Below are positions 1 to 50,260 of a stretch of 50,260 nucleotides of DNA, in pieces. The position numbers and the translations under genes are program-made. The stretch comes from Anaerococcus porci (GTDB lineage Bacteria > Bacillota > Clostridia > Tissierellales > Peptoniphilaceae). The stretch spans positions 1 through 50,260 of the forward strand of contig NZ_VULQ01000014.1 of NCBI RefSeq assembly GCF_009696575.1, in the 5' to 3' direction. Each line of letters starts with the position of its first letter. Positions within the stretch are counted from its first letter, which is position 1. Below the pieces are notes generated by a model. That model had not been told where the DNA came from and ran no database searches. It saw nothing but the letters and a program-made list of their open reading frames with translations.

Positions 1-325
1 TGATTTTCTATGTTTGATATGTCTTTTTCGTATTTTTTTAATGATTGTGGTTCAAGTGTTCCTTCTCTATCTCTTGGTATGTTTAATTCTATGTTTCCGT
101 AAGATGATCTAACTGTTTTTTTACTTGCTCCATTTCTTGTATTTATGGAAAGTGGTTTTTCACCATATTCATAGTCTAAATGCTTATCTAATTCTGCTTT
201 TAAAAGCTCTTGTATTGTATCGCCTTTAGTGCTTCTTAAATATCTTGTGCACTTTGAGTCTGATATTCTTTAATTAACATCTTAGATATTTTGTTTAACT
301 TTGTTTCTGGTTTTTTTCTTGGCAT
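1..325 (-). pseudogene. IS256/mutator-type transposase, N-terminal part, frameshifted
   Basis: The start ATG at 325 follows an AGGAGGAATTTTT ribosome site and begins MPRKKPETKLNK. After about 29 codons the frame hits TAA near 240. In the next frame the protein continues with sequence typical of IS256-family transposases (TIQELLKAELDKHL, then RNGASKKTVRSSYG and PRDREGT), open to the window edge. An indel around 235-245 therefore splits the gene. A programmed shift is not excluded, but the site looks like ordinary decay or a sequencing error. The catalytic DDE residues would lie beyond the window. The right-hand copy begins MPRKRPETRRSKIAKMLI, so the two transposases are related but not identical. 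Confidence 0.75.
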
Positions 326-397
326 AAAAATTCCTCCTGATTAGTTTTTCTTTACCTTAATCAGGAGGTTTCTGTACACAAAATATTACACAGTCTC
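1..397 (-). mobile_element. IS256-family insertion sequence, 5' end only (left copy)
   Basis: The terminus GAGACTGTGTAA lies at 397 and reads leftward into the transposase start at 325. The same terminus and leader occur at 50134-50205 on the plus strand, with only a few mismatches over about 75 bp. This copy leaves the window at base 1, so only its first part is visible. The two copies face each other with their 5' ends inward, so they bracket the rest of the window as inverted repeats. No target duplication can be checked because the outer ends are not visible. Confidence 0.8.
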
Positions 398-738
398 AAA
401 TAAGATATTCCCAGCTTATCTGGTAGTTTGCACAAGCCTCTATAATACATAATTCATATACTTACAGAATTAAACTGTAAAATATTATATCAACCACAGT
501 ATTTACCAACTATTTCTTAAGAGTGGTTTTTTATTTTCTTTTTATCTACAATATAAACATAATATGATACCTCTATTACTAAAATTTATATTTCATTTTT
601 ATATTTTGATTTTTAGTCACTTGAAGTTAAGCTCAATACTCCACCTATATATGAGGTGGAATATTAAGTTAATCACATTTTTTCACAAACTTACTTAAGT
701 AAGCAATGAAAAAATTTTATAAATACGATATTTTTTAT
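398..738. other. Gene-free spacer between the IS end and the redox cassette
   Basis: AT-rich DNA with no convincing coding frame. A short ORF beginning at 706 is the antisense shadow of the lipoprotein gene. The only structure seen is the inverted repeat at 640-660. Confidence 0.5.
640..660 (-). terminator. Inverted repeat downstream of the TlpA-like gene (possible terminator)
   Basis: TCCACCT, a 7-base loop, then AGGTGGA form a perfect 7-bp hairpin about 80 bases after the lipoprotein stop codon. No clear T-run follows on either strand, so it may be a weak terminator or an unrelated repeat. Confidence 0.35.
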
Positions 739-1653
739 TTACTTAGATTTACTAAGTATTTTGTCAATTCCATCTTTTACACTTTCCATAATTTTTTCAT
801 TATCAATTCCACCTACTATAGGCTCTCCAACTATGTTTCCATCCTTATCTACAAGAATAGATGTAGGATAAGACATAATTTTTCCTGCATATTCTCCAAG
901 ATCACTAGATGGATCAAGTGATATATTTTTATACTTTATTCCTTGTTTATCTAATATATCCTTAGCTTCTTTAATAGCCGTATTATTCCCATCAATTGCT
1001 TCTGTATTTATACCTATAACTTGACCTCCTTTTTTATCAATCTCGTCATTTAGCTTTTGAAGTTCTGGAAGCTCTCTTACACAAGGTGAACAACCATTAA
1101 ACCAGAAATTTACTAAAGTTACTTTCTTATCTTTAAAAATATCATTAGATATATCTTCCCCATTTAAAGTTTTTGCATTAAAAGCTGGAAATTTTTGTAA
1201 ATCATCGCTTTCTTCATTTGAACTTTGAGACTTCTCAGTATCTTTTTTTAATTTTGAAAGTTTGCTTTCAATATCTTTTATTTGTGCCAGATCATTATCT
1301 ATTTTTTTCATATCTTCTTCACTAAGCTTATCTTTTGATTTTTCAACAAGACTCTTTAGATATTCATCATAAGGCATCTCCTTACTTTTTTCCGTATCAT
1401 TCTTATCAGCTTTTTCAAAAACCTTATTCCAAAGATTCTTGTTATTTGCAATAATGTCATTTTCCTTACTAGTAAGTTCTATAATTTTATCGTCTGTATT
1501 TGATGATGAGTCTTTTTCTTCTGTTTTAACTACATTTTTATTATCTGTATCATTATTTTTATGTCCACATGCTCCTAATACCAAAGATAGACTTAAAGTA
1601 ATTGCTAATGCTTTAACTATTTTTTTAATTTTCTTCTCATTTTTTATTATCAT
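739..1653 (-). CDS. TlpA-like thioredoxin-fold lipoprotein
   Basis: A predicted lipoprotein of 304 residues. A basic N-terminus and hydrophobic stretch end in a lipobox (LGAC, Cys about residue 29), so the mature protein would be anchored outside the membrane. Residues about 35-150 are a charged, Lys/Asp/Glu-rich linker that probably forms coiled coil. The C-terminal 150 residues are a TlpA/ResA-type thioredoxin domain, with the redox motif CSPC (in FNGCSPC), a cis-proline region (SYPTS) and DKDG following. The family reduces or exchanges disulfides in extracellular proteins. The gene overlaps the end of the upstream ferredoxin-like gene by 17 bases, so the two are translationally coupled. 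Electrons could pass from that membrane iron-sulfur protein to this thioredoxin domain (inference from context). Confidence 0.85.
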   Translation of the reverse strand: MIIKNEKKIKKIVKALAITLSLSLVLGACGHKNNDTDNKNVVKTEEKDSSSNTDDKIIELTSKENDIIANNKNLWNKVFEKADKNDTEKSKEMPYDEYLKSLVEKSKDKLSEEDMKKIDNDLAQIKDIESKLSKLKKDTEKSQSSNEESDDLQKFPAFNAKTLNGEDISNDIFKDKKVTLVNFWFNGCSPCVRELPELQKLNDEIDKKGGQVIGINTEAIDGNNTAIKEAKDILDKQGIKYKNISLDPSSDLGEYAGKIMSYPTSILVDKDGNIVGEPIVGGIDNEKIMESVKDGIDKILSKSK

Positions 1654-2527
1654 TTTTATTTCCTCTTTCTAGTCCAAAATTAAATTTAATTGCATCAGTT
1701 GGACAAGAACTAATACACATACCACATCTTATACATTCAGAATGATTTTGACTTTTCCTTACGTTTACATCCATTTTACATGACTTAACACACTTGTTAC
1801 AAGATATACACTTTTTTTTATCTAAAATTATCTTAAATAGAGAAATTTTGTTAAATAAAGCATAAAAGGCTCCTAAAGGACATATCCACTTACAAAATGG
1901 TCTAAAAAATAATATACTTAGTATTATAAAAATTATAAGGATAGTAAGCTTCATATTAAATAAAGGTCCAAGTGCTGCCCTTATAGATGTATCAACAATA
2001 GATAAAGGAATAGCACCTTCAAGAACACCTTGAGGACAAATATATTTACAAAAATATGGATTACCCATCCCTAGGTCATTATTTATAGTAATAGGTAAAA
2101 TCACTACAAAAACAGCAAGAATTATATACTTTAAATACTTAAGTAGTTTTAGTTTTTTAGTAGAAATTTTCTTAGTAGGGATTTTATGTAGTAATTCTTG
2201 AAAAAGCCCAAACGGACACAAAAATCCACAAATTAGTCTTCCAAATAAAACTCCAATTAGTATCAAAAATCCACTTATATAATATGAAAATTTAAATTTA
2301 CTTGATCCAACCACTGCCTGATAAGCACCTATAGGACAAGCCCCACTAGCAGCAGGGCAAGAATAACAATTAAGTCCTGGTACACAAATTCTTTTAAAAT
2401 TCCCCCTATAAATTTTTCCTTTTATGAAGTTTGTAAGATGAAAATTAGTAAGTAGACTTGCCAAAATTTGTATAAGAAACCTATACTTTGATATTATTTT
2501 TGATTTTAACTTATCCAATTCCAACAC
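1637..2527 (-). CDS. Membrane-bound 4Fe-4S protein (NapH/polyferredoxin type)
   Basis: A 296-residue protein with about four to five hydrophobic segments. Between them are the CxxxCP motifs typical of the NapH/CcoG-like family ([24 protein letters not shown]). Near the C-terminus two classical 4Fe-4S ferredoxin clusters appear: [12 protein letters not shown], and [15 protein letters not shown]. Such proteins carry electrons across or along the membrane. The gene lies in a cassette with a CXXC microprotein (overlapping its start) and a TlpA-like lipoprotein (overlapping its end). That fits a unit delivering reducing power to extracytoplasmic thiols. The exact partner is unknown. The start at 2527 is the first in-frame ATG, inside the end of the preceding small gene. 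Confidence 0.85.
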
Positions 2528-2654
2528 ACTCCAAACACAAGTTTATAGCTTTAGAAAATACAGTATCAACTTCACCACGATATGCACCATAAATTATAAA
2601 TACTAAAGCGAGAACAAGACTAAAAACTTGTACATATTTTTTCTTTTTTATAAT
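2511..2654 (-). CDS. CD1871A-type CXXC microprotein
   Basis: A 47-residue membrane microprotein. A basic start (KKKK) is followed by one hydrophobic helix, then the conserved tail [12 protein letters not shown] and a CLEC motif just before the C-terminus. I recognise this as the CD1871A-like CXXC family usually found beside 4Fe-4S and TlpA genes. Its stop overlaps the next gene by 17 bases. No ATG, GTG or TTG stands at a proper distance from the ribosome site AAGGAG (2660-2665). The plausible starts are ATT (2654) or ATA (2651); the GTG at 2660 overlaps the ribosome site itself. The start is therefore uncertain. Confidence 0.7.
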
Positions 2655-2773
2655 AATCACTCCTTTTTTCTTATAGATTTATCTTACAAAAATCCATATA
2701 AAATTTATGTTAAGAAATAATATTAAGCAAAAATTTACTGACTTTTGTTATAATTATTATAAAGGTGAATCTT

Positions 2774-3448
2774 ATGAAAATTTTGATAGTTGAAGATGAA
2801 GTGATTTTAAATAAGACTATAAATACAAGCCTAAAAGAATCAGGTTATGTGGTTGAATCAGCCTATGACGGAAAAAAGGCCTTAGATTTGTTCTTAGTTG
2901 AAAATTATGATTTAATTGTACTCGACCTAAATCTACCATTTATAGATGGAATGGATGTATTAAAGACTATAAGAAAAAATGATGATGAAATAAAAATAAT
3001 CATTTTATCCACTCGTAGCCAAATCGAAGATAAGGTTGAAGGTCTTGATTATTGAGCCAATGACTTTTTAGAAAAGCCATTTCACCTAGATGAGCTTAAG
3101 GCAAGAATAAGGTCATTAACAAGAAGAAGATTTATTCAAAATAATAGCCTACTTTCTTTTGACGGAATAACTTTGGATACAAAAACAAGACTTACAAAAA
3201 TTAATAATTCATCTATTATCTTAACCAGAAAAGAGACAGGAATCTTAGAATACTTACTTATAAATGAAGGTCGACCTATAAGTCAGGAAGAGTTAATTGA
3301 ACATGTGTGGGATTCCAGTATAGATATGCTATCAAATTCTATAAGAGTTCACATATCAGCCCTTAGAAGAAAACTAAAAAAATAACTATCCTATGATCCT
3401 ATAGAAAATAGGATAGGCGTAGGATATCTTTTAAGGAAAAGAAAATGA
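2774..3448 (+). pseudogene. OmpR/VanR-type response regulator, two in-frame stop codons
   Basis: Read straight through, the frame gives 224 residues, the usual length for an OmpR-family regulator. The receiver domain has the acidic pair (VEDE), the phosphorylatable Asp (VLDLNLPF) and a Lys near KPFHL. The winged-helix DNA-binding domain has LTRKETGILEYLL and RVHISALRRKL. TGA at 3053-3055 stands where the family has Gly (LDYGAND), and TAA at 3383-3385 stands where an acidic residue is usual just before YDPIENRIGVGYLL. Each is explained by one base change (GGA to TGA, GAA to TAA). The ATGA overlap with the downstream kinase survives. It probably once controlled the divergent redox cassette. UGA recoding would not explain the TAA. 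Confidence 0.85.
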
Positions 3449-4829
3449 AAAAATTTCCTTAAGATTAAGAATTGCCATAATGACAGCCCTCCTTGTTGGT
3501 ATAAGCTGCATAGCTATGAACTTTTTTCTTAATAAAACAGCCTATTACTACATGGACTCCTTAAATGGATATATTGCTGATGTAGAAAGTGATGAGAAAA
3601 TTTATATAAAGATAGATGAGGATAAGATTGATGATTTTTTCAGTACATTTTCAAACCAAGTAGTTAATATAAAGATAAATTTTTCAAAAAAATCTGCATT
3701 TATAACTCTTATAATAAGCTTAAGTGGTGGAATCTTATCCTATATTATAAGTGGAAAATCACTTAAGCCCTTGGATGATTTTTCTCAAAAAATTGAAAAG
3801 ATTGAGTTGAAAAATATTAAAGAATACCAAATAAGAGATGAAGAAATAAAAGAATTTGAAAAGATTAAAAATTCATTTAATAGAATGCTTAAAAGACTTG
3901 ATGAATCTTATAAGGCCGAAAAAGAATTTACAAGAGGAGCAGCTCACGAGCTTAAAACTCCACTTGCAATAATAAATTCTCAAATAGACTTATATGATGA
4001 GATGTATATGAATGATGATGAGGTTAAAGATTTAATTCACATGATTAAAAATGAAAGTGATAGACTAAAAAAACTTGTAACAAATCTTCTAGATATAAGC
4101 GAACTTAATTCAATAAAAAGAGATGAAAAAATAGAAATATCATCACTTATAGAAGAGGTAAACCAGGACTTAGCATACCTTTCAGATAAGAAAAATATAA
4201 GCATAGAAAATAAATGTGATGAGTCTTATATTCTAGGAAATGACATCCTAATATATAGGGTATTTTATAATATTATAGAAAATGCCATGAAATATAATAA
4301 AAAAGATGGCTATATTAAAATTTATTCTAAGATAAAAAAAGAAAGTATTAAAATTTTTATAGAAGACTCAGGTATAGGTATAGAAAATAATGAAAGAGAT
4401 AAAGTCTTCATTCCCTTTTATAGGATAAATAAGGAAAATCAAAAAGAAAAGGGATCAGGTCTTGGTCTTTCCCTTATTTATAAAACTATTAAAATACACG
4501 GAGGAGAAATAAAAATTCTTGATTCAAAAATTGGTGCTAAATTTTCTATAAAATTTCCTTTAATATCTTATCTATACCAACTGAGATTGCTGTATCTCCT
4601 GATATATTTGCTGCTGTTCCAAATGAGTCTTGTGTCAAGTAAAGTGTTATTAAAAGTGATGCAAGTTCTCCTTCAGATGGAATACCTACTACAGGTAAAA
4701 ATGGTAGGGCACTCATTACCGCTCCACCTGGTGCATCTGGTGCTGCAACCATTGCAATTCCCAAAATCGCCATATATTTTAGCATTAGTAGGTAAGAATG
4801 ATCCATTCCATACATTACAAGAATTGTAA
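3445..4829 (+). pseudogene. Sensor histidine kinase, frameshifted at codon 5 and with a lost stop
   Basis: The original start is the ATG at 3445, which overlaps the regulator stop (ATGA). After four codons the frame ends at TAA. Restoring one A in the A6 run joins it to the long frame, giving MKKISLRLRIAIMTALL, a normal kinase N-terminus. Then come a transmembrane segment, a short extracellular loop, a second transmembrane segment, a HAMP-like linker, the H-box (AAHELKTPLA), N-box (NIIENAMKYN), G1 (EDSGIGI) and G2 (GSGLGLSL). Homology stops at FSIKFP near 4562. The remaining roughly 90 residues are the antisense of the neighbouring symporter gene, so the natural stop codon is gone. The internal ATG at 3480 could still give a protein lacking its first residues. 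Confidence 0.75.
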
Positions 4830-5358
4830 ATGTACAAGCTGTAATTGTAATCATGGAGCCTGGCATATGTACTGTTGCTCCTAAGGGTATTACAAAGTCT
4901 CTTATTCCTTTAGTTACACTATTTTGCTTAACACATTCTAAGTTTACAGGAATTGTTGCAACTGATGATTGAGTTCCAACTGCTGTTAAATATCCTTTCA
5001 CTTGGTTTTTCATAAGTGTAATAGGGTTTTTCTTTGTGTATACACCATTTATTATAAAGAGTATTGAAATATATACTAAATGAAGTGCTATTACACATAA
5101 GAATATTTTCCAAAATATGGAAAGTACTGCAAATCCTGATCCTGTAAAAGCCATCTTTGAAAAGTTATCAAATATAAAAAATGGTAAAAATGGTACTATA
5201 GCTGTCGATAATACTTTTGTTATAATATCATTAAATTCTCCTACTTTTGACATTTTTGCAACAGTTGCTGGTGATAGCCCTACCTTATCCATCAATTCCT
5301 TTTTATTCATATTTTGATCAATAAGTACTTTCCAAAGTCCGTTATAATTAATCTTCAT
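4546..5358 (-). pseudogene. Chimera: HTH regulator N-terminus fused to the C-terminal half of a dicarboxylate/amino acid:cation symporter
   Basis: The first 36 or so residues (MKINYNGLWKVLIDQN, then KKELMDKVGLSPATVAKMSK) are the start of a small Cro/C1-type HTH repressor (YozG-like). The protein then switches abruptly to the middle of an SDF-family (Na+/H+:dicarboxylate or amino acid) symporter. Family hallmarks are visible: TQSSVATIPVNLEC, PLGATVHMPG, and QDSFGTAANISGD near the end. The symporter's N-terminal half, including its first transmembrane helices, is missing. The most economical reading is a deletion that joined two genes in frame. ATG 5358 is preferred over 5367 because the AAGGA ribosome site is correctly spaced only from 5358. 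Transport activity is unlikely. Confidence 0.7.
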
Positions 5359-5605
5359 ATTTACCATTCCTTATTTTGTTTGAAAAATTCATGTTTACGT
5401 ATTTTTTATTTATATTATTATATCAGTTCCTCCTCTCGATATTCTCCTTAATCTTTTTATCCTTTTGTCTGTGAAAAATTCTTCTTTTAATTCTATCCAA
5501 TAATATCTTTTATTTATTGCAATTCTAATCATCCTTGCAATAAAAAAGAAGTAGACTTTTTCTCTACTTCTCTTTATAATTTATTTTTCATTATTCACAA
5601 ATTTT
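5359..5605. other. Gene-free spacer
   Basis: AT-rich spacer with no credible coding frame, which must hold the promoter of the chimera. No sharp promoter or terminator was identified. Confidence 0.4.
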
Positions 5606-6217
5606 TTATAATTTCCTAGCTAAAAAAGCTAGATGCTTTTTCTCGTCCAGATGGTATTCGCATTTAAATCCTATCTTATTCAATGTTTCTGTGAGATATT
5701 CGGGAGAATAAACTTCAAAATCTAGCATATCCGCCCATTTCTTTATATTTTTATGATCTCTATATGCTCCTTCGTTACATATTAGAAACTGACCGTCCTT
5801 AATTAGAACACGATGGATTTCCTTAAAGGGTACTTCTATATTATTCCAAAAATAAATAGTTTCAAAGGCAGTTACTATATTTATGGATTCATCTTCAAAA
5901 GGTAACTTAGCCACATCTGCTTCAATAATTTTGCACCTGCCATCTCTTATAGATTCGCTATTTACTGAACTTGCGATATCTACACTTGTTTTAGAATAGT
6001 CCATTCCATATACTTTTTTAGCCTTTGTTAAGAAGTATTGAACATTACGTCCACCACCGCACCCTAGATCTAAAACCACATCCGAGCTTTTAATATGCAG
6101 AAAGGATCTGCCCCATTTCGCCAATTTTTCGTGACCAACGTTCATTCCTTTCACCATGAAACGACCGCCAAAATTATTTTTAGGATTTTTTACATTTTCA
6201 AAAAATTTTTTTAACAT
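5606..6217 (-). CDS. Class I SAM-dependent methyltransferase (UbiE/Methyltransf_11 type)
   Basis: A 203-residue cytosolic methyltransferase. SAM motif I is DLGCGGGRNV (about residues 50-60), followed by the acidic loop end MDYS, motif II around ADVAKLPFEDES, and the post-motif EIHRVLIKDGQFLI. The N-terminal MLKKFFENVKNPKNNFGGRFM is typical of a small family that often sits next to ABC transporter or multidrug operons in Firmicutes. Its substrate is not evident. Here it stands alone between remnants, upstream of an ABC fragment on the same strand, so it may be a survivor of an older operon. It has no obvious link to the metallophore genes, although a late tailoring role cannot be excluded. Confidence 0.8.
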   Translation of the reverse strand: MLKKFFENVKNPKNNFGGRFMVKGMNVGHEKLAKWGRSFLHIKSSDVVLDLGCGGGRNVQYFLTKAKKVYGMDYSKTSVDIASSVNSESIRDGRCKIIEADVAKLPFEDESINIVTAFETIYFWNNIEVPFKEIHRVLIKDGQFLICNEGAYRDHKNIKKWADMLDFEVYSPEYLTETLNKIGFKCEYHLDEKKHLAFLARKL

Positions 6218-6615
6218 TTTTATCTCCAGTTGATAACTATTATTAATATCATTTTACCATAAATTTTACATTTATTCAATTTTATATCCTATCTACCTTG
6301 TATTTTTCCATATTTTCGAAAATCGAAATTCTTGATTTCCTGATTTTCGGAAGTCTGGACTTCTGCTTTTAGGAAGTCTTGTTATTGTGGTTATTTAAGG
6401 GTGTAACTTTTCGTTACTCCCTTAGATTTCTCTAGAAGTGTAAATAATTTTGTGTATCAACCTAAATACTGATAACGCCTTGTCTTGATATATTCGATTG
6501 TTAAAGTTCAAATATTGTTTAGATTTCTTTTTAAATAGAAAGAGGACTTATGCTACTAGGCATAAATCCTCTAATCTAAATTTTCCTATTCAAAGACTTT
6601 AAATCTTTCTTCCTA
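6218..6615. other. Gene-free region with hairpins and a relic of a repeated block
   Basis: No coding frame was found. It holds several inverted repeats, including AAGGGTGTAAC/GTTACTCCCTT near 6397-6425 and imperfect repeats of GAAGTC near 6350-6380. The terminator-like hairpin at 6541-6572 is listed separately. Bases about 6481-6515 resemble about 13996-14030, with roughly three quarters identity by eye. Confidence 0.45.
6541..6572 (-). terminator. Rho-independent terminator-like hairpin after the ABC fragment
   Basis: On the minus strand, AGAGGATTTATGC, a short loop, then GCATAAGTCCTCT form a 13-bp stem with one mismatch, followed by a T-rich stretch. It lies 44 bases after the stop of the ABC fragment. 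It resembles the hairpins at 14046-14102 and 14562-14604. Confidence 0.6.
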
Positions 6616-7242
6616 TCAATTATTTAATTTCCATGATTCTGCCTTAGCTTTTGCATTTATAAGGTCAGAATAAAGTCCATTATTTTTAATCAGTTCTTCG
6701 TGATTTCCACGTTCTACTATTTCTCCATCTTTTAAGACTAAAATCTGGTCAGCATTTCTAATTGTCTTTAACCTATGAGCAATCATTATTACTGTCTTAT
6801 TTTTTGTTAATGATTCTATTGCTTCTTTAAGCTTATCTTCATTTTCTGGGTCTATATTTGCAGTTGCTTCATCAAAGATAATTATATCTGCGTCTTTTAG
6901 CATTGCTCTTGCAATGGAAATTCTTTGTTTTTCTCCACCTGAAAGACTTGCTCCACCTTCTCCGATAATAGTATTATATCCATCTGGGAGATTTTCTATA
7001 AATTCATGACATCTTGCTTTTTTTGCAGCTTGAACTACTTCTTCATGGCTTGCATTTTGTCTTCCAAATTTTATATTATTTTCAATTGTATCTTCAAAGA
7101 GATAGACGTCTTGAAATACCATGGAAATTGAATTCATAAGGTTTTCTATCTTATAGTCTTTTATATTTTTTCCACCTATTAAAATTTCACCAGAATTTAT
7201 ATCCCAAAATCTCGCTATTAGATTACAAAATGTAGTCTTACC
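6616..7242 (-). pseudogene. ABC half-transporter, ATPase domain fragment truncated at Walker A
   Basis: An open frame of 208 codons begins exactly at the G-K-T-T of a Walker A motif (GKTTFCNLIARFWD) and runs to a normal C-terminus. It keeps the Q-loop (VFQDVYLF), signature (LSGGEKQRISIARAM), Walker B (IIIFDEATANID) and H-loop (MIAHRL). The membrane domain and the first half of the P-loop are missing, and the codon before GKTT is TAG. It is clearly related to the ATPase part of the exporter-type protein at 16446-18188, with similar ends (SWKL and EWKI). The sharp break could be a recombination or attachment junction. It cannot make a working transporter. Confidence 0.8.
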
Positions 7243-7276
7243 CTACAATGTCAAGTATTTGTTATGGAAAAAGTGC

Positions 7277-8320
7277 TTAAATTTTAATATATTTTGTTGA
7301 ACGACCACTTCCTACTTGTCTTATTTTTCCCAAGTCCTGTAATTCTTTTAATGCTCGTTCTATTGTCCTTTGTGATATATCCGGGCATAGAATCATAATA
7401 TCTCTTTTAGAAAGTGGCTCTAATGATTTTTTAATAACTGAAAATACTCTTTCAGGCGAAGTTAATTTTTCTTTTCCAATTAGCTTAAATCTATCATCAC
7501 ATTCTTTATAAGCTTTTAAGAAAACTCCCAGCATATACTTAATGAATGGAAGTTCATCATTTTCTCCTGTATGCCAATTCTCACTAGACCTATTTAATTC
7601 TTCATAATATGAATCTTTACTTTCTTCAATGAGCATTTCTATACTAATGTATCTTCCGACAAAATATCCAAACTTATAAAGCAAAAGAAGTGTCAGTATT
7701 CTACTAATCCTTCCATTTCCATCATCAAATGGATGAATACATAAGAAATCATGTATAAGTACAGGTATTAGAATTAGTGGCGGGATATTTGCCTTAACTG
7801 CTTCATTATAAGCATCCACCATTTTATCAAAATAAATTTCTGTTTCAAAACTGCTCATCGGTTGAAATCGTACTTTTTTATTTCCAAAGGCGTCTACTTC
7901 TACAATGCTGTTATCCATAGTCTTAAATTTTCCTTTGTTACTTACATAGGAATAAGAATACAACTGATTGTGAAGTGTTAAAATGTCGTTTTTGTTAAAT
8001 TCTATATATTCATAATTTTCATGAATTATGTCAAGCACATGTCTATATCCTGCAATTTCTTCTTCATTTCTGTTTTTAGGTTCTGTTTTTTTATTCATCA
8101 GTTCCCTTAATCTTGATTCATTAGTATAAATTCCCTCAATAGCATTGGAAGACTTTGTACTTTGTATTTTAGCAATATCTGTCATCTTCTCTAAAACATC
8201 AGGATAGTTTTCTACATAAAGTTCCTGCTTTCCCTTATATTCATGGATTTTTGCAATAGTATGGTATATGTTAACAGGTAAAGATAAATCCATAAGCTTT
8301 AAATAATTAAATTGTCTCAA
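7277..8320 (-). CDS. Fic family protein with C-terminal winged helix
   Basis: A 347-residue Fic-domain protein. The N-terminal half has the inhibitory helix motif (SSNAIEGIY, about residue 57), which normally blocks the ATP site in this class. The catalytic motif is complete (HPFDDGNGRISR, about residues 196-207). The last 70 residues form a winged helix (LSKRDIMILCPDISQRTIERAL). Fic proteins transfer AMP or similar groups to hydroxyl side chains; this type with an attached DNA-binding domain is often autoregulatory. The start is TTG at 8320, eight bases after AAGGAG. The promoter and inverted repeats just upstream suggest self-control. It lies between the ABC break and the recombinases, so it is probably element cargo or a maintenance gene. 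Confidence 0.85.
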   Translation of the reverse strand: MRQFNYLKLMDLSLPVNIYHTIAKIHEYKGKQELYVENYPDVLEKMTDIAKIQSTKSSNAIEGIYTNESRLRELMNKKTEPKNRNEEEIAGYRHVLDIIHENYEYIEFNKNDILTLHNQLYSYSYVSNKGKFKTMDNSIVEVDAFGNKKVRFQPMSSFETEIYFDKMVDAYNEAVKANIPPLILIPVLIHDFLCIHPFDDGNGRISRILTLLLLYKFGYFVGRYISIEMLIEESKDSYYEELNRSSENWHTGENDELPFIKYMLGVFLKAYKECDDRFKLIGKEKLTSPERVFSVIKKSLEPLSKRDIMILCPDISQRTIERALKELQDLGKIRQVGSGRSTKYIKI

Positions 8321-8343
8321 AATTGTTTCTCCTTTTCATAGCC

Positions 8344-8373
8344 ATTATAACATATTTGGCTGTGAAAAATCAA
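8344..8373 (-). promoter_or_regulatory. Promoter of the fic gene
   Basis: On the minus strand, TTGATT (8368-8373) is separated by 18 bases from TATAAT (8344-8349), about 24 bases upstream of the TTG start. The -35 touches the palindrome at 8372-8401, so a protein bound there would compete with RNA polymerase. Confidence 0.65.
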
Positions 8374-8434
8374 TAATGGCGAGAATAATTTCGCCATTAT
8401 TCTGGTTTTGGCGTATTAAAATTAAAATTGGCGA
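8372..8434. promoter_or_regulatory. TGGCGA inverted and direct repeats upstream of fic (candidate operator)
   Basis: AATAATGGCGA (8372-8382) and TCGCCATTATT (8391-8401) are a perfect 11-bp inverted repeat with an 8-base spacer. Two further TTGGCG half-sites follow at 8408-8413 and 8428-8433. The repeats overlap the fic promoter and precede a Fic protein with a winged helix. The palindrome could also act as a terminator for the recombinase operon, which ends at 8461. Confidence 0.5.
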
Positions 8435-8460
8435 GATTATTAGTTATCTTTAATGTAATA

Positions 8461-9984
8461 CTATAATATTTCTACAATCTCTATCTCTCCACTTCTTGAT
8501 GCAATTATTTTTTTAAGTGAACTTCTCACATAAGCCTTTAACAACTCTTCCTCATCTATGAGAGTAATATCCATTTCATTCTTTGAATCAACTATATTAA
8601 CTTCAAACTCAGTAAGTCTATTTCTAAGCATTGTCTTTTTATCTTGAATAATAGTTTTTTCCTTTAAATAGTCCTCTTTTGAAATATTTGTCAGCTTGTA
8701 TTTTTCATAGATGATTTGTAATTTGCTATTTAATATGGCTATTTCGTTGAGAATATCTTCTTTTTCATTCTTATAATCTAAATTCATTTCTTTTTCAACT
8801 GTGATTTGAGCCTTAAATTCTTTTAATTTAGGCTTAATAAGTTCTATAATACTTCTCTCTTTAATATTGTTCGGTGTCCTACAATCTTTGCAAAAATGAC
8901 AATAGTAATTTCTATACTTATATTCTTTTTCTACGTTTTTCTTTTGTCTACTATCACATCTAAAACACATGCTCCTACCGCATTCTTTACAAAAAATCTT
9001 ATCAGAAAAAATGGAACGATTTCTATTTCCGGTATAATCTCCAAAACTTCTTTTTGCTTTTATTTTCTTTACCTCATCAAAGACTTCTCTTGATACAATT
9101 GCCTCATGAGTATTAGGAAGTATTCTCCACTCCTTTTCAGGAAGTAAAATTCTTTTTCTTCCACCTATTTTTGTTTCTTTGAATTTATTATATACATAAT
9201 CACCTGTATATAGCTCGTTATTTGTAATCTGTGAGATAGCTGCATTTGTCCAAACTCTTTTCTTTACTTCACTTCCAGTAATAAAATTTTTCGAATAATC
9301 TGAAAGCTTAAGTTCTTCTTTTCGTTCAGAGCGTGTAATATAACCTTTTTCATTAAATATATTAGCCACTTGAATACATGAATATCCTTTTAGCAATAAA
9401 TCAAAAGCTTCTTTAACTATAAAAGCTGTTTTTTCATCAATGATAATATTATGTTTATCTTTAGGATCTTTAATATAGCCAAAGGGTGCTGCCCAATTTA
9501 TATTTTTCCCCTGCGATTTGATTTGCTTAATAGAACTTCTTACCTTCTCAGATAATTCCTTACTGAATAAATCATAATACAATGTCTTAAACTGTGTATC
9601 TGTATCTAAGCCATTGCCTTGTTCTTTTAAAGAATCATAGTTGTCATTAATAGCAATAAATCGAATTTTTAGAAATGGTAATATATTGCTTAAGTAATCC
9701 CCAAGCAAAATATAATCTCTTGAAAACCTAGACATATCTTTTACAATTATAGTTCCTACTTTACCACTCTTTATATCCTCAATAAGCCTTAAAAATGAAG
9801 GTCTGTTTGTATTAGTAGCAGAATATCCATCATCTACATATTCTTCTATTTCACAACTTTTTAAAGATCTTTCATTTTCAATGTAGCTTTTTATATAATC
9901 TCTTTGATTTACTATGCTTGTACTTTCATCCGCTTTCTCATAATCTTCTTGTGAAAGTCTGAGATAAATAGCTATCTTATTCAT
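8461..9984 (-). CDS. Large serine recombinase 3 of a tandem triplet
   Basis: A 507-residue site-specific recombinase. The N-terminal resolvase domain has the nucleophile serine in YLRLSQED (Ser11), the conserved RFSRDY and the YVDDGYSATN stretch. A recombinase domain follows (APFGYIKD to the region around EKEWRILPNTHEAI). A zinc ribbon (CKECGRSMCFRC and CHFCKDC) and a C-terminal coiled coil rich in Lys/Glu complete it. The family integrates and excises elements through a covalent 5' phosphoserine. The gene overlaps its upstream neighbour by eight bases and is the last of three recombinase genes in one operon. Triple serine recombinases are known from some streptococcal and clostridial ICEs, where they act as a set. 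Confidence 0.9.
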   Translation of the reverse strand: MNKIAIYLRLSQEDYEKADESTSIVNQRDYIKSYIENERSLKSCEIEEYVDDGYSATNTNRPSFLRLIEDIKSGKVGTIIVKDMSRFSRDYILLGDYLSNILPFLKIRFIAINDNYDSLKEQGNGLDTDTQFKTLYYDLFSKELSEKVRSSIKQIKSQGKNINWAAPFGYIKDPKDKHNIIIDEKTAFIVKEAFDLLLKGYSCIQVANIFNEKGYITRSERKEELKLSDYSKNFITGSEVKKRVWTNAAISQITNNELYTGDYVYNKFKETKIGGRKRILLPEKEWRILPNTHEAIVSREVFDEVKKIKAKRSFGDYTGNRNRSIFSDKIFCKECGRSMCFRCDSRQKKNVEKEYKYRNYYCHFCKDCRTPNNIKERSIIELIKPKLKEFKAQITVEKEMNLDYKNEKEDILNEIAILNSKLQIIYEKYKLTNISKEDYLKEKTIIQDKKTMLRNRLTEFEVNIVDSKNEMDITLIDEEELLKAYVRSSLKKIIASRSGEIEIVEIL

Positions 9985-11725
9985 GCTCTACCTCCAACTG
10001 CTTTCCCACATCTTTATCAAGTTTAAACTTAAAATATATGCTAACCTGCTTATAAGCTGATATTTCTATATGGCTAATTAATGTATCAACCAATTCTTTA
10101 TCAACTTCTATGCTTTTAGCATCTAAGCAGCCAAATAGTGCATCTATAAATTCCATAATTTCTCTTTTTTTCTTTTTTATATTTCTTGTTCTTTCATCAA
10201 AAACTTTTAACTCATTTTTTAAGGTTTTTATTTGATTATTTATTTTTTTACTTTCTATTTTAAAATCACTTAAAAGAACCTCTCCTTTAACATAGTTTTC
10301 ATATTGTTCTTGTAGATTGATCCTAAGAGAAGCAATCTTTTTATTGTTTACATCTGTTTTTAGAGAAACTTGATTTATCTTTTCAGTACTTATATTTTCT
10401 AAATATATTTTTAGTTGTAATCTTTTATCATTTTTATAAAAGCTTGAAAACAGTCTTTTTAAGGTATCTACTAAAATTTTGTCGAGGTCCGTTTCATATA
10501 TTCTGACATGAGATTTTTCTAAGTTTAATCTGTCGCCACCTTTACAATAATAGCAATAGCAAATCTCATCATGATATTTCAGTCCTCGTGGTCCATATTG
10601 TTTTTTTAAATTTCTACCACAAACACTGCACTGTATGAGGTCGTCATACTTTCCTTCTTTTTTATGATCTCTTTGAATTTTTACTCCAACATTTTCTTTC
10701 CCATCTTTTATGATATTTTTTAGCGAATGATATGGCAATGTGCCTTGATTTGTTTCTTTAATTTTTCGTACTCTTTCAAATACATCTTTATCTATCAAAG
10801 CTTCATGGGTATTTTCTCTTATAATCCACTCCTCTTTATCACGAAACTTGCTTTTTCTCATTGGATTATTCCTGTTTGCATTTATCCTTTGGATTAAATT
10901 ACCGATATATGTTTCATGAGATAGAATTCTTGATATATAGGAACTATTCCATTGTTTTGTATCTTTCTTATCTTTAAAAATCTTACCAGTTCTTTTATAT
11001 TCATCAGGTGTCGTATATGTTTTAGTCAATTCTCTTGCTATTTGCATATTAGATTTTCCTTGACTTGCCATATAAAAGATAAGTCTTACCACACCTGCTA
11101 CCTTTTCATCTATCACCAGAACTCTTTTTCCATCAATTTTATCAACCTTATAACCATACGGAGCAATTGCACCTATAAATGTTCCTTGTTTCATCTTTAT
11201 TTCTTTTGAAGCTTTTACTTTCTTTGAAATATCTTTGGCATATAAATCGTTAAAGATATTTTTTATCGCTATTTCATAACTTTTATCTGATTTTATACCA
11301 TCTTTGGTATCAAGCTTATCATTTACGGAAATAAATCGAACTCCTAAGAAGGGAAACACTTTTTCTATATAGTTTGAAATCTCTAAATATTCTCTTCCAA
11401 ATCTAGACATATCTTTGACTATGATACAGTTTATTCTCCCTATTCTTATATCTTCCATCATTTCAAGAAAGTCGGGTCTTTTAAAATTCGTCCCGGAATA
11501 TTCATAATCTTTGTACGTTCTAAAAATTTTTATGCCTTTTTCACTTGCCTCTTTTATGCAAAGTTCTTCCTGCATTTCAAGTGAATTACTTTTATCTCTA
11601 TATTCTTCTTTTCTTTCTTGTGACAATCTTGTATAAATACCGGCAATATATGTCTTTTCTATTGTTTTTGTATCTAATGCACATATTTCTGATTGTGATT
11701 TATGTCTATTTTTTGTTCTAGCCAT
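9977..11725 (-). CDS. Large serine recombinase 2 of a tandem triplet
   Basis: A 582-residue serine recombinase. The resolvase domain has the catalytic serine in IYTRLSQER and the conserved RFGREYLE. A recombinase domain follows (GAIAPYGYKVD, then KEEWIIRENTHEALI), then a zinc ribbon (CSVCGRNL, CYCYYCKGG), a coiled coil and a short C-terminal beta segment. I chose ATG 11725 over the upstream GTG at 11737 because GAGG lies six bases before the ATG. The gene overlaps the stop of the upstream recombinase (11718), so the three are translationally coupled. It is diverged from both neighbours, so the triplet is not a recent tandem duplication. Confidence 0.9.
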   Translation of the reverse strand: MARTKNRHKSQSEICALDTKTIEKTYIAGIYTRLSQERKEEYRDKSNSLEMQEELCIKEASEKGIKIFRTYKDYEYSGTNFKRPDFLEMMEDIRIGRINCIIVKDMSRFGREYLEISNYIEKVFPFLGVRFISVNDKLDTKDGIKSDKSYEIAIKNIFNDLYAKDISKKVKASKEIKMKQGTFIGAIAPYGYKVDKIDGKRVLVIDEKVAGVVRLIFYMASQGKSNMQIARELTKTYTTPDEYKRTGKIFKDKKDTKQWNSSYISRILSHETYIGNLIQRINANRNNPMRKSKFRDKEEWIIRENTHEALIDKDVFERVRKIKETNQGTLPYHSLKNIIKDGKENVGVKIQRDHKKEGKYDDLIQCSVCGRNLKKQYGPRGLKYHDEICYCYYCKGGDRLNLEKSHVRIYETDLDKILVDTLKRLFSSFYKNDKRLQLKIYLENISTEKINQVSLKTDVNNKKIASLRINLQEQYENYVKGEVLLSDFKIESKKINNQIKTLKNELKVFDERTRNIKKKKREIMEFIDALFGCLDAKSIEVDKELVDTLISHIEISAYKQVSIYFKFKLDKDVGKQLEVEHE

Positions 11726-13436
11726 AACATACCTCACTTTCAGAACTCACAATGCTTTTATTTTTGCCGGTAGTTATAATTTTTTGACCTTTATTTTTGA
11801 TAGTATTCTTCTTTGCTAAAATATTATTTTTCAGCTCAATATTCTCTGTTTTTGTCATATCTTCAAGTAAAGAAAGCTCTTCAGCATGGTTAAATCTAAC
11901 GTCTATCGTCTTATCTTCAGAAATGAAAATTTTATCAATAAGCATTACAACAGATAACCTGTCTATTTCTGATAGATTTTTATATCTATTAATATCAATA
12001 ATCCAACTCTTATTTTTATCTATCTTATACTTCGTATCTTCTTGCCTTTTTAATCTATACTCGATACTTTCATCTAGCTTAGTGAGTTTTTCCATATAAT
12101 TTTTCTTAAAAAGTTGATATTCTTCTTTGCTAATAACATCTTCTTTTAAATCAATATAAAGTGAAGACAAAAGTTCTTCAGTCATATCCTTTTCTCTTTT
12201 TAATATAGGGATTTGATTGTCTTTTAAGTTTTTATCTATGTCTATAAGCTGAACTTTTGAATATAGATTTTCATTAAATTCTATATATGATTTAATTATT
12301 TTAGACACTGCTTTTATCAGAGTTTCTTCCTTTATGCTGTGTCTTGAACAAGCTTTTTCTTTGTTATATTTTGAACATATATAGAATACTTTTTCTCTTT
12401 CTTTATACTTTACAGTTCTTCTAATCAAAGAACTTCCGCAATCCTTGCAAAACAACATTCCTGTAAAAATATCAATTTTATCTTTTCCACGAAAGTTGTT
12501 TATATCTCTTTTTACCATTGTATTTGCAATAGCAAAAATTTCCTTACTTATGATTGCTTCGTGTGTATCTTCTACTCTTATCCATTCTTCTTTGTCTTTT
12601 TCTATTTGCTTTTTATTTTTATAGTTTAATGTAATACTCTTTCCCTGCAATGTATTACCAATATATACTTCATTTTCTATAATTCTATTTACTGTCTTTG
12701 CTGACCAATTTCCACCTTTTATATTTTGAAATCCATTGCATTTAAATCCTTGACTTTCTTTATATTTTCTTGGAGTCAAAACTCCTAAACGATTTAATTC
12801 ATCTGCGATTGCCTTTGAGGAATATCCCAACAGCTTCATATCAAATATGTTTTTGATGTTAGGAGCAGCCTGTTCATCAACCACTAACTTATTTTTGTTC
12901 TCTTCTGATTTTTTATATCCATAGGGTGCAAATGCACTGATGAAATCACCTTTTTCTCTTTTTATCTTCTGAGAACTCTTTACCTTATTGGAAATATCTC
13001 GGCAATAACTGTCATTGATGAAATTTTTTATAGGAAGTATAAGGTGTGTATCGTTTATATCTGCACTTTTACTATCGTAGTTGTCGTTTATAGATATAAA
13101 TCTTATCCCATTTTCAGGAAATATTCTTTGTATAAACTTTCCTGCTTCTATATAATCTCTTCCAAATCTTGAGAGATCCTTTACGATGATTGTATGAAAT
13201 TTTTTATTGTAAGCATCATCAATCATCTGTTTGAAATCTGGTCTATCAAAATTTGCTCCTGAATATCCGTCATCAACATACTCTTTTACAATTACAAATT
13301 TATTTCTCTTTGCATATGAATTTATAATCTCTCTTTGATTTGATATAGAGTTACTTTCTATTTTTTCTCCATCTTCTTTTGAAAGTCTCAAATACATAAC
13401 TGCTATATTTTCTTTATTTGCATTGTTTTTAAACAT
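11718..13436 (-). CDS. Large serine recombinase 1 of a tandem triplet
   Basis: A 572-residue serine recombinase and the first gene of the triplet operon. The nucleophile serine is in MYLRLSKEDGE (Ser19), followed by RFGRDYIE in the resolvase domain. The recombinase domain contains FAPYGYKKSE and EEWIRVEDTHEAII. A zinc-ribbon region follows (CKDCGSSLIRR, then YICSKY with ACSRH). The long C-terminal coiled coil ends in a Lys-rich tail. The start at 13436 has AAGGAGG at a good distance, and a strong promoter lies about 70 bases upstream. The operon would be expressed away from the metallophore genes, toward the left end of the element. Confidence 0.9.
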   Translation of the reverse strand: MFKNNANKENIAVMYLRLSKEDGEKIESNSISNQREIINSYAKRNKFVIVKEYVDDGYSGANFDRPDFKQMIDDAYNKKFHTIIVKDLSRFGRDYIEAGKFIQRIFPENGIRFISINDNYDSKSADINDTHLILPIKNFINDSYCRDISNKVKSSQKIKREKGDFISAFAPYGYKKSEENKNKLVVDEQAAPNIKNIFDMKLLGYSSKAIADELNRLGVLTPRKYKESQGFKCNGFQNIKGGNWSAKTVNRIIENEVYIGNTLQGKSITLNYKNKKQIEKDKEEWIRVEDTHEAIISKEIFAIANTMVKRDINNFRGKDKIDIFTGMLFCKDCGSSLIRRTVKYKEREKVFYICSKYNKEKACSRHSIKEETLIKAVSKIIKSYIEFNENLYSKVQLIDIDKNLKDNQIPILKREKDMTEELLSSLYIDLKEDVISKEEYQLFKKNYMEKLTKLDESIEYRLKRQEDTKYKIDKNKSWIIDINRYKNLSEIDRLSVVMLIDKIFISEDKTIDVRFNHAEELSLLEDMTKTENIELKNNILAKKNTIKNKGQKIITTGKNKSIVSSESEVCYG

Positions 13437-13502
13437 AAAAAAGCCTCCTTAAATTCAATTTATATACAATAAATCGAACCAAGGTTTGGCTTCCACAAGT
13501 AC

Positions 13503-13531
13503 ATTATAACGCTCCTTATATTTTTTGTCAG
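13503..13531 (-). promoter_or_regulatory. Promoter of the recombinase operon
   Basis: On the minus strand, CTGACA (13526-13531) is followed by a 17-base spacer and TATAAT (13503-13508), a near-consensus vegetative promoter. The leader to the ATG at 13436 is about 60 bases and contains a short CCAA/TTGG inverted repeat. The -35 lies only a few bases from the stop of the 55-residue gene. Confidence 0.7.
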
Positions 13532-13534
13532 CCC

Positions 13535-13702
13535 CTAATAGACAGAAATTTTTTCTTTGATGTATTCTTCTACTAAGTTTTCCAAGTTAAATCCATTTTC
13601 ATTAAATTTAACTACTATATTCCAACCATCAATTTGATTTATTGTCTGCTTATCTTTTTCATCTGTTTCCATTTCTATATCTATATTATGTTCATCACAC
13701 AT
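13535..13702 (-). CDS. Small acidic protein, 55 residues, unknown function
   Basis: A short open frame with a clear AAGGAG ribosome site eight to nine bases before the ATG at 13702. The first third is very acidic (Asp/Glu runs); the middle has GWNIVVKFNENGFN, and the end EEYIKEKISVY. Its position just upstream of the serine recombinase operon and on the same strand recalls small unnamed ORFs seen before integrase genes in Tn1549-like elements. A role as a directionality factor or accessory protein would be a guess. The composition, start signal and compact position support a real gene. Confidence 0.6.
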   Translation of the reverse strand: MCDEHNIDIEMETDEKDKQTINQIDGWNIVVKFNENGFNLENLVEEYIKEKISVY

Positions 13703-14045
13703 AATATCTTCTCCTTATCTTCAATATTTTTAAGTTTTTTGACATTAACAGGCGTGTAGGTCACGACATTGGAATTTCACCACCGCCCCTTTTCAAGATG
13801 AGCCGGCAACAACTGTAGAAGTATCATTATCCCCATTTGCTTCAATGCATCAGTTTCCTAGGCTGAATATATAAATTCTTTTTGTCGCTCGTTTTCTTTT
13901 ATCCTTCTTTTAACTAGAGTATTTATTTAAACCGAAATCCTTATCAGCAGAAATGTCATGGCGAAGAAATTATAAAGCTCCACAAATGGTTAATGTCCTG
14001 TCTTGGTCTATTCAGTTGTCAAGGTTCAAATTTCTATTAATTTTT
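13703..14045. other. Gene-free leader block, locally GC-richer
   Basis: Bases about 13745-13870 are noticeably richer in G and C than the surroundings and contain a GGTGGTGAAATTCC-like stretch on the minus strand. I see no convincing full gene, only short frames. Bases about 13996-14030 resemble 6481-6515. On the minus strand this block contains TTGACA preceded by AACC, which looks like a -35 element, but I find no good -10 at the right spacing. It may be a conserved leader region of the element. Confidence 0.4.
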
Positions 14046-14102
14046 TTATATAAAAGAGGACAAAATTCCCCTTCACTTTATAAAGGAAAATTTGCCCTCT
14101 TT
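14046..14102 (-). terminator. Terminator-like long hairpin after the sigma-like gene
   Basis: On the minus strand, AGAGGGCAAATTTTCC pairs imperfectly with GGGGAATTTTGTCCTCT, followed by TTTTATAT. It lies just after the stop of the sigma-like gene at 14115 and would separate it from the recombinase region. Confidence 0.6.
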
Positions 14103-14114
14103 GGTAACCAGAAT

Positions 14115-14525
14115 TTATAGTTCTTCTATAAATTTCTTTAGTTTTTCTAAAATTTTATCTCGCCTTTTAATTAAAGCTGGATGTGAAATATTTTTAGTCT
14201 TTGCTACTTCACGAAGTGTTTCATCATTGAAATATAGTCTTTCTATTATTTCCCGCTCTTCATCATTTAACTTTGATATAGCATTTTTTAATGTTTCAAT
14301 CATCATTTGTGTAGCTACAATTTTTTCTACATCAACGTTCTTATCTTCTATATTATCTTCAAAGTTTCCATCATGATTCAGAGAAGAAAAAAAGAGCAAG
14401 TGGTTTTTCTTGTCCACTCGCTCTAAATATTTTGCGTGTTCTCTTTCTTGCCAGTAGACTTTATATATCTGCTCGCTTACTTTTATTTTTTGTCCACCGA
14501 CATAGAGGTAATATTCTTTTGACAT
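14115..14525 (-). CDS. Sigma-70-like HTH regulator of a mobile element
   Basis: A 136-residue protein. The N-terminus (KEYYLYVGGQKIKVSEQIYKVYW) matches the small sigma-factor-like proteins carried by Tn916/Tn1549-type elements. The C-terminal 65 residues form a sigma region 4-like HTH: LNDEEREIIERLYFNDETLREVA, then ISHPALIKRRDKILEKL. Region 2 for promoter melting is reduced or absent, so it is more likely an activator than a full sigma factor. In related elements such genes adjust expression of the integration and transfer modules. It is isolated by terminator-like hairpins on both sides, so it should have its own promoter near 14530-14560. Confidence 0.75.
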   Translation of the reverse strand: MSKEYYLYVGGQKIKVSEQIYKVYWQEREHAKYLERVDKKNHLLFFSSLNHDGNFEDNIEDKNVDVEKIVATQMMIETLKNAISKLNDEEREIIERLYFNDETLREVAKTKNISHPALIKRRDKILEKLKKFIEEL

Positions 14526-14831
14526 TTAAGTTCCCCCATTATTTTTTATTTTTGTTTTCTAGACAAAAAAGGAGGACTCCTACACTTAGGCATGAGAAGT
14601 CCTCTAAAATGAAAGAAACCCTTTCTGATATTATTAATAATATTTAATTTTTCAACTAAATTATATAGTTTGCAAACAGAATAAACTGAAGAAAAAAAGT
14701 GCCTTTATTTTAATTATATTTTTTTGCATCTTTTACCTCCATTCTTTTAGTTAAATCCGTTGCTAATCTAATTTTTTTCTATTCAATACCTTTGAATATT
14801 GTTTTTTCTTAATTAATTAATTTCAAAGCTT
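14526..14831. other. Gene-free spacer holding the terminator of the transport operon
   Basis: No gene seen. It contains the terminator at 14562-14604 and an AT-rich stretch with a short palindromic ATATTATTAATAATATT near 14628-14644. Confidence 0.5.
14562..14604 (-). terminator. Rho-independent terminator of the minus-strand transport/metallophore operon
   Basis: On the minus strand, GAGGACT and AGTCCTC form the stem around an 18- to 20-base loop, followed directly by CTTTTTTGTCT. It lies about 230 bases after the MATE gene stop and just before the sigma-like gene. It is the only good terminator seen downstream of the long gene chain. Confidence 0.7.
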
Positions 14832-16169
14832 CTATGCCTGTTTAAATCCTTTAACTGCCTTTCTATACTTTAATACTCCAATTAAAAATACTATAAAATC
14901 TACAATAGGTTCTGCTAACCAAACACCTGTTAATCCAGCTACTCTTGGTAGTATTAATATGGCTGGTACAAATAAAATGACCTGTCTCAACATAACTAAA
15001 AGTCCTGCAGATTTTCCATCTCCTACGGCTTGAAAGAAAGTGATGCACATAATCATAATGCCATAGGTAATATAAACACTATAAAAAATTCTAAAGCTGG
15101 GAACTCCTTGAATTAATGTTTGTCCTTCCAATCCAAACAGACCTAAAAGTTTTCCAGTAAATGTTAAAGATGGAATCCAAAATAGAGTTGCTAAAAATGC
15201 TGAACTTGAAGAAAAAACTTTAAAAATATCTTTTACTCTATCATATTTTTTTGCGCCAAAGTTTGCTCCAACAGCAGGTTGTAGACCTTGACTCATACCC
15301 CATAAAGGAATAAAGGAGAAGGAAAAAACTCGAAGAGATGCAGCCATAATTGAGCCTGCACTTTCTCCGCCATGAGTAAAAGCAGCATTATAAAGAAGAG
15401 TCTGTTGTAATATAGATAAAACTTGCATTAACATAGCCGATACACCTACTGCAAACATTTCTTTGTAAATTGTTTTATCCGCCTTTACTCCTCTTATTTT
15501 TACAATCTTACTTTTCTTTTTAAAGTAGAATATTGTCATGATGGCTTGAATAATTTGAGCTGTAACAGTAGCTATTGCTGCTCCTTCTATCCCTTTATCA
15601 CCCATTGTCATCATAAGGATTGGATCTAAGATAATATTTATCAAGGCACCTGTTCCCATAATAATCATCGCATCTTTCATTAATCCTTCTCCTCTAATGA
15701 CCATATTAGAGGCTTGAGTAAAGTTGACAAAAAATGATCCTATAAAAATAACCTTCATATATCTTACAGCCAAGGCATGAATATCTTGTGTGGCTCCCAT
15801 TATTGATAGGAGTTGGTCTGTAAAAGTAATACCTAAGACAGTGACTATTGCAGAAAATATGATTACCCAGAAGAGCAAGTTGCTCATTATCTTGTCTATG
15901 GTCTCTTGATCTTTTCTTCCCATGGCCCTAGACAATATCGATGCCGACCCCACACCGATTAGGGTAGAAATTCCAGAGTTGATGTAAGTAAGGGGCATAG
16001 CAATACCAACTGCTGTCATGACCTGCTGACCAAGAATTTGACCCGCAAATATTCCATCCATCAGTGGATACAAACCTATGACAACCATGCCAATTATAGC
16101 TGGGATGGATAGTTCTAACATTAGTTTAAAAGGTTTTTCTTTTAACAATTTATCTTGTCTATCTCTCAT
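14832..16169 (-). CDS. MATE family efflux transporter
   Basis: A 445-residue membrane protein with about twelve transmembrane helices in two homologous halves. The N-terminal motif LLKEKPFKLMLELSIPAIIGMVV and the GVGSASILSRAMGRKD segment between helices are typical of DinF/MepA-like MATE proteins. They export drugs and metabolites using Na+ or H+ gradients. The start at 16169 has a strong AAGGAGG site. It is the last gene of the minus-strand transport set and follows the ABC remnant by 19 bases. In this context it is a good candidate exporter of the finished metallophore, but that is inferred from position only. Confidence 0.85.
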   Translation of the reverse strand: MRDRQDKLLKEKPFKLMLELSIPAIIGMVVIGLYPLMDGIFAGQILGQQVMTAVGIAMPLTYINSGISTLIGVGSASILSRAMGRKDQETIDKIMSNLLFWVIIFSAIVTVLGITFTDQLLSIMGATQDIHALAVRYMKVIFIGSFFVNFTQASNMVIRGEGLMKDAMIIMGTGALINIILDPILMMTMGDKGIEGAAIATVTAQIIQAIMTIFYFKKKSKIVKIRGVKADKTIYKEMFAVGVSAMLMQVLSILQQTLLYNAAFTHGGESAGSIMAASLRVFSFSFIPLWGMSQGLQPAVGANFGAKKYDRVKDIFKVFSSSSAFLATLFWIPSLTFTGKLLGLFGLEGQTLIQGVPSFRIFYSVYITYGIMIMCITFFQAVGDGKSAGLLVMLRQVILFVPAILILPRVAGLTGVWLAEPIVDFIVFLIGVLKYRKAVKGFKQA

Positions 16170-16188
16170 TTATTTCCTCCTTATATTC

Positions 16189-16458
16189 TTATATTTGATA
16201 GAAAAACTTTTCTATTCGTTTTAAATTTTCATCACTATTTCCACCATGCCATTTGACTTTTCCATTCTCCATAAACATAAAATAATCACAACAGCATTCT
16301 ACTAATTCCGGATCATGTGTAATAATAAAAATAGTTTTTCCGTCCTCTTTAAGCCTCATCATTTCATTAGAGAATTCTTTCATATTCTTAAAATCAAGAC
16401 CACTTATAGGCTCGTCCAAAATTAAGATTGATCTATTACTCAAATTTAAATCTTCCAT
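16189..16458 (-). pseudogene. ECF/ABC ATPase C-terminal remnant
   Basis: Only 89 codons remain of an ABC ATPase: Walker B (ILILDEPISGLDF), the D-loop, the H-loop (IITHDPEL) and the C-terminal tail (MENGKVKWHGG). Walker A, the Q-loop and the LSGGQ signature are missing. It resembles the C-terminal half of the double ATPase at 19906-21321 (IIILDEPTSGLDYTNM, IVTHDNEL). Its first ATG overlaps the end of the upstream ABC gene by 13 bases and lacks a good ribosome site. It is best read as a leftover of a second ECF ATPase after an internal deletion. It cannot bind ATP alone. Confidence 0.75.
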
Positions 16459-18188
16459 TCTTCAGATTGTTTTCTAATCTCAATAAAATCCCTATATATA
16501 CCTTTCCTTGATATAAGCTCAATATGTGATCCAATCTGTTCTATAACACCGTCTTTTAAAACTATTATCTGATCCGCGTTTTTTACAGTAGAAAGCTTGT
16601 GAGCGATTATAATAACAGTTTTTCCCTTTAATAAATTTTTTAAAGCGATCAATAATTGTTTTTCATTTTCTGGATCTACGCTTGAAGTTGCCTCATCAAG
16701 AATTACAAATTTACTTGGCTTTAACATAGCTCTCGCAATAGATATTCTCTGACGCTCACCTCCTGATAGGTTTGAACCTCCTTCTTGCAAAACAGTATCA
16801 TAACCTTGTGGTAATTTCATAATGAAATCATGGCACTGTGCTTTCTTTGCAATATTTATCATTTCTTCATCTGTAGCTTTCGGATTACCAAATTTAATAT
16901 TATTTCTTATGGTATCATCAAAAAGATACACGTCTTGAAACACAAAGCTGAAGTTGGATAAAAGTTCATCGTACTTGTAATTCTTAATATTTGTATCTCC
17001 AACTATTACTTCACCAGAATCTACATCCCAAAATCTTGCCATTAAATTACAAAGTGTTGTTTTACCACTTCCTGAAAATCCAACAAGAGCTGTAGTTTTC
17101 CCTTCTGGAACAATCATACTTAAATTGTTAAAAAGATTTTCTTTGTCATAAGAAAATGAAATGTTTTTAATTGATATTTCTGCTTTATCTACTTCTTTCA
17201 TTTCTCCTTCTTTAATTACTGGCAAATTTCTTAGACTAATTACAGTGTTAAGATTTTGTACGGCAACTCCCTTAATACTTTGCATACTTCCAGCTAACTC
17301 AAATCCTGAAAATACAACAAAGCTCATAACAATCAATATGATTGCTTTAGTAGCTTCAATATTTCCTGAGAAATATCTTATGATAGAACTAATAATTATT
17401 AGGCAAATACCAAGTTTAAATACTATCAAGAATAAAAACTGCGTTGGAACCAAAATTTTTTCTACATCAAGAAATCCCTTGCGGCTCTCTGTAATACTTT
17501 CGTTTAATTCCTTAACTGTATTTTGATCTTTTCCAAATGCCTTAGTTATTCCTATTCCCTTCACATATTCAAGCATTTTTTCACTTAAATCCAATTTAAG
17601 TCCCAATAACCTTTCTGTCAGTTGATCTGTGCTTTTTTGCGTTAATAAGTTTACTACAATTCCAACAATCAAAGTCAATAATATAATAACAGCTGTTACA
17701 AAATCATAGGGTAGCATAAAAATTACCATAATCAATGTTTGTATTGTACCAACAAGCATTTGTTCAATAATAAAAACCCCAACTGTTTCAAGTTCACCCA
17801 CAACAGTTGACAGGGCGCCCGCTATATTTCCTAAAGAATTTGTGCTAAAATATCCCATGTTTACATTTTTAAGTCGATCTCCAATATATAATCTATTTTC
17901 TGCACCTAAACTATAAGATGCAATATATTTGTTTTTGTCAGCTAAATATCCAAATGTGATTTTTCCTAGTAAACTTATAGCCGCAATTATAAATACTGTG
18001 TATACATCCTTCATTAAAACACTTTGGTCTGCAAATATATTTTCGCAAATTTTGCTCAAACAAAATAAAATTGCAACTAAGGAAACTCCTTCAGATAGTC
18101 CCTTAAATACATCAAAAATAAGCATCCTTGTTATTTTATTTGAATATGAACCTGAAACCTCATATAAAGTTTTTAACAATTTTTTCAC
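16446..18188 (-). CDS. ABC half-transporter, membrane plus ATPase domain (YbtQ-like partner)
   Basis: A 580-residue fused half-transporter. Residues 1-320 form the six-helix exporter-type membrane domain. The ATPase domain has Walker A (GFSGSGKTT), Q-loop (FVFQDVYLFDD), signature (LSGGERQRISIARAM), Walker B (FVILDEATSSVD) and H-loop (IIAHKL). It starts with GTG at 18188, right after the upstream ABC gene stop at 18190, with GAGGTGAT as ribosome site. The pair should form a heterodimer. YbtP/YbtQ of yersiniabactin loci and IrtA/IrtB of mycobacteria have this exporter fold but import ferric siderophore. The same role is inferred here from cluster context. Export is the alternative. Confidence 0.85.
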   Translation of the reverse strand: MKKLLKTLYEVSGSYSNKITRMLIFDVFKGLSEGVSLVAILFCLSKICENIFADQSVLMKDVYTVFIIAAISLLGKITFGYLADKNKYIASYSLGAENRLYIGDRLKNVNMGYFSTNSLGNIAGALSTVVGELETVGVFIIEQMLVGTIQTLIMVIFMLPYDFVTAVIILLTLIVGIVVNLLTQKSTDQLTERLLGLKLDLSEKMLEYVKGIGITKAFGKDQNTVKELNESITESRKGFLDVEKILVPTQFLFLIVFKLGICLIIISSIIRYFSGNIEATKAIILIVMSFVVFSGFELAGSMQSIKGVAVQNLNTVISLRNLPVIKEGEMKEVDKAEISIKNISFSYDKENLFNNLSMIVPEGKTTALVGFSGSGKTTLCNLMARFWDVDSGEVIVGDTNIKNYKYDELLSNFSFVFQDVYLFDDTIRNNIKFGNPKATDEEMINIAKKAQCHDFIMKLPQGYDTVLQEGGSNLSGGERQRISIARAMLKPSKFVILDEATSSVDPENEKQLLIALKNLLKGKTVIIIAHKLSTVKNADQIIVLKDGVIEQIGSHIELISRKGIYRDFIEIRKQSEEWKI

Positions 18189-18189
18189 T

Positions 18190-19902
18190 TTATATCACCT
18201 CAATTTCTTTAGACTCTGTATATGCATCCCACATTTTTTTGTATCTCCCGTTTAATTCAAGTAATTGTTTATGAGAGCCTTCCTCAACTATCTCTCCATT
18301 ATCCACCACAATTATTTTATTTGCATTTACAATTGTTGATAGCCTATGAGCTACCATAATCACTGTTTTATCTTTAATTAACTTATCAATAGACTGTTGA
18401 ATAACTGATTCATTGTCAGGATCAGAATATGCTGTTGCTTCATCAAGTAGTACAATAGGACTATTCTTTAAAAAACACCTAGCTATTGCAATTCTTTGCT
18501 TTTCTCCTCCAGAAAGATTTGCTCCTCCTTTACCTACAATAGTTTCATATCCATTTGGTAGGCCCTTTATAAAATTATAGCAACTCGCTTTTTCACAAGC
18601 CTCTTTAATTTCATCCATACTCGCATCTTCCTTCGCCATCTTTAAATTTTCTAATATTGTTTTATTAAAAAGAAAGTTTTCTTGCGACACATAGCTAACA
18701 AGCTCCATATTCTGTTTTAAAGGCAATTCGTTCAAATTTGTTTTTCCAATTAAAATTTCTCCATTAGAAACATTCCAAAATCCTGCGATTAGTTTTGTAA
18801 TAGTAGACTTTCCACTACCTGAATTTCCAACGATTGCAGTTAACTCATTTTCATTTGCTTTAAACGAAATATTATTTAATACATTCTTTGACTCTTCATA
18901 TGCAAATGTAACATCTTTAAACTCTACATCATAAGATTTTATATCTCTTACTTCTTCTCCTCTTTTTAAGTTAGGAATTTCCATTATCTTTTTTATTTCT
19001 TCAAATACAACTTTTATATTTGCTATTGTTTCCATATGACTCATAGCTTTTATTAATGGTTTATATGAAGCATATGATAGCAATATACACGTGATAAGAG
19101 TCCCTACTTCAACACTACCCTTCATAAAGAAATACAAGGAAGCTGGTAAAACGAATACCATAGTTGACGGGATAGTTTCCATAGTTGCTGTCATTGAAAA
19201 ACAAACACTCAAATACCAATCAAGCATTGCGTTCTTATTTTCTTCAACAGTCTTTCTAAATTTTCCAAATGATGATGCTGATTTATTAAATGCTTTTATA
19301 ACTTTAATACCATTTACATATTCAACCATTGTCGTATTCATAGCTTTAGCTGCTTCTTGGTATCTTTTAGATTTTTCTTCATAACCTCGCATCATTAACA
19401 TTGAGAACAATAATCCCAATGGAATTGTAAGTAAATTTGCAATTCCTATTCTCCAGTCCATTATAAAAATTGTTATGATCAATACTATAGGAATGAATAT
19501 ATTAGCAATAACTTCTGGAATCACATGAGCAATCGGTTTTTCCATTTTATCAAGTGTTTCCACCATAAATTGAGACCACTGTCCGCTGCTTTTTCTTTCA
19601 ACTTCTCCCATAGAAATTTTACTTAATTTGTCAGCTAATAACTTTCTTTTATCTTCAATAATCCTGTAGGCAAGATTATGAGAAATAATAGTAGATATTT
19701 CATGAAATAATATACTTGCCAAAAATCCCACAAATACAGCAAAAATATATGGATAATAATTATTTAAATTTGCATTTTTTGCAACCAAGTTATTAATAAT
19801 GGCTGCTACAGAAAAATAAGGTATTACACCAAATCCTACTCCTATTATCGCAATGAATACAGCTGCGAAAATCTTGCTTTTATGTCCCTTTAAGATATCC
19901 AT
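18190..19902 (-). CDS. ABC half-transporter, membrane plus ATPase domain (YbtP-like partner)
   Basis: A 570-residue fused half-transporter beginning MDILKGHKSKIFAAVFIA. Six transmembrane segments occupy residues 1-310. The ATPase domain carries Walker A (GNSGSGKST), a Q-loop (YVSQENFLFN), signature (LSGGEKQRIAIARCF), Walker B (IVLLDEATAYSD) and H-loop (MVAHRL). Both this protein and its partner keep intact catalytic glutamates, so both ATP sites could be active. The gene begins three bases after the ECF ATPase stop and its stop almost touches the partner's GTG start, so the three are co-translated. No siderophore-binding domain is fused to it. Confidence 0.85.
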   Translation of the reverse strand: MDILKGHKSKIFAAVFIAIIGVGFGVIPYFSVAAIINNLVAKNANLNNYYPYIFAVFVGFLASILFHEISTIISHNLAYRIIEDKRKLLADKLSKISMGEVERKSSGQWSQFMVETLDKMEKPIAHVIPEVIANIFIPIVLIITIFIMDWRIGIANLLTIPLGLLFSMLMMRGYEEKSKRYQEAAKAMNTTMVEYVNGIKVIKAFNKSASSFGKFRKTVEENKNAMLDWYLSVCFSMTATMETIPSTMVFVLPASLYFFMKGSVEVGTLITCILLSYASYKPLIKAMSHMETIANIKVVFEEIKKIMEIPNLKRGEEVRDIKSYDVEFKDVTFAYEESKNVLNNISFKANENELTAIVGNSGSGKSTITKLIAGFWNVSNGEILIGKTNLNELPLKQNMELVSYVSQENFLFNKTILENLKMAKEDASMDEIKEACEKASCYNFIKGLPNGYETIVGKGGANLSGGEKQRIAIARCFLKNSPIVLLDEATAYSDPDNESVIQQSIDKLIKDKTVIMVAHRLSTIVNANKIIVVDNGEIVEEGSHKQLLELNGRYKKMWDAYTESKEIEVI

Positions 19903-19905
19903 CTT

Positions 19906-21321
19906 TTACCTTCTTTCATAAAATCTTTTTATTCTGCCATCGCAAATTTCCAATAATTTATTACATGTACTATCAATCAATTCATTATCATGCGTAACAA
20001 TAAATATAATTTTATTATTTGAAAATTCTTTAATGACTTTGCTTATTTCGAGCATATTTGTATAATCAAGTCCACTCGTTGGTTCGTCCAAAATAATAAT
20101 TTCTCTATTCATTAACATCCCCAATGCTACAGAAAGTCTCTGCATTTGACCTCCTGATAAGCACATAGGATGACGATTATCTAATTTTTTAAGATCTAAT
20201 TTTTCTAGAATATTATCTATTTGCTTTTCATCTATTTTAGAATCAAATAAACTAAATTCATCTCTTACAGATTCCGAAAAAAACTGATGAATTACATCTT
20301 GCATAACCATATAACAAAGTTTTCTTCGTTTTTTATATTTTATGGGACTTCCTTTATAGCTTATTTTTCCTTCGTTTTCTTTCAACAGTCCACACAAAAT
20401 TCTCATTAATGTTGTTTTTCCTTGACCATTTTTACCTGTTATTGCAATAATATCTCCCTTGTTTCCGGAAATATTTATCTTATCTAAAATTTTTTGTTTC
20501 TTATTTTCATATTCTAAATTTGAAACTACAAAGTCATCAGATTCACAAAATGTGACAGGATTTGCAAAATCATCATTTTTCTTTCTTACAAAAGTTCTAA
20601 GTCCTAGTTTCTTTCGTGAGTCATCACTAATTGAAGAAAATTCCACATTTGAAAAAACATATTTTATTTTTCCGTCTTGTAAATAAATAGCTCTATCAAT
20701 TAAATCCATTAAATAATAGAGTCTATGTTCAGAAATAATAATTGTCTTACCCTGAGCTTTAAGATTTATAAGCATCTCTCTTATTCTTTCAATGCCATAC
20801 TCATCAATATTTGCAGAAGGTTCATCAAACACATATACATCTGGATTGGTAGCATAAATAGATGCAATAGCAAGTAATTGCTTTTCTCCACCTGACATCA
20901 TAAAAACATTTCTGTTTTTTAATCTTTCAATTCCCAAATCACGTACTACTTTAAAAACTTGTCTTTTTATTTTATCAGGATTTTCACCTAAATTTTCTAA
21001 TCCAAATGTTAGTTCACTATCTGAATCTAAATTAAAAAACTGTGTTTTGGGGTTTTGAAAAATTGTTCCCACTTTTTCAGAAATTTCATATATCTTCATT
21101 TGTTTTGTGTTTATCCCATTTATAAAGATATTTCCTAATAAATTTCCCTCTAAAAAATGAGGAATCAATCCATTGATTAATTTTGTTATAGTTGTTTTCC
21201 CAGAACCAGATTTTCCGCATAATAAGATAACTTCTCCTTGATTAATCTTTATTGAAATTTTCTTTAACTGTTCTTCTAAGCTTCTCTTATAGGAATATGA
21301 AGCTTCATTTATGTTAATCAT
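19906..21321 (-). CDS. ECF transporter double ATPase (EcfA-EcfA' fusion)
   Basis: A 471-residue cytosolic protein with two ABC ATPase domains in tandem. The first has Walker A CGKSGSGKTT, signature MSGGEKQL and Walker B VYVFDEPSANID. The second has GKNGQGKTT, LSGGQMQRL and IIILDEPTSGLD. Both have the switch His (ISEHRL; VTHDNEL). This layout is typical of the energising subunit of energy-coupling-factor transporters. The T and S components follow upstream in the same operon, 12 bases and further away. In this cluster it probably powers uptake of the metal complex or of a precursor, together with EcfT and the S protein. That assignment comes from position and is not proven. Confidence 0.88.
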   Translation of the reverse strand: MININEASYSYKRSLEEQLKKISIKINQGEVILLCGKSGSGKTTITKLINGLIPHFLEGNLLGNIFINGINTKQMKIYEISEKVGTIFQNPKTQFFNLDSDSELTFGLENLGENPDKIKRQVFKVVRDLGIERLKNRNVFMMSGGEKQLLAIASIYATNPDVYVFDEPSANIDEYGIERIREMLINLKAQGKTIIISEHRLYYLMDLIDRAIYLQDGKIKYVFSNVEFSSISDDSRKKLGLRTFVRKKNDDFANPVTFCESDDFVVSNLEYENKKQKILDKINISGNKGDIIAITGKNGQGKTTLMRILCGLLKENEGKISYKGSPIKYKKRRKLCYMVMQDVIHQFFSESVRDEFSLFDSKIDEKQIDNILEKLDLKKLDNRHPMCLSGGQMQRLSVALGMLMNREIIILDEPTSGLDYTNMLEISKVIKEFSNNKIIFIVTHDNELIDSTCNKLLEICDGRIKRFYERR

Positions 21322-21333
21322 GTTTCGTACCTC

Positions 21334-22020
21334 TTATAAAAATAACTTGAACTTTACATTAAAGAACATCAGAATACATAATAGAATAATTATTAGATCC
21401 CAAATGTTAAATCCTGAATCATCCATAAAAGTCTTTCTTGCAGGATTTTCTATCCCTCTTACTGTAATAGCTTGAGCTAATTCATCTGCGGTATTAGAAG
21501 CTGTAACTATTAAAGATATTAGTCCTAATTGTATCTTTTTAAATCCAGTCACGCCTCTTATTTTTATTGCATCTGAGATTAATATTTTTTCTTCTCTTAA
21601 AGATGGAAAATATCTGATGCCTATTGCTAGAGAAATAATTAGGCTTTTTGGAAAATGCATCATTTTTAAGGCATACATAATATTTCGTATAGGATTAGTT
21701 TTTACAAGAATTTGACCAACTAAAAAAATCGGTATTAACTTAGGAGCATGAATCACCAATAATCCAAAATGTGCTGATATGACATCTGGTAGAATCGGCA
21801 AAACAAAATATTTCAATCCCTGTAATAATACAAACATAGATAATGCCTTTAAAGATATTTTAACAAGTCCCATAAATGATGCTATAATAGCAACCGTTAA
21901 AAGAATATAAACATCTAATTTTAAGCTATTATTTGCAAAGCTAATAATACTAACTGAAATCAAAAAAATGATTTCAGTTAGTGGATTTAGCTTTATAATG
22001 CCTCTTACAATACCCTCCAT
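21334..22020 (-). CDS. ecfT: ECF transporter transmembrane subunit EcfT
   Basis: A 228-residue protein with about five hydrophobic helices. The cytoplasmic coupling motifs of the EcfT/CbiQ family are seen as AIKIRG in the middle and AITVRG in the next helix (the A-R-G signatures that contact the ATPases). The start ATG (22018-22020) directly follows the S-component stop codon with no gap. It links the double ATPase with the substrate-binding S protein. Having T, A and S as neighbours suggests a dedicated (group I) system rather than a shared module. Confidence 0.85.
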   Translation of the reverse strand: MEGIVRGIIKLNPLTEIIFLISVSIISFANNSLKLDVYILLTVAIIASFMGLVKISLKALSMFVLLQGLKYFVLPILPDVISAHFGLLVIHAPKLIPIFLVGQILVKTNPIRNIMYALKMMHFPKSLIISLAIGIRYFPSLREEKILISDAIKIRGVTGFKKIQLGLISLIVTASNTADELAQAITVRGIENPARKTFMDDSGFNIWDLIIILLCILMFFNVKFKLFL

Positions 22021-22614
22021 TTACATAATTCCAGCTTTCTCAAAACGTTTTTTGAACATTGCTTTACCTATATATGCACCAATGACTCCTCCAATAAATG
22101 CAGTAATGATCATCCCGATAAGTGTTGGAATTGAAATTAAAGTTTGTAATTTATTTACATATTCTGGACTCATTCCCATTTTAATAATAGATTTCATATA
22201 AGATTCTTGGAACAACCACATAGGCAATGGTGAGCCAATCAACCCAATGCAAATCAATCCTGAAGATACTATTACGCTTTTTTGACTTTTATATCCCAAA
22301 ATTTTTCTAGTAATTTCTGCTAAAACCCCTGCAATAACGCAAGTTATGACAATTGTAAAAGTGCATTCTCCTATAGCAAAATATATAATCCCTGTAATTG
22401 CTATCAAAAGTAAAGCAGTACCTGGCTTTGGAACTTTAGAGACCAACAACATGTAAATAAAATTGCATATTATACCCGTCATTGCTGGCCATAATAACCA
22501 AAGTATCGGTGAAAGTATTGGAATAATCATTACCGCCATGGATAGTGCCATATAGATCACTGAAAAAATGCCGATGTTAACTAAATCTTTTGTTTTTAAT
22601 TTTGTTTCATTCAT
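22021..22614 (-). CDS. ECF substrate-specific component (MptD/Trep_Strep family)
   Basis: A 197-residue membrane protein with five to six hydrophobic helices. The pattern around PILWLLWPAMTG and the C-terminal IPTLIGMIITAFIGGVIGAYIG resembles the MptD/Trep_Strep family of putative ECF S components, whose natural substrates are mostly unknown. I chose ATG 22614 (MNETKLKTKD) because AAGGAGG lies eight bases upstream. An upstream in-frame start would add 15 residues that cover the ribosome site. It sits between the TetR gene and EcfT, so it probably defines the substrate of the whole ECF unit. An S component tied to a siderophore cluster is unusual and a good candidate receptor. Confidence 0.75.
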   Translation of the reverse strand: MNETKLKTKDLVNIGIFSVIYMALSMAVMIIPILSPILWLLWPAMTGIICNFIYMLLVSKVPKPGTALLLIAITGIIYFAIGECTFTIVITCVIAGVLAEITRKILGYKSQKSVIVSSGLICIGLIGSPLPMWLFQESYMKSIIKMGMSPEYVNKLQTLISIPTLIGMIITAFIGGVIGAYIGKAMFKKRFEKAGIM

Positions 22615-22729
22615 TTGAATACCTCCTTTTAAATTTTTATATTTATTTACCAGTTGCAATATGATTGATTCAAAATAATCTTTACTGGTGAATTTTTCTT
22701 ATTTTTGTTTACTTTCCATAAAACGCAGA

Positions 22730-22750
22730 AAATCGGGATTAACCCGATTT
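22730..22750 (-). terminator. Hairpin between the TetR and ECF genes
   Basis: AAATCGGG, a five-base loop and CCCGATTT form a perfect 8-bp stem located 35 bases after the tetR stop. The minus-strand T-run is short, so it may be a partial terminator or attenuator that lets some transcription into the ECF and ABC genes. Confidence 0.5.
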
Positions 22751-22784
22751 CAAAATTTATTATTTTTAATTTTATATTATGTTT

Positions 22785-23396
22785 TCATTTAATAATCCTC
22801 CTCCAACCAAAATTCATTGCTGCCTCCATCATATCGATAAAATTCAAGGCTTCATTATATGAATACCTATGTGTGATTACCTCAAATAAAGGTGTACATG
22901 CCATTGTATAAAGAACATGAAGTTCATCATCATTCAAATCATTTACTTCAATCTTTTTTTCTTTAAGAACCTCGATCAATTTCTTAGCACCCTGCACTTC
23001 AAGATTCACTAAATCATGACGAATTGATTCAAATTCCGTACCCTGAGAACAGTTAAACAGAAGATTAACTATAGAATCGTTTTGGTAAATAAATTCCAAT
23101 AATTCCCTATTACTATCATCAGATTTTTCTCCAAAAGCTTGTAAACCATTTACTTTAATTTCTTCAATCGCTTGATTTGTCAATTCTTTACTTCTTCTGT
23201 ATAAGTGATTAAGTATAGGACTTACAAGTACCTTAAAAATATCTTCTTTAGATTTAAAATGCTTATATATTGCACCAGGTGTAATTCCTGCATTTTTAGC
23301 AATAGTGCGAATAGAAGCCTCTTCGAATCCATGCTCTGTAAACTCGCTTTTTGCACTTTTTAATATTTTCTTTATTGTAACATCTTTGTCTCTCAG
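22785..23396 (-). CDS. TetR-family regulator with a non-ATG start
   Basis: The full frame gives about 203 residues, normal for TetR repressors. The N-terminal HTH is complete: KKILKSAKSEFTEHGFEEAS, then IRTIAKNAG, ITPGAIYKHFKSKEDI. The remainder is the helical ligand/dimer domain. No in-frame ATG, GTG or early TTG exists upstream of the HTH. The best start is CTG at 23394-23396, about nine bases after GGAGGTG and just after an in-frame stop. The TTG at 23183 would delete the HTH. Either CTG is used or the start codon has been lost. It lies between the biosynthetic and transport genes with its own promoter, so it likely controls the transport half, perhaps sensing the metallophore. Confidence 0.75.
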   Translation of the reverse strand: MRDKDVTIKKILKSAKSEFTEHGFEEASIRTIAKNAGITPGAIYKHFKSKEDIFKVLVSPILNHLYRRSKELTNQAIEEIKVNGLQAFGEKSDDSNRELLEFIYQNDSIVNLLFNCSQGTEFESIRHDLVNLEVQGAKKLIEVLKEKKIEVNDLNDDELHVLYTMACTPLFEVITHRYSYNEALNFIDMMEAAMNFGWRRIIK

Positions 23397-23436
23397 TAAG
23401 TTTCACCTCCCAAATTAAGATAACGCCGTTTACTAT

Positions 23437-23466
23437 ATTTTAGCATAAAGAAGCTAATGAAGTCAA
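23437..23466 (-). promoter_or_regulatory. Promoter of tetR and the transport genes
   Basis: On the minus strand, TTGACT (23461-23466), an 18-base spacer and TAAAAT (23437-23442) lie about 40 bases before the CTG start. This marks a transcription start separate from the biosynthetic operon, which ends at 23506. Confidence 0.55.
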
Positions 23467-23505
23467 CAATCACTATCAATTACATTTTTTATGATAACAT
23501 ATTAT

Positions 23506-24162
23506 TTAATTATATATAAATTCTCTTGTTAGGTCCGCTACTAGTTTCCATTCTGGATCAAGCATACAATCATGACACACATCGTCTAAAACAACAATTT
23601 TTGATTTATACAACTTAGCTGATTCTATTACTGATTCTCCGAGTAAACAATTGTCATTTTTAGAATATATGGTTAATATTGGAACATTAAATTCTATTTT
23701 TTTAATTGAGGAATAAATAACAGGCAACATTCTTATGCTTAGAGGTTCCTTATTCATTTTATCAATATACTTTTTAGCGTTATTAACTCTTCCAGAAAAA
23801 AAGAATTCTTCCCTTGTCAACTTAATATAATTCTTATTAGTAAAGAATAAATTTTTAATCCTGTTTTCAATTGGAAATGGCATTAAAAAAACCATTGATT
23901 TCGGCACACAATCTTTATAAGTTTTTAAAAATTCATTTATAAACAAATTACCCATAGAATGTGTTATAAAAATAAACTCTGTATCAATTTTTTTAATATT
24001 TTCCCTTAATATTTTCATAGAATCTTTTAAATTTTTAGCTTCTTTTGATAATGCATGCACATGTAAATTGTATCCTTTTTCCTTAAAGTATGGTATAAAA
24101 TGTTCATTCCAGCACCATTCATAATGAAAAGCTCCACATACTAAAATAATTGTTTCTTTCAT
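23506..24162 (-). CDS. Alpha/beta hydrolase
   Basis: A 218-residue cytosolic alpha/beta hydrolase. It starts with a beta strand and a loop (LVCGAFHYEWCWNE). The nucleophile elbow is THSMGN (Ser of GxSxG-like HSMG), the acid is probably in IYSKNDNC and the histidine in VCHDCMLDPEW. The fold is similar to salicylate-esterase/EstA-like enzymes. It is the last gene of the biosynthetic operon, 23 bases after the fusion gene. In related clusters, free hydrolases edit or release intermediates or open ferric-siderophore esters. Which of these applies cannot be read from the sequence. Confidence 0.75.
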   Translation of the reverse strand: MKETIILVCGAFHYEWCWNEHFIPYFKEKGYNLHVHALSKEAKNLKDSMKILRENIKKIDTEFIFITHSMGNLFINEFLKTYKDCVPKSMVFLMPFPIENRIKNLFFTNKNYIKLTREEFFFSGRVNNAKKYIDKMNKEPLSIRMLPVIYSSIKKIEFNVPILTIYSKNDNCLLGESVIESAKLYKSKIVVLDDVCHDCMLDPEWKLVADLTREFIYN

Positions 24163-24185
24163 GACTACTTATTTATCTCCTTTTT

Positions 24186-26357
24186 TTATATTTTAACAAC
24201 AAATAATTGTTGCCCAAATTCATACAAGGCGTGTGTATTTTTAGGATAAGTAAGAATTTGTTTTTTATCAAATGTATCCTTTAATAAATCAAGCCATTCT
24301 AATCTATTTAAAAATGTTCTATTTTTCTCTAGCCTAATATCTGTTGGTTTTGTCATCATAAAAACTTGTGAAACAAGCATTTCAGGAGGTTCCTTAACTG
24401 GTTCTGCAATTAATATAAGACTATCTTTTTTTACAGTATTATATATCTCTCTCAATACTGTATTTAATTTTCCAGAATTATTTAATACACCTACAGCTAT
24501 CACTATATCAAAAGTTTCCTTTCCTAACTTTTCCAAATCTTTATCTATATCAATCTTTTCATATTCAATGTTACTAACAACATTTTCATATTTGCTTTTT
24601 GCACACTGGATAAAAAAATTCGATATATCTGTATATTTATATAATACTTCATCAATCAAATTTTCATCTATTAATCTTTTTAATACACTATCTGTAGTAG
24701 CTCCTATTCCAGCTCCTATTTCTAAAATTTTTATCTTATTAATTCCACTAGAATATTTTTTTACATAATCAGATATAGTTATTGCTACTAAGTCATTAAT
24801 ATATCTATATACCATGTTGTTCTTATATAATGCCTTTGCATATTTCAGGTCTCCCTCAGGAAATAATATAGAATTACATTTTTTCTTTCCATCAAATAAT
24901 TCTTGTAAATATTTTATATTTTGATTTATATAATCTATAGACAACGGATCTCCTAATTTCCAATCCCATAAGTTCTTTGCATCTTCATAATATCTATCAA
25001 TATTATTTTTATTCACGACTTTACGCAAATAACAATTATTATTTTCTAGATGTATAAATTCATTTTCGAATAATATATTTAACCATCTTAATATAATATT
25101 TTTATTTCTACTATTAAAGTTTTTTTCAATAATCTCATTTATATTATATTTGCGATTACAATCAATAAAAACACCATTATTTTGAAAAAACAATATCATG
25201 GACAAATATATATACATATTTATCGATTCTAAAAATTTATTTACATGAACATGATCTATAAATGAGTACCTTCTTTCAACATCTTGTATACAATGAATAT
25301 TCATTAAATTAGGTGTTTCATACAACCACTCATTTTTTTCTAAATTTGAGGATAAATATGAGTTTTGTTTTATTGTAAGGTCATCTTTTAAATCAAACTT
25401 TCTTACTAAATATTCAAATTCATCAAATAATTGAACATCTTTAATAATCTCGTGTACCTTTGGCAAATATTTTCTTCCATCATTCTTCATATTATTTAAA
25501 AAAGTGATCTGTTTTTTTACCAAAAGTAATAATTCATCATTTAAATCTGTTTTATTTTCGACTGTAAAAGATGTTTTTAAATTTAGTAGTTGTTCTGCAT
25601 TGTATAAATTTATATTTATGTTATCTTTATCAAAAAATAAATTTCTTCTATTTTCCCAGATAATTATATTTTTAAAAAATTCTAAAATCAAACTACCATC
25701 TTCAAATACAAACTCCAATTTATTTTCATAGTATTTGCATCTGTTATTAATATTTATAGGATCATATACTTTAAAGCAAAATGTTATTTCCGATATTTTC
25801 CCACTAATAGTAATAAATTCATCATGACTAAATGTTTTTATATCAAAACAAAAATTCTCATTAAGGCTTGACTTAATAATTTTAAAAATAGAAAATAACA
25901 TATCTTTAGATATAAACGAATCAATATATATTATTTTTTGTTCTTGCATTATTTGTTTCGCTTTTCTTATAAACATTTTTGAAATTTCTGTTTCTTCATA
26001 TAAATTTCTAATAAGATAGTAACAGTTTTTACTTTTTATTTCCTTTAAATATTTTATTGTATCTTTTTTACTTTTAGGAATTTCTTCAATTACGTTTATT
26101 CCTCTATTTAATAGATAGCGAACAATATCTACATCTCTATTAATTTCAGAATTAAATGGAACATATGCAAGTTTAGTATTATTAGGGATATTTTTTATAT
26201 TTGTAAAAAGTGGCAAATTATTAAAATATGCATCTCTAATTGTTGTCTTAGAATTAACTTCAAAAATTCCTGATATTTCAATTATATCTTTTAATTTAAA
26301 TAAAGATTCTACAATAAAATTTCCTGATACTTTTCCACAAATAATTGTTTCTATCAT
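24186..26357 (-). CDS. Fusion of a degenerate thiazolinyl-imide-reductase-like domain and an NRPS-type methyltransferase
   Basis: A 723-residue protein. Residues 1-290 resemble the two thiazolinyl imide reductases of the cluster (IETIICGKVSGNF; IRDAYFNNLPLFTNIKNIPNNTKLAYVPF; GINVIEEIP). The nucleotide-binding pattern GTxFGxxY is changed to GKVSGNFI, and the catalytic-region QEHP is EEIP. From about 340 the protein matches the methyltransferase block embedded in the cluster's own NRPS A domains: a winged-helix-like lead, an FPEGDLKYAKALY segment, SAM motif I EIGAGIGATT (about residue 545), and VSQVFMMTKP. The start is ATG 26357 with GGGGGGTG upstream. The methyltransferase looks active. The reductase-like part may act only as a docking or substrate-holding domain. 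I know of no such fusion. Confidence 0.75.
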   Translation of the reverse strand: MIETIICGKVSGNFIVESLFKLKDIIEISGIFEVNSKTTIRDAYFNNLPLFTNIKNIPNNTKLAYVPFNSEINRDVDIVRYLLNRGINVIEEIPKSKKDTIKYLKEIKSKNCYYLIRNLYEETEISKMFIRKAKQIMQEQKIIYIDSFISKDMLFSIFKIIKSSLNENFCFDIKTFSHDEFITISGKISEITFCFKVYDPININNRCKYYENKLEFVFEDGSLILEFFKNIIIWENRRNLFFDKDNININLYNAEQLLNLKTSFTVENKTDLNDELLLLVKKQITFLNNMKNDGRKYLPKVHEIIKDVQLFDEFEYLVRKFDLKDDLTIKQNSYLSSNLEKNEWLYETPNLMNIHCIQDVERRYSFIDHVHVNKFLESINMYIYLSMILFFQNNGVFIDCNRKYNINEIIEKNFNSRNKNIILRWLNILFENEFIHLENNNCYLRKVVNKNNIDRYYEDAKNLWDWKLGDPLSIDYINQNIKYLQELFDGKKKCNSILFPEGDLKYAKALYKNNMVYRYINDLVAITISDYVKKYSSGINKIKILEIGAGIGATTDSVLKRLIDENLIDEVLYKYTDISNFFIQCAKSKYENVVSNIEYEKIDIDKDLEKLGKETFDIVIAVGVLNNSGKLNTVLREIYNTVKKDSLILIAEPVKEPPEMLVSQVFMMTKPTDIRLEKNRTFLNRLEWLDLLKDTFDKKQILTYPKNTHALYEFGQQLFVVKI

Positions 26358-26424
26358 TTTTTCACCCCCCACAAAACGATATACTTTCTTTTTTAAATAT
26401 TTATTATAATATATACTTTATTCT

Positions 26425-29400
26425 CTATATTTCGCTCGACATATTTTCATTTAACATATTTGCTAAAACTTTTGAGTTTGACTTTCCTTGTACTGAACTA
26501 TAATGATTGCCTGGTATATAAAATTTTCTAATATCGCCAATAATTATATTCTTCCAATTTTCAGCTAGGATATTAAAGTGCTTATATGCCCCAACATTAT
26601 CTTTTGCTATATAGTAATCTATATCCCCAAAATATATTTCAGGCATAAATTTTTGAGCATTAAATGACTTTATGAAAATTTTATACATATCTAAAAAAGA
26701 TTTTTTTGTAATTGAATTTCCCTTATTTTTTACTAAATTATAATATAATTCAAATCTTTTTTGTTGAGATAAAGAATTTAATTTTTTTACATAAAGTATA
26801 TCTTCTTCGAATCGCATTTTACTCAATATATTATTAACCGTCATTGCATTCTCATAATTATTATCCATATTAGAAAATGCTATATCTAATATATTTGTTT
26901 CTTTAAATCCTATATCTGAAATTTCAATATTAAATGCTTGTAAGAAATTAAATTCCAATAATAATTCATCATAATTATAATTTAACAAGCTTCCACCTTC
27001 TATAACTGCTAAATTATCTACTAAAATTCCTGCTTCTAATAATCTCCTAGAAACTTCTATTGCAACTACCCCGCTAAAGCTATATCCTATTATTTGAACA
27101 TTTGTTGGAGAAAATTTTTGTATTTCTTTATAATACTCATTTGCCAATTTTTCAACTAATTCATCTGAATTTATATCTAGATACTTACCTATATCTGATA
27201 CACCCATCAATAATATATCTCCTTTATTTTGAGAACATAATTCCATTGCTAAATTTTTTAAATTTTCAAGATTTCCAAAAGCTCCATGTAATATAACTCT
27301 TAATCTTTTATCCTCGATGGCTGCACTATATTTTTTTGAGTATATAAATTCATCATTAGAAATATTATGCTCTGTACCGTTTCCGCCTTTCAATAACTCG
27401 GAAATCCTATAAAAAGTTGGTTCATCTATTAATTCTCTAAGTATATATTCAAATGTGCTACTTGATTCAATGCTTTTTCTAATTTCAGCTGCTATTTGAG
27501 CTAAAATCAATGAATCAGCTCCACATTCATATAAATTCTTATTTAAATTTAATTCTTCTTCATCTAAAAATTTAGCACAAATATTCAACACTTCTTTTGG
27601 TATAGATGTCTTTTTTGAATTAAAATTAATAGATTCATTTTCTGCACATCTCAAATAATCCGTTACATATGAAAAATTTTTCTTTATGTCAACTATACCA
27701 TTTGAAGTCAATTTGAATTTTTCTAAAAAAGTTATTTTGTCAGGCATCAAATCAATAGGTAAACATATCTTAAGATTATTATATATTTTCTCTCTATTGA
27801 TAAAAGAATAATCACTTTTAAACTGTTTTATAAACAAAACCATTCCTAATTTCTCTATAACAGATTCTTCTCTTGGTAAAGTAAAGATTTTTTCATTGTT
27901 TTCATATAATATATTTTTCCATTCTTCTATTGATAAGAAAAATTTGTTTTTCCTTAATGAATCTAATGGTTTTTCCATCATAAATACTTGAGATGCAATT
28001 ATCCACGGTTCATTACGTATAGGCTCAGAAAATAGTAAGTATCCCTTAGGCGCACATATATTTCTTATATAATTTAAACTACTTACAACATCTTTAGCAT
28101 TTTCTAAAACATAAGCGCCAATTATTATATCAAAATAATTGTATTCTATTCCTATTTTTATAGGATCTTCATTAATGTCCAATTGATAGATCTTAACATT
28201 TTTATTATCTTCAAACTTCTTTTTAGCTTTAGATAAAAAATATTTCTTTCCATCTGTAAAATGATATTCATAATCTACACCATTTAATAAATCTATTATT
28301 TTTTCAGATGTTGCCCCAGTTCCGGCACCTATTTCTAAAATTCTTATTTTCCTATGATTATTATTTTTAATATACTCATTAATAAAATTACAGTAAAAAT
28401 TATTAATAACAATAGAATTTATACTTGTATTATACATTGCATCAGTGTAAATATCAGAACCCTCAGGATATAATATATTTACTGGATCAATCTTCCCATT
28501 TAAAATTTCTACTAAATTATCCGTGCTGTCTTTGACATACTTTAAGTACTTCAAACTATTATCATTTTTAATATCCCATTTTAAAAAAACTTTTGTCCAT
28601 AAATTAGCAATATCATCATATGTCAAAATAGACTGAATTTTATAATCTCCATTTTCAGCATATATTATATTTTTTTCTATCAATTGATATAACCATCTGT
28701 CAATTATCCAATTATATTTATTATCATTTAATTTCCTTTTTCTTTTATATAAGTCAGAATTTGGTTCTTTTTTTAATATGTCTGTATCTATCATTGCATT
28801 TAGTATAGCATTTAAACATATTTTATCTCTTATATCGCATAATTCCCTATATTTGTTACTAAATAAGTATTCCTTATTTTTAATATCTATATCCTCATTA
28901 TTATTAAATAAAGTTTCATAATGCGAATCTAATTTATCATCTCTGTCTTCTCTAGCAATTGTTACTACTGATTCAATAGGAAATTCTTTTTTATTTTCAT
29001 TTACCATTACAATAGCATTTGAAATTACTTTTTGCTTAATTAAAGCATTTTTTATCTCCTCAAGTTCTATTCTATTGCCTCTTATTTTTACCTGAGTATC
29101 TTCCGTACCTAAAAATTCTATTTCTCCACTTGATAAATAGCGACCCAAATCTCCAGTAGAATAAAGTCTGACCTGCTTTAGAGGATGAATAAAGAACTTT
29201 TCTTCTGTTAACTTTTTATCTCCTAAATACCCTTCCGCCAAGCCTCTACCAGCTATATATAAATTACCTTCGCAATAAACTGGACAATCTTCAAAATTTT
29301 TATCTAATACATAAATTTGTTGATTAGTGAGCGGTTTCCCATACGGAATGCTTTTCCATCCCTTTTTAATACCTTTATATTCATGATAGTTAGACCATAT

Positions 29401-31797
29401 AGAGGCTTCTGTAGCACCTCCCAATACTATTATTTTAGATTCTACAAAAGTTTTTTGCACCGCATTAGGCATATTTAAAGGAATCCAATCTCTTGATAGC
29501 AATATTAGTTTAATAAAATTTTGTTTTTTTGATAAATTTTCTAAATAATTTAAATATAGTTTCATTAATTCTGGTACCATATTTAATATAGACACAGAAT
29601 TTTCTTCAATCAATTTATCCCAATGAGCGGGATTTAAATACTCACTTTCATCAGGATATACAATAGTTCCTCCAACTGATAGCATTCCAAAAATATCATA
29701 AACAGATAAGTCAAAATCTAATTTTGATATTCTTAATATGCAATCTCTCTCAGATATTTCAAATTTTTGATTTATATCATATATAGTATTAAATACTGCG
29801 CCATGATTTATTACAGCACCTTTTGGATTTTCAGTAGTCTCTGACGTAAACATGATATAAGCTGCATCAGTCGAATCGATATGTTCTATATTAAACATAT
29901 TTATCAAATCTAACCTATAATTTACATCATCAATGTTCACAAAATTTCTTTGTCTGCTATCATAACAACTGCCATTTGTCAAAATAACTTTACAATTACA
30001 TTGTTTTAAAATATTCTCTAATCTTTTTTCTTCTATATTAAAATCTACCGGAACATATATAGCTCCTACCATAAGTATTCCAAGAATAGTATAAACTTGA
30101 CTTTTATTATGTGGTAGTTTTACAATTATATGCTCACCTTTTTTTACATTTTTTTCTTTCAATGCTAAAGCTATAGATACAGACTTATTATATAATTCTT
30201 TATAAGAAATTGAACCTCTAGAGTCTATAACAGCCGCCTTATCTGGATAAGATTTTACTTTTTCTATAAAATCTTCTAATAATGTCTTATTATTAATTTT
30301 TTTATTTGTAGCATTAACTTTTTCTCTAATTTCACGTTGCCACTTAGGTAGATCAATTTCAAGACGTTTCTCCCAAAATTCTTTATTGTTCGATAAATTT
30401 ATTAAAATCTTCTTAAACTCACTAAACATATCCTCCAACATATCATCTTCAAATATTCCTTCACGAACATCCCAATTAATCTGTAAACCTAATTCAGTAT
30501 CCATAGCTTGACAATCAATAAATACTTGCGGTGTTTGAGATATTCCATACACATATCTTCCTATCAACCTCTTTTTAATTAACCCTATTGCACTTGTAAA
30601 TACATACGGTGCTAAAAATTCTTTGGAGTTATGCAGTTTAGCAATATCTCTTAATATATTAACTCCAGGATATGCACTATTATCTATTGAGCTGAATAAT
30701 TCTTTATTAACTTCTCTTGCTAACTCTGAAAAAGATTCTTTTATGTTTTTTATCGAAATTACCGATGTATTTGTAAAATCGCCTACTAAAGATTCTATAT
30801 TTTCCCCTAAATTTTTCTTGTTAAATAAAGTTAAATTTATAAGAAATTCTTTTTCTGTACTCCATTTTTTTAGTACTTCACTATATACAGTCAATACTGA
30901 TGCTGTCGGTGTTAAAGCATGGTTTTGAGCTAAAATTTTAAATTTATCCCACATATCCTTATCTAATGTTAAAGACAATCTTTTAAACTTACAAACGTCC
31001 GTTTCTTTTAGCGTTTTTAAAGGTATTACTGGAGATGTCTTTAATTTTCTAGTCTTTTGACTCCAATATGCTTTCGCCTTCTTGTATTCCGAGTTTTCTT
31101 TTGTCTTTTCTTCACTTATTATATAATTCCTAAATGATATCTTAGATTGTCTATCATTCTCTATTCCTTTAAAATACTTCATCTCAAACTCTAATAAAAG
31201 TTGCCATATACTTGACCAATCACATATCATAAAATCCATCGAAAAGTGTAAAATTGATTTTTCTCCATAATTTGATACTCCAATATCAAACATTGGCCAT
31301 TTTTCTAATTGATAAACTTTATCCTCTAACTGTTCTCTAATAGATATCCTATCTCCAGTAACAACCTCATATTCTGGAACTTTTTGTAGTATTTTTTGAT
31401 ATCCTTCTTTAAATATAACTGCCCTCAGCATTTCATGTTTATTTATCAAGTAATTCCATGTATCTTGTACTTTTGAAACGTCTAAATTATCATATAAAAA
31501 TTCTTGATAAATGTGACAAGATACATTTCCATATGAATGTAGGTCATCTCTTCCATAAAGATATGATGTCTGAACTGGAGATAATGGAAATGGTGCATAA
31601 TCATCTTTAACATCATATTTATTCTCAAGTTTTTTAATGTATTCTTTAAGTCCCTCTTTATTTAATTTTAATTCCATTAAAATATCTTCATCTAACTGAC
31701 CATTTATGGATTTATATTTTAACTTTTCACCATCAACATACAACTCAATACCTTGCTTAGAATATTTTTCAATTATTTCTTTATAACCGTTCTCCAT
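26425..31797 (-). CDS. PchF-like NRPS: Cy-A(MT)-PCP-TE with a degenerate A domain
   Basis: A 1790-residue terminal NRPS, close to PchF in length and domain order. Residues 1-57: TubC-type docking domain. About 68-490: Cy domain with intact DxxxxDxxS (D188, D193, S196). About 505-930: A domain with specificity residues DLYNLSLIW, the cysteine pattern. About 975-1325: inserted methyltransferase with intact EIGAGTGAT. About 1400-1465: PCP, Ser1429 in GADSL. About 1498-1785: thioesterase with Ser1573 (GYSFS) and a C-terminal GNHYSS histidine. The A domain is damaged: the core A3 motif reads TSETTENPKG (Glu653, Glu656), A5-region Arg769 replaces Gly, A8 reads IELEEI, and A10 is NGIVD with Ile1368 replacing the catalytic Lys. 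It should cyclise, methylate and release the chain, but probably cannot activate an amino acid. Confidence 0.88.
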   Translation of the reverse strand: MENGYKEIIEKYSKQGIELYVDGEKLKYKSINGQLDEDILMELKLNKEGLKEYIKKLENKYDVKDDYAPFPLSPVQTSYLYGRDDLHSYGNVSCHIYQEFLYDNLDVSKVQDTWNYLINKHEMLRAVIFKEGYQKILQKVPEYEVVTGDRISIREQLEDKVYQLEKWPMFDIGVSNYGEKSILHFSMDFMICDWSSIWQLLLEFEMKYFKGIENDRQSKISFRNYIISEEKTKENSEYKKAKAYWSQKTRKLKTSPVIPLKTLKETDVCKFKRLSLTLDKDMWDKFKILAQNHALTPTASVLTVYSEVLKKWSTEKEFLINLTLFNKKNLGENIESLVGDFTNTSVISIKNIKESFSELAREVNKELFSSIDNSAYPGVNILRDIAKLHNSKEFLAPYVFTSAIGLIKKRLIGRYVYGISQTPQVFIDCQAMDTELGLQINWDVREGIFEDDMLEDMFSEFKKILINLSNNKEFWEKRLEIDLPKWQREIREKVNATNKKINNKTLLEDFIEKVKSYPDKAAVIDSRGSISYKELYNKSVSIALALKEKNVKKGEHIIVKLPHNKSQVYTILGILMVGAIYVPVDFNIEEKRLENILKQCNCKVILTNGSCYDSRQRNFVNIDDVNYRLDLINMFNIEHIDSTDAAYIMFTSETTENPKGAVINHGAVFNTIYDINQKFEISERDCILRISKLDFDLSVYDIFGMLSVGGTIVYPDESEYLNPAHWDKLIEENSVSILNMVPELMKLYLNYLENLSKKQNFIKLILLSRDWIPLNMPNAVQKTFVESKIIVLGGATEASIWSNYHEYKGIKKGWKSIPYGKPLTNQQIYVLDKNFEDCPVYCEGNLYIAGRGLAEGYLGDKKLTEEKFFIHPLKQVRLYSTGDLGRYLSSGEIEFLGTEDTQVKIRGNRIELEEIKNALIKQKVISNAIVMVNENKKEFPIESVVTIAREDRDDKLDSHYETLFNNNEDIDIKNKEYLFSNKYRELCDIRDKICLNAILNAMIDTDILKKEPNSDLYKRKRKLNDNKYNWIIDRWLYQLIEKNIIYAENGDYKIQSILTYDDIANLWTKVFLKWDIKNDNSLKYLKYVKDSTDNLVEILNGKIDPVNILYPEGSDIYTDAMYNTSINSIVINNFYCNFINEYIKNNNHRKIRILEIGAGTGATSEKIIDLLNGVDYEYHFTDGKKYFLSKAKKKFEDNKNVKIYQLDINEDPIKIGIEYNYFDIIIGAYVLENAKDVVSSLNYIRNICAPKGYLLFSEPIRNEPWIIASQVFMMEKPLDSLRKNKFFLSIEEWKNILYENNEKIFTLPREESVIEKLGMVLFIKQFKSDYSFINREKIYNNLKICLPIDLMPDKITFLEKFKLTSNGIVDIKKNFSYVTDYLRCAENESINFNSKKTSIPKEVLNICAKFLDEEELNLNKNLYECGADSLILAQIAAEIRKSIESSSTFEYILRELIDEPTFYRISELLKGGNGTEHNISNDEFIYSKKYSAAIEDKRLRVILHGAFGNLENLKNLAMELCSQNKGDILLMGVSDIGKYLDINSDELVEKLANEYYKEIQKFSPTNVQIIGYSFSGVVAIEVSRRLLEAGILVDNLAVIEGGSLLNYNYDELLLEFNFLQAFNIEISDIGFKETNILDIAFSNMDNNYENAMTVNNILSKMRFEEDILYVKKLNSLSQQKRFELYYNLVKNKGNSITKKSFLDMYKIFIKSFNAQKFMPEIYFGDIDYYIAKDNVGAYKHFNILAENWKNIIIGDIRKFYIPGNHYSSVQGKSNSKVLANMLNENMSSEI

Positions 31798-31816
31798 TAT
31801 TTACCTCCTTATTAAA

Positions 31817-32866
31817 TTATTCATCAAAAATTTTTATATCACTCAGCAAAAGCAGCTTCTCTTTACTAGTCTCCATAAACTTTGCATATCCCGCTTTTTT
31901 CTGCAAAATTTCCCATTTTTTAGATGTTGATAGTTCCCTGTTTACTCGACGAATATCAAGTTTGCCTGAATTCATATATTTCTTCATTTTAATCAATTCT
32001 GCTGTTATTGAATCAATCCAGTATGTTTGAAAAAATTTTGAAGTACTCGTTTCTTTTAAAGAATTCAAAACCTTGTAGATTGACTCTTTACCTATATTTA
32101 AATCGTCTTTAGCTCCTTTTAAATATGTTCTTGGACGCCAAGCAACATCTCCATAAGCATCATTTAGCGATAATACTCCATCTTCATAATAAAGTTTAAA
32201 ACTATACATTAATTGCATATTGTAATCAGGTGTTTTGGGATTTAATTGATTATTGAATTCTATTAAAATAGGTAATTTCCCTATATTTCCATATAATATA
32301 TCAAATGGACCTAATCCCTTTATTATATTATTATCCAACTCCAAATCACCTAAAATACCAGAAATAGCTAATAAATCCAAAGCTACATATGATAATTGTG
32401 TAGAAAAAGAAACGCTTATATATTCTAACTTAGAATATATATTTAATTTTTTTGCATACACTGCAAAGCTCTGCATATTTGATAAATTTGAATATAGATT
32501 TGCAGTCAAGTAAATAAGGTTTTTCTCTCTTGCTAGCTTATAACATTTATATAAATGTTCTTGATAAACAGGTTGCTCTTGAATTACGTTTATTCCTTTA
32601 TTTAGTAAATCTATGCACAATTCTGTTCCATCCCCACCTGTTCCCTCACTTCTAACAATAACGCAAGCTAAATCTATATCTGATGGCAATTCTTCAACAT
32701 TAAAATACAGTGGTACATTATATTTCTTTGAAAGTGTCTTTGACCTTTCACTCCCTCTTCCGATAATACCTGCAATTTGAAAATCTGATTCGGCTCTCTT
32801 TAATGCTTTTAAATAAAATTCCCCAAAATTCGTGCCACAAACTATGGCTTTCAATCTTTTTTTCAT
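31817..32866 (-). CDS. Thiazolinyl imide reductase 2 (Irp3/PchG-like)
   Basis: A 349-residue Gfo/Idh/MocA-type oxidoreductase. The N-terminal Rossmann region has CGTNFGEFYLKAL and IAGIIGRGSERSKTLSKKY, hallmarks of YbtU/Irp3-type reductases, which turn a carrier-bound thiazoline into thiazolidine with NADPH. The segment GINVIQEQPVYQEH differs from the QEHPIH of its paralogue at 36793: the His that I recall as a candidate catalytic residue is Gln here. ATG 32866 (MKKRLKAIV) is chosen because AAGGAG lies just upstream. The longer frame would start inside that site. It adjoins the saccharopine-dehydrogenase-like gene and the PchF-like NRPS, so it probably reduces the ring formed by the PchF-like module. 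Confidence 0.85.
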   Translation of the reverse strand: MKKRLKAIVCGTNFGEFYLKALKRAESDFQIAGIIGRGSERSKTLSKKYNVPLYFNVEELPSDIDLACVIVRSEGTGGDGTELCIDLLNKGINVIQEQPVYQEHLYKCYKLAREKNLIYLTANLYSNLSNMQSFAVYAKKLNIYSKLEYISVSFSTQLSYVALDLLAISGILGDLELDNNIIKGLGPFDILYGNIGKLPILIEFNNQLNPKTPDYNMQLMYSFKLYYEDGVLSLNDAYGDVAWRPRTYLKGAKDDLNIGKESIYKVLNSLKETSTSKFFQTYWIDSITAELIKMKKYMNSGKLDIRRVNRELSTSKKWEILQKKAGYAKFMETSKEKLLLLSDIKIFDE

Positions 32867-32867
32867 T

Positions 32868-33941
32868 TTATATTTCTCCTTCAAAGATATTATTCAATTT
32901 CAAATTTGTTCCTTTCATCAATTTGTAATAAAATGTTGTATCCATTTCCATCATCTTATCAAGTAAACTATTTAATAAAGGAAACTCACTCATATCTTTG
33001 ATTTCAGTTTTATTACCATGTTCTATAGCTAAAATAGAAACAGCTGCTACTGTTAGAGCCGTTAATCTAGTTGGTGAAATGCTTTTTAAAATCATATTAG
33101 CATCTATAGTATTTTTATTTTTTATTCCTGTTGCCTCTAAGATAAATCCTCCAAATTCTTTTTTATCAATATTATCCAAATTGGATAAATCCACTAATTT
33201 TTGTGCCATTACATTTATATTTTCAATGTTATCAGAACGAATATTCTTTAAAAAATTGCAAACATATCCGTTCTTTATGCACATATAAAATATGGCATTT
33301 TCCACACCTATTTGCCTACAAACTTTAAGAGTTCTTTTATCAATATACGGAAATGGCACCCATCTTTCGCTGCTTATTGGCAATGTTATTGTTTTATTTC
33401 CTGCCAAATAGGGTTCTATCTTTCCTGAATTTAAGATTGATCTTGCATAAAAACCATCTTCACTTAAATATCTCAAGTATTCTTTGGCTGCATTATAAGT
33501 AAATTCTCCATTAGAGGCGTAATACATTTGAAAACTAAGGGTTTTATCAAAAACTCTAGAAATAATAACTGGCAATGCTTCTATTAATCCTGGCGATGAA
33601 CCAACTCCATGATATATTGTTCCTCCTTCAAAAACAGATTTCTCATAGAAATTATAATAACTTAAGTCAATGAGAATACATTTGTTTTTATTAACTGTAT
33701 CTATTAAATTAAATATTGATGAATCTGAATACCCTGAACAGTTTATAATACAGTCACATCCATCAACAAACTCAATACAAGTATTTATATCATCCAAATC
33801 TATAAATGCAAAAGTATTCTTACTCTTATAAACTTTTTCTTTTCTTCTATATCCCAACTTTATATCTTTGATTCCATAATCATTCAAAATTTTAGTACAT
33901 TCTGAACCAATATCTCCAGTAGCTCCAATTATTCCTATCAT
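32868..33941 (-). CDS. Saccharopine-dehydrogenase-like NAD(P)-dependent reductase
   Basis: A 357-residue enzyme with a Rossmann start IGIIGATGDIGSECTKIL (GxxGxxG). The layout is that of the saccharopine dehydrogenase/short NAD-binding superfamily: IINCSGYSDSS, ILIDLSYY, GVGSSPGLIEALP. The last pattern is typical of this group. It overlaps the MT-PCP gene by four bases (ATGA) and is followed immediately by a thiazolinyl imide reductase gene. A tailoring reduction of a carrier-bound intermediate, such as an imine or thiazoline, is the natural guess. Unrelated reductase types are reported to serve this role in other thiazoline siderophores (from memory). The substrate and product cannot be fixed from the sequence. 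Confidence 0.75.
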   Translation of the reverse strand: MIGIIGATGDIGSECTKILNDYGIKDIKLGYRRKEKVYKSKNTFAFIDLDDINTCIEFVDGCDCIINCSGYSDSSIFNLIDTVNKNKCILIDLSYYNFYEKSVFEGGTIYHGVGSSPGLIEALPVIISRVFDKTLSFQMYYASNGEFTYNAAKEYLRYLSEDGFYARSILNSGKIEPYLAGNKTITLPISSERWVPFPYIDKRTLKVCRQIGVENAIFYMCIKNGYVCNFLKNIRSDNIENINVMAQKLVDLSNLDNIDKKEFGGFILEATGIKNKNTIDANMILKSISPTRLTALTVAAVSILAIEHGNKTEIKDMSEFPLLNSLLDKMMEMDTTFYYKLMKGTNLKLNNIFEGEI

Positions 33942-35314
33942 ATTTCACCTTCTACTACCTCCATACCTAACTGTTTTGAATTTATCAAATTTAACATTTT
34001 TTCAAATTCAGGATTTGAAAAAATTTCATTTAATGTGAGTTTGCATTTTAATCTTCTTTCTATCTCAACTAGAAGCTTTGTTGCAGATAAGCTATTTCCT
34101 CCAAGCTTAAAATAATTAGAATTTCTATCTACATCATCTATATCCAAATTTTGCATCCATATTATTTTTAAGATTTCTTCTAAATTTTCATTATAATTTT
34201 TTAATTGTTCTTTTATTGTTGTTTTATCAGAGACATCCACATTAAAAGAGTCCAATGACAGCAAAACAATCTTCTTATCGAAATCTAACCCAATTTCATT
34301 TTCTAAGTTATTTATCAACTCAATATGATCTGTATAGTTTTCTGATTCGAGATAATAAGCAATATTATTTTCTATCAAAAACATAGTATTTTTAAAAAAA
34401 TATTTTTTGGCTATTTTCTTAATGTAATCAACTTTATAAAAAAACTGCGTACGTTTTTCAGTTTCTACATCAAGATTTTTTTCTTGAAAAAATATGGCTG
34501 TAAGTACAGATATTGGATCCATTTTACCAAAATCAATTACATGAATTTTTCCGTTTCTTTTTAACATTAGTTTTGAGGTTTTGAAAAAAGATTCAACGTC
34601 TTCAATTTGATGTAAAAAATTAACAGAAATAATGTGATCAAATCTACTTAAGTAATTATCTTTCAAAAATTTCTTATCATTACAATCATTTAATAAAATT
34701 ACATTGTTTAAATCTTTAATTCTGCTGACTAAGTTATCTTTTATTATGCAATCTACATCATTAACAATGCCTATTGTTAACCTTTTAATATCTTTACTTT
34801 CATTATTGATGTTTTTAATTAATTTATCTAATAAACTCTCAGTAAACTCACTTCTAATGCCTAGTTTTGCTGGGGATATTTCATTATCTAAAAGCAAAAG
34901 CTCTTTTTTATTATTATTCTCAAGTATATCTACAAATAAATTCTTTTTTAGTTGTAGTTTTCTATATAAAGAATCCTCTGCGATTTTTACTTCATTCATC
35001 TCATCTGCTTTAAAATCTTTCACATATTTCAACCAGTATTTAATTATATTTTCATTCTTGTTGTCTATTTTTATTTTTTTAACATTAATTTCAGTTAATA
35101 AATCTAATAAAAATTTTTGGACAAAATACTTTCTCTTTTTTACCTCATTGTCTGTATTAATATTATCAATATAATTTATCTTAAATTCCGATTTATCTTC
35201 CTCTAATTCTGGTTCAACCAGGAGCGTTTTAACATTTTCTTGTGAGATTATTGTTTTATATTTACCACTATAAATTCTTTTTTGATACTCAATATTAAAC
35301 TTTTTTCTTTTCAT
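33938..35314 (-). CDS. Degenerate methyltransferase-PCP protein
   Basis: A 458-residue protein. The C-terminal 80 residues are a PCP with the phosphopantetheine serine Ser408 (FKLGGNSLSATKL). Upstream, about 60-360, the protein has the outline of the embedded NRPS methyltransferase block (a winged-helix-like part and a post-motif KLMLKRNGKIHVIDFG). The SAM motif I is unrecognisable (IGIVNDVDC instead of EIGAGTG), so methylation is unlikely. No A domain is present, so the PCP must be loaded in trans. It follows the free-standing Cy gene by 24 bases and overlaps the next gene by four. The two proteins together form a split module, Cy + (degenerate MT)-PCP. Confidence 0.78.
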   Translation of the reverse strand: MKRKKFNIEYQKRIYSGKYKTIISQENVKTLLVEPELEEDKSEFKINYIDNINTDNEVKKRKYFVQKFLLDLLTEINVKKIKIDNKNENIIKYWLKYVKDFKADEMNEVKIAEDSLYRKLQLKKNLFVDILENNNKKELLLLDNEISPAKLGIRSEFTESLLDKLIKNINNESKDIKRLTIGIVNDVDCIIKDNLVSRIKDLNNVILLNDCNDKKFLKDNYLSRFDHIISVNFLHQIEDVESFFKTSKLMLKRNGKIHVIDFGKMDPISVLTAIFFQEKNLDVETEKRTQFFYKVDYIKKIAKKYFFKNTMFLIENNIAYYLESENYTDHIELINNLENEIGLDFDKKIVLLSLDSFNVDVSDKTTIKEQLKNYNENLEEILKIIWMQNLDIDDVDRNSNYFKLGGNSLSATKLLVEIERRLKCKLTLNEIFSNPEFEKMLNLINSKQLGMEVVEGEI

Positions 35315-35338
35315 ATTATTCCCTCCATAGTTGATTTA

Positions 35339-36796
35339 TCAAAAATTAGAGCATATTTCATTTGAAACATCAATATACTTACCTACCATCCAAATAATAT
35401 CCTCTTCATATAATAACTCATCTATATAATCAAAAGTAATCACAATACTATCATCAATCATTCTTATATGATGATCTAGATAAACTTGAGGTGTTTGACT
35501 TAATGAACATATTTCATGAAATCCATTTTTACAATTGCTATAACTCTCTCCAATCATGCAAGTAACTACTATTGGAAACAATTTATTTATTCCATTCTCT
35601 TGCCTAGCTTTATTTATAATATTAATCCCATCAAAACATCTATATTCTAATAACTTAAATATTTGTTTTTGGGTTTTTTTGATGGACTCTAATATAGATT
35701 TATATTCATCTTTATAGCTAATTAATCCTATATTTGTAAATTCTCCCAACAATTCATCTGCATTTTTAACTACTGGTAATTTCCCAAATAATGTTGTTGT
35801 TATTGTTAATTCGTCAGTCTCAATTAAGTCAGACAATACTTTCATATAAATAGTGATTAATATAGCAGACAACGTTACACCTCTTAGTTTTGAATAATGT
35901 ATTAAATTGTCAGTTTGTTCTTTACTAAAACGATATTCTTTTCTTTTAAAATTGTATTCTTCTAAGTCATTAATCGGCATTTTTGTTCTTAAATTCGGTG
36001 CTTTTGGTAGTGTTTTTATCATTTTATTCCAATATTTTTCAGCCTCATCTAAAAGTCTCTTATTAAATGCAAGTTCCTTATATATTCTTAAATTCATTAC
36101 ATAATCTTTATAAGATACATCGGAAAAACTTATTTTTTCTCCTTCGTATAACGCAAAAAGCTTATATATCATATTACCTGCACTCCACGCATCTAATATA
36201 GAACAATCAAAACTTATGTGGAGTACATCATTTTTATTCCCGCCATTAATTTTCTTTCCAACTACGAATTTAAACATAGGCCATGTTTCGATATTATACT
36301 TCATATGCGATAAAATCTTTCGCATTTTATACCTATCCTCTTTAGAATTATATTGATATTTAAAAACTTTATATTCAGGAACTTTTTCCAGTATAATCCC
36401 TCTACCATCCGATAATAAAATCAATCTTAAAATATCATTTTTTCTAATCATCAAATTAATGTTTTTTTCAAGATTAGCAATATTTAAATTTTGCTTTTCA
36501 AATTCAATATAATAATGAGCATTAACTTTATTTAAAAATTCCCCATCTACTTGTCCAGCCATATATGCCAACTGAAGTGAACTCAATTCCAAAGTGTTTT
36601 CTTGTGCTTTTGATAAATATCTGAGTAAATCCTCTTTGTTAACTTTAATTTCGTTGATTACCTCTTCATTGTATAATTCTTTTTTGATTCTATATTTTAA
36701 TTTTTTATCTTCCACAAACAAAAACATTCCCTGTTTTCTCAGCTCATTTACATAATCAAATAATTCTAAGTCTGTACTATCATTTTTTAGTTTCAT
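35339..36796 (-). CDS. Free-standing NRPS heterocyclisation (Cy) domain with docking domain
   Basis: A 485-residue protein. Residues about 12-62 resemble the TubC-type N-terminal docking domain also found on the PchF-like NRPS (LRKQGMFLFVEDKKLKYRI). The remainder is one Cy domain with the full signature DxxxxDxxS (D197, D202, S205 in FDCSILDAWS), FTNIG and SQTPQVYLDH. Cy domains condense Cys/Ser/Thr and cyclise to the thiazoline or oxazoline. No A or PCP domain is attached. Its start overlaps the reductase stop by ATGA, and the MT-PCP gene follows. It most likely accepts the chain from PCP2 of the HMWP2-like protein and delivers it to the PCP at 33938-35314. Confidence 0.85.
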   Translation of the reverse strand: MKLKNDSTDLELFDYVNELRKQGMFLFVEDKKLKYRIKKELYNEEVINEIKVNKEDLLRYLSKAQENTLELSSLQLAYMAGQVDGEFLNKVNAHYYIEFEKQNLNIANLEKNINLMIRKNDILRLILLSDGRGIILEKVPEYKVFKYQYNSKEDRYKMRKILSHMKYNIETWPMFKFVVGKKINGGNKNDVLHISFDCSILDAWSAGNMIYKLFALYEGEKISFSDVSYKDYVMNLRIYKELAFNKRLLDEAEKYWNKMIKTLPKAPNLRTKMPINDLEEYNFKRKEYRFSKEQTDNLIHYSKLRGVTLSAILITIYMKVLSDLIETDELTITTTLFGKLPVVKNADELLGEFTNIGLISYKDEYKSILESIKKTQKQIFKLLEYRCFDGINIINKARQENGINKLFPIVVTCMIGESYSNCKNGFHEICSLSQTPQVYLDHHIRMIDDSIVITFDYIDELLYEEDIIWMVGKYIDVSNEICSNF

Positions 36797-37857
36797 TTTT
36801 TCATCCCTAAATTTTTTAAAGCTTGTAAATGGTTAAGATGTTCTTCACCAAATTTAACATTTTTAGGAAACCCTATTTCTTTCATTATTTCTCCCCATTT
36901 TTTCGAAACTATTATTTCCTTTTGCGTTCTTGTAATATTATTTTTTCTTTGTTTAACATTTTCAATAAATTTTTCAATTTCTTTCCTTATGGCATTCGGA
37001 AAAACATCATAAAGTATAGTTTCATATGTCAAGTTACTGTAATTTGCCAAGCTAAATTTTATTGGCTTATTTAAATAATTAACATCAATTTGTTTTGAAT
37101 CTAACACAATATTATCAGATATATTCATTCTATCCCTCCATATTACAGATCCAAAGGTATCTTCAAGATCTAATCTTCCACTTTTATAAAAAAAAGTAAT
37201 TTTATGAAGAAGATGCATATGGTTATTCCCATCCACATCAGAAACCTCATTATGAATTTGTAAGTTTACATCCAATTGCCCATTTGACAAAACAACACGA
37301 TTAAAAGGGTATCTTTTCTCTGTTAACGTTGGAATTATATTAAAACTTCTAAGAAGAGGTAATGCTTCGTTCAGAATACCTATCAAAGAATAAAGAAGTT
37401 GCGAAGATGTCATGATATCTACATGTTCAAGAACATCTTTTTTATTTAAATATTTTGCAGCTTCAATAAATTTTTCAATAGTTTCCAATGAATTATATAA
37501 ATTCCCTACTATATAATATGAGTTGAATTCATGAGCCAACTTTAAGCAGTTCTCTATCTCTCTATAATGAATTGGATGTTCCTGTATCACATGAATTCCT
37601 TTTTTTAAGAGACTCTCTGACAATTCAGTTCCCTTACCTCCCAATACAGAAGATTTAATTATAACAAATGCAATATCTATATTTCCTGGAATAGAATCTA
37701 CATCAACATATAGTGGAACATTATGTTCTTCTGCACACCTCTTAGAACGACTACTTCCAAAAGCTAATATACCTACCAATTCAATATTATTTATTTTTTT
37801 AATCGCATTTATATAGGATTGACCAAAAGTTGTTCCACAAACTATCGCTTTCATCAT
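36793..37857 (-). CDS. Thiazolinyl imide reductase 1 (Irp3/PchG-like)
   Basis: A 354-residue oxidoreductase. Its N-terminus MKAIVCGTTFGQSYINAI and LAFGSSRSKRCAEEHNVPLYVDVDSIP match YbtU/Irp3, and the candidate catalytic region QEHPIHYREI keeps its histidine. It reduces a thiazoline on a carrier protein to a thiazolidine using NADPH. It overlaps the next gene (Cy domain) by four bases and lies 22 bases after the HMWP2-like NRPS. It therefore probably acts on an intermediate made by that NRPS or by the split module. The two reductases are paralogues with clearly different active-site regions, so they may serve different rings. Confidence 0.88.
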   Translation of the reverse strand: MMKAIVCGTTFGQSYINAIKKINNIELVGILAFGSSRSKRCAEEHNVPLYVDVDSIPGNIDIAFVIIKSSVLGGKGTELSESLLKKGIHVIQEHPIHYREIENCLKLAHEFNSYYIVGNLYNSLETIEKFIEAAKYLNKKDVLEHVDIMTSSQLLYSLIGILNEALPLLRSFNIIPTLTEKRYPFNRVVLSNGQLDVNLQIHNEVSDVDGNNHMHLLHKITFFYKSGRLDLEDTFGSVIWRDRMNISDNIVLDSKQIDVNYLNKPIKFSLANYSNLTYETILYDVFPNAIRKEIEKFIENVKQRKNNITRTQKEIIVSKKWGEIMKEIGFPKNVKFGEEHLNHLQALKNLGMKK

Positions 37858-37879
37858 AATGTTCCTCTCTCCAAATACA

Positions 37880-40800
37880 TCATTTCAAAAAATCCCTCAA
37901 CTTTATTACCAAATTTTCAATATATGGAGTTTCCATAAATTCCCCTAATTCTAAATGAAAACCATATCGTTCCATTAATGTATTAGATAGTTGTATCATA
38001 TTTAAAGAATTCCCTCCTAGTTTAAAGAAGTTATCTTCTTTTTTTATTTCTTCAATTTTTAAAATTTCTTTCCAAATTTCTGATATAGAATAAAGTAACT
38101 CAGTGTTCAGTTTATCTTCTGTTTTCTTGTTTGATTTATGAATATCTTCATCAGGTTCATTATTTTGATAAACTGATAAGTCTTCTCTAATACATACATT
38201 ATTTTCAGTATCTTTATTTTCCTTATAATTAATTTTAGTGGAAAACGTATTGGTATTATTTATTATAGTATCCAATAAGTTTCCATAAGACTCAAACATC
38301 CTATCTAGCAACTGTGCCGTAAATATTTCATCAATGGAATCCCAAATTATTTTTAATTTGCCGTCCATTTCCATAACTTGATGATCAAGCCAAACTTGTG
38401 GTGTTTGAGAAATATTATATACAAGTTCTCCTAGCCAAGTATCTTTCCTGCCTTCAGACAAACCTAATCCACTTGTAAATACTATAGGCATTAAAGAATA
38501 TCTATTGTTAGAGTATTTATTCCTTAATTCTCTTCCAAATTCTACAGCACTATATGAATTGTGTTTTGTATCTTCTAATAATTGTTTTTGCAACATTTTG
38601 GATTTTTCTAGCAATGAATCGCTAGTACAATTTTTTACTTCAAGAAATGTTAGGTTAGTAAAATCTCCTATGATTTTATTTATATCCGGATGAATTTGTT
38701 CCTTGTTAAACTGTGTAATATTTAATACAAATTCATCATTTAATGAATATTTCCTAATTATTTCAGAAAATAATGTTATTAATAAAATTGTCAATGTTAT
38801 GTTATTTTCTCTTGCGATTCCTTTTAATTTATTCAATCCATAAGAATCAATAATTTTTTCTCTTCTATTAAAAGTTTGTTCTTCTATATCACTTTCTAAC
38901 TTTGCTATTTCAAATTTAGGGGCTTCCAAAAATCCATTCAATCTATCCAGCCAATATTTTTTATCAACTTGATATTTAGATGTGTTTTTTACTTTTCTAA
39001 TTTCTAAAACATAATCTCTAAATGAAACATCTGGTAATTCCTTATAAAAATTTTCATCATTATATCTTAATTTCAATTCATCTAGAATATAGAACATACT
39101 CCAACCGTCTAAAATAATATTATCTAAACTAATATGGAGTCTGGATTTAATTTCATCTAAAATGCTAAGTTTGAAATTAAATATAGGCCATTTATCTATC
39201 TTTAATATTTCGTGAGACATAATATCTCTAGTCAGTTTTAAAGCTTCCTCTTGTTCAACCTTATTAAGACATGATAAGTTATTAATATCTAACATAAATG
39301 GTGGAACTTTTCCCAATATCTGTTGTGTTCCATTGTTTAAAATTATCGCCCTTAACATAGAATGATACTTAATCATATCATTTATTACCTTTTGAAGTTT
39401 ATTAGGCTCAATATTCAAACAATCTAATTCGAAGTAACAATGTGTTGCTACTGAACCTAAAGAATACATTTTGTTTCTTCCTATCCAATATGCAAATTGC
39501 ACATCCGTTAATGGAAATGGCTCATTTATGTTTTTAAAATCATGTACAATTCTTTTATATGGTAAATGTCTATCTTTTTCGATTTTCTTAATAAACTCTG
39601 AAAAATCTCTTAAAATAGGATATTTAAAGATATCGCCAATTGATACTTCTACGCATAATTCTTTTTGAATTTTTGAAACAACCTTTGTTGCTGTAAGAGA
39701 ATCTCCCCCTAATTGAAAATAATTAGAAGTAAACGATACATTTTCATTATTTAAAATTTCTTTGTATATATCAATTATTTTTTTTGTAATTTCATCATAC
39801 TTTTCTATTTCATTTGTATTATTAATCCTTTTTCTGACATTGATAAAATTATGATTATCATTTCTTTCTATCAATTTTCTTAATGATTTTCTGTCAATTT
39901 TCCCATTTTTATTTAATGGCATTTCTTCTACAATTATAAACTCAAGTGGAATCATGTATTCAGGAAGCTTGTTCTTTAAAAATTTAATTAATTCATCTTG
40001 TTCAACATCTATTTTGTTATTTTTAAGAACATATATCATACTTCCCATTTTGTTAATTTCAGTCTCATTAGATAAATACTCAATTTTATATTTACAATTT
40101 TCACTTGCATTTTTAATGTTTTTAATATTTGGAATAATTTTTCCATTTCGCTCTAACAAATCAAAATCAATAAAACCACGTTCTAATACAGATGCACTAA
40201 TTTCTGGTAATAATAATTCATCATTTATTTCAGTTCCAATCACAACGCCCATAGGAGCTAATATGGTTTTTATATTACGCAACATATCTGAAATATTATG
40301 AGAACGATGTAGCGAATTATATAATATGACAATATCAAAATTTTCCGTTTTAAAATTTTCCAAATACTTACTTGAAGAATTTATTTTTATAAACTCGAAA
40401 CAAGTATATTTATTTTTTATGCCTTCAAACTCATTTGAAAAATATAGCGAAGTGTCGGTATAAACATATTTTTCGATTTTATCTTCAAAGTTTGTAATTA
40501 CCTCTTCTGTTAATTCGCTATTTCTTCCACCTATTTCTAAAATCTTAAGCTTTTTATTTTTGCCATCAAATACCATCTTTATAATTTCAATAAGTTCATT
40601 TATATTTTCTTTATAATTTTTTAGGTTTTTCAAAAGTCTGGAAGGACTAAGTTTAGATTCAGAAGCATAAAACACATCAATAGCTTGTTTCTTACCCTGT
40701 ATAATATCTACCACATTATTTTTGAAATTATCTAGGTTGACTGTTGTGTCTAATGCTATATCTATTTTTTTAAATAAGTAAATACCATCTTCTAAACTTA

Positions 40801-43800
40801 TCATACTATGCTCTTGCAATAATAATAGCCATCTTTTTACGAGCAATTCGTATCCTATATCTATTTCTCCAAATTTCATTATTTCATCAAAAGAATACCT
40901 TTTCCCTTGACTAATACCCAAATCCATGAAAATAGAAAATATCAAACCTAAAACCATATTATTTTCACTATTTAGATACTCATCATAATCAATGTATTCA
41001 GATTTCAGTTTATTTATTTTTTCATTACTACTTAATCTAGTTAATGTATGATCCTTACTCTCATTACTTTCAATAAATGCGACCAATTGATTATTAGTGC
41101 CTATCTTAATAACATCAACAACAGCTTTATTAATTTTAGGATTTCCAATTAAAGCATCTTCAATTTCTCCAAGTTCTATTCGGTGCCCTTTAACTTTTAC
41201 CTGATTATCAAGCCTTCCTAAAAATTCAATAGTTCCATCATTCCATGTTCTTCCAGCATCTCCAGTTCTATACCATTTAACTCCATCCGATTCTACAAAT
41301 TTCTTTTCTGTTAATTCCTTATCTCCCCTATATCCCTTTGCAACACCAACCCCACCAATTAACAATTCTCCTTTAACATAGTTAGGACATATTCTTCCTA
41401 AACCATCAACTACTCTATAGACTTGATTCTTTAACGCTTTTCCATACGGAATAGAAATCCAATTTTCAGGTATTTCTTTTGGAATATTGATATAGTTTGA
41501 CCATATGGATGCCTCCGTTGCTCCACCCATTCCAACTACAAGAGAGTTTTTACTTCTGCTATAAAATCTTTTAGGCAATGTTGTTGTAATCCAGTCTCCA
41601 GAAAGAAACACTAATCTCAATGGAATAAAAACATTTTTACCTTCTGCCATAGTTACTAGCATATCAAAAAGAATTGGTACAGAATTCCATATTGTTACTT
41701 TATATTTTTTAATAAGTTCTAACCAAAGTTCTGGATTTTTGAAATTATTATCATTTAAAGTAATGATGGTTCCTCCAGTTGATAGTATCCCAAAAATATC
41801 ATAAACTGACAGATCAAAATCAATTGCCGATACCATTATTACACTATCATTAGTATTTACTTTATATCTTTCATTTAAGTCATTTATTGTATTAATAGCA
41901 CTATTATGTGCAATTTCAACACCTTTAGGAATTCCTGTCGTTCCTGATGTCATAATTACATAGGCTGTATCAAACGGACTAATATTGACAGGTTTTTCAA
42001 TTATACTTTGAATAGTTGATTGATCCATATCAACAAATGTGATATCTGTATCATCTAAATTAAAATCCCTTATTGTATTTTTATTGGATAAGACATGTTT
42101 TATTCCTATCTGTTCATATATTTTCCTTCTTCTTTCGTTGGGTTGATTAATACCGATAGGAACATATGCTGCACCGGCAAATAAAATTCCTAAAATACCA
42201 ACTATTTGACTATATCCCCTTGGCAATGTTATTCCCACGTAGTCATTCTTTTTTACTCCAAAAGAAATTAAATTTGTTGCAATAATTAACGCCTTTTTGT
42301 ACAAATCTCCATAAGTTAATTCAATACCGGATTGTGCATCCACGATAGCAACTTTTTCCGGGTTTACTTTAATCCTATCAAGAAATTCTGTATAGAGAGT
42401 TTGTTTAGGGTAACTCAAAGGCAAAATATTTTTTAATTCTTTTTCTCTATCTTCAATCTGATTCAACGGAAGAATTTCAGTCAATCTATACCAATTTTCA
42501 TTATCACTTAATGATTGTAATAAAGTGTATAAAGAGTCGAACATATCATCAATCATTCCATCTGGAAATAATTCATCAACCACATCCCAGCATAATACAA
42601 TCTCATCATCTACTAAATAAGTTTGAAAATCGAGCCAAACTTGTGGAGTTTGTGATACCATATAGTTTATTTTCCCGAATATTTTTCTTGTTTCCTGAGT
42701 CTCTAAAGGATAATCTATATTACAAGCAAACACCACAGGTGCAATATTGATAGTTTTTCCAACTTCTTTATAAACATCTCTTTGTACCTGCACTCCAGAG
42801 TATGAGCTGTGAGAGGCATTTTCTAAAAATGTGCCAGATATAGTTTTCACTCTATCTAAAAAATTTTCATTCTTTCTTTCACACTCAACTAATAGAAGAT
42901 TAGTAAAATCTGCAACCATCCTTTTAACACTATTACCATTTACATCTCTATTGAATAATGGAACATTGATTACAAAATTTTCTTGATTTGTCCATCTTTC
43001 AATAATCATTGAATATGCTGATAACAGAACCATTGATGGGGTAACTTTATTTTTATATGCATTTTCTTTAATCTTAATCCAGTTTTCTTTGCTAATAATT
43101 TTCTTTCTTCTTGAAAAAACCACTTTTTCAATCATTTCTGGTTTTTTGTTGATGGGTAAGTTAGGTGCCTCTAAAGGAAAACTGGATTCAATTTTTTTCT
43201 TCCAGAATTCCTTATCTTTTTTGTATATTTCGTCATCTATTTTTCGTCCCTCCAGATAATTTTTAAAAGTATAATTGCTATCTATTGAAACTTTATCTTC
43301 TCCGCAGTACAGCTCTACAAGTCTACTCATTATAATGCCTATGCTCATTATATCTGCAACTAGAATATCAACATCTAAAAATATTCTATGTTTTTTATCC
43401 TTTAGTAACGCAATGCTAAGGCTAGCTACTTCTCCAACTTCTATATCAAATTTTCTATGAGACATTCCTTTTCTCATTTCCAATAGTTTTATGTCTGCAT
43501 CTTCTTCAGATAGTGAAGTATAATTAAAAATTTTAACTTCTTTTGAGTATGGTTCTTCCATAATTTGCTGAGTACCATTACGGTTAAATTTTGCTCTAAG
43601 CATTGGATTTTCCATTTGTAAACAGTTCCAAGCAGCAGTTAATTTATCTGTTACAATCTCTTGTCCATCAATTTCTAAGTATGCGTGACACCCAACACCA
43701 CCTAGAACCTGATCTTCTTCTCTCCCTACAAAATAAGCATACTGTACATCCGTTAAAGGGAACTCTTCCGAAATATTCTTTTCTCTTAAATCAGTTTTTT

Positions 43801-44053
43801 TATCAATATTTTTAATATTTGCTTTTTCAATAAGTCTAATCCAATCTTCAAGTGTAGGATTTTCCATTAGTTTTGCAAACGATAATTTTATCCCTAATTT
43901 TTTAAGCTCTGAAACTATTTGCATGATTTGGATAGAGCCTAAACCCTTTTCAATCAAATTGTCTTTTCCTGAAGGTTTAAATCCATCTAAATCTTCTTGT
44001 AAAACTTCATCAAGAAGCTTTATTGCCTGTTGCCTGATTTGATATTCTTCCAT
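37880..44053 (-). CDS. HMWP2/Irp2-like NRPS: ArCP-Cy-A(MT-like)-PCP-Cy-PCP
   Basis: A 2057-residue NRPS, nearly the length of HMWP2 and with the same domain order. ArCP 1-80 (Ser40 in GLGSIQ). Cy1 about 95-530 (D229, D234, S237). A domain about 550-1000 plus A10 near 1385: TSGTTGIPKG intact, catalytic Lys1385 in NGKIDR, specificity residues DLYNFSMIWK, close to the cysteine code. The MT-like insertion about 1010-1350 has a broken SAM motif (EIGGRNSE), as in the epimerase-like insert of PchE/HMWP2. PCP1 Ser1452 (GGDSL), Cy2 about 1510-1920 (D1644, D1649, S1652), PCP2 Ser2016 (GGNSL). It would load an aryl starter and add two cysteine-derived rings. It is the only NRPS here with an intact A domain. 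Confidence 0.92.
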   Translation of the reverse strand: MEEYQIRQQAIKLLDEVLQEDLDGFKPSGKDNLIEKGLGSIQIMQIVSELKKLGIKLSFAKLMENPTLEDWIRLIEKANIKNIDKKTDLREKNISEEFPLTDVQYAYFVGREEDQVLGGVGCHAYLEIDGQEIVTDKLTAAWNCLQMENPMLRAKFNRNGTQQIMEEPYSKEVKIFNYTSLSEEDADIKLLEMRKGMSHRKFDIEVGEVASLSIALLKDKKHRIFLDVDILVADIMSIGIIMSRLVELYCGEDKVSIDSNYTFKNYLEGRKIDDEIYKKDKEFWKKKIESSFPLEAPNLPINKKPEMIEKVVFSRRKKIISKENWIKIKENAYKNKVTPSMVLLSAYSMIIERWTNQENFVINVPLFNRDVNGNSVKRMVADFTNLLLVECERKNENFLDRVKTISGTFLENASHSSYSGVQVQRDVYKEVGKTINIAPVVFACNIDYPLETQETRKIFGKINYMVSQTPQVWLDFQTYLVDDEIVLCWDVVDELFPDGMIDDMFDSLYTLLQSLSDNENWYRLTEILPLNQIEDREKELKNILPLSYPKQTLYTEFLDRIKVNPEKVAIVDAQSGIELTYGDLYKKALIIATNLISFGVKKNDYVGITLPRGYSQIVGILGILFAGAAYVPIGINQPNERRRKIYEQIGIKHVLSNKNTIRDFNLDDTDITFVDMDQSTIQSIIEKPVNISPFDTAYVIMTSGTTGIPKGVEIAHNSAINTINDLNERYKVNTNDSVIMVSAIDFDLSVYDIFGILSTGGTIITLNDNNFKNPELWLELIKKYKVTIWNSVPILFDMLVTMAEGKNVFIPLRLVFLSGDWITTTLPKRFYSRSKNSLVVGMGGATEASIWSNYINIPKEIPENWISIPYGKALKNQVYRVVDGLGRICPNYVKGELLIGGVGVAKGYRGDKELTEKKFVESDGVKWYRTGDAGRTWNDGTIEFLGRLDNQVKVKGHRIELGEIEDALIGNPKINKAVVDVIKIGTNNQLVAFIESNESKDHTLTRLSSNEKINKLKSEYIDYDEYLNSENNMVLGLIFSIFMDLGISQGKRYSFDEIMKFGEIDIGYELLVKRWLLLLQEHSMISLEDGIYLFKKIDIALDTTVNLDNFKNNVVDIIQGKKQAIDVFYASESKLSPSRLLKNLKNYKENINELIEIIKMVFDGKNKKLKILEIGGRNSELTEEVITNFEDKIEKYVYTDTSLYFSNEFEGIKNKYTCFEFIKINSSSKYLENFKTENFDIVILYNSLHRSHNISDMLRNIKTILAPMGVVIGTEINDELLLPEISASVLERGFIDFDLLERNGKIIPNIKNIKNASENCKYKIEYLSNETEINKMGSMIYVLKNNKIDVEQDELIKFLKNKLPEYMIPLEFIIVEEMPLNKNGKIDRKSLRKLIERNDNHNFINVRKRINNTNEIEKYDEITKKIIDIYKEILNNENVSFTSNYFQLGGDSLTATKVVSKIQKELCVEVSIGDIFKYPILRDFSEFIKKIEKDRHLPYKRIVHDFKNINEPFPLTDVQFAYWIGRNKMYSLGSVATHCYFELDCLNIEPNKLQKVINDMIKYHSMLRAIILNNGTQQILGKVPPFMLDINNLSCLNKVEQEEALKLTRDIMSHEILKIDKWPIFNFKLSILDEIKSRLHISLDNIILDGWSMFYILDELKLRYNDENFYKELPDVSFRDYVLEIRKVKNTSKYQVDKKYWLDRLNGFLEAPKFEIAKLESDIEEQTFNRREKIIDSYGLNKLKGIARENNITLTILLITLFSEIIRKYSLNDEFVLNITQFNKEQIHPDINKIIGDFTNLTFLEVKNCTSDSLLEKSKMLQKQLLEDTKHNSYSAVEFGRELRNKYSNNRYSLMPIVFTSGLGLSEGRKDTWLGELVYNISQTPQVWLDHQVMEMDGKLKIIWDSIDEIFTAQLLDRMFESYGNLLDTIINNTNTFSTKINYKENKDTENNVCIREDLSVYQNNEPDEDIHKSNKKTEDKLNTELLYSISEIWKEILKIEEIKKEDNFFKLGGNSLNMIQLSNTLMERYGFHLELGEFMETPYIENLVIKLRDFLK

Positions 44054-44065
44054 GCGATATTCTCC

Positions 44066-45655
44066 TTATTTAATCATTTGTTGCTTCAATTTATTTTTAT
44101 CTATCTTTCCAACGCTTGTTAATGGCCATTGATCAACATACTGTACTTCATCCGGTAACTTAAAAGAAGCAAGTCCTCTTTCTACCAAATAATTCCTTAT
44201 ATCTCTAAGCGTAAGAACGGTACTCCCCTTCAAAATAAATACACCTATTTTTTCTCCGAGAGTCTCATCGGGTATGCCAACAATTTGCACTTCTCTAATA
44301 TTCTTATTTGTAAGCAAAATATTTTCCAACTCAGAAGGAACTATTTTTTCTCCAGCACGATTTATCATCTCCAACACACGACCAACAATTTTATAATTGT
44401 CTCCATATAACTTAGCGGCTCTATCTCCTGTTCTTAAAAAACATTCTTCTGTAAACTGAGTATCATTTAGTTTTGATGAATCATAATATTCCAAAATAGT
44501 ATATGGTCCCCTAACTATTAGCTCTCCAAAATCTCCATCAGAAACCTCTTTCCCGTTTTCATCAACAATACGAGCTTCGTCAAACTCACTTAACTTCTTC
44601 CCTTGAGTATATAATCTGTCATAATCATCGTCCAAAACCCTAGAGCAAGTAATCAACGACTCACTCATGCCATATAATTGCAATAATTTACAATTAAATT
44701 CTTCCTGAATCTTTTTTGCTAAGTTAGAATCAAGAACAGATCCACCTATCTGTATATACTTCAAACTGCTGATATCAGCATCATCATTTTTAAGATATTC
44801 TATACACATATTAGCTAAAGTAGGTACCAATGCCATAATGCTAATTTCCTGTTCCTCAATCAAAGGTATTATTTCATCAGGACTGGATACTCTACAAGTA
44901 ACCACCTTACCACCTTTTGACAATGTCCCAATCATTCCCGGACAACAAAGTGCAAATTTATGGCTCATAGGTAAAGCTGCCAAATACACTGTATCTTCAT
45001 TCATATCCGTTGCATTTGCCAATTCTTTTGCTAAATATATAAATTCACAATGCCTATTAGGTATTAGTTTAGGAAAGCCGGTTGTACCTCCTGACAATAA
45101 AAATATAGCAGTTTCCTTATAATCTAACTCTTCGGCAAATTTATTTTTTCTATTTTGTCTTAAAGCACATAATTTCTCATATTTCTCTGTTTCGCCAATC
45201 AAATAAACTTGTAAATCTTCTTTCGTATCTTCTATAATACTAGACACCATATCTTCATATGAAAATCCTAAGTACCTGTTAATTCCAATATATGCTTTTG
45301 CATTTGTTTTATTTAAAATTCCCTTAACTTCAGAATATCTATGACCCATCAAGATAATTACAGGAATCACTCCTATACTCATCATTGCAAATAAAATTAT
45401 AATGAATTCTTTACTATTAGGAAGTTGAAATAATACTTTATCTCCCTTACAGAAGCCTTGATTTAAAAGTCCATTAGCATAACAATCCACTTCATCTTTA
45501 AGTTGTCTATATGTCAATTCTTCATTTTCATCTACAACTGCTACTCTATCGGCGTATGTATTTGACCACATTTTCAAATGTTCGCTAACGGTTAGATGCT
45601 CCCAAACATTTTTGTCATAAAAGTTGATTAATTGTCTCTTAATCTCTAAATTCAT
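44066..45655 (-). CDS. Aryl-acid AMP ligase (DhbE/EntE/YbtE family)
   Basis: A 529-residue stand-alone adenylation enzyme that activates an aryl acid and loads the ArCP of the next protein. Visible motifs: LSGGTTGFPKLIPN, TGDRA, INRAGEKI, and the catalytic lysine in SVGKID near the C-terminus. In the aryl pocket the family motif HNxPLxxPG reads HKFALCCPG: the Asn that contacts the carboxylate and 2-hydroxyl in DhbE (Asn235) is Lys, Tyr236 is Phe, and Ser240 is Cys. The Phe and Cys are salicylate-type; the Lys is unusual. No aryl-acid synthase is encoded nearby, so the acid must come from elsewhere. It starts 18 bases after the phosphopantetheinyl transferase gene. Confidence 0.9.
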   Translation of the reverse strand: MNLEIKRQLINFYDKNVWEHLTVSEHLKMWSNTYADRVAVVDENEELTYRQLKDEVDCYANGLLNQGFCKGDKVLFQLPNSKEFIIILFAMMSIGVIPVIILMGHRYSEVKGILNKTNAKAYIGINRYLGFSYEDMVSSIIEDTKEDLQVYLIGETEKYEKLCALRQNRKNKFAEELDYKETAIFLLSGGTTGFPKLIPNRHCEFIYLAKELANATDMNEDTVYLAALPMSHKFALCCPGMIGTLSKGGKVVTCRVSSPDEIIPLIEEQEISIMALVPTLANMCIEYLKNDDADISSLKYIQIGGSVLDSNLAKKIQEEFNCKLLQLYGMSESLITCSRVLDDDYDRLYTQGKKLSEFDEARIVDENGKEVSDGDFGELIVRGPYTILEYYDSSKLNDTQFTEECFLRTGDRAAKLYGDNYKIVGRVLEMINRAGEKIVPSELENILLTNKNIREVQIVGIPDETLGEKIGVFILKGSTVLTLRDIRNYLVERGLASFKLPDEVQYVDQWPLTSVGKIDKNKLKQQMIK

Positions 45656-45673
45656 AATATTTGCCCTACCTTT

Positions 45674-46348
45674 TTAATAGCATAATGCAAAAACAAATTT
45701 TTCTTTTTCAAAAATTAAAATCTCCTTTTGAATATCATTTTCTTTATCTATAACTTTCATTACATTATTATTTTTATTAATAACATCAACTGTTTCCAAA
45801 TTTTGAATTAAGCCGACTCCTTTATATTTTAAATAAGCTTCTTTAGAAACCCAATATTTGTAAAAGTCCTTCAGACCTAATATTTTTTCATTGTTAATAA
45901 AAAAATTATTCTTAATTTCACTATAATCTATATTTCTTTCTATATTTTCAATATCAACTCCTATATCATTTCTTGAGAAAGCTACTATTGAAAATCCTGT
46001 GGTATGTGATATATTAAAATGTAAATTCAAATGATTTCTAATATATGGTTTATTATATTTACCGTAACGCCATCTAATCTCTTCGCATTTTAGTTTCTCA
46101 ATTTTAGAAAATAGCAAGTTTACTATTGCTTTTGTTACAGCATAATTAATTCTGTCACTTTCTTTTCTATACTTCCACATAATTTCAATTTGATCTTTAC
46201 TTAAATATGGAATACATTCACTTATAATTCCATAACTATTTGTTTCTACAGCAACTACTGCTATACAATCATCATGTATAAATTGAACTACCTCATTAAT
46301 GTCATATTTTGTTAGTTCTGTATTTTTAATTATTTTTAACGTTTTCAT
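45674..46348 (-). CDS. Sfp-type 4'-phosphopantetheinyl transferase
   Basis: A 224-residue enzyme that attaches the phosphopantetheine arm of CoA to the carrier-protein serines of the assembly line. Signature motifs: IGVDIENIER (magnesium and CoA binding) and the second motif FYKYWVSKEAYLKYKGVG. An RWRYGKYNKPYI segment and an NLHFNISHT stretch match the Sfp core. The gene overlaps the thioesterase gene by 23 bases. It can serve the ArCP, the two PCPs of the HMWP2-like protein, the split-module PCP and the PchF-like PCP. Confidence 0.9.
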   Translation of the reverse strand: MKTLKIIKNTELTKYDINEVVQFIHDDCIAVVAVETNSYGIISECIPYLSKDQIEIMWKYRKESDRINYAVTKAIVNLLFSKIEKLKCEEIRWRYGKYNKPYIRNHLNLHFNISHTTGFSIVAFSRNDIGVDIENIERNIDYSEIKNNFFINNEKILGLKDFYKYWVSKEAYLKYKGVGLIQNLETVDVINKNNNVMKVIDKENDIQKEILIFEKEKFVFALCY

Positions 46349-47084
46349 TAATATAGCTTTTTATTTCCCTTATAACCATTTCAGTAGATGTATTTACAAA
46401 CATATGCTTGCCATCTATATATTTATAGACGAATTCTTTTGTTGTATAATCTTGCCATTTTTTAAGTTCTTCTAATTTCATTTCTTGATCTTTATCTCCC
46501 ATAAGTCCAAGTATGGGACTTTCTAATTTTTCATGTTTTGTATCTTTATAGTCCTCGTCTATTACAAAATCTGCTCTAAGTGTCGGTAAAAAAATTGAAA
46601 TTAATTCTTTATTATCTAATATCTCTTTCGGAGTTCCCTCATATCTTCTTAGACCTTCTATAAATCCCTCATCATTTAGATGATAAATTGGGTTTGGTTC
46701 TTTATATAGTGGAGCTCGCCCTGCTGAAATTATTATCCCTCTTGGGTTTACATAATCAGACTTTTTGATTCTTAAAGCAAGTTCATAGACAATCTTTGTT
46801 CCCATGCTATGTCCAAATAAAAAGTAAGGTTTTTCAAAATCAAAATTTTCTTTCATATCATTGAATAACTCTTCCACTAAAACATTTATATCACTTATAG
46901 CCTTTTCAGAGAATCTATTTTCTCTGCCAGGATACTGTGCCACGTAAAGTCTAGTATCATCAAATTTATCTGCCCATTTTCTAAATGCGGATACTCCACC
47001 TCCTGCAAACGGAAATATAACAAGGCTAGCTTTAATATTATTTTCGTCTAATTCTTTATTTAGTATTTCAAAATTTTTTGACAT
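46326..47084 (-). CDS. Type II thioesterase
   Basis: A 252-residue external thioesterase of the GrsT/YbtT family. The N-terminus has FPFAGGGVSAFRKW, the nucleophile elbow is FGHSMG, the acid follows in MGDKDQEM, and the histidine is in GKHMFVN. These enzymes remove misprimed or stalled acyl groups from NRPS carrier proteins. This is the first gene of the long minus-strand operon; an iron-box-like palindrome and promoter lie just upstream. AAGGTG precedes the ATG at 47084. Confidence 0.9.
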   Translation of the reverse strand: MSKNFEILNKELDENNIKASLVIFPFAGGGVSAFRKWADKFDDTRLYVAQYPGRENRFSEKAISDINVLVEELFNDMKENFDFEKPYFLFGHSMGTKIVYELALRIKKSDYVNPRGIIISAGRAPLYKEPNPIYHLNDEGFIEGLRRYEGTPKEILDNKELISIFLPTLRADFVIDEDYKDTKHEKLESPILGLMGDKDQEMKLEELKKWQDYTTKEFVYKYIDGKHMFVNTSTEMVIREIKSYINENVKNN

Positions 47085-47109
47085 AAATTCACCTTTTAAT
47101 TCATTCTTT

Positions 47110-47125
47110 GTTAGCGATAGCTAAC
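47110..47125. promoter_or_regulatory. DtxR/IdeR-box-like operator of the metallophore operon
   Basis: GTTAGC-GATA-GCTAAC is a perfect 6+6 inverted repeat with a four-base centre, flanked by AAGG on the minus strand. It resembles the DtxR consensus TTAGGTTAGSCTAACCTAA, with a longer spacer. It lies immediately downstream of the -10 element, where bound repressor would block initiation. A DtxR-type gene sits next door. Confidence 0.7.
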
Positions 47126-47133
47126 CTTAATTT

Positions 47134-47162
47134 ATTATATACTATTTGATAACATTTATCAA
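47134..47162 (-). promoter_or_regulatory. Promoter of the metallophore biosynthesis operon
   Basis: On the minus strand, TTGATA (47157-47162), a 17-base spacer and TATAAT (47134-47139) form a near-ideal vegetative promoter. The expected start is near 47127, inside or next to the operator palindrome, leaving a leader of about 43 bases before the thioesterase ATG. No other clear promoter is visible for the next 23 kb. Confidence 0.75.
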
Positions 47163-47240
47163 TAGGTTTTTGATCTTTTTTGTAAAATAATTAAAAAAAA
47201 TAGCATAAAAAACTTATTTAAAAGTAATCTATGCTATATA

Positions 47241-47612
47241 TTATAAAGTTTCATTAAAATGTTTTTTTAGTTTTTCAAAAGTTTCATCTGAAATAACATG
47301 TTCTATAAGGCAAGCTTCGGCTTCTGCTTGTTTAGGATTAACTCCAAGTTTAATGAATACACCAGTAAGATACATATGCTTTTTATACATCTTTTCACAA
47401 AATTTTTTTGATTCGTCTGTTAAACGAATTATTTTATCATCTCCATAAGTTATCCTGCCTTTACTTTCAAGTTTTTTTAGCATTCTTGTAACCGTCGGCC
47501 TTTTATAATCCAAAAAGTTAGCAAGATCTATATTTCTAACCTCTTCATTTTCCAAAGATAAAATATATATGGCTTCTAAATAATTTTCTTCAGCAAATTC
47601 CCTGTGTAAAAT
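47241..47612 (-). CDS. DtxR-family metal-dependent repressor with a probable ATT start
   Basis: About 123 residues: the winged-helix domain (AEENYLEAIYIL, IDLANFLDYKRPTVTRMLKKLE) and the metal/dimer domain. The metal-site pattern CLIEHVISDE matches Cys102-Glu105-His106 of DtxR, and a His is present at KKHMYL. Glu83 is replaced by Thr and the SH3-like third domain is missing, so this is a short form. The upstream frame starts after a TAA, and the only codon properly spaced (eight bases) from GAGGGGG is ATT at 47610-47612. The TTG at 47555 would delete the first helix. A related half-site, TTGTTAGTGAT, at 47633-47643 suggests self-regulation. It should repress the operon when iron is plentiful. 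Confidence 0.8.
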   Translation of the reverse strand: MLHREFAEENYLEAIYILSLENEEVRNIDLANFLDYKRPTVTRMLKKLESKGRITYGDDKIIRLTDESKKFCEKMYKKHMYLTGVFIKLGVNPKQAEAEACLIEHVISDETFEKLKKHFNETL

Positions 47613-47726
47613 AAATTACGCCCCCTCTTAAATTGTTAGTGATTAAGAATTTAATTAAATATTTTGAAATTTGATAATTTAAAATATTTTTTAACATCAT
47701 ACATATTATTATAGTTGTAAAAGTCT

Positions 47727-47849
47727 CTATTTCAAAGTAAATTTTTCAATTATAGCAATTATAGCAATTATAGCAAGCACAGTAAGTGCATATGCACTTA
47801 CTAAAAATGGAATAAGAATACTACGATTATATCGCTTATTTTTTTCCAT
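47727..47849 (-). CDS. Small membrane protein, about 40 residues (uncertain)
   Basis: An open frame beginning MEKNKRYNRSILIPFLVSAY, with one long hydrophobic helix (LTVLAIIAIIAIIEKF) and a basic end. Upstream, GGGGATATTCCCC forms a small palindrome at about 47860-47872. The helix is partly encoded by a short tandem repeat (AATTATAGC, three times). No strong ribosome site precedes the ATG at 47849; the longer frame to 47909 has none either. It may be a small element protein or a chance frame. Confidence 0.35.
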   Translation of the reverse strand: MEKNKRYNRSILIPFLVSAYALTVLAIIAIIAIIEKFTLK

Positions 47850-48020
47850 TTTACTTGTTGGGGAATATCCCCAAACCCCTAAATTTATAATAATTAAATT
47901 CATCAACAAACTCTTATAATAGCTTCAACGTAAACTTGAATATTATCTCAAAAAATGATAAAATATAAGCAATAAAAAAATAAATCAGGAGATTTCCAGA
48001 CGAAATATATAGAATAAATT

Positions 48021-48068
48021 AAACCTGTAAGTCAAGTTATCCTACTTGAATTTACAGGTTTTTCTTTT
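48021..48068 (+). terminator. Strong hairpin with T-run upstream of mobC
   Basis: AAACCTGTAAGTCAAGT and ACTTGAATTTACAGGTTT form a 17-bp stem with one mismatch or bulge and a six-base loop, followed by TTTCTTTTTT. It looks like a plus-strand rho-independent terminator. With no plus-strand gene upstream, it may be a leader attenuator for mobC or part of the transfer origin. Confidence 0.55.
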
Positions 48069-48174
48069 TTATTTCGATTAATAAATTTATTAGGAAGACA
48101 AGCTTCAAGGAGGTTTACTACGAGCTCTATCTATACAATTATTATCCCATAAGAAAGAGGGATTGAGAACAAAA

Positions 48175-48201
48175 TGTAGTATTTATTACTACAACTATAA
48201 T
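48175..48201 (+). promoter_or_regulatory. mobC promoter with overlapping inverted repeat
   Basis: TGTAGTA, a five-base spacer and TACTACA form a perfect 7-bp inverted repeat (48175-48193), directly before TATAAT (48196-48201). No good -35 is present, so activation or repression through the repeat is likely. MobC self-repression is plausible. A GAGGAGG ribosome site follows before ATG 48220. Confidence 0.5.
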
Positions 48202-48219
48202 ATACGAGGAGGTTAAATT

Positions 48220-48588
48220 ATGACAAGTAGATTTAGAAATAACGGAATTTATTTAATGTTATCTGACGAGGAGTTAGAATTGCTAAATGAAAAATATAAA
48301 GCATCTAAGTGTAAAACTCTTAGGCAATTTATTATGAAATGTATTTTAGAAAAAGATATTTATGTATTAGATATGGATGTCTTTCGTAAAATGTCAACAA
48401 ATATAAGTCGTACTTCAAATAATATAAATCAAATTGCTAAAAGAGTAAATACTACATCAATTATATATAAAGATGATGTAGAAGATTTAAAAAGCTTATT
48501 AGAAAATCAAGCGAAAGATATTTTCTCTATGCGTAAAAAAATATACTCTCTTACTAATTCTAATAGCATAAATACGGAGAAAGAATAA
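48220..48588 (+). CDS. mobC: MobC-like relaxosome accessory protein
   Basis: A 122-residue cytosolic protein. The N-terminus (TSRFRNNGIYLMLSDEELELLNEKY) is a ribbon-helix-helix-like DNA-binding part. The conserved MobC core NISRTSNNINQIAKRVN follows, then a C-terminal coiled coil. These proteins help the relaxase open oriT. The stop overlaps the relaxase start (TAATG), so the pair is translationally coupled. It reads away from the metallophore genes. Confidence 0.85.
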   Translation: MTSRFRNNGIYLMLSDEELELLNEKYKASKCKTLRQFIMKCILEKDIYVLDMDVFRKMSTNISRTSNNINQIAKRVNTTSIIYKDDVEDLKSLLENQAKDIFSMRKKIYSLTNSNSINTEKE

Positions 48589-49958
48589 TGGCTATTACTA
48601 AAATTCACCCTATAAAATCTACCTTAAAAGCAGCACTTGATTATATTATGAATAGTGATAAAACAGATGAAAAAATTCTAATTTCCTCCCTAAACTGTAA
48701 CCCTATAACTGCTCATTTAGAATTTGAACAAACAAAAATAGAATGTAATTCTAAAGCAAAAGTTTTGGCAAGACATTTAATTCAATCTTTTTTCCCTGGA
48801 GAAACTACTGCTGAAGAGGCCCATCAAATAGGTATAGAACTATGCGATAAAATCTTAAAAAGAAAGTATGAATATGTTCTTACTACCCATATAGATAAGG
48901 GACATATTCACAATCATATACTATTTAATAATGTTTCTTTTGAAACTGGTAAAGCATATCAAAGTAATAAAAAAACTTACCACCAAATTAGAAATCATAG
49001 TGATGATTTATGTAGAAAGTATAAGCTATCAGTTATAGATGAAGATTATGCAAAATTTAAAGAAAAGTATAAAACCAATGGAAAGTCCTACAAAGAATAT
49101 GTTGAATTTAAGAAAGGAAAATCTTGGAAACATAAACTTCAAATTGCTATTGATCATGCTATTAATAAAACAAATAGCTATGAGGATTTCTTAAAGCTTA
49201 TGGAAGAATATGGCTATGAAATTAAACTTGGAAAATATCTTTCTTTCAGACATAAAGAACAAGGAGAAAAAGGGCGATTCATTCGTGCGAGGGAAACTAC
49301 TCTTGGAAAAGATTATACAAAAGAGAAAATAAAAGAAAGAATTGAAAATAAGGTAAATGAAAATTACAAAAATAGTGAAGTATATTATGCTAAAAAATCT
49401 TATAAGAAATTTGATAATATAATAGATATGGAAGGCAATGAAAAGGTTAAATCTTCTAAAGGTTATGAAATATGGGCAAGAAAACATAACATGAATACTA
49501 TGGCAAATACCTTAAATCAGCTTAGAAAATATGGTCTATCATCTAGTATGGATTTAGAAAATAAACTTCAAGAGGAGGCTGTTAATAGGCAAAAAATTTT
49601 AAATAAAATTAAGGATATAGAGAGAGTTATGAGCGAAATTTACACAGCTATTGAAGACATTAACACTATAAAAATAAATAAGGTTATCTATAGAACCTAT
49701 AAAGAAAATCCAAATGATAAAGATTTTTATAGTGAATATAAGCCTCAAATTATCGCATATGAAAAAGCAATAAATACTTTAGAAAAGTGTCAATATAAAA
49801 ATCCAAGTATAAAAGAGTTATCAAATTTATATGATGAATACAAAAATAAAAAAGATATTCTTATGGATGACTACGCCAACGAGAATATCTTGATAAATGA
49901 ATTGACTCAATTAAGAAAGAATACTGATAAGTATATTTATAATGAATTATATAAGTAA
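48588..49958 (+). CDS. MOBP-type relaxase (mobilisation nuclease)
   Basis: A 456-residue relaxase. The N-terminus MAITKIHPIKSTLKAALDYIMN and the metal-binding motif HIDKGHIHNHILFN (three histidines) are classical for the Tn1549/CTn-type relaxase family. A Tyr near residue 18 (ALDYIMN) is the likely nucleophile position. The second half (from about 190) is a Lys-rich domain with coiled coils. Relaxases nick oriT and lead the strand into the recipient. Together with MobC this makes the element mobilisable. No type IV secretion genes are in the window, so it is either a mobilisable island or part of a larger ICE that continues past the right IS. Confidence 0.88.
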   Translation: MAITKIHPIKSTLKAALDYIMNSDKTDEKILISSLNCNPITAHLEFEQTKIECNSKAKVLARHLIQSFFPGETTAEEAHQIGIELCDKILKRKYEYVLTTHIDKGHIHNHILFNNVSFETGKAYQSNKKTYHQIRNHSDDLCRKYKLSVIDEDYAKFKEKYKTNGKSYKEYVEFKKGKSWKHKLQIAIDHAINKTNSYEDFLKLMEEYGYEIKLGKYLSFRHKEQGEKGRFIRARETTLGKDYTKEKIKERIENKVNENYKNSEVYYAKKSYKKFDNIIDMEGNEKVKSSKGYEIWARKHNMNTMANTLNQLRKYGLSSSMDLENKLQEEAVNRQKILNKIKDIERVMSEIYTAIEDINTIKINKVIYRTYKENPNDKDFYSEYKPQIIAYEKAINTLEKCQYKNPSIKELSNLYDEYKNKKDILMDDYANENILINELTQLRKNTDKYIYNELYK

Positions 49959-50002
49959 GGATCTGGTGTATCAGCTTTCTCTGGTAGTGTGAAAAGTTTT
50001 GT

Positions 50003-50040
50003 ATATCAGCCCTCCTGATAGGATGTGGCTGATATTTTTT
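50003..50040 (+). terminator. Rho-independent terminator of the mobC-relaxase operon
   Basis: ATATCAGCC, a 15-base loop and GGCTGATAT form a perfect 9-bp stem followed by a T6 run. It lies about 45 bases after the relaxase stop. Confidence 0.85.
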
Positions 50041-50133
50041 CAATATAACCCCTCATTTTTTCTTAAAGACAACCAATAAAAAAATACAGGAGGCAGACTA
50101 AAACCTGCCCCCTATAATCTTTTACCTTTCTAT

Positions 50134-50260
50134 GAGACTGTGTAAAGTTTTGTGTATAGAAACCTCCTGATTAGGGTAAAGAAAAACTAACCAGGAGGAA
50201 TTTTTATGCCAAGAAAAAGACCGGAAACAAGAAGAAGTAAAATAGCAAAAATGTTAATTG
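50134..50260 (+). mobile_element. IS256-family insertion sequence, 5' end only (right copy)
   Basis: It starts with GAGACTGTGTAAAGTTTT, the same terminus as the left copy at 397, then an AGGAGGAATTTTT leader and the transposase start. It lies in inverse orientation to the left copy, and its sequence leaves the window at 50260. The insertion lies just after the relaxase terminator, so the relaxase gene itself was not interrupted. Confidence 0.8.
50206..50260 (+). CDS. IS256-family transposase, N-terminus only
   Basis: Only 18 codons are visible before the window ends (MPRKRPETRRSKIAKMLI). They match the start of the left transposase (MPRKKPETKLNKISKMLI) at most positions, and the ribosome site and leader are nearly identical. 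Whether this copy is intact cannot be seen. If it is, it could supply transposase in trans for the broken left copy. Confidence 0.7.
   Translation, partial: MPRKRPETRRSKIAKMLI

Follow-up and report, generated by a model that had tools for sequence, protein, structure and literature searches.

The NRPS cluster of Clostridium kluyveri has been in print since 2008, and the terminal synthetase of the pyochelin line, PchF, has the domain order Cy-A-MT-PCP-TE. The available text of the equibactin paper sets the eqb genes against CKL_1504-1517 of C. kluyveri and states that equibactin activity in E. coli depends on EqbE, EqbG and EqbM and is aided by EqbN (PMC3672683). As described there, production in defined medium required added salicylate, the regulator EqbA binds a palindrome 5' of eqbB and responds to Fe2+, Zn2+ and Mn2+, and charging of distant PCPs in trans by one Cys adenylation (A) domain is called probable for both equibactin and yersiniabactin (PMC3672683). 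In the same text, the equibactin product was undetected by LC-MS and gave no CAS signal (PMC3672683). An element of C. difficile RT023 (PMC6814731) and an NRPS of S. lugdunensis (PMC12709192) have been linked to equibactin by AntiSMASH, according to the accessible parts of both reports. No solved product for equibactin or for a C. kluyveri-type line was found in the open-licence literature.

The window, which is the whole 50,260-nt stretch of Anaerococcus porci DNA analyzed here (contig C6), belongs to a 2.23-Mb genome assembled in 37 contigs and 99.79% complete. It probably carries a metal-regulated, mobilizable operon of the C. kluyveri NRPS cluster 1 design, whose product, an aryl-capped polythiazoline/thiazolidine metallophore, is exported and then taken back up, with the A domain of nrpsE charging all four PCPs. 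The operon runs from 47084 to 23506 on the minus strand in the order te2, ppt, lig, nrpsE, red1, cy, pcp, eqbM-like, red2, nrpsG, redMT and hyd, and the spacing between neighbors is −23 to +52 nt, in agreement with the coordinates, single strand and tight packing described in the earlier note. Domain calls were obtained from Pfam and NCBIfam scans of the window. The E-values of the ligase, NRPS, reductase, TE and Cy matches, which range from 1e-26 to 1e-135, place the operon above chance level. The first gene, te2 (46326-47084), encodes an EqbB-like type II thioesterase (PF00975, 1.4e-40), and ppt (45674-46348) encodes an EqbC-like 4'-phosphopantetheinyl transferase (PF01648, 1.5e-9; AusB model, 1.2e-23, under its cut-off). 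At the opposite end, hyd (23506-24162) encodes an alpha/beta serine hydrolase-like protein that is a candidate EqbN counterpart (PF06821, 0.0007, under cut-off); it also adjoins redMT in G053a, G035, G009, G001 and G030 and, as fragments, in G111. The calls for hyd and eqbM-like (Pfam E-value of 1e-4) are weakly supported by family scans and rest on fold or synteny. A gene for a 132-residue protein of unassigned kind (p132) lies 3' of hyd, followed by a transport block that extends down to 14832. The earlier gene list was incomplete, as eqbM-like (32868-33941), the redMT fusion (24186-26372) and the transport genes (14832-22659) had been left out.

The largest protein of the line, nrpsE (37880-44053), is an HMWP2/EqbE-like synthetase of 2057 residues with the order ArCP-Cy-A-PCP-Cy-PCP, in which an epimerase-type (E-type) domain is stuffed into the A domain; domain scans show intact A motifs and a Cys-type pocket. 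The 485-residue product of cy (35339-36796) consists of a TubC_N docking domain and a stand-alone Cy domain (PF18563, PF00668; DCSILDAWS) and would form the first part of a third module. The ArCP-Cy-A-PCP-Cy-PCP order and the separate Cy protein had been recognized in the earlier note. For the second part of this module, the A-less, 458-residue product of pcp (33938-35314), the PCP itself (residues 383-443, PF00550) had been correctly named, whereas residues 1-375 turn out to be a decayed stuffed domain of the epimerase/methyltransferase type. These 375 residues have no Pfam match. In an hhalign profile comparison, they matched a set of stuffed E-type domains from nrpsE and four relatives with a probability of 96.5% (E-value of 8e-10), versus 24% (8e-4) for a set of methyltransferase (MT) domains from nrpsG and four relatives. 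The SAM motif of the stuffed domain is lost, and a His that is invariant in both E-type sets (SLHR/FLHQ), which we take to be the known site of stuffed epimerases, is kept. A plasmid search with the pcp protein returned carrier-domain matches only, and a viral-contig scan found no relative. The terminal synthetase, nrpsG (26425-31797), is a 1790-residue TubC_N-Cy-A-MT-PCP-TE protein with an intact TE Ser (GYSFSG) and an intact MT motif I. Its earlier description as a PchF-like terminal NRPS holds for the order of the Cy, A, PCP and TE domains, but the MT domain between A and PCP and the decay of the A domain had been missed. The DxxxxDxxS motif is present in four of four Cy domains, and the carrier and Cy active-site motifs in the window are all intact. 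As previously claimed, there is no PKS domain among the Pfam matches of the window.

The aryl-AMP ligase encoded by lig (44066-45655; TIGR02275, 9.5e-135, under its curated cut-off) is about equally similar to DhbE (E-value of 5e-109) and PchD (2.6e-108). Alignments to these enzymes reveal a Cys as in PchD where DhbE has Ser, and a Lys in place of the Asn of the "HN" found in both. This Lys is present in six of the 16 ligases that cover the site (17 were aligned): those of the window, its near-copies G035 and G009, and G625, G052 and G647. Based on this substitution, the cap may not be salicylate. A PF00425 (chorismate-binding) match is absent from the 99.79%-complete host genome and present in 14 of 14 control genomes, which suggests that the aryl acid is probably supplied from outside the host.

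The thiazolinyl imide reductases red1 (36793-37857; TIGR01761, 9.4e-69) and red2 (31817-32884; TIGR01761, 8.1e-61) both score above the curated cut-off, and the complement of aryl ligase, PPTase, type II TE and two reductases given in the earlier note is present. The His of QEHP and the Tyr of NLY, presumably equivalent to catalytic His101 and Tyr128 of YbtU, are conserved between red1 and YbtU; in red2, the His of QEHP is a Gln. QEQP also occurs in reductases of Kp and G512 that look intact in other respects. In the redMT fusion, a reductase-like N-terminus (partial TIGR01761 match, 65 bits) that is degenerate at the cofactor and active-site motifs precedes a methyltransferase (AprA MT2, 3.3e-20) with an intact motif I. 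Due to the missing QEHP His in red2 and the degenerate reductase half of redMT, the number of reductions is uncertain. The EqbM-like protein is an oxidoreductase of the saccharopine/carboxyspermidine-dehydrogenase fold, for which a PDB sequence search gave a best E-value of 0.06. A saccharopine-dehydrogenase-like enzyme, SrbE, is essential for sorangibactin according to the available text of the report (PMC10127202).

Given the meaning that we assume for the A3, A8 and A10 core motifs and the pocket positions, the A domain of nrpsE is intact (TSGTTGIPKG, SGDWI, NGKIDR; Cys-type pocket residues), and the A domain inside nrpsG (29008-30207, minus strand) is degraded. In the motif table of the latter, A3 reads TSETTENPKG, SGDWI is replaced by SRDWI, and the NGK of A10 is replaced by NGI (NGIVDI). 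The pocket of this domain is still of the Cys type and its reading frame is open; the domain scores 321.7 bits in one scan and 316.8 bits in another relative to a cut-off of 317.4, and it may retain some activity. In A. vaginalis and A. degeneri, the same core changes are present, but the A10 Lys, which lies in the second half where these loci differ from the window, is kept. The terminal A domain of an inferred C. kluyveri genome (G625) is intact (TSGTTGVPKG, SGDWV, NGKVDI). The amino-acid adenylation family has three matches genome-wide, and each of them (the nrpsE and nrpsG A domains and the aryl ligase) lies in the window; a whole-genome profile scan detected no other amino-acid A domain, and the split module contains none. 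With the nrpsG domain degraded, the split module A-less and no further candidate in the genome, the single Cys A domain of nrpsE probably charges four PCPs on three proteins, partly, as we infer, in trans. Related clusters carry four, two or one A domains: G507 and G187a have one in every module (two in nrpsE, one in the split protein and one in nrpsG), G625 has a total of two, and both F. magna lines have one, the A domain being absent from the F. magna terminal NRPS. Such a series would be expected if one A domain were enough to load every carrier.

In the predicted pathway, an aryl acid from outside the cell, salicylate or a close analogue, would be adenylated and loaded onto the ArCP. Two Cys rings would then be added by nrpsE, a third by the separate Cy protein and the A-less E-type/PCP protein, and a fourth by nrpsG, which would also catalyze methylation and TE release. 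One thiazoline would be reduced by red1, and other rings would be reduced or methylated by red2, the EqbM-like protein and redMT. The Cys A domain of nrpsE, the only sound one, would charge the four PCPs, two of them in trans. For a product with a salicylate cap and four Cys rings, the calculated [M+H]+ would be 479.033 if neither reduced nor methylated, 495.065 after one reduction and one methylation, and 511.096 after two of each.

The transport block, also on the minus strand, contains in order the ECF S, T and A genes, two ABC permease-ATPase genes, a truncated ATPase gene and a MATE gene. The S component (22021-22659) belongs to the Trep_Strep/MptD family (PF09605, 1.4e-52), the T component (21334-22020) is CbiQ-like (PF02361, 6.8e-8), and the A component (19906-21321) has two fused ATPase domains in the domain scan. 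Domain scans also identify the two ABC permease-ATPases, the first of which (18190-19902) is of the EqbK/L, YbtP/Q kind by layout and is followed by the second (16446-18188); the MATE-family exporter (14832-16169) matches PF01554 (1.7e-35). The same kinds of genes as the ECF set and ABC pair (16446-22659) lie 3' of the NRPS genes in all eight maps of the first set and in G625. On the 5' side of the operon, reg (47241-47612, minus strand) encodes a short, EqbA-like metalloregulator of the DtxR/MntR type (PF02742, 1.5e-10). Its full frame probably starts at an ATT codon at 47612, based on the RefSeq start of the A. prevotii homologue; the ORF that starts at TTG is 104 aa long. Upstream of te2 is the sequence TTGATA-N17-TATAAT, the −35 box of which is spanned by a dyad, TTGATAA-N3-TTATCAA. 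An operator-like dyad, GTTAG-N6-CTAAC (47110-47125, minus strand), is situated between this promoter, after the −10 box, and te2. In the comparison of upstream regions, this dyad occurs with a variable center in nine of ten, several of which are near-copies, the exception being G625; the match in the window alone is not significant (0.57 expected with at most two mismatches).

The element that carries the operon has mobC and a MobA/VirD2-type relaxase gene (48220-49958, plus strand; PF05713/PF21983, PF03432) on one side and three large serine recombinases (8461-13436, minus strand; PF00239/PF07508) at the opposite end. A complete conjugation module marks an ICE of the ICESe2/Tn1549 type; up to the contig end at 50260, mobC and the relaxase are the only conjugation genes in the window, and in G009, weak SSB-like and SNF2-helicase-like genes come next. 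The mobC-relaxase pair is also found beside other NRPS cargos, and homologues of the serine recombinases (68-95%) lie 3' of the cargo in seven of the eight loci read (not G053a) and in G052 and G125. Near-identical copies are present in genomes that match Aedoeadaptatus coli, Peptoniphilus harei (where some genes are broken), Anaerococcus sp. Marseille-P3625 and "Peptostreptococcus sp. MV1" (G273), the last of which is assigned to another family and has its locus covered only from mid-nrpsE onward. The window shares 96.0-97.3% DNA identity with G030, G001 and G111 over 32.8-33.8 kb, compared with 64-79% in the alignable parts of the rpoB region. Over the stretch covered, seven genomes from four genera, including the window genome, A. 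vaginalis and A. degeneri, have a near-identical front half. The A. vaginalis locus is 97.0% identical to the window from 48070 to 29023 and then about 58-74% identical in nrpsG; the joint is at about nrpsG codon 925, ten residues past the A8 motif, and that of A. degeneri falls inside the same 200-base block. Past the joint, both species differ from the window in the MT-PCP-TE part of nrpsG, redMT, hyd and the transporters; beyond the swapped part, identity returns to 76-92% in a sigma-like gene and the set of three serine recombinases. In these two species, the part of the line that follows the A8 motif of nrpsG has been replaced along with the transporters. Even among window-type copies, the last genes vary (identity of 88% for ABC and 60-64% for MATE), so there is more than one recombination joint. 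Remoter assembly lines in A. senegalensis, F. magna (G053b) and G052/G125 are located on related mobC-relaxase and recombinase backbones; in F. magna G053a, the relaxase is 56% identical and no such recombinases are seen over the stretch covered. In this group of elements, the backbone therefore stays in place, and either the whole cargo or half of it is replaced. We tentatively raise the possibility that A domains are shed in this mobile family (four, two, one) since all carriers, whether in cis or in trans, would be charged by one Cys A domain, and that the half-line following the terminal A domain is swapped, along with transporters, at a joint between the A core and the methyltransferase. 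A single front half would then serve two or more chemotypes on the same mobile backbone in Anaerococcus and relatives.

Because recruitment of the surveyed loci relied on the pcp protein, EqbM or nrpsE, the shares that follow are not prevalences. The 27 gene maps (sets of 8, 12, 1 and 6) are not independent: G001, G030, G111 and L053 are near-copies of the window, G035 of G009 and G052 of G125, and the 14S0207 plasmid is mapped twice. A stand-alone Cy followed by an A-less PCP protein occurs in 10 of the 27, a stand-alone Cy with an A-containing PCP protein in two (G187a and G507), and neither arrangement in 15. The pcp protein has a near-full-length match in eight of 130 family genomes and a domain-only match in 15 more. 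In the class sample, a near-full-length match is found in three of 391 genomes (the window genome, G053 and G273), and 49 of the 52 matching genomes have partial matches only.

Other readings of the line differ in the number of rings, in the A domains used and in the metal bound. If the split or terminal module were unused, with the extra carriers idle or skipped, the product would have two or three rings, as in pyochelin and the equibactin proposal. Related clusters do have two or three Cy domains (the A. prevotii plasmid and A. senegalensis), and the decay of one A domain, the loss of another and the broken genes of the P. harei copy could mark a dying line. However, no carrier or Cy active-site motif in the window is damaged, and near-copies share 97-100% identity in cy and pcp; we judge a shorter product to be improbable. 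It also appears quite unlikely that the line uses two A domains, as in the inferred C. kluyveri genome, owing to an nrpsG A domain that has stayed active or switched substrate. That would fit the Cys-type pocket, the scores on either side of the cut-off and the A10 Lys kept in A. vaginalis and A. degeneri; in the window, however, the A3 glycines are lost, SGDW has become SRDW and the A10 lysine is gone, and lineages without this domain exist (F. magna; EqbG, as described in PMC3672683).

As equibactin showed neither a CAS signal nor an LC-MS peak, the metal of the product may not be iron. A role as an antagonistic chelator or as a metallophore for zinc, copper or manganese, instead of as an iron siderophore, would be consistent with the ECF-type import genes and, in the parts of the reports available, with the EqbA response to three metals and the lack of equibactin CAS activity (PMC3672683), the zinc binding suggested for mupirochelin (PMC10080011) and the other metals raised for the ECF-linked NRPS of S. 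lugdunensis (PMC12709192). The 55Fe uptake and streptonigrin data for equibactin, in contrast, point to iron (PMC3672683), and a non-iron product seems rather unlikely. If the main reading is correct, the operon would exemplify a line of three proteins and four carriers served by one adenylation domain, provide a natural joint at which NRPSs have been exchanged repeatedly, and represent a mobile reservoir of siderophore-type chemistry in the genera Anaerococcus, Peptoniphilus and Finegoldia. Among the matches listed, the open-licence literature contains no such product from these three genera. In addition, the locus adds new sequences that bear on the undetected equibactin/C. kluyveri product and on the EqbM/SrbE reaction.

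Comparison with known systems supports a mobile thiazoline-type metallophore line that lacks a PKS and has four Cy domains, reductases and methyltransferases, and it supports equibactin and the C. kluyveri homologue as nearest relatives. Relative to yersiniabactin, the HMWP2 layout spans 97% of nrpsE at 31% identity, and the window has an extra split module and ECF importer genes and no PKS-containing HMWP1. Relative to the two-module PchE/PchF line of pyochelin, nrpsG has the PchF-like order Cy-A-MT-PCP-TE, lig resembles PchD and the stuffed domain of pcp may match PchE in a low-confidence model, but the window has four Cy domains instead of two and a decayed terminal A domain. The coelibactin, sorangibactin and mupirochelin clusters, as described in the available text, share a saccharopine-dehydrogenase-like enzyme and separate methyltransferases with the window (PMC10080011, PMC10127202). 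By the same descriptions, they have a P450, none of which is seen in the window, and the TE of the coelibactin/sorangibactin type has a Cys where the window has Ser (GYSFSG). The eqbA-N locus of S. equi ICESe2, also compared by description, shares with the window a short DtxR-like regulator, a type II TE, a PPTase, an aryl ligase, an ArCP-Cy-A-E-PCP-Cy-PCP synthetase of the EqbE type, a reductase, an EqbM-type enzyme, an alpha/beta hydrolase (with hyd as the candidate), an ABC pair, an importer and a mobile element (PMC3672683). In the available text, EqbG is an A-less protein of 1272 aa with a TE Ser-to-Ala change, and three Cy domains but no split third module are described (PMC3672683); the window, in contrast, has an A domain in nrpsG and four Cy domains in the line. 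In C. kluyveri NRPS cluster 1 (CKL_1504-1517, read in G625, species inferred), the order is te2-lig-nrpsE-red1-cy-pcp-eqbM-red2-nrpsG-ABC-ABC-ECF S/T/A-MATE. The identity to the window is 38-60% from te2 to nrpsG, the core order from lig to nrpsG is alike, and both loci bear the mark of this type, a stand-alone Cy followed by an A-less PCP protein. The line is thus not unreported, as the earlier note had supposed; the same core order, split module included, exists in G625, although the solved product that the note had associated with such a match was not found in the literature. In the window, redMT, hyd and p132 come after nrpsG and the ECF genes are read ahead of the ABC pair. G625, in contrast, has no redMT-hyd pair beside the cluster, a PPTase outside the block, an ECF S component read in two frames, an intact terminal A domain where that of the window is decayed, and no detected operator dyad. 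The C. kluyveri-type line is therefore already known, and what is new relative to G625 is the addition of redMT and hyd, the decay of the terminal A domain and, in relatives of the window, the swapping of half-lines.

The short DtxR/MntR-type metalloregulator gene upstream of the operon (47241..47612, minus strand) has an apparent ATT (AUU) start codon, at position 47612 of the window and at position 18036 of locus L083, and this apparent start is preceded by a G-rich ribosome-binding site. An ATT start is given in the RefSeq annotation of the A. prevotii homologue. A rare ATT start common to these metalloregulator genes could have a regulatory role. Upstream of the regulator, at about 47745-47780, inspection by eye shows a short run of TTGCTATAA-like units repeated in tandem.

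At the left end of the carrying element, a pemK RNA motif (RF02913, E 2.9e-8; 13766-13830, minus strand) sits just 5' of the first of the serine recombinase genes. Further out in the left flank, the genes at 4546-5367, 6616-7137 and 2765-3055 look truncated: a fragment of a sodium:dicarboxylate symporter with an HTH ahead of it, a piece of an ABC ATPase, and a short receiver of the response-regulator type adjoining a histidine kinase gene.

Peptoniphilus harei (G111) carries a near-identical copy of the operon on contig C5, in which the NRPS genes nrpsE and nrpsG and the reductase-methyltransferase fusion gene redMT are each split over two frames as assembled and the hydrolase-like gene hyd is shortened. 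A further partial copy, on the 6-kb contig C21 (L051), contains a full EqbM match and pieces of the PCP protein with stops, as assembled. The broken genes of these copies may reflect either real decay or assembly error.

Finegoldia magna DSM 20470 (G053) has two different lines of the metallophore family in one strain (contigs C1 and C10). Both lack the terminal A domain, and their stand-alone Cy proteins read DCSILDAWC in place of DCSILDAWS. A cluster different from the window operon is found in G355 (C1, about 339100-344300), where a free A-stuffed domain-PCP protein of 968 aa lies between two EqbM-like genes. Finally, Klebsiella pneumoniae plasmid CP032834.1 (12556-30771) bears an NRPS line of the salicylate type, annotated only generically. 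Besides an EqbM-like gene, this line includes a fusion of a reductase with a methyltransferase, and TonB receptors adjoin it.
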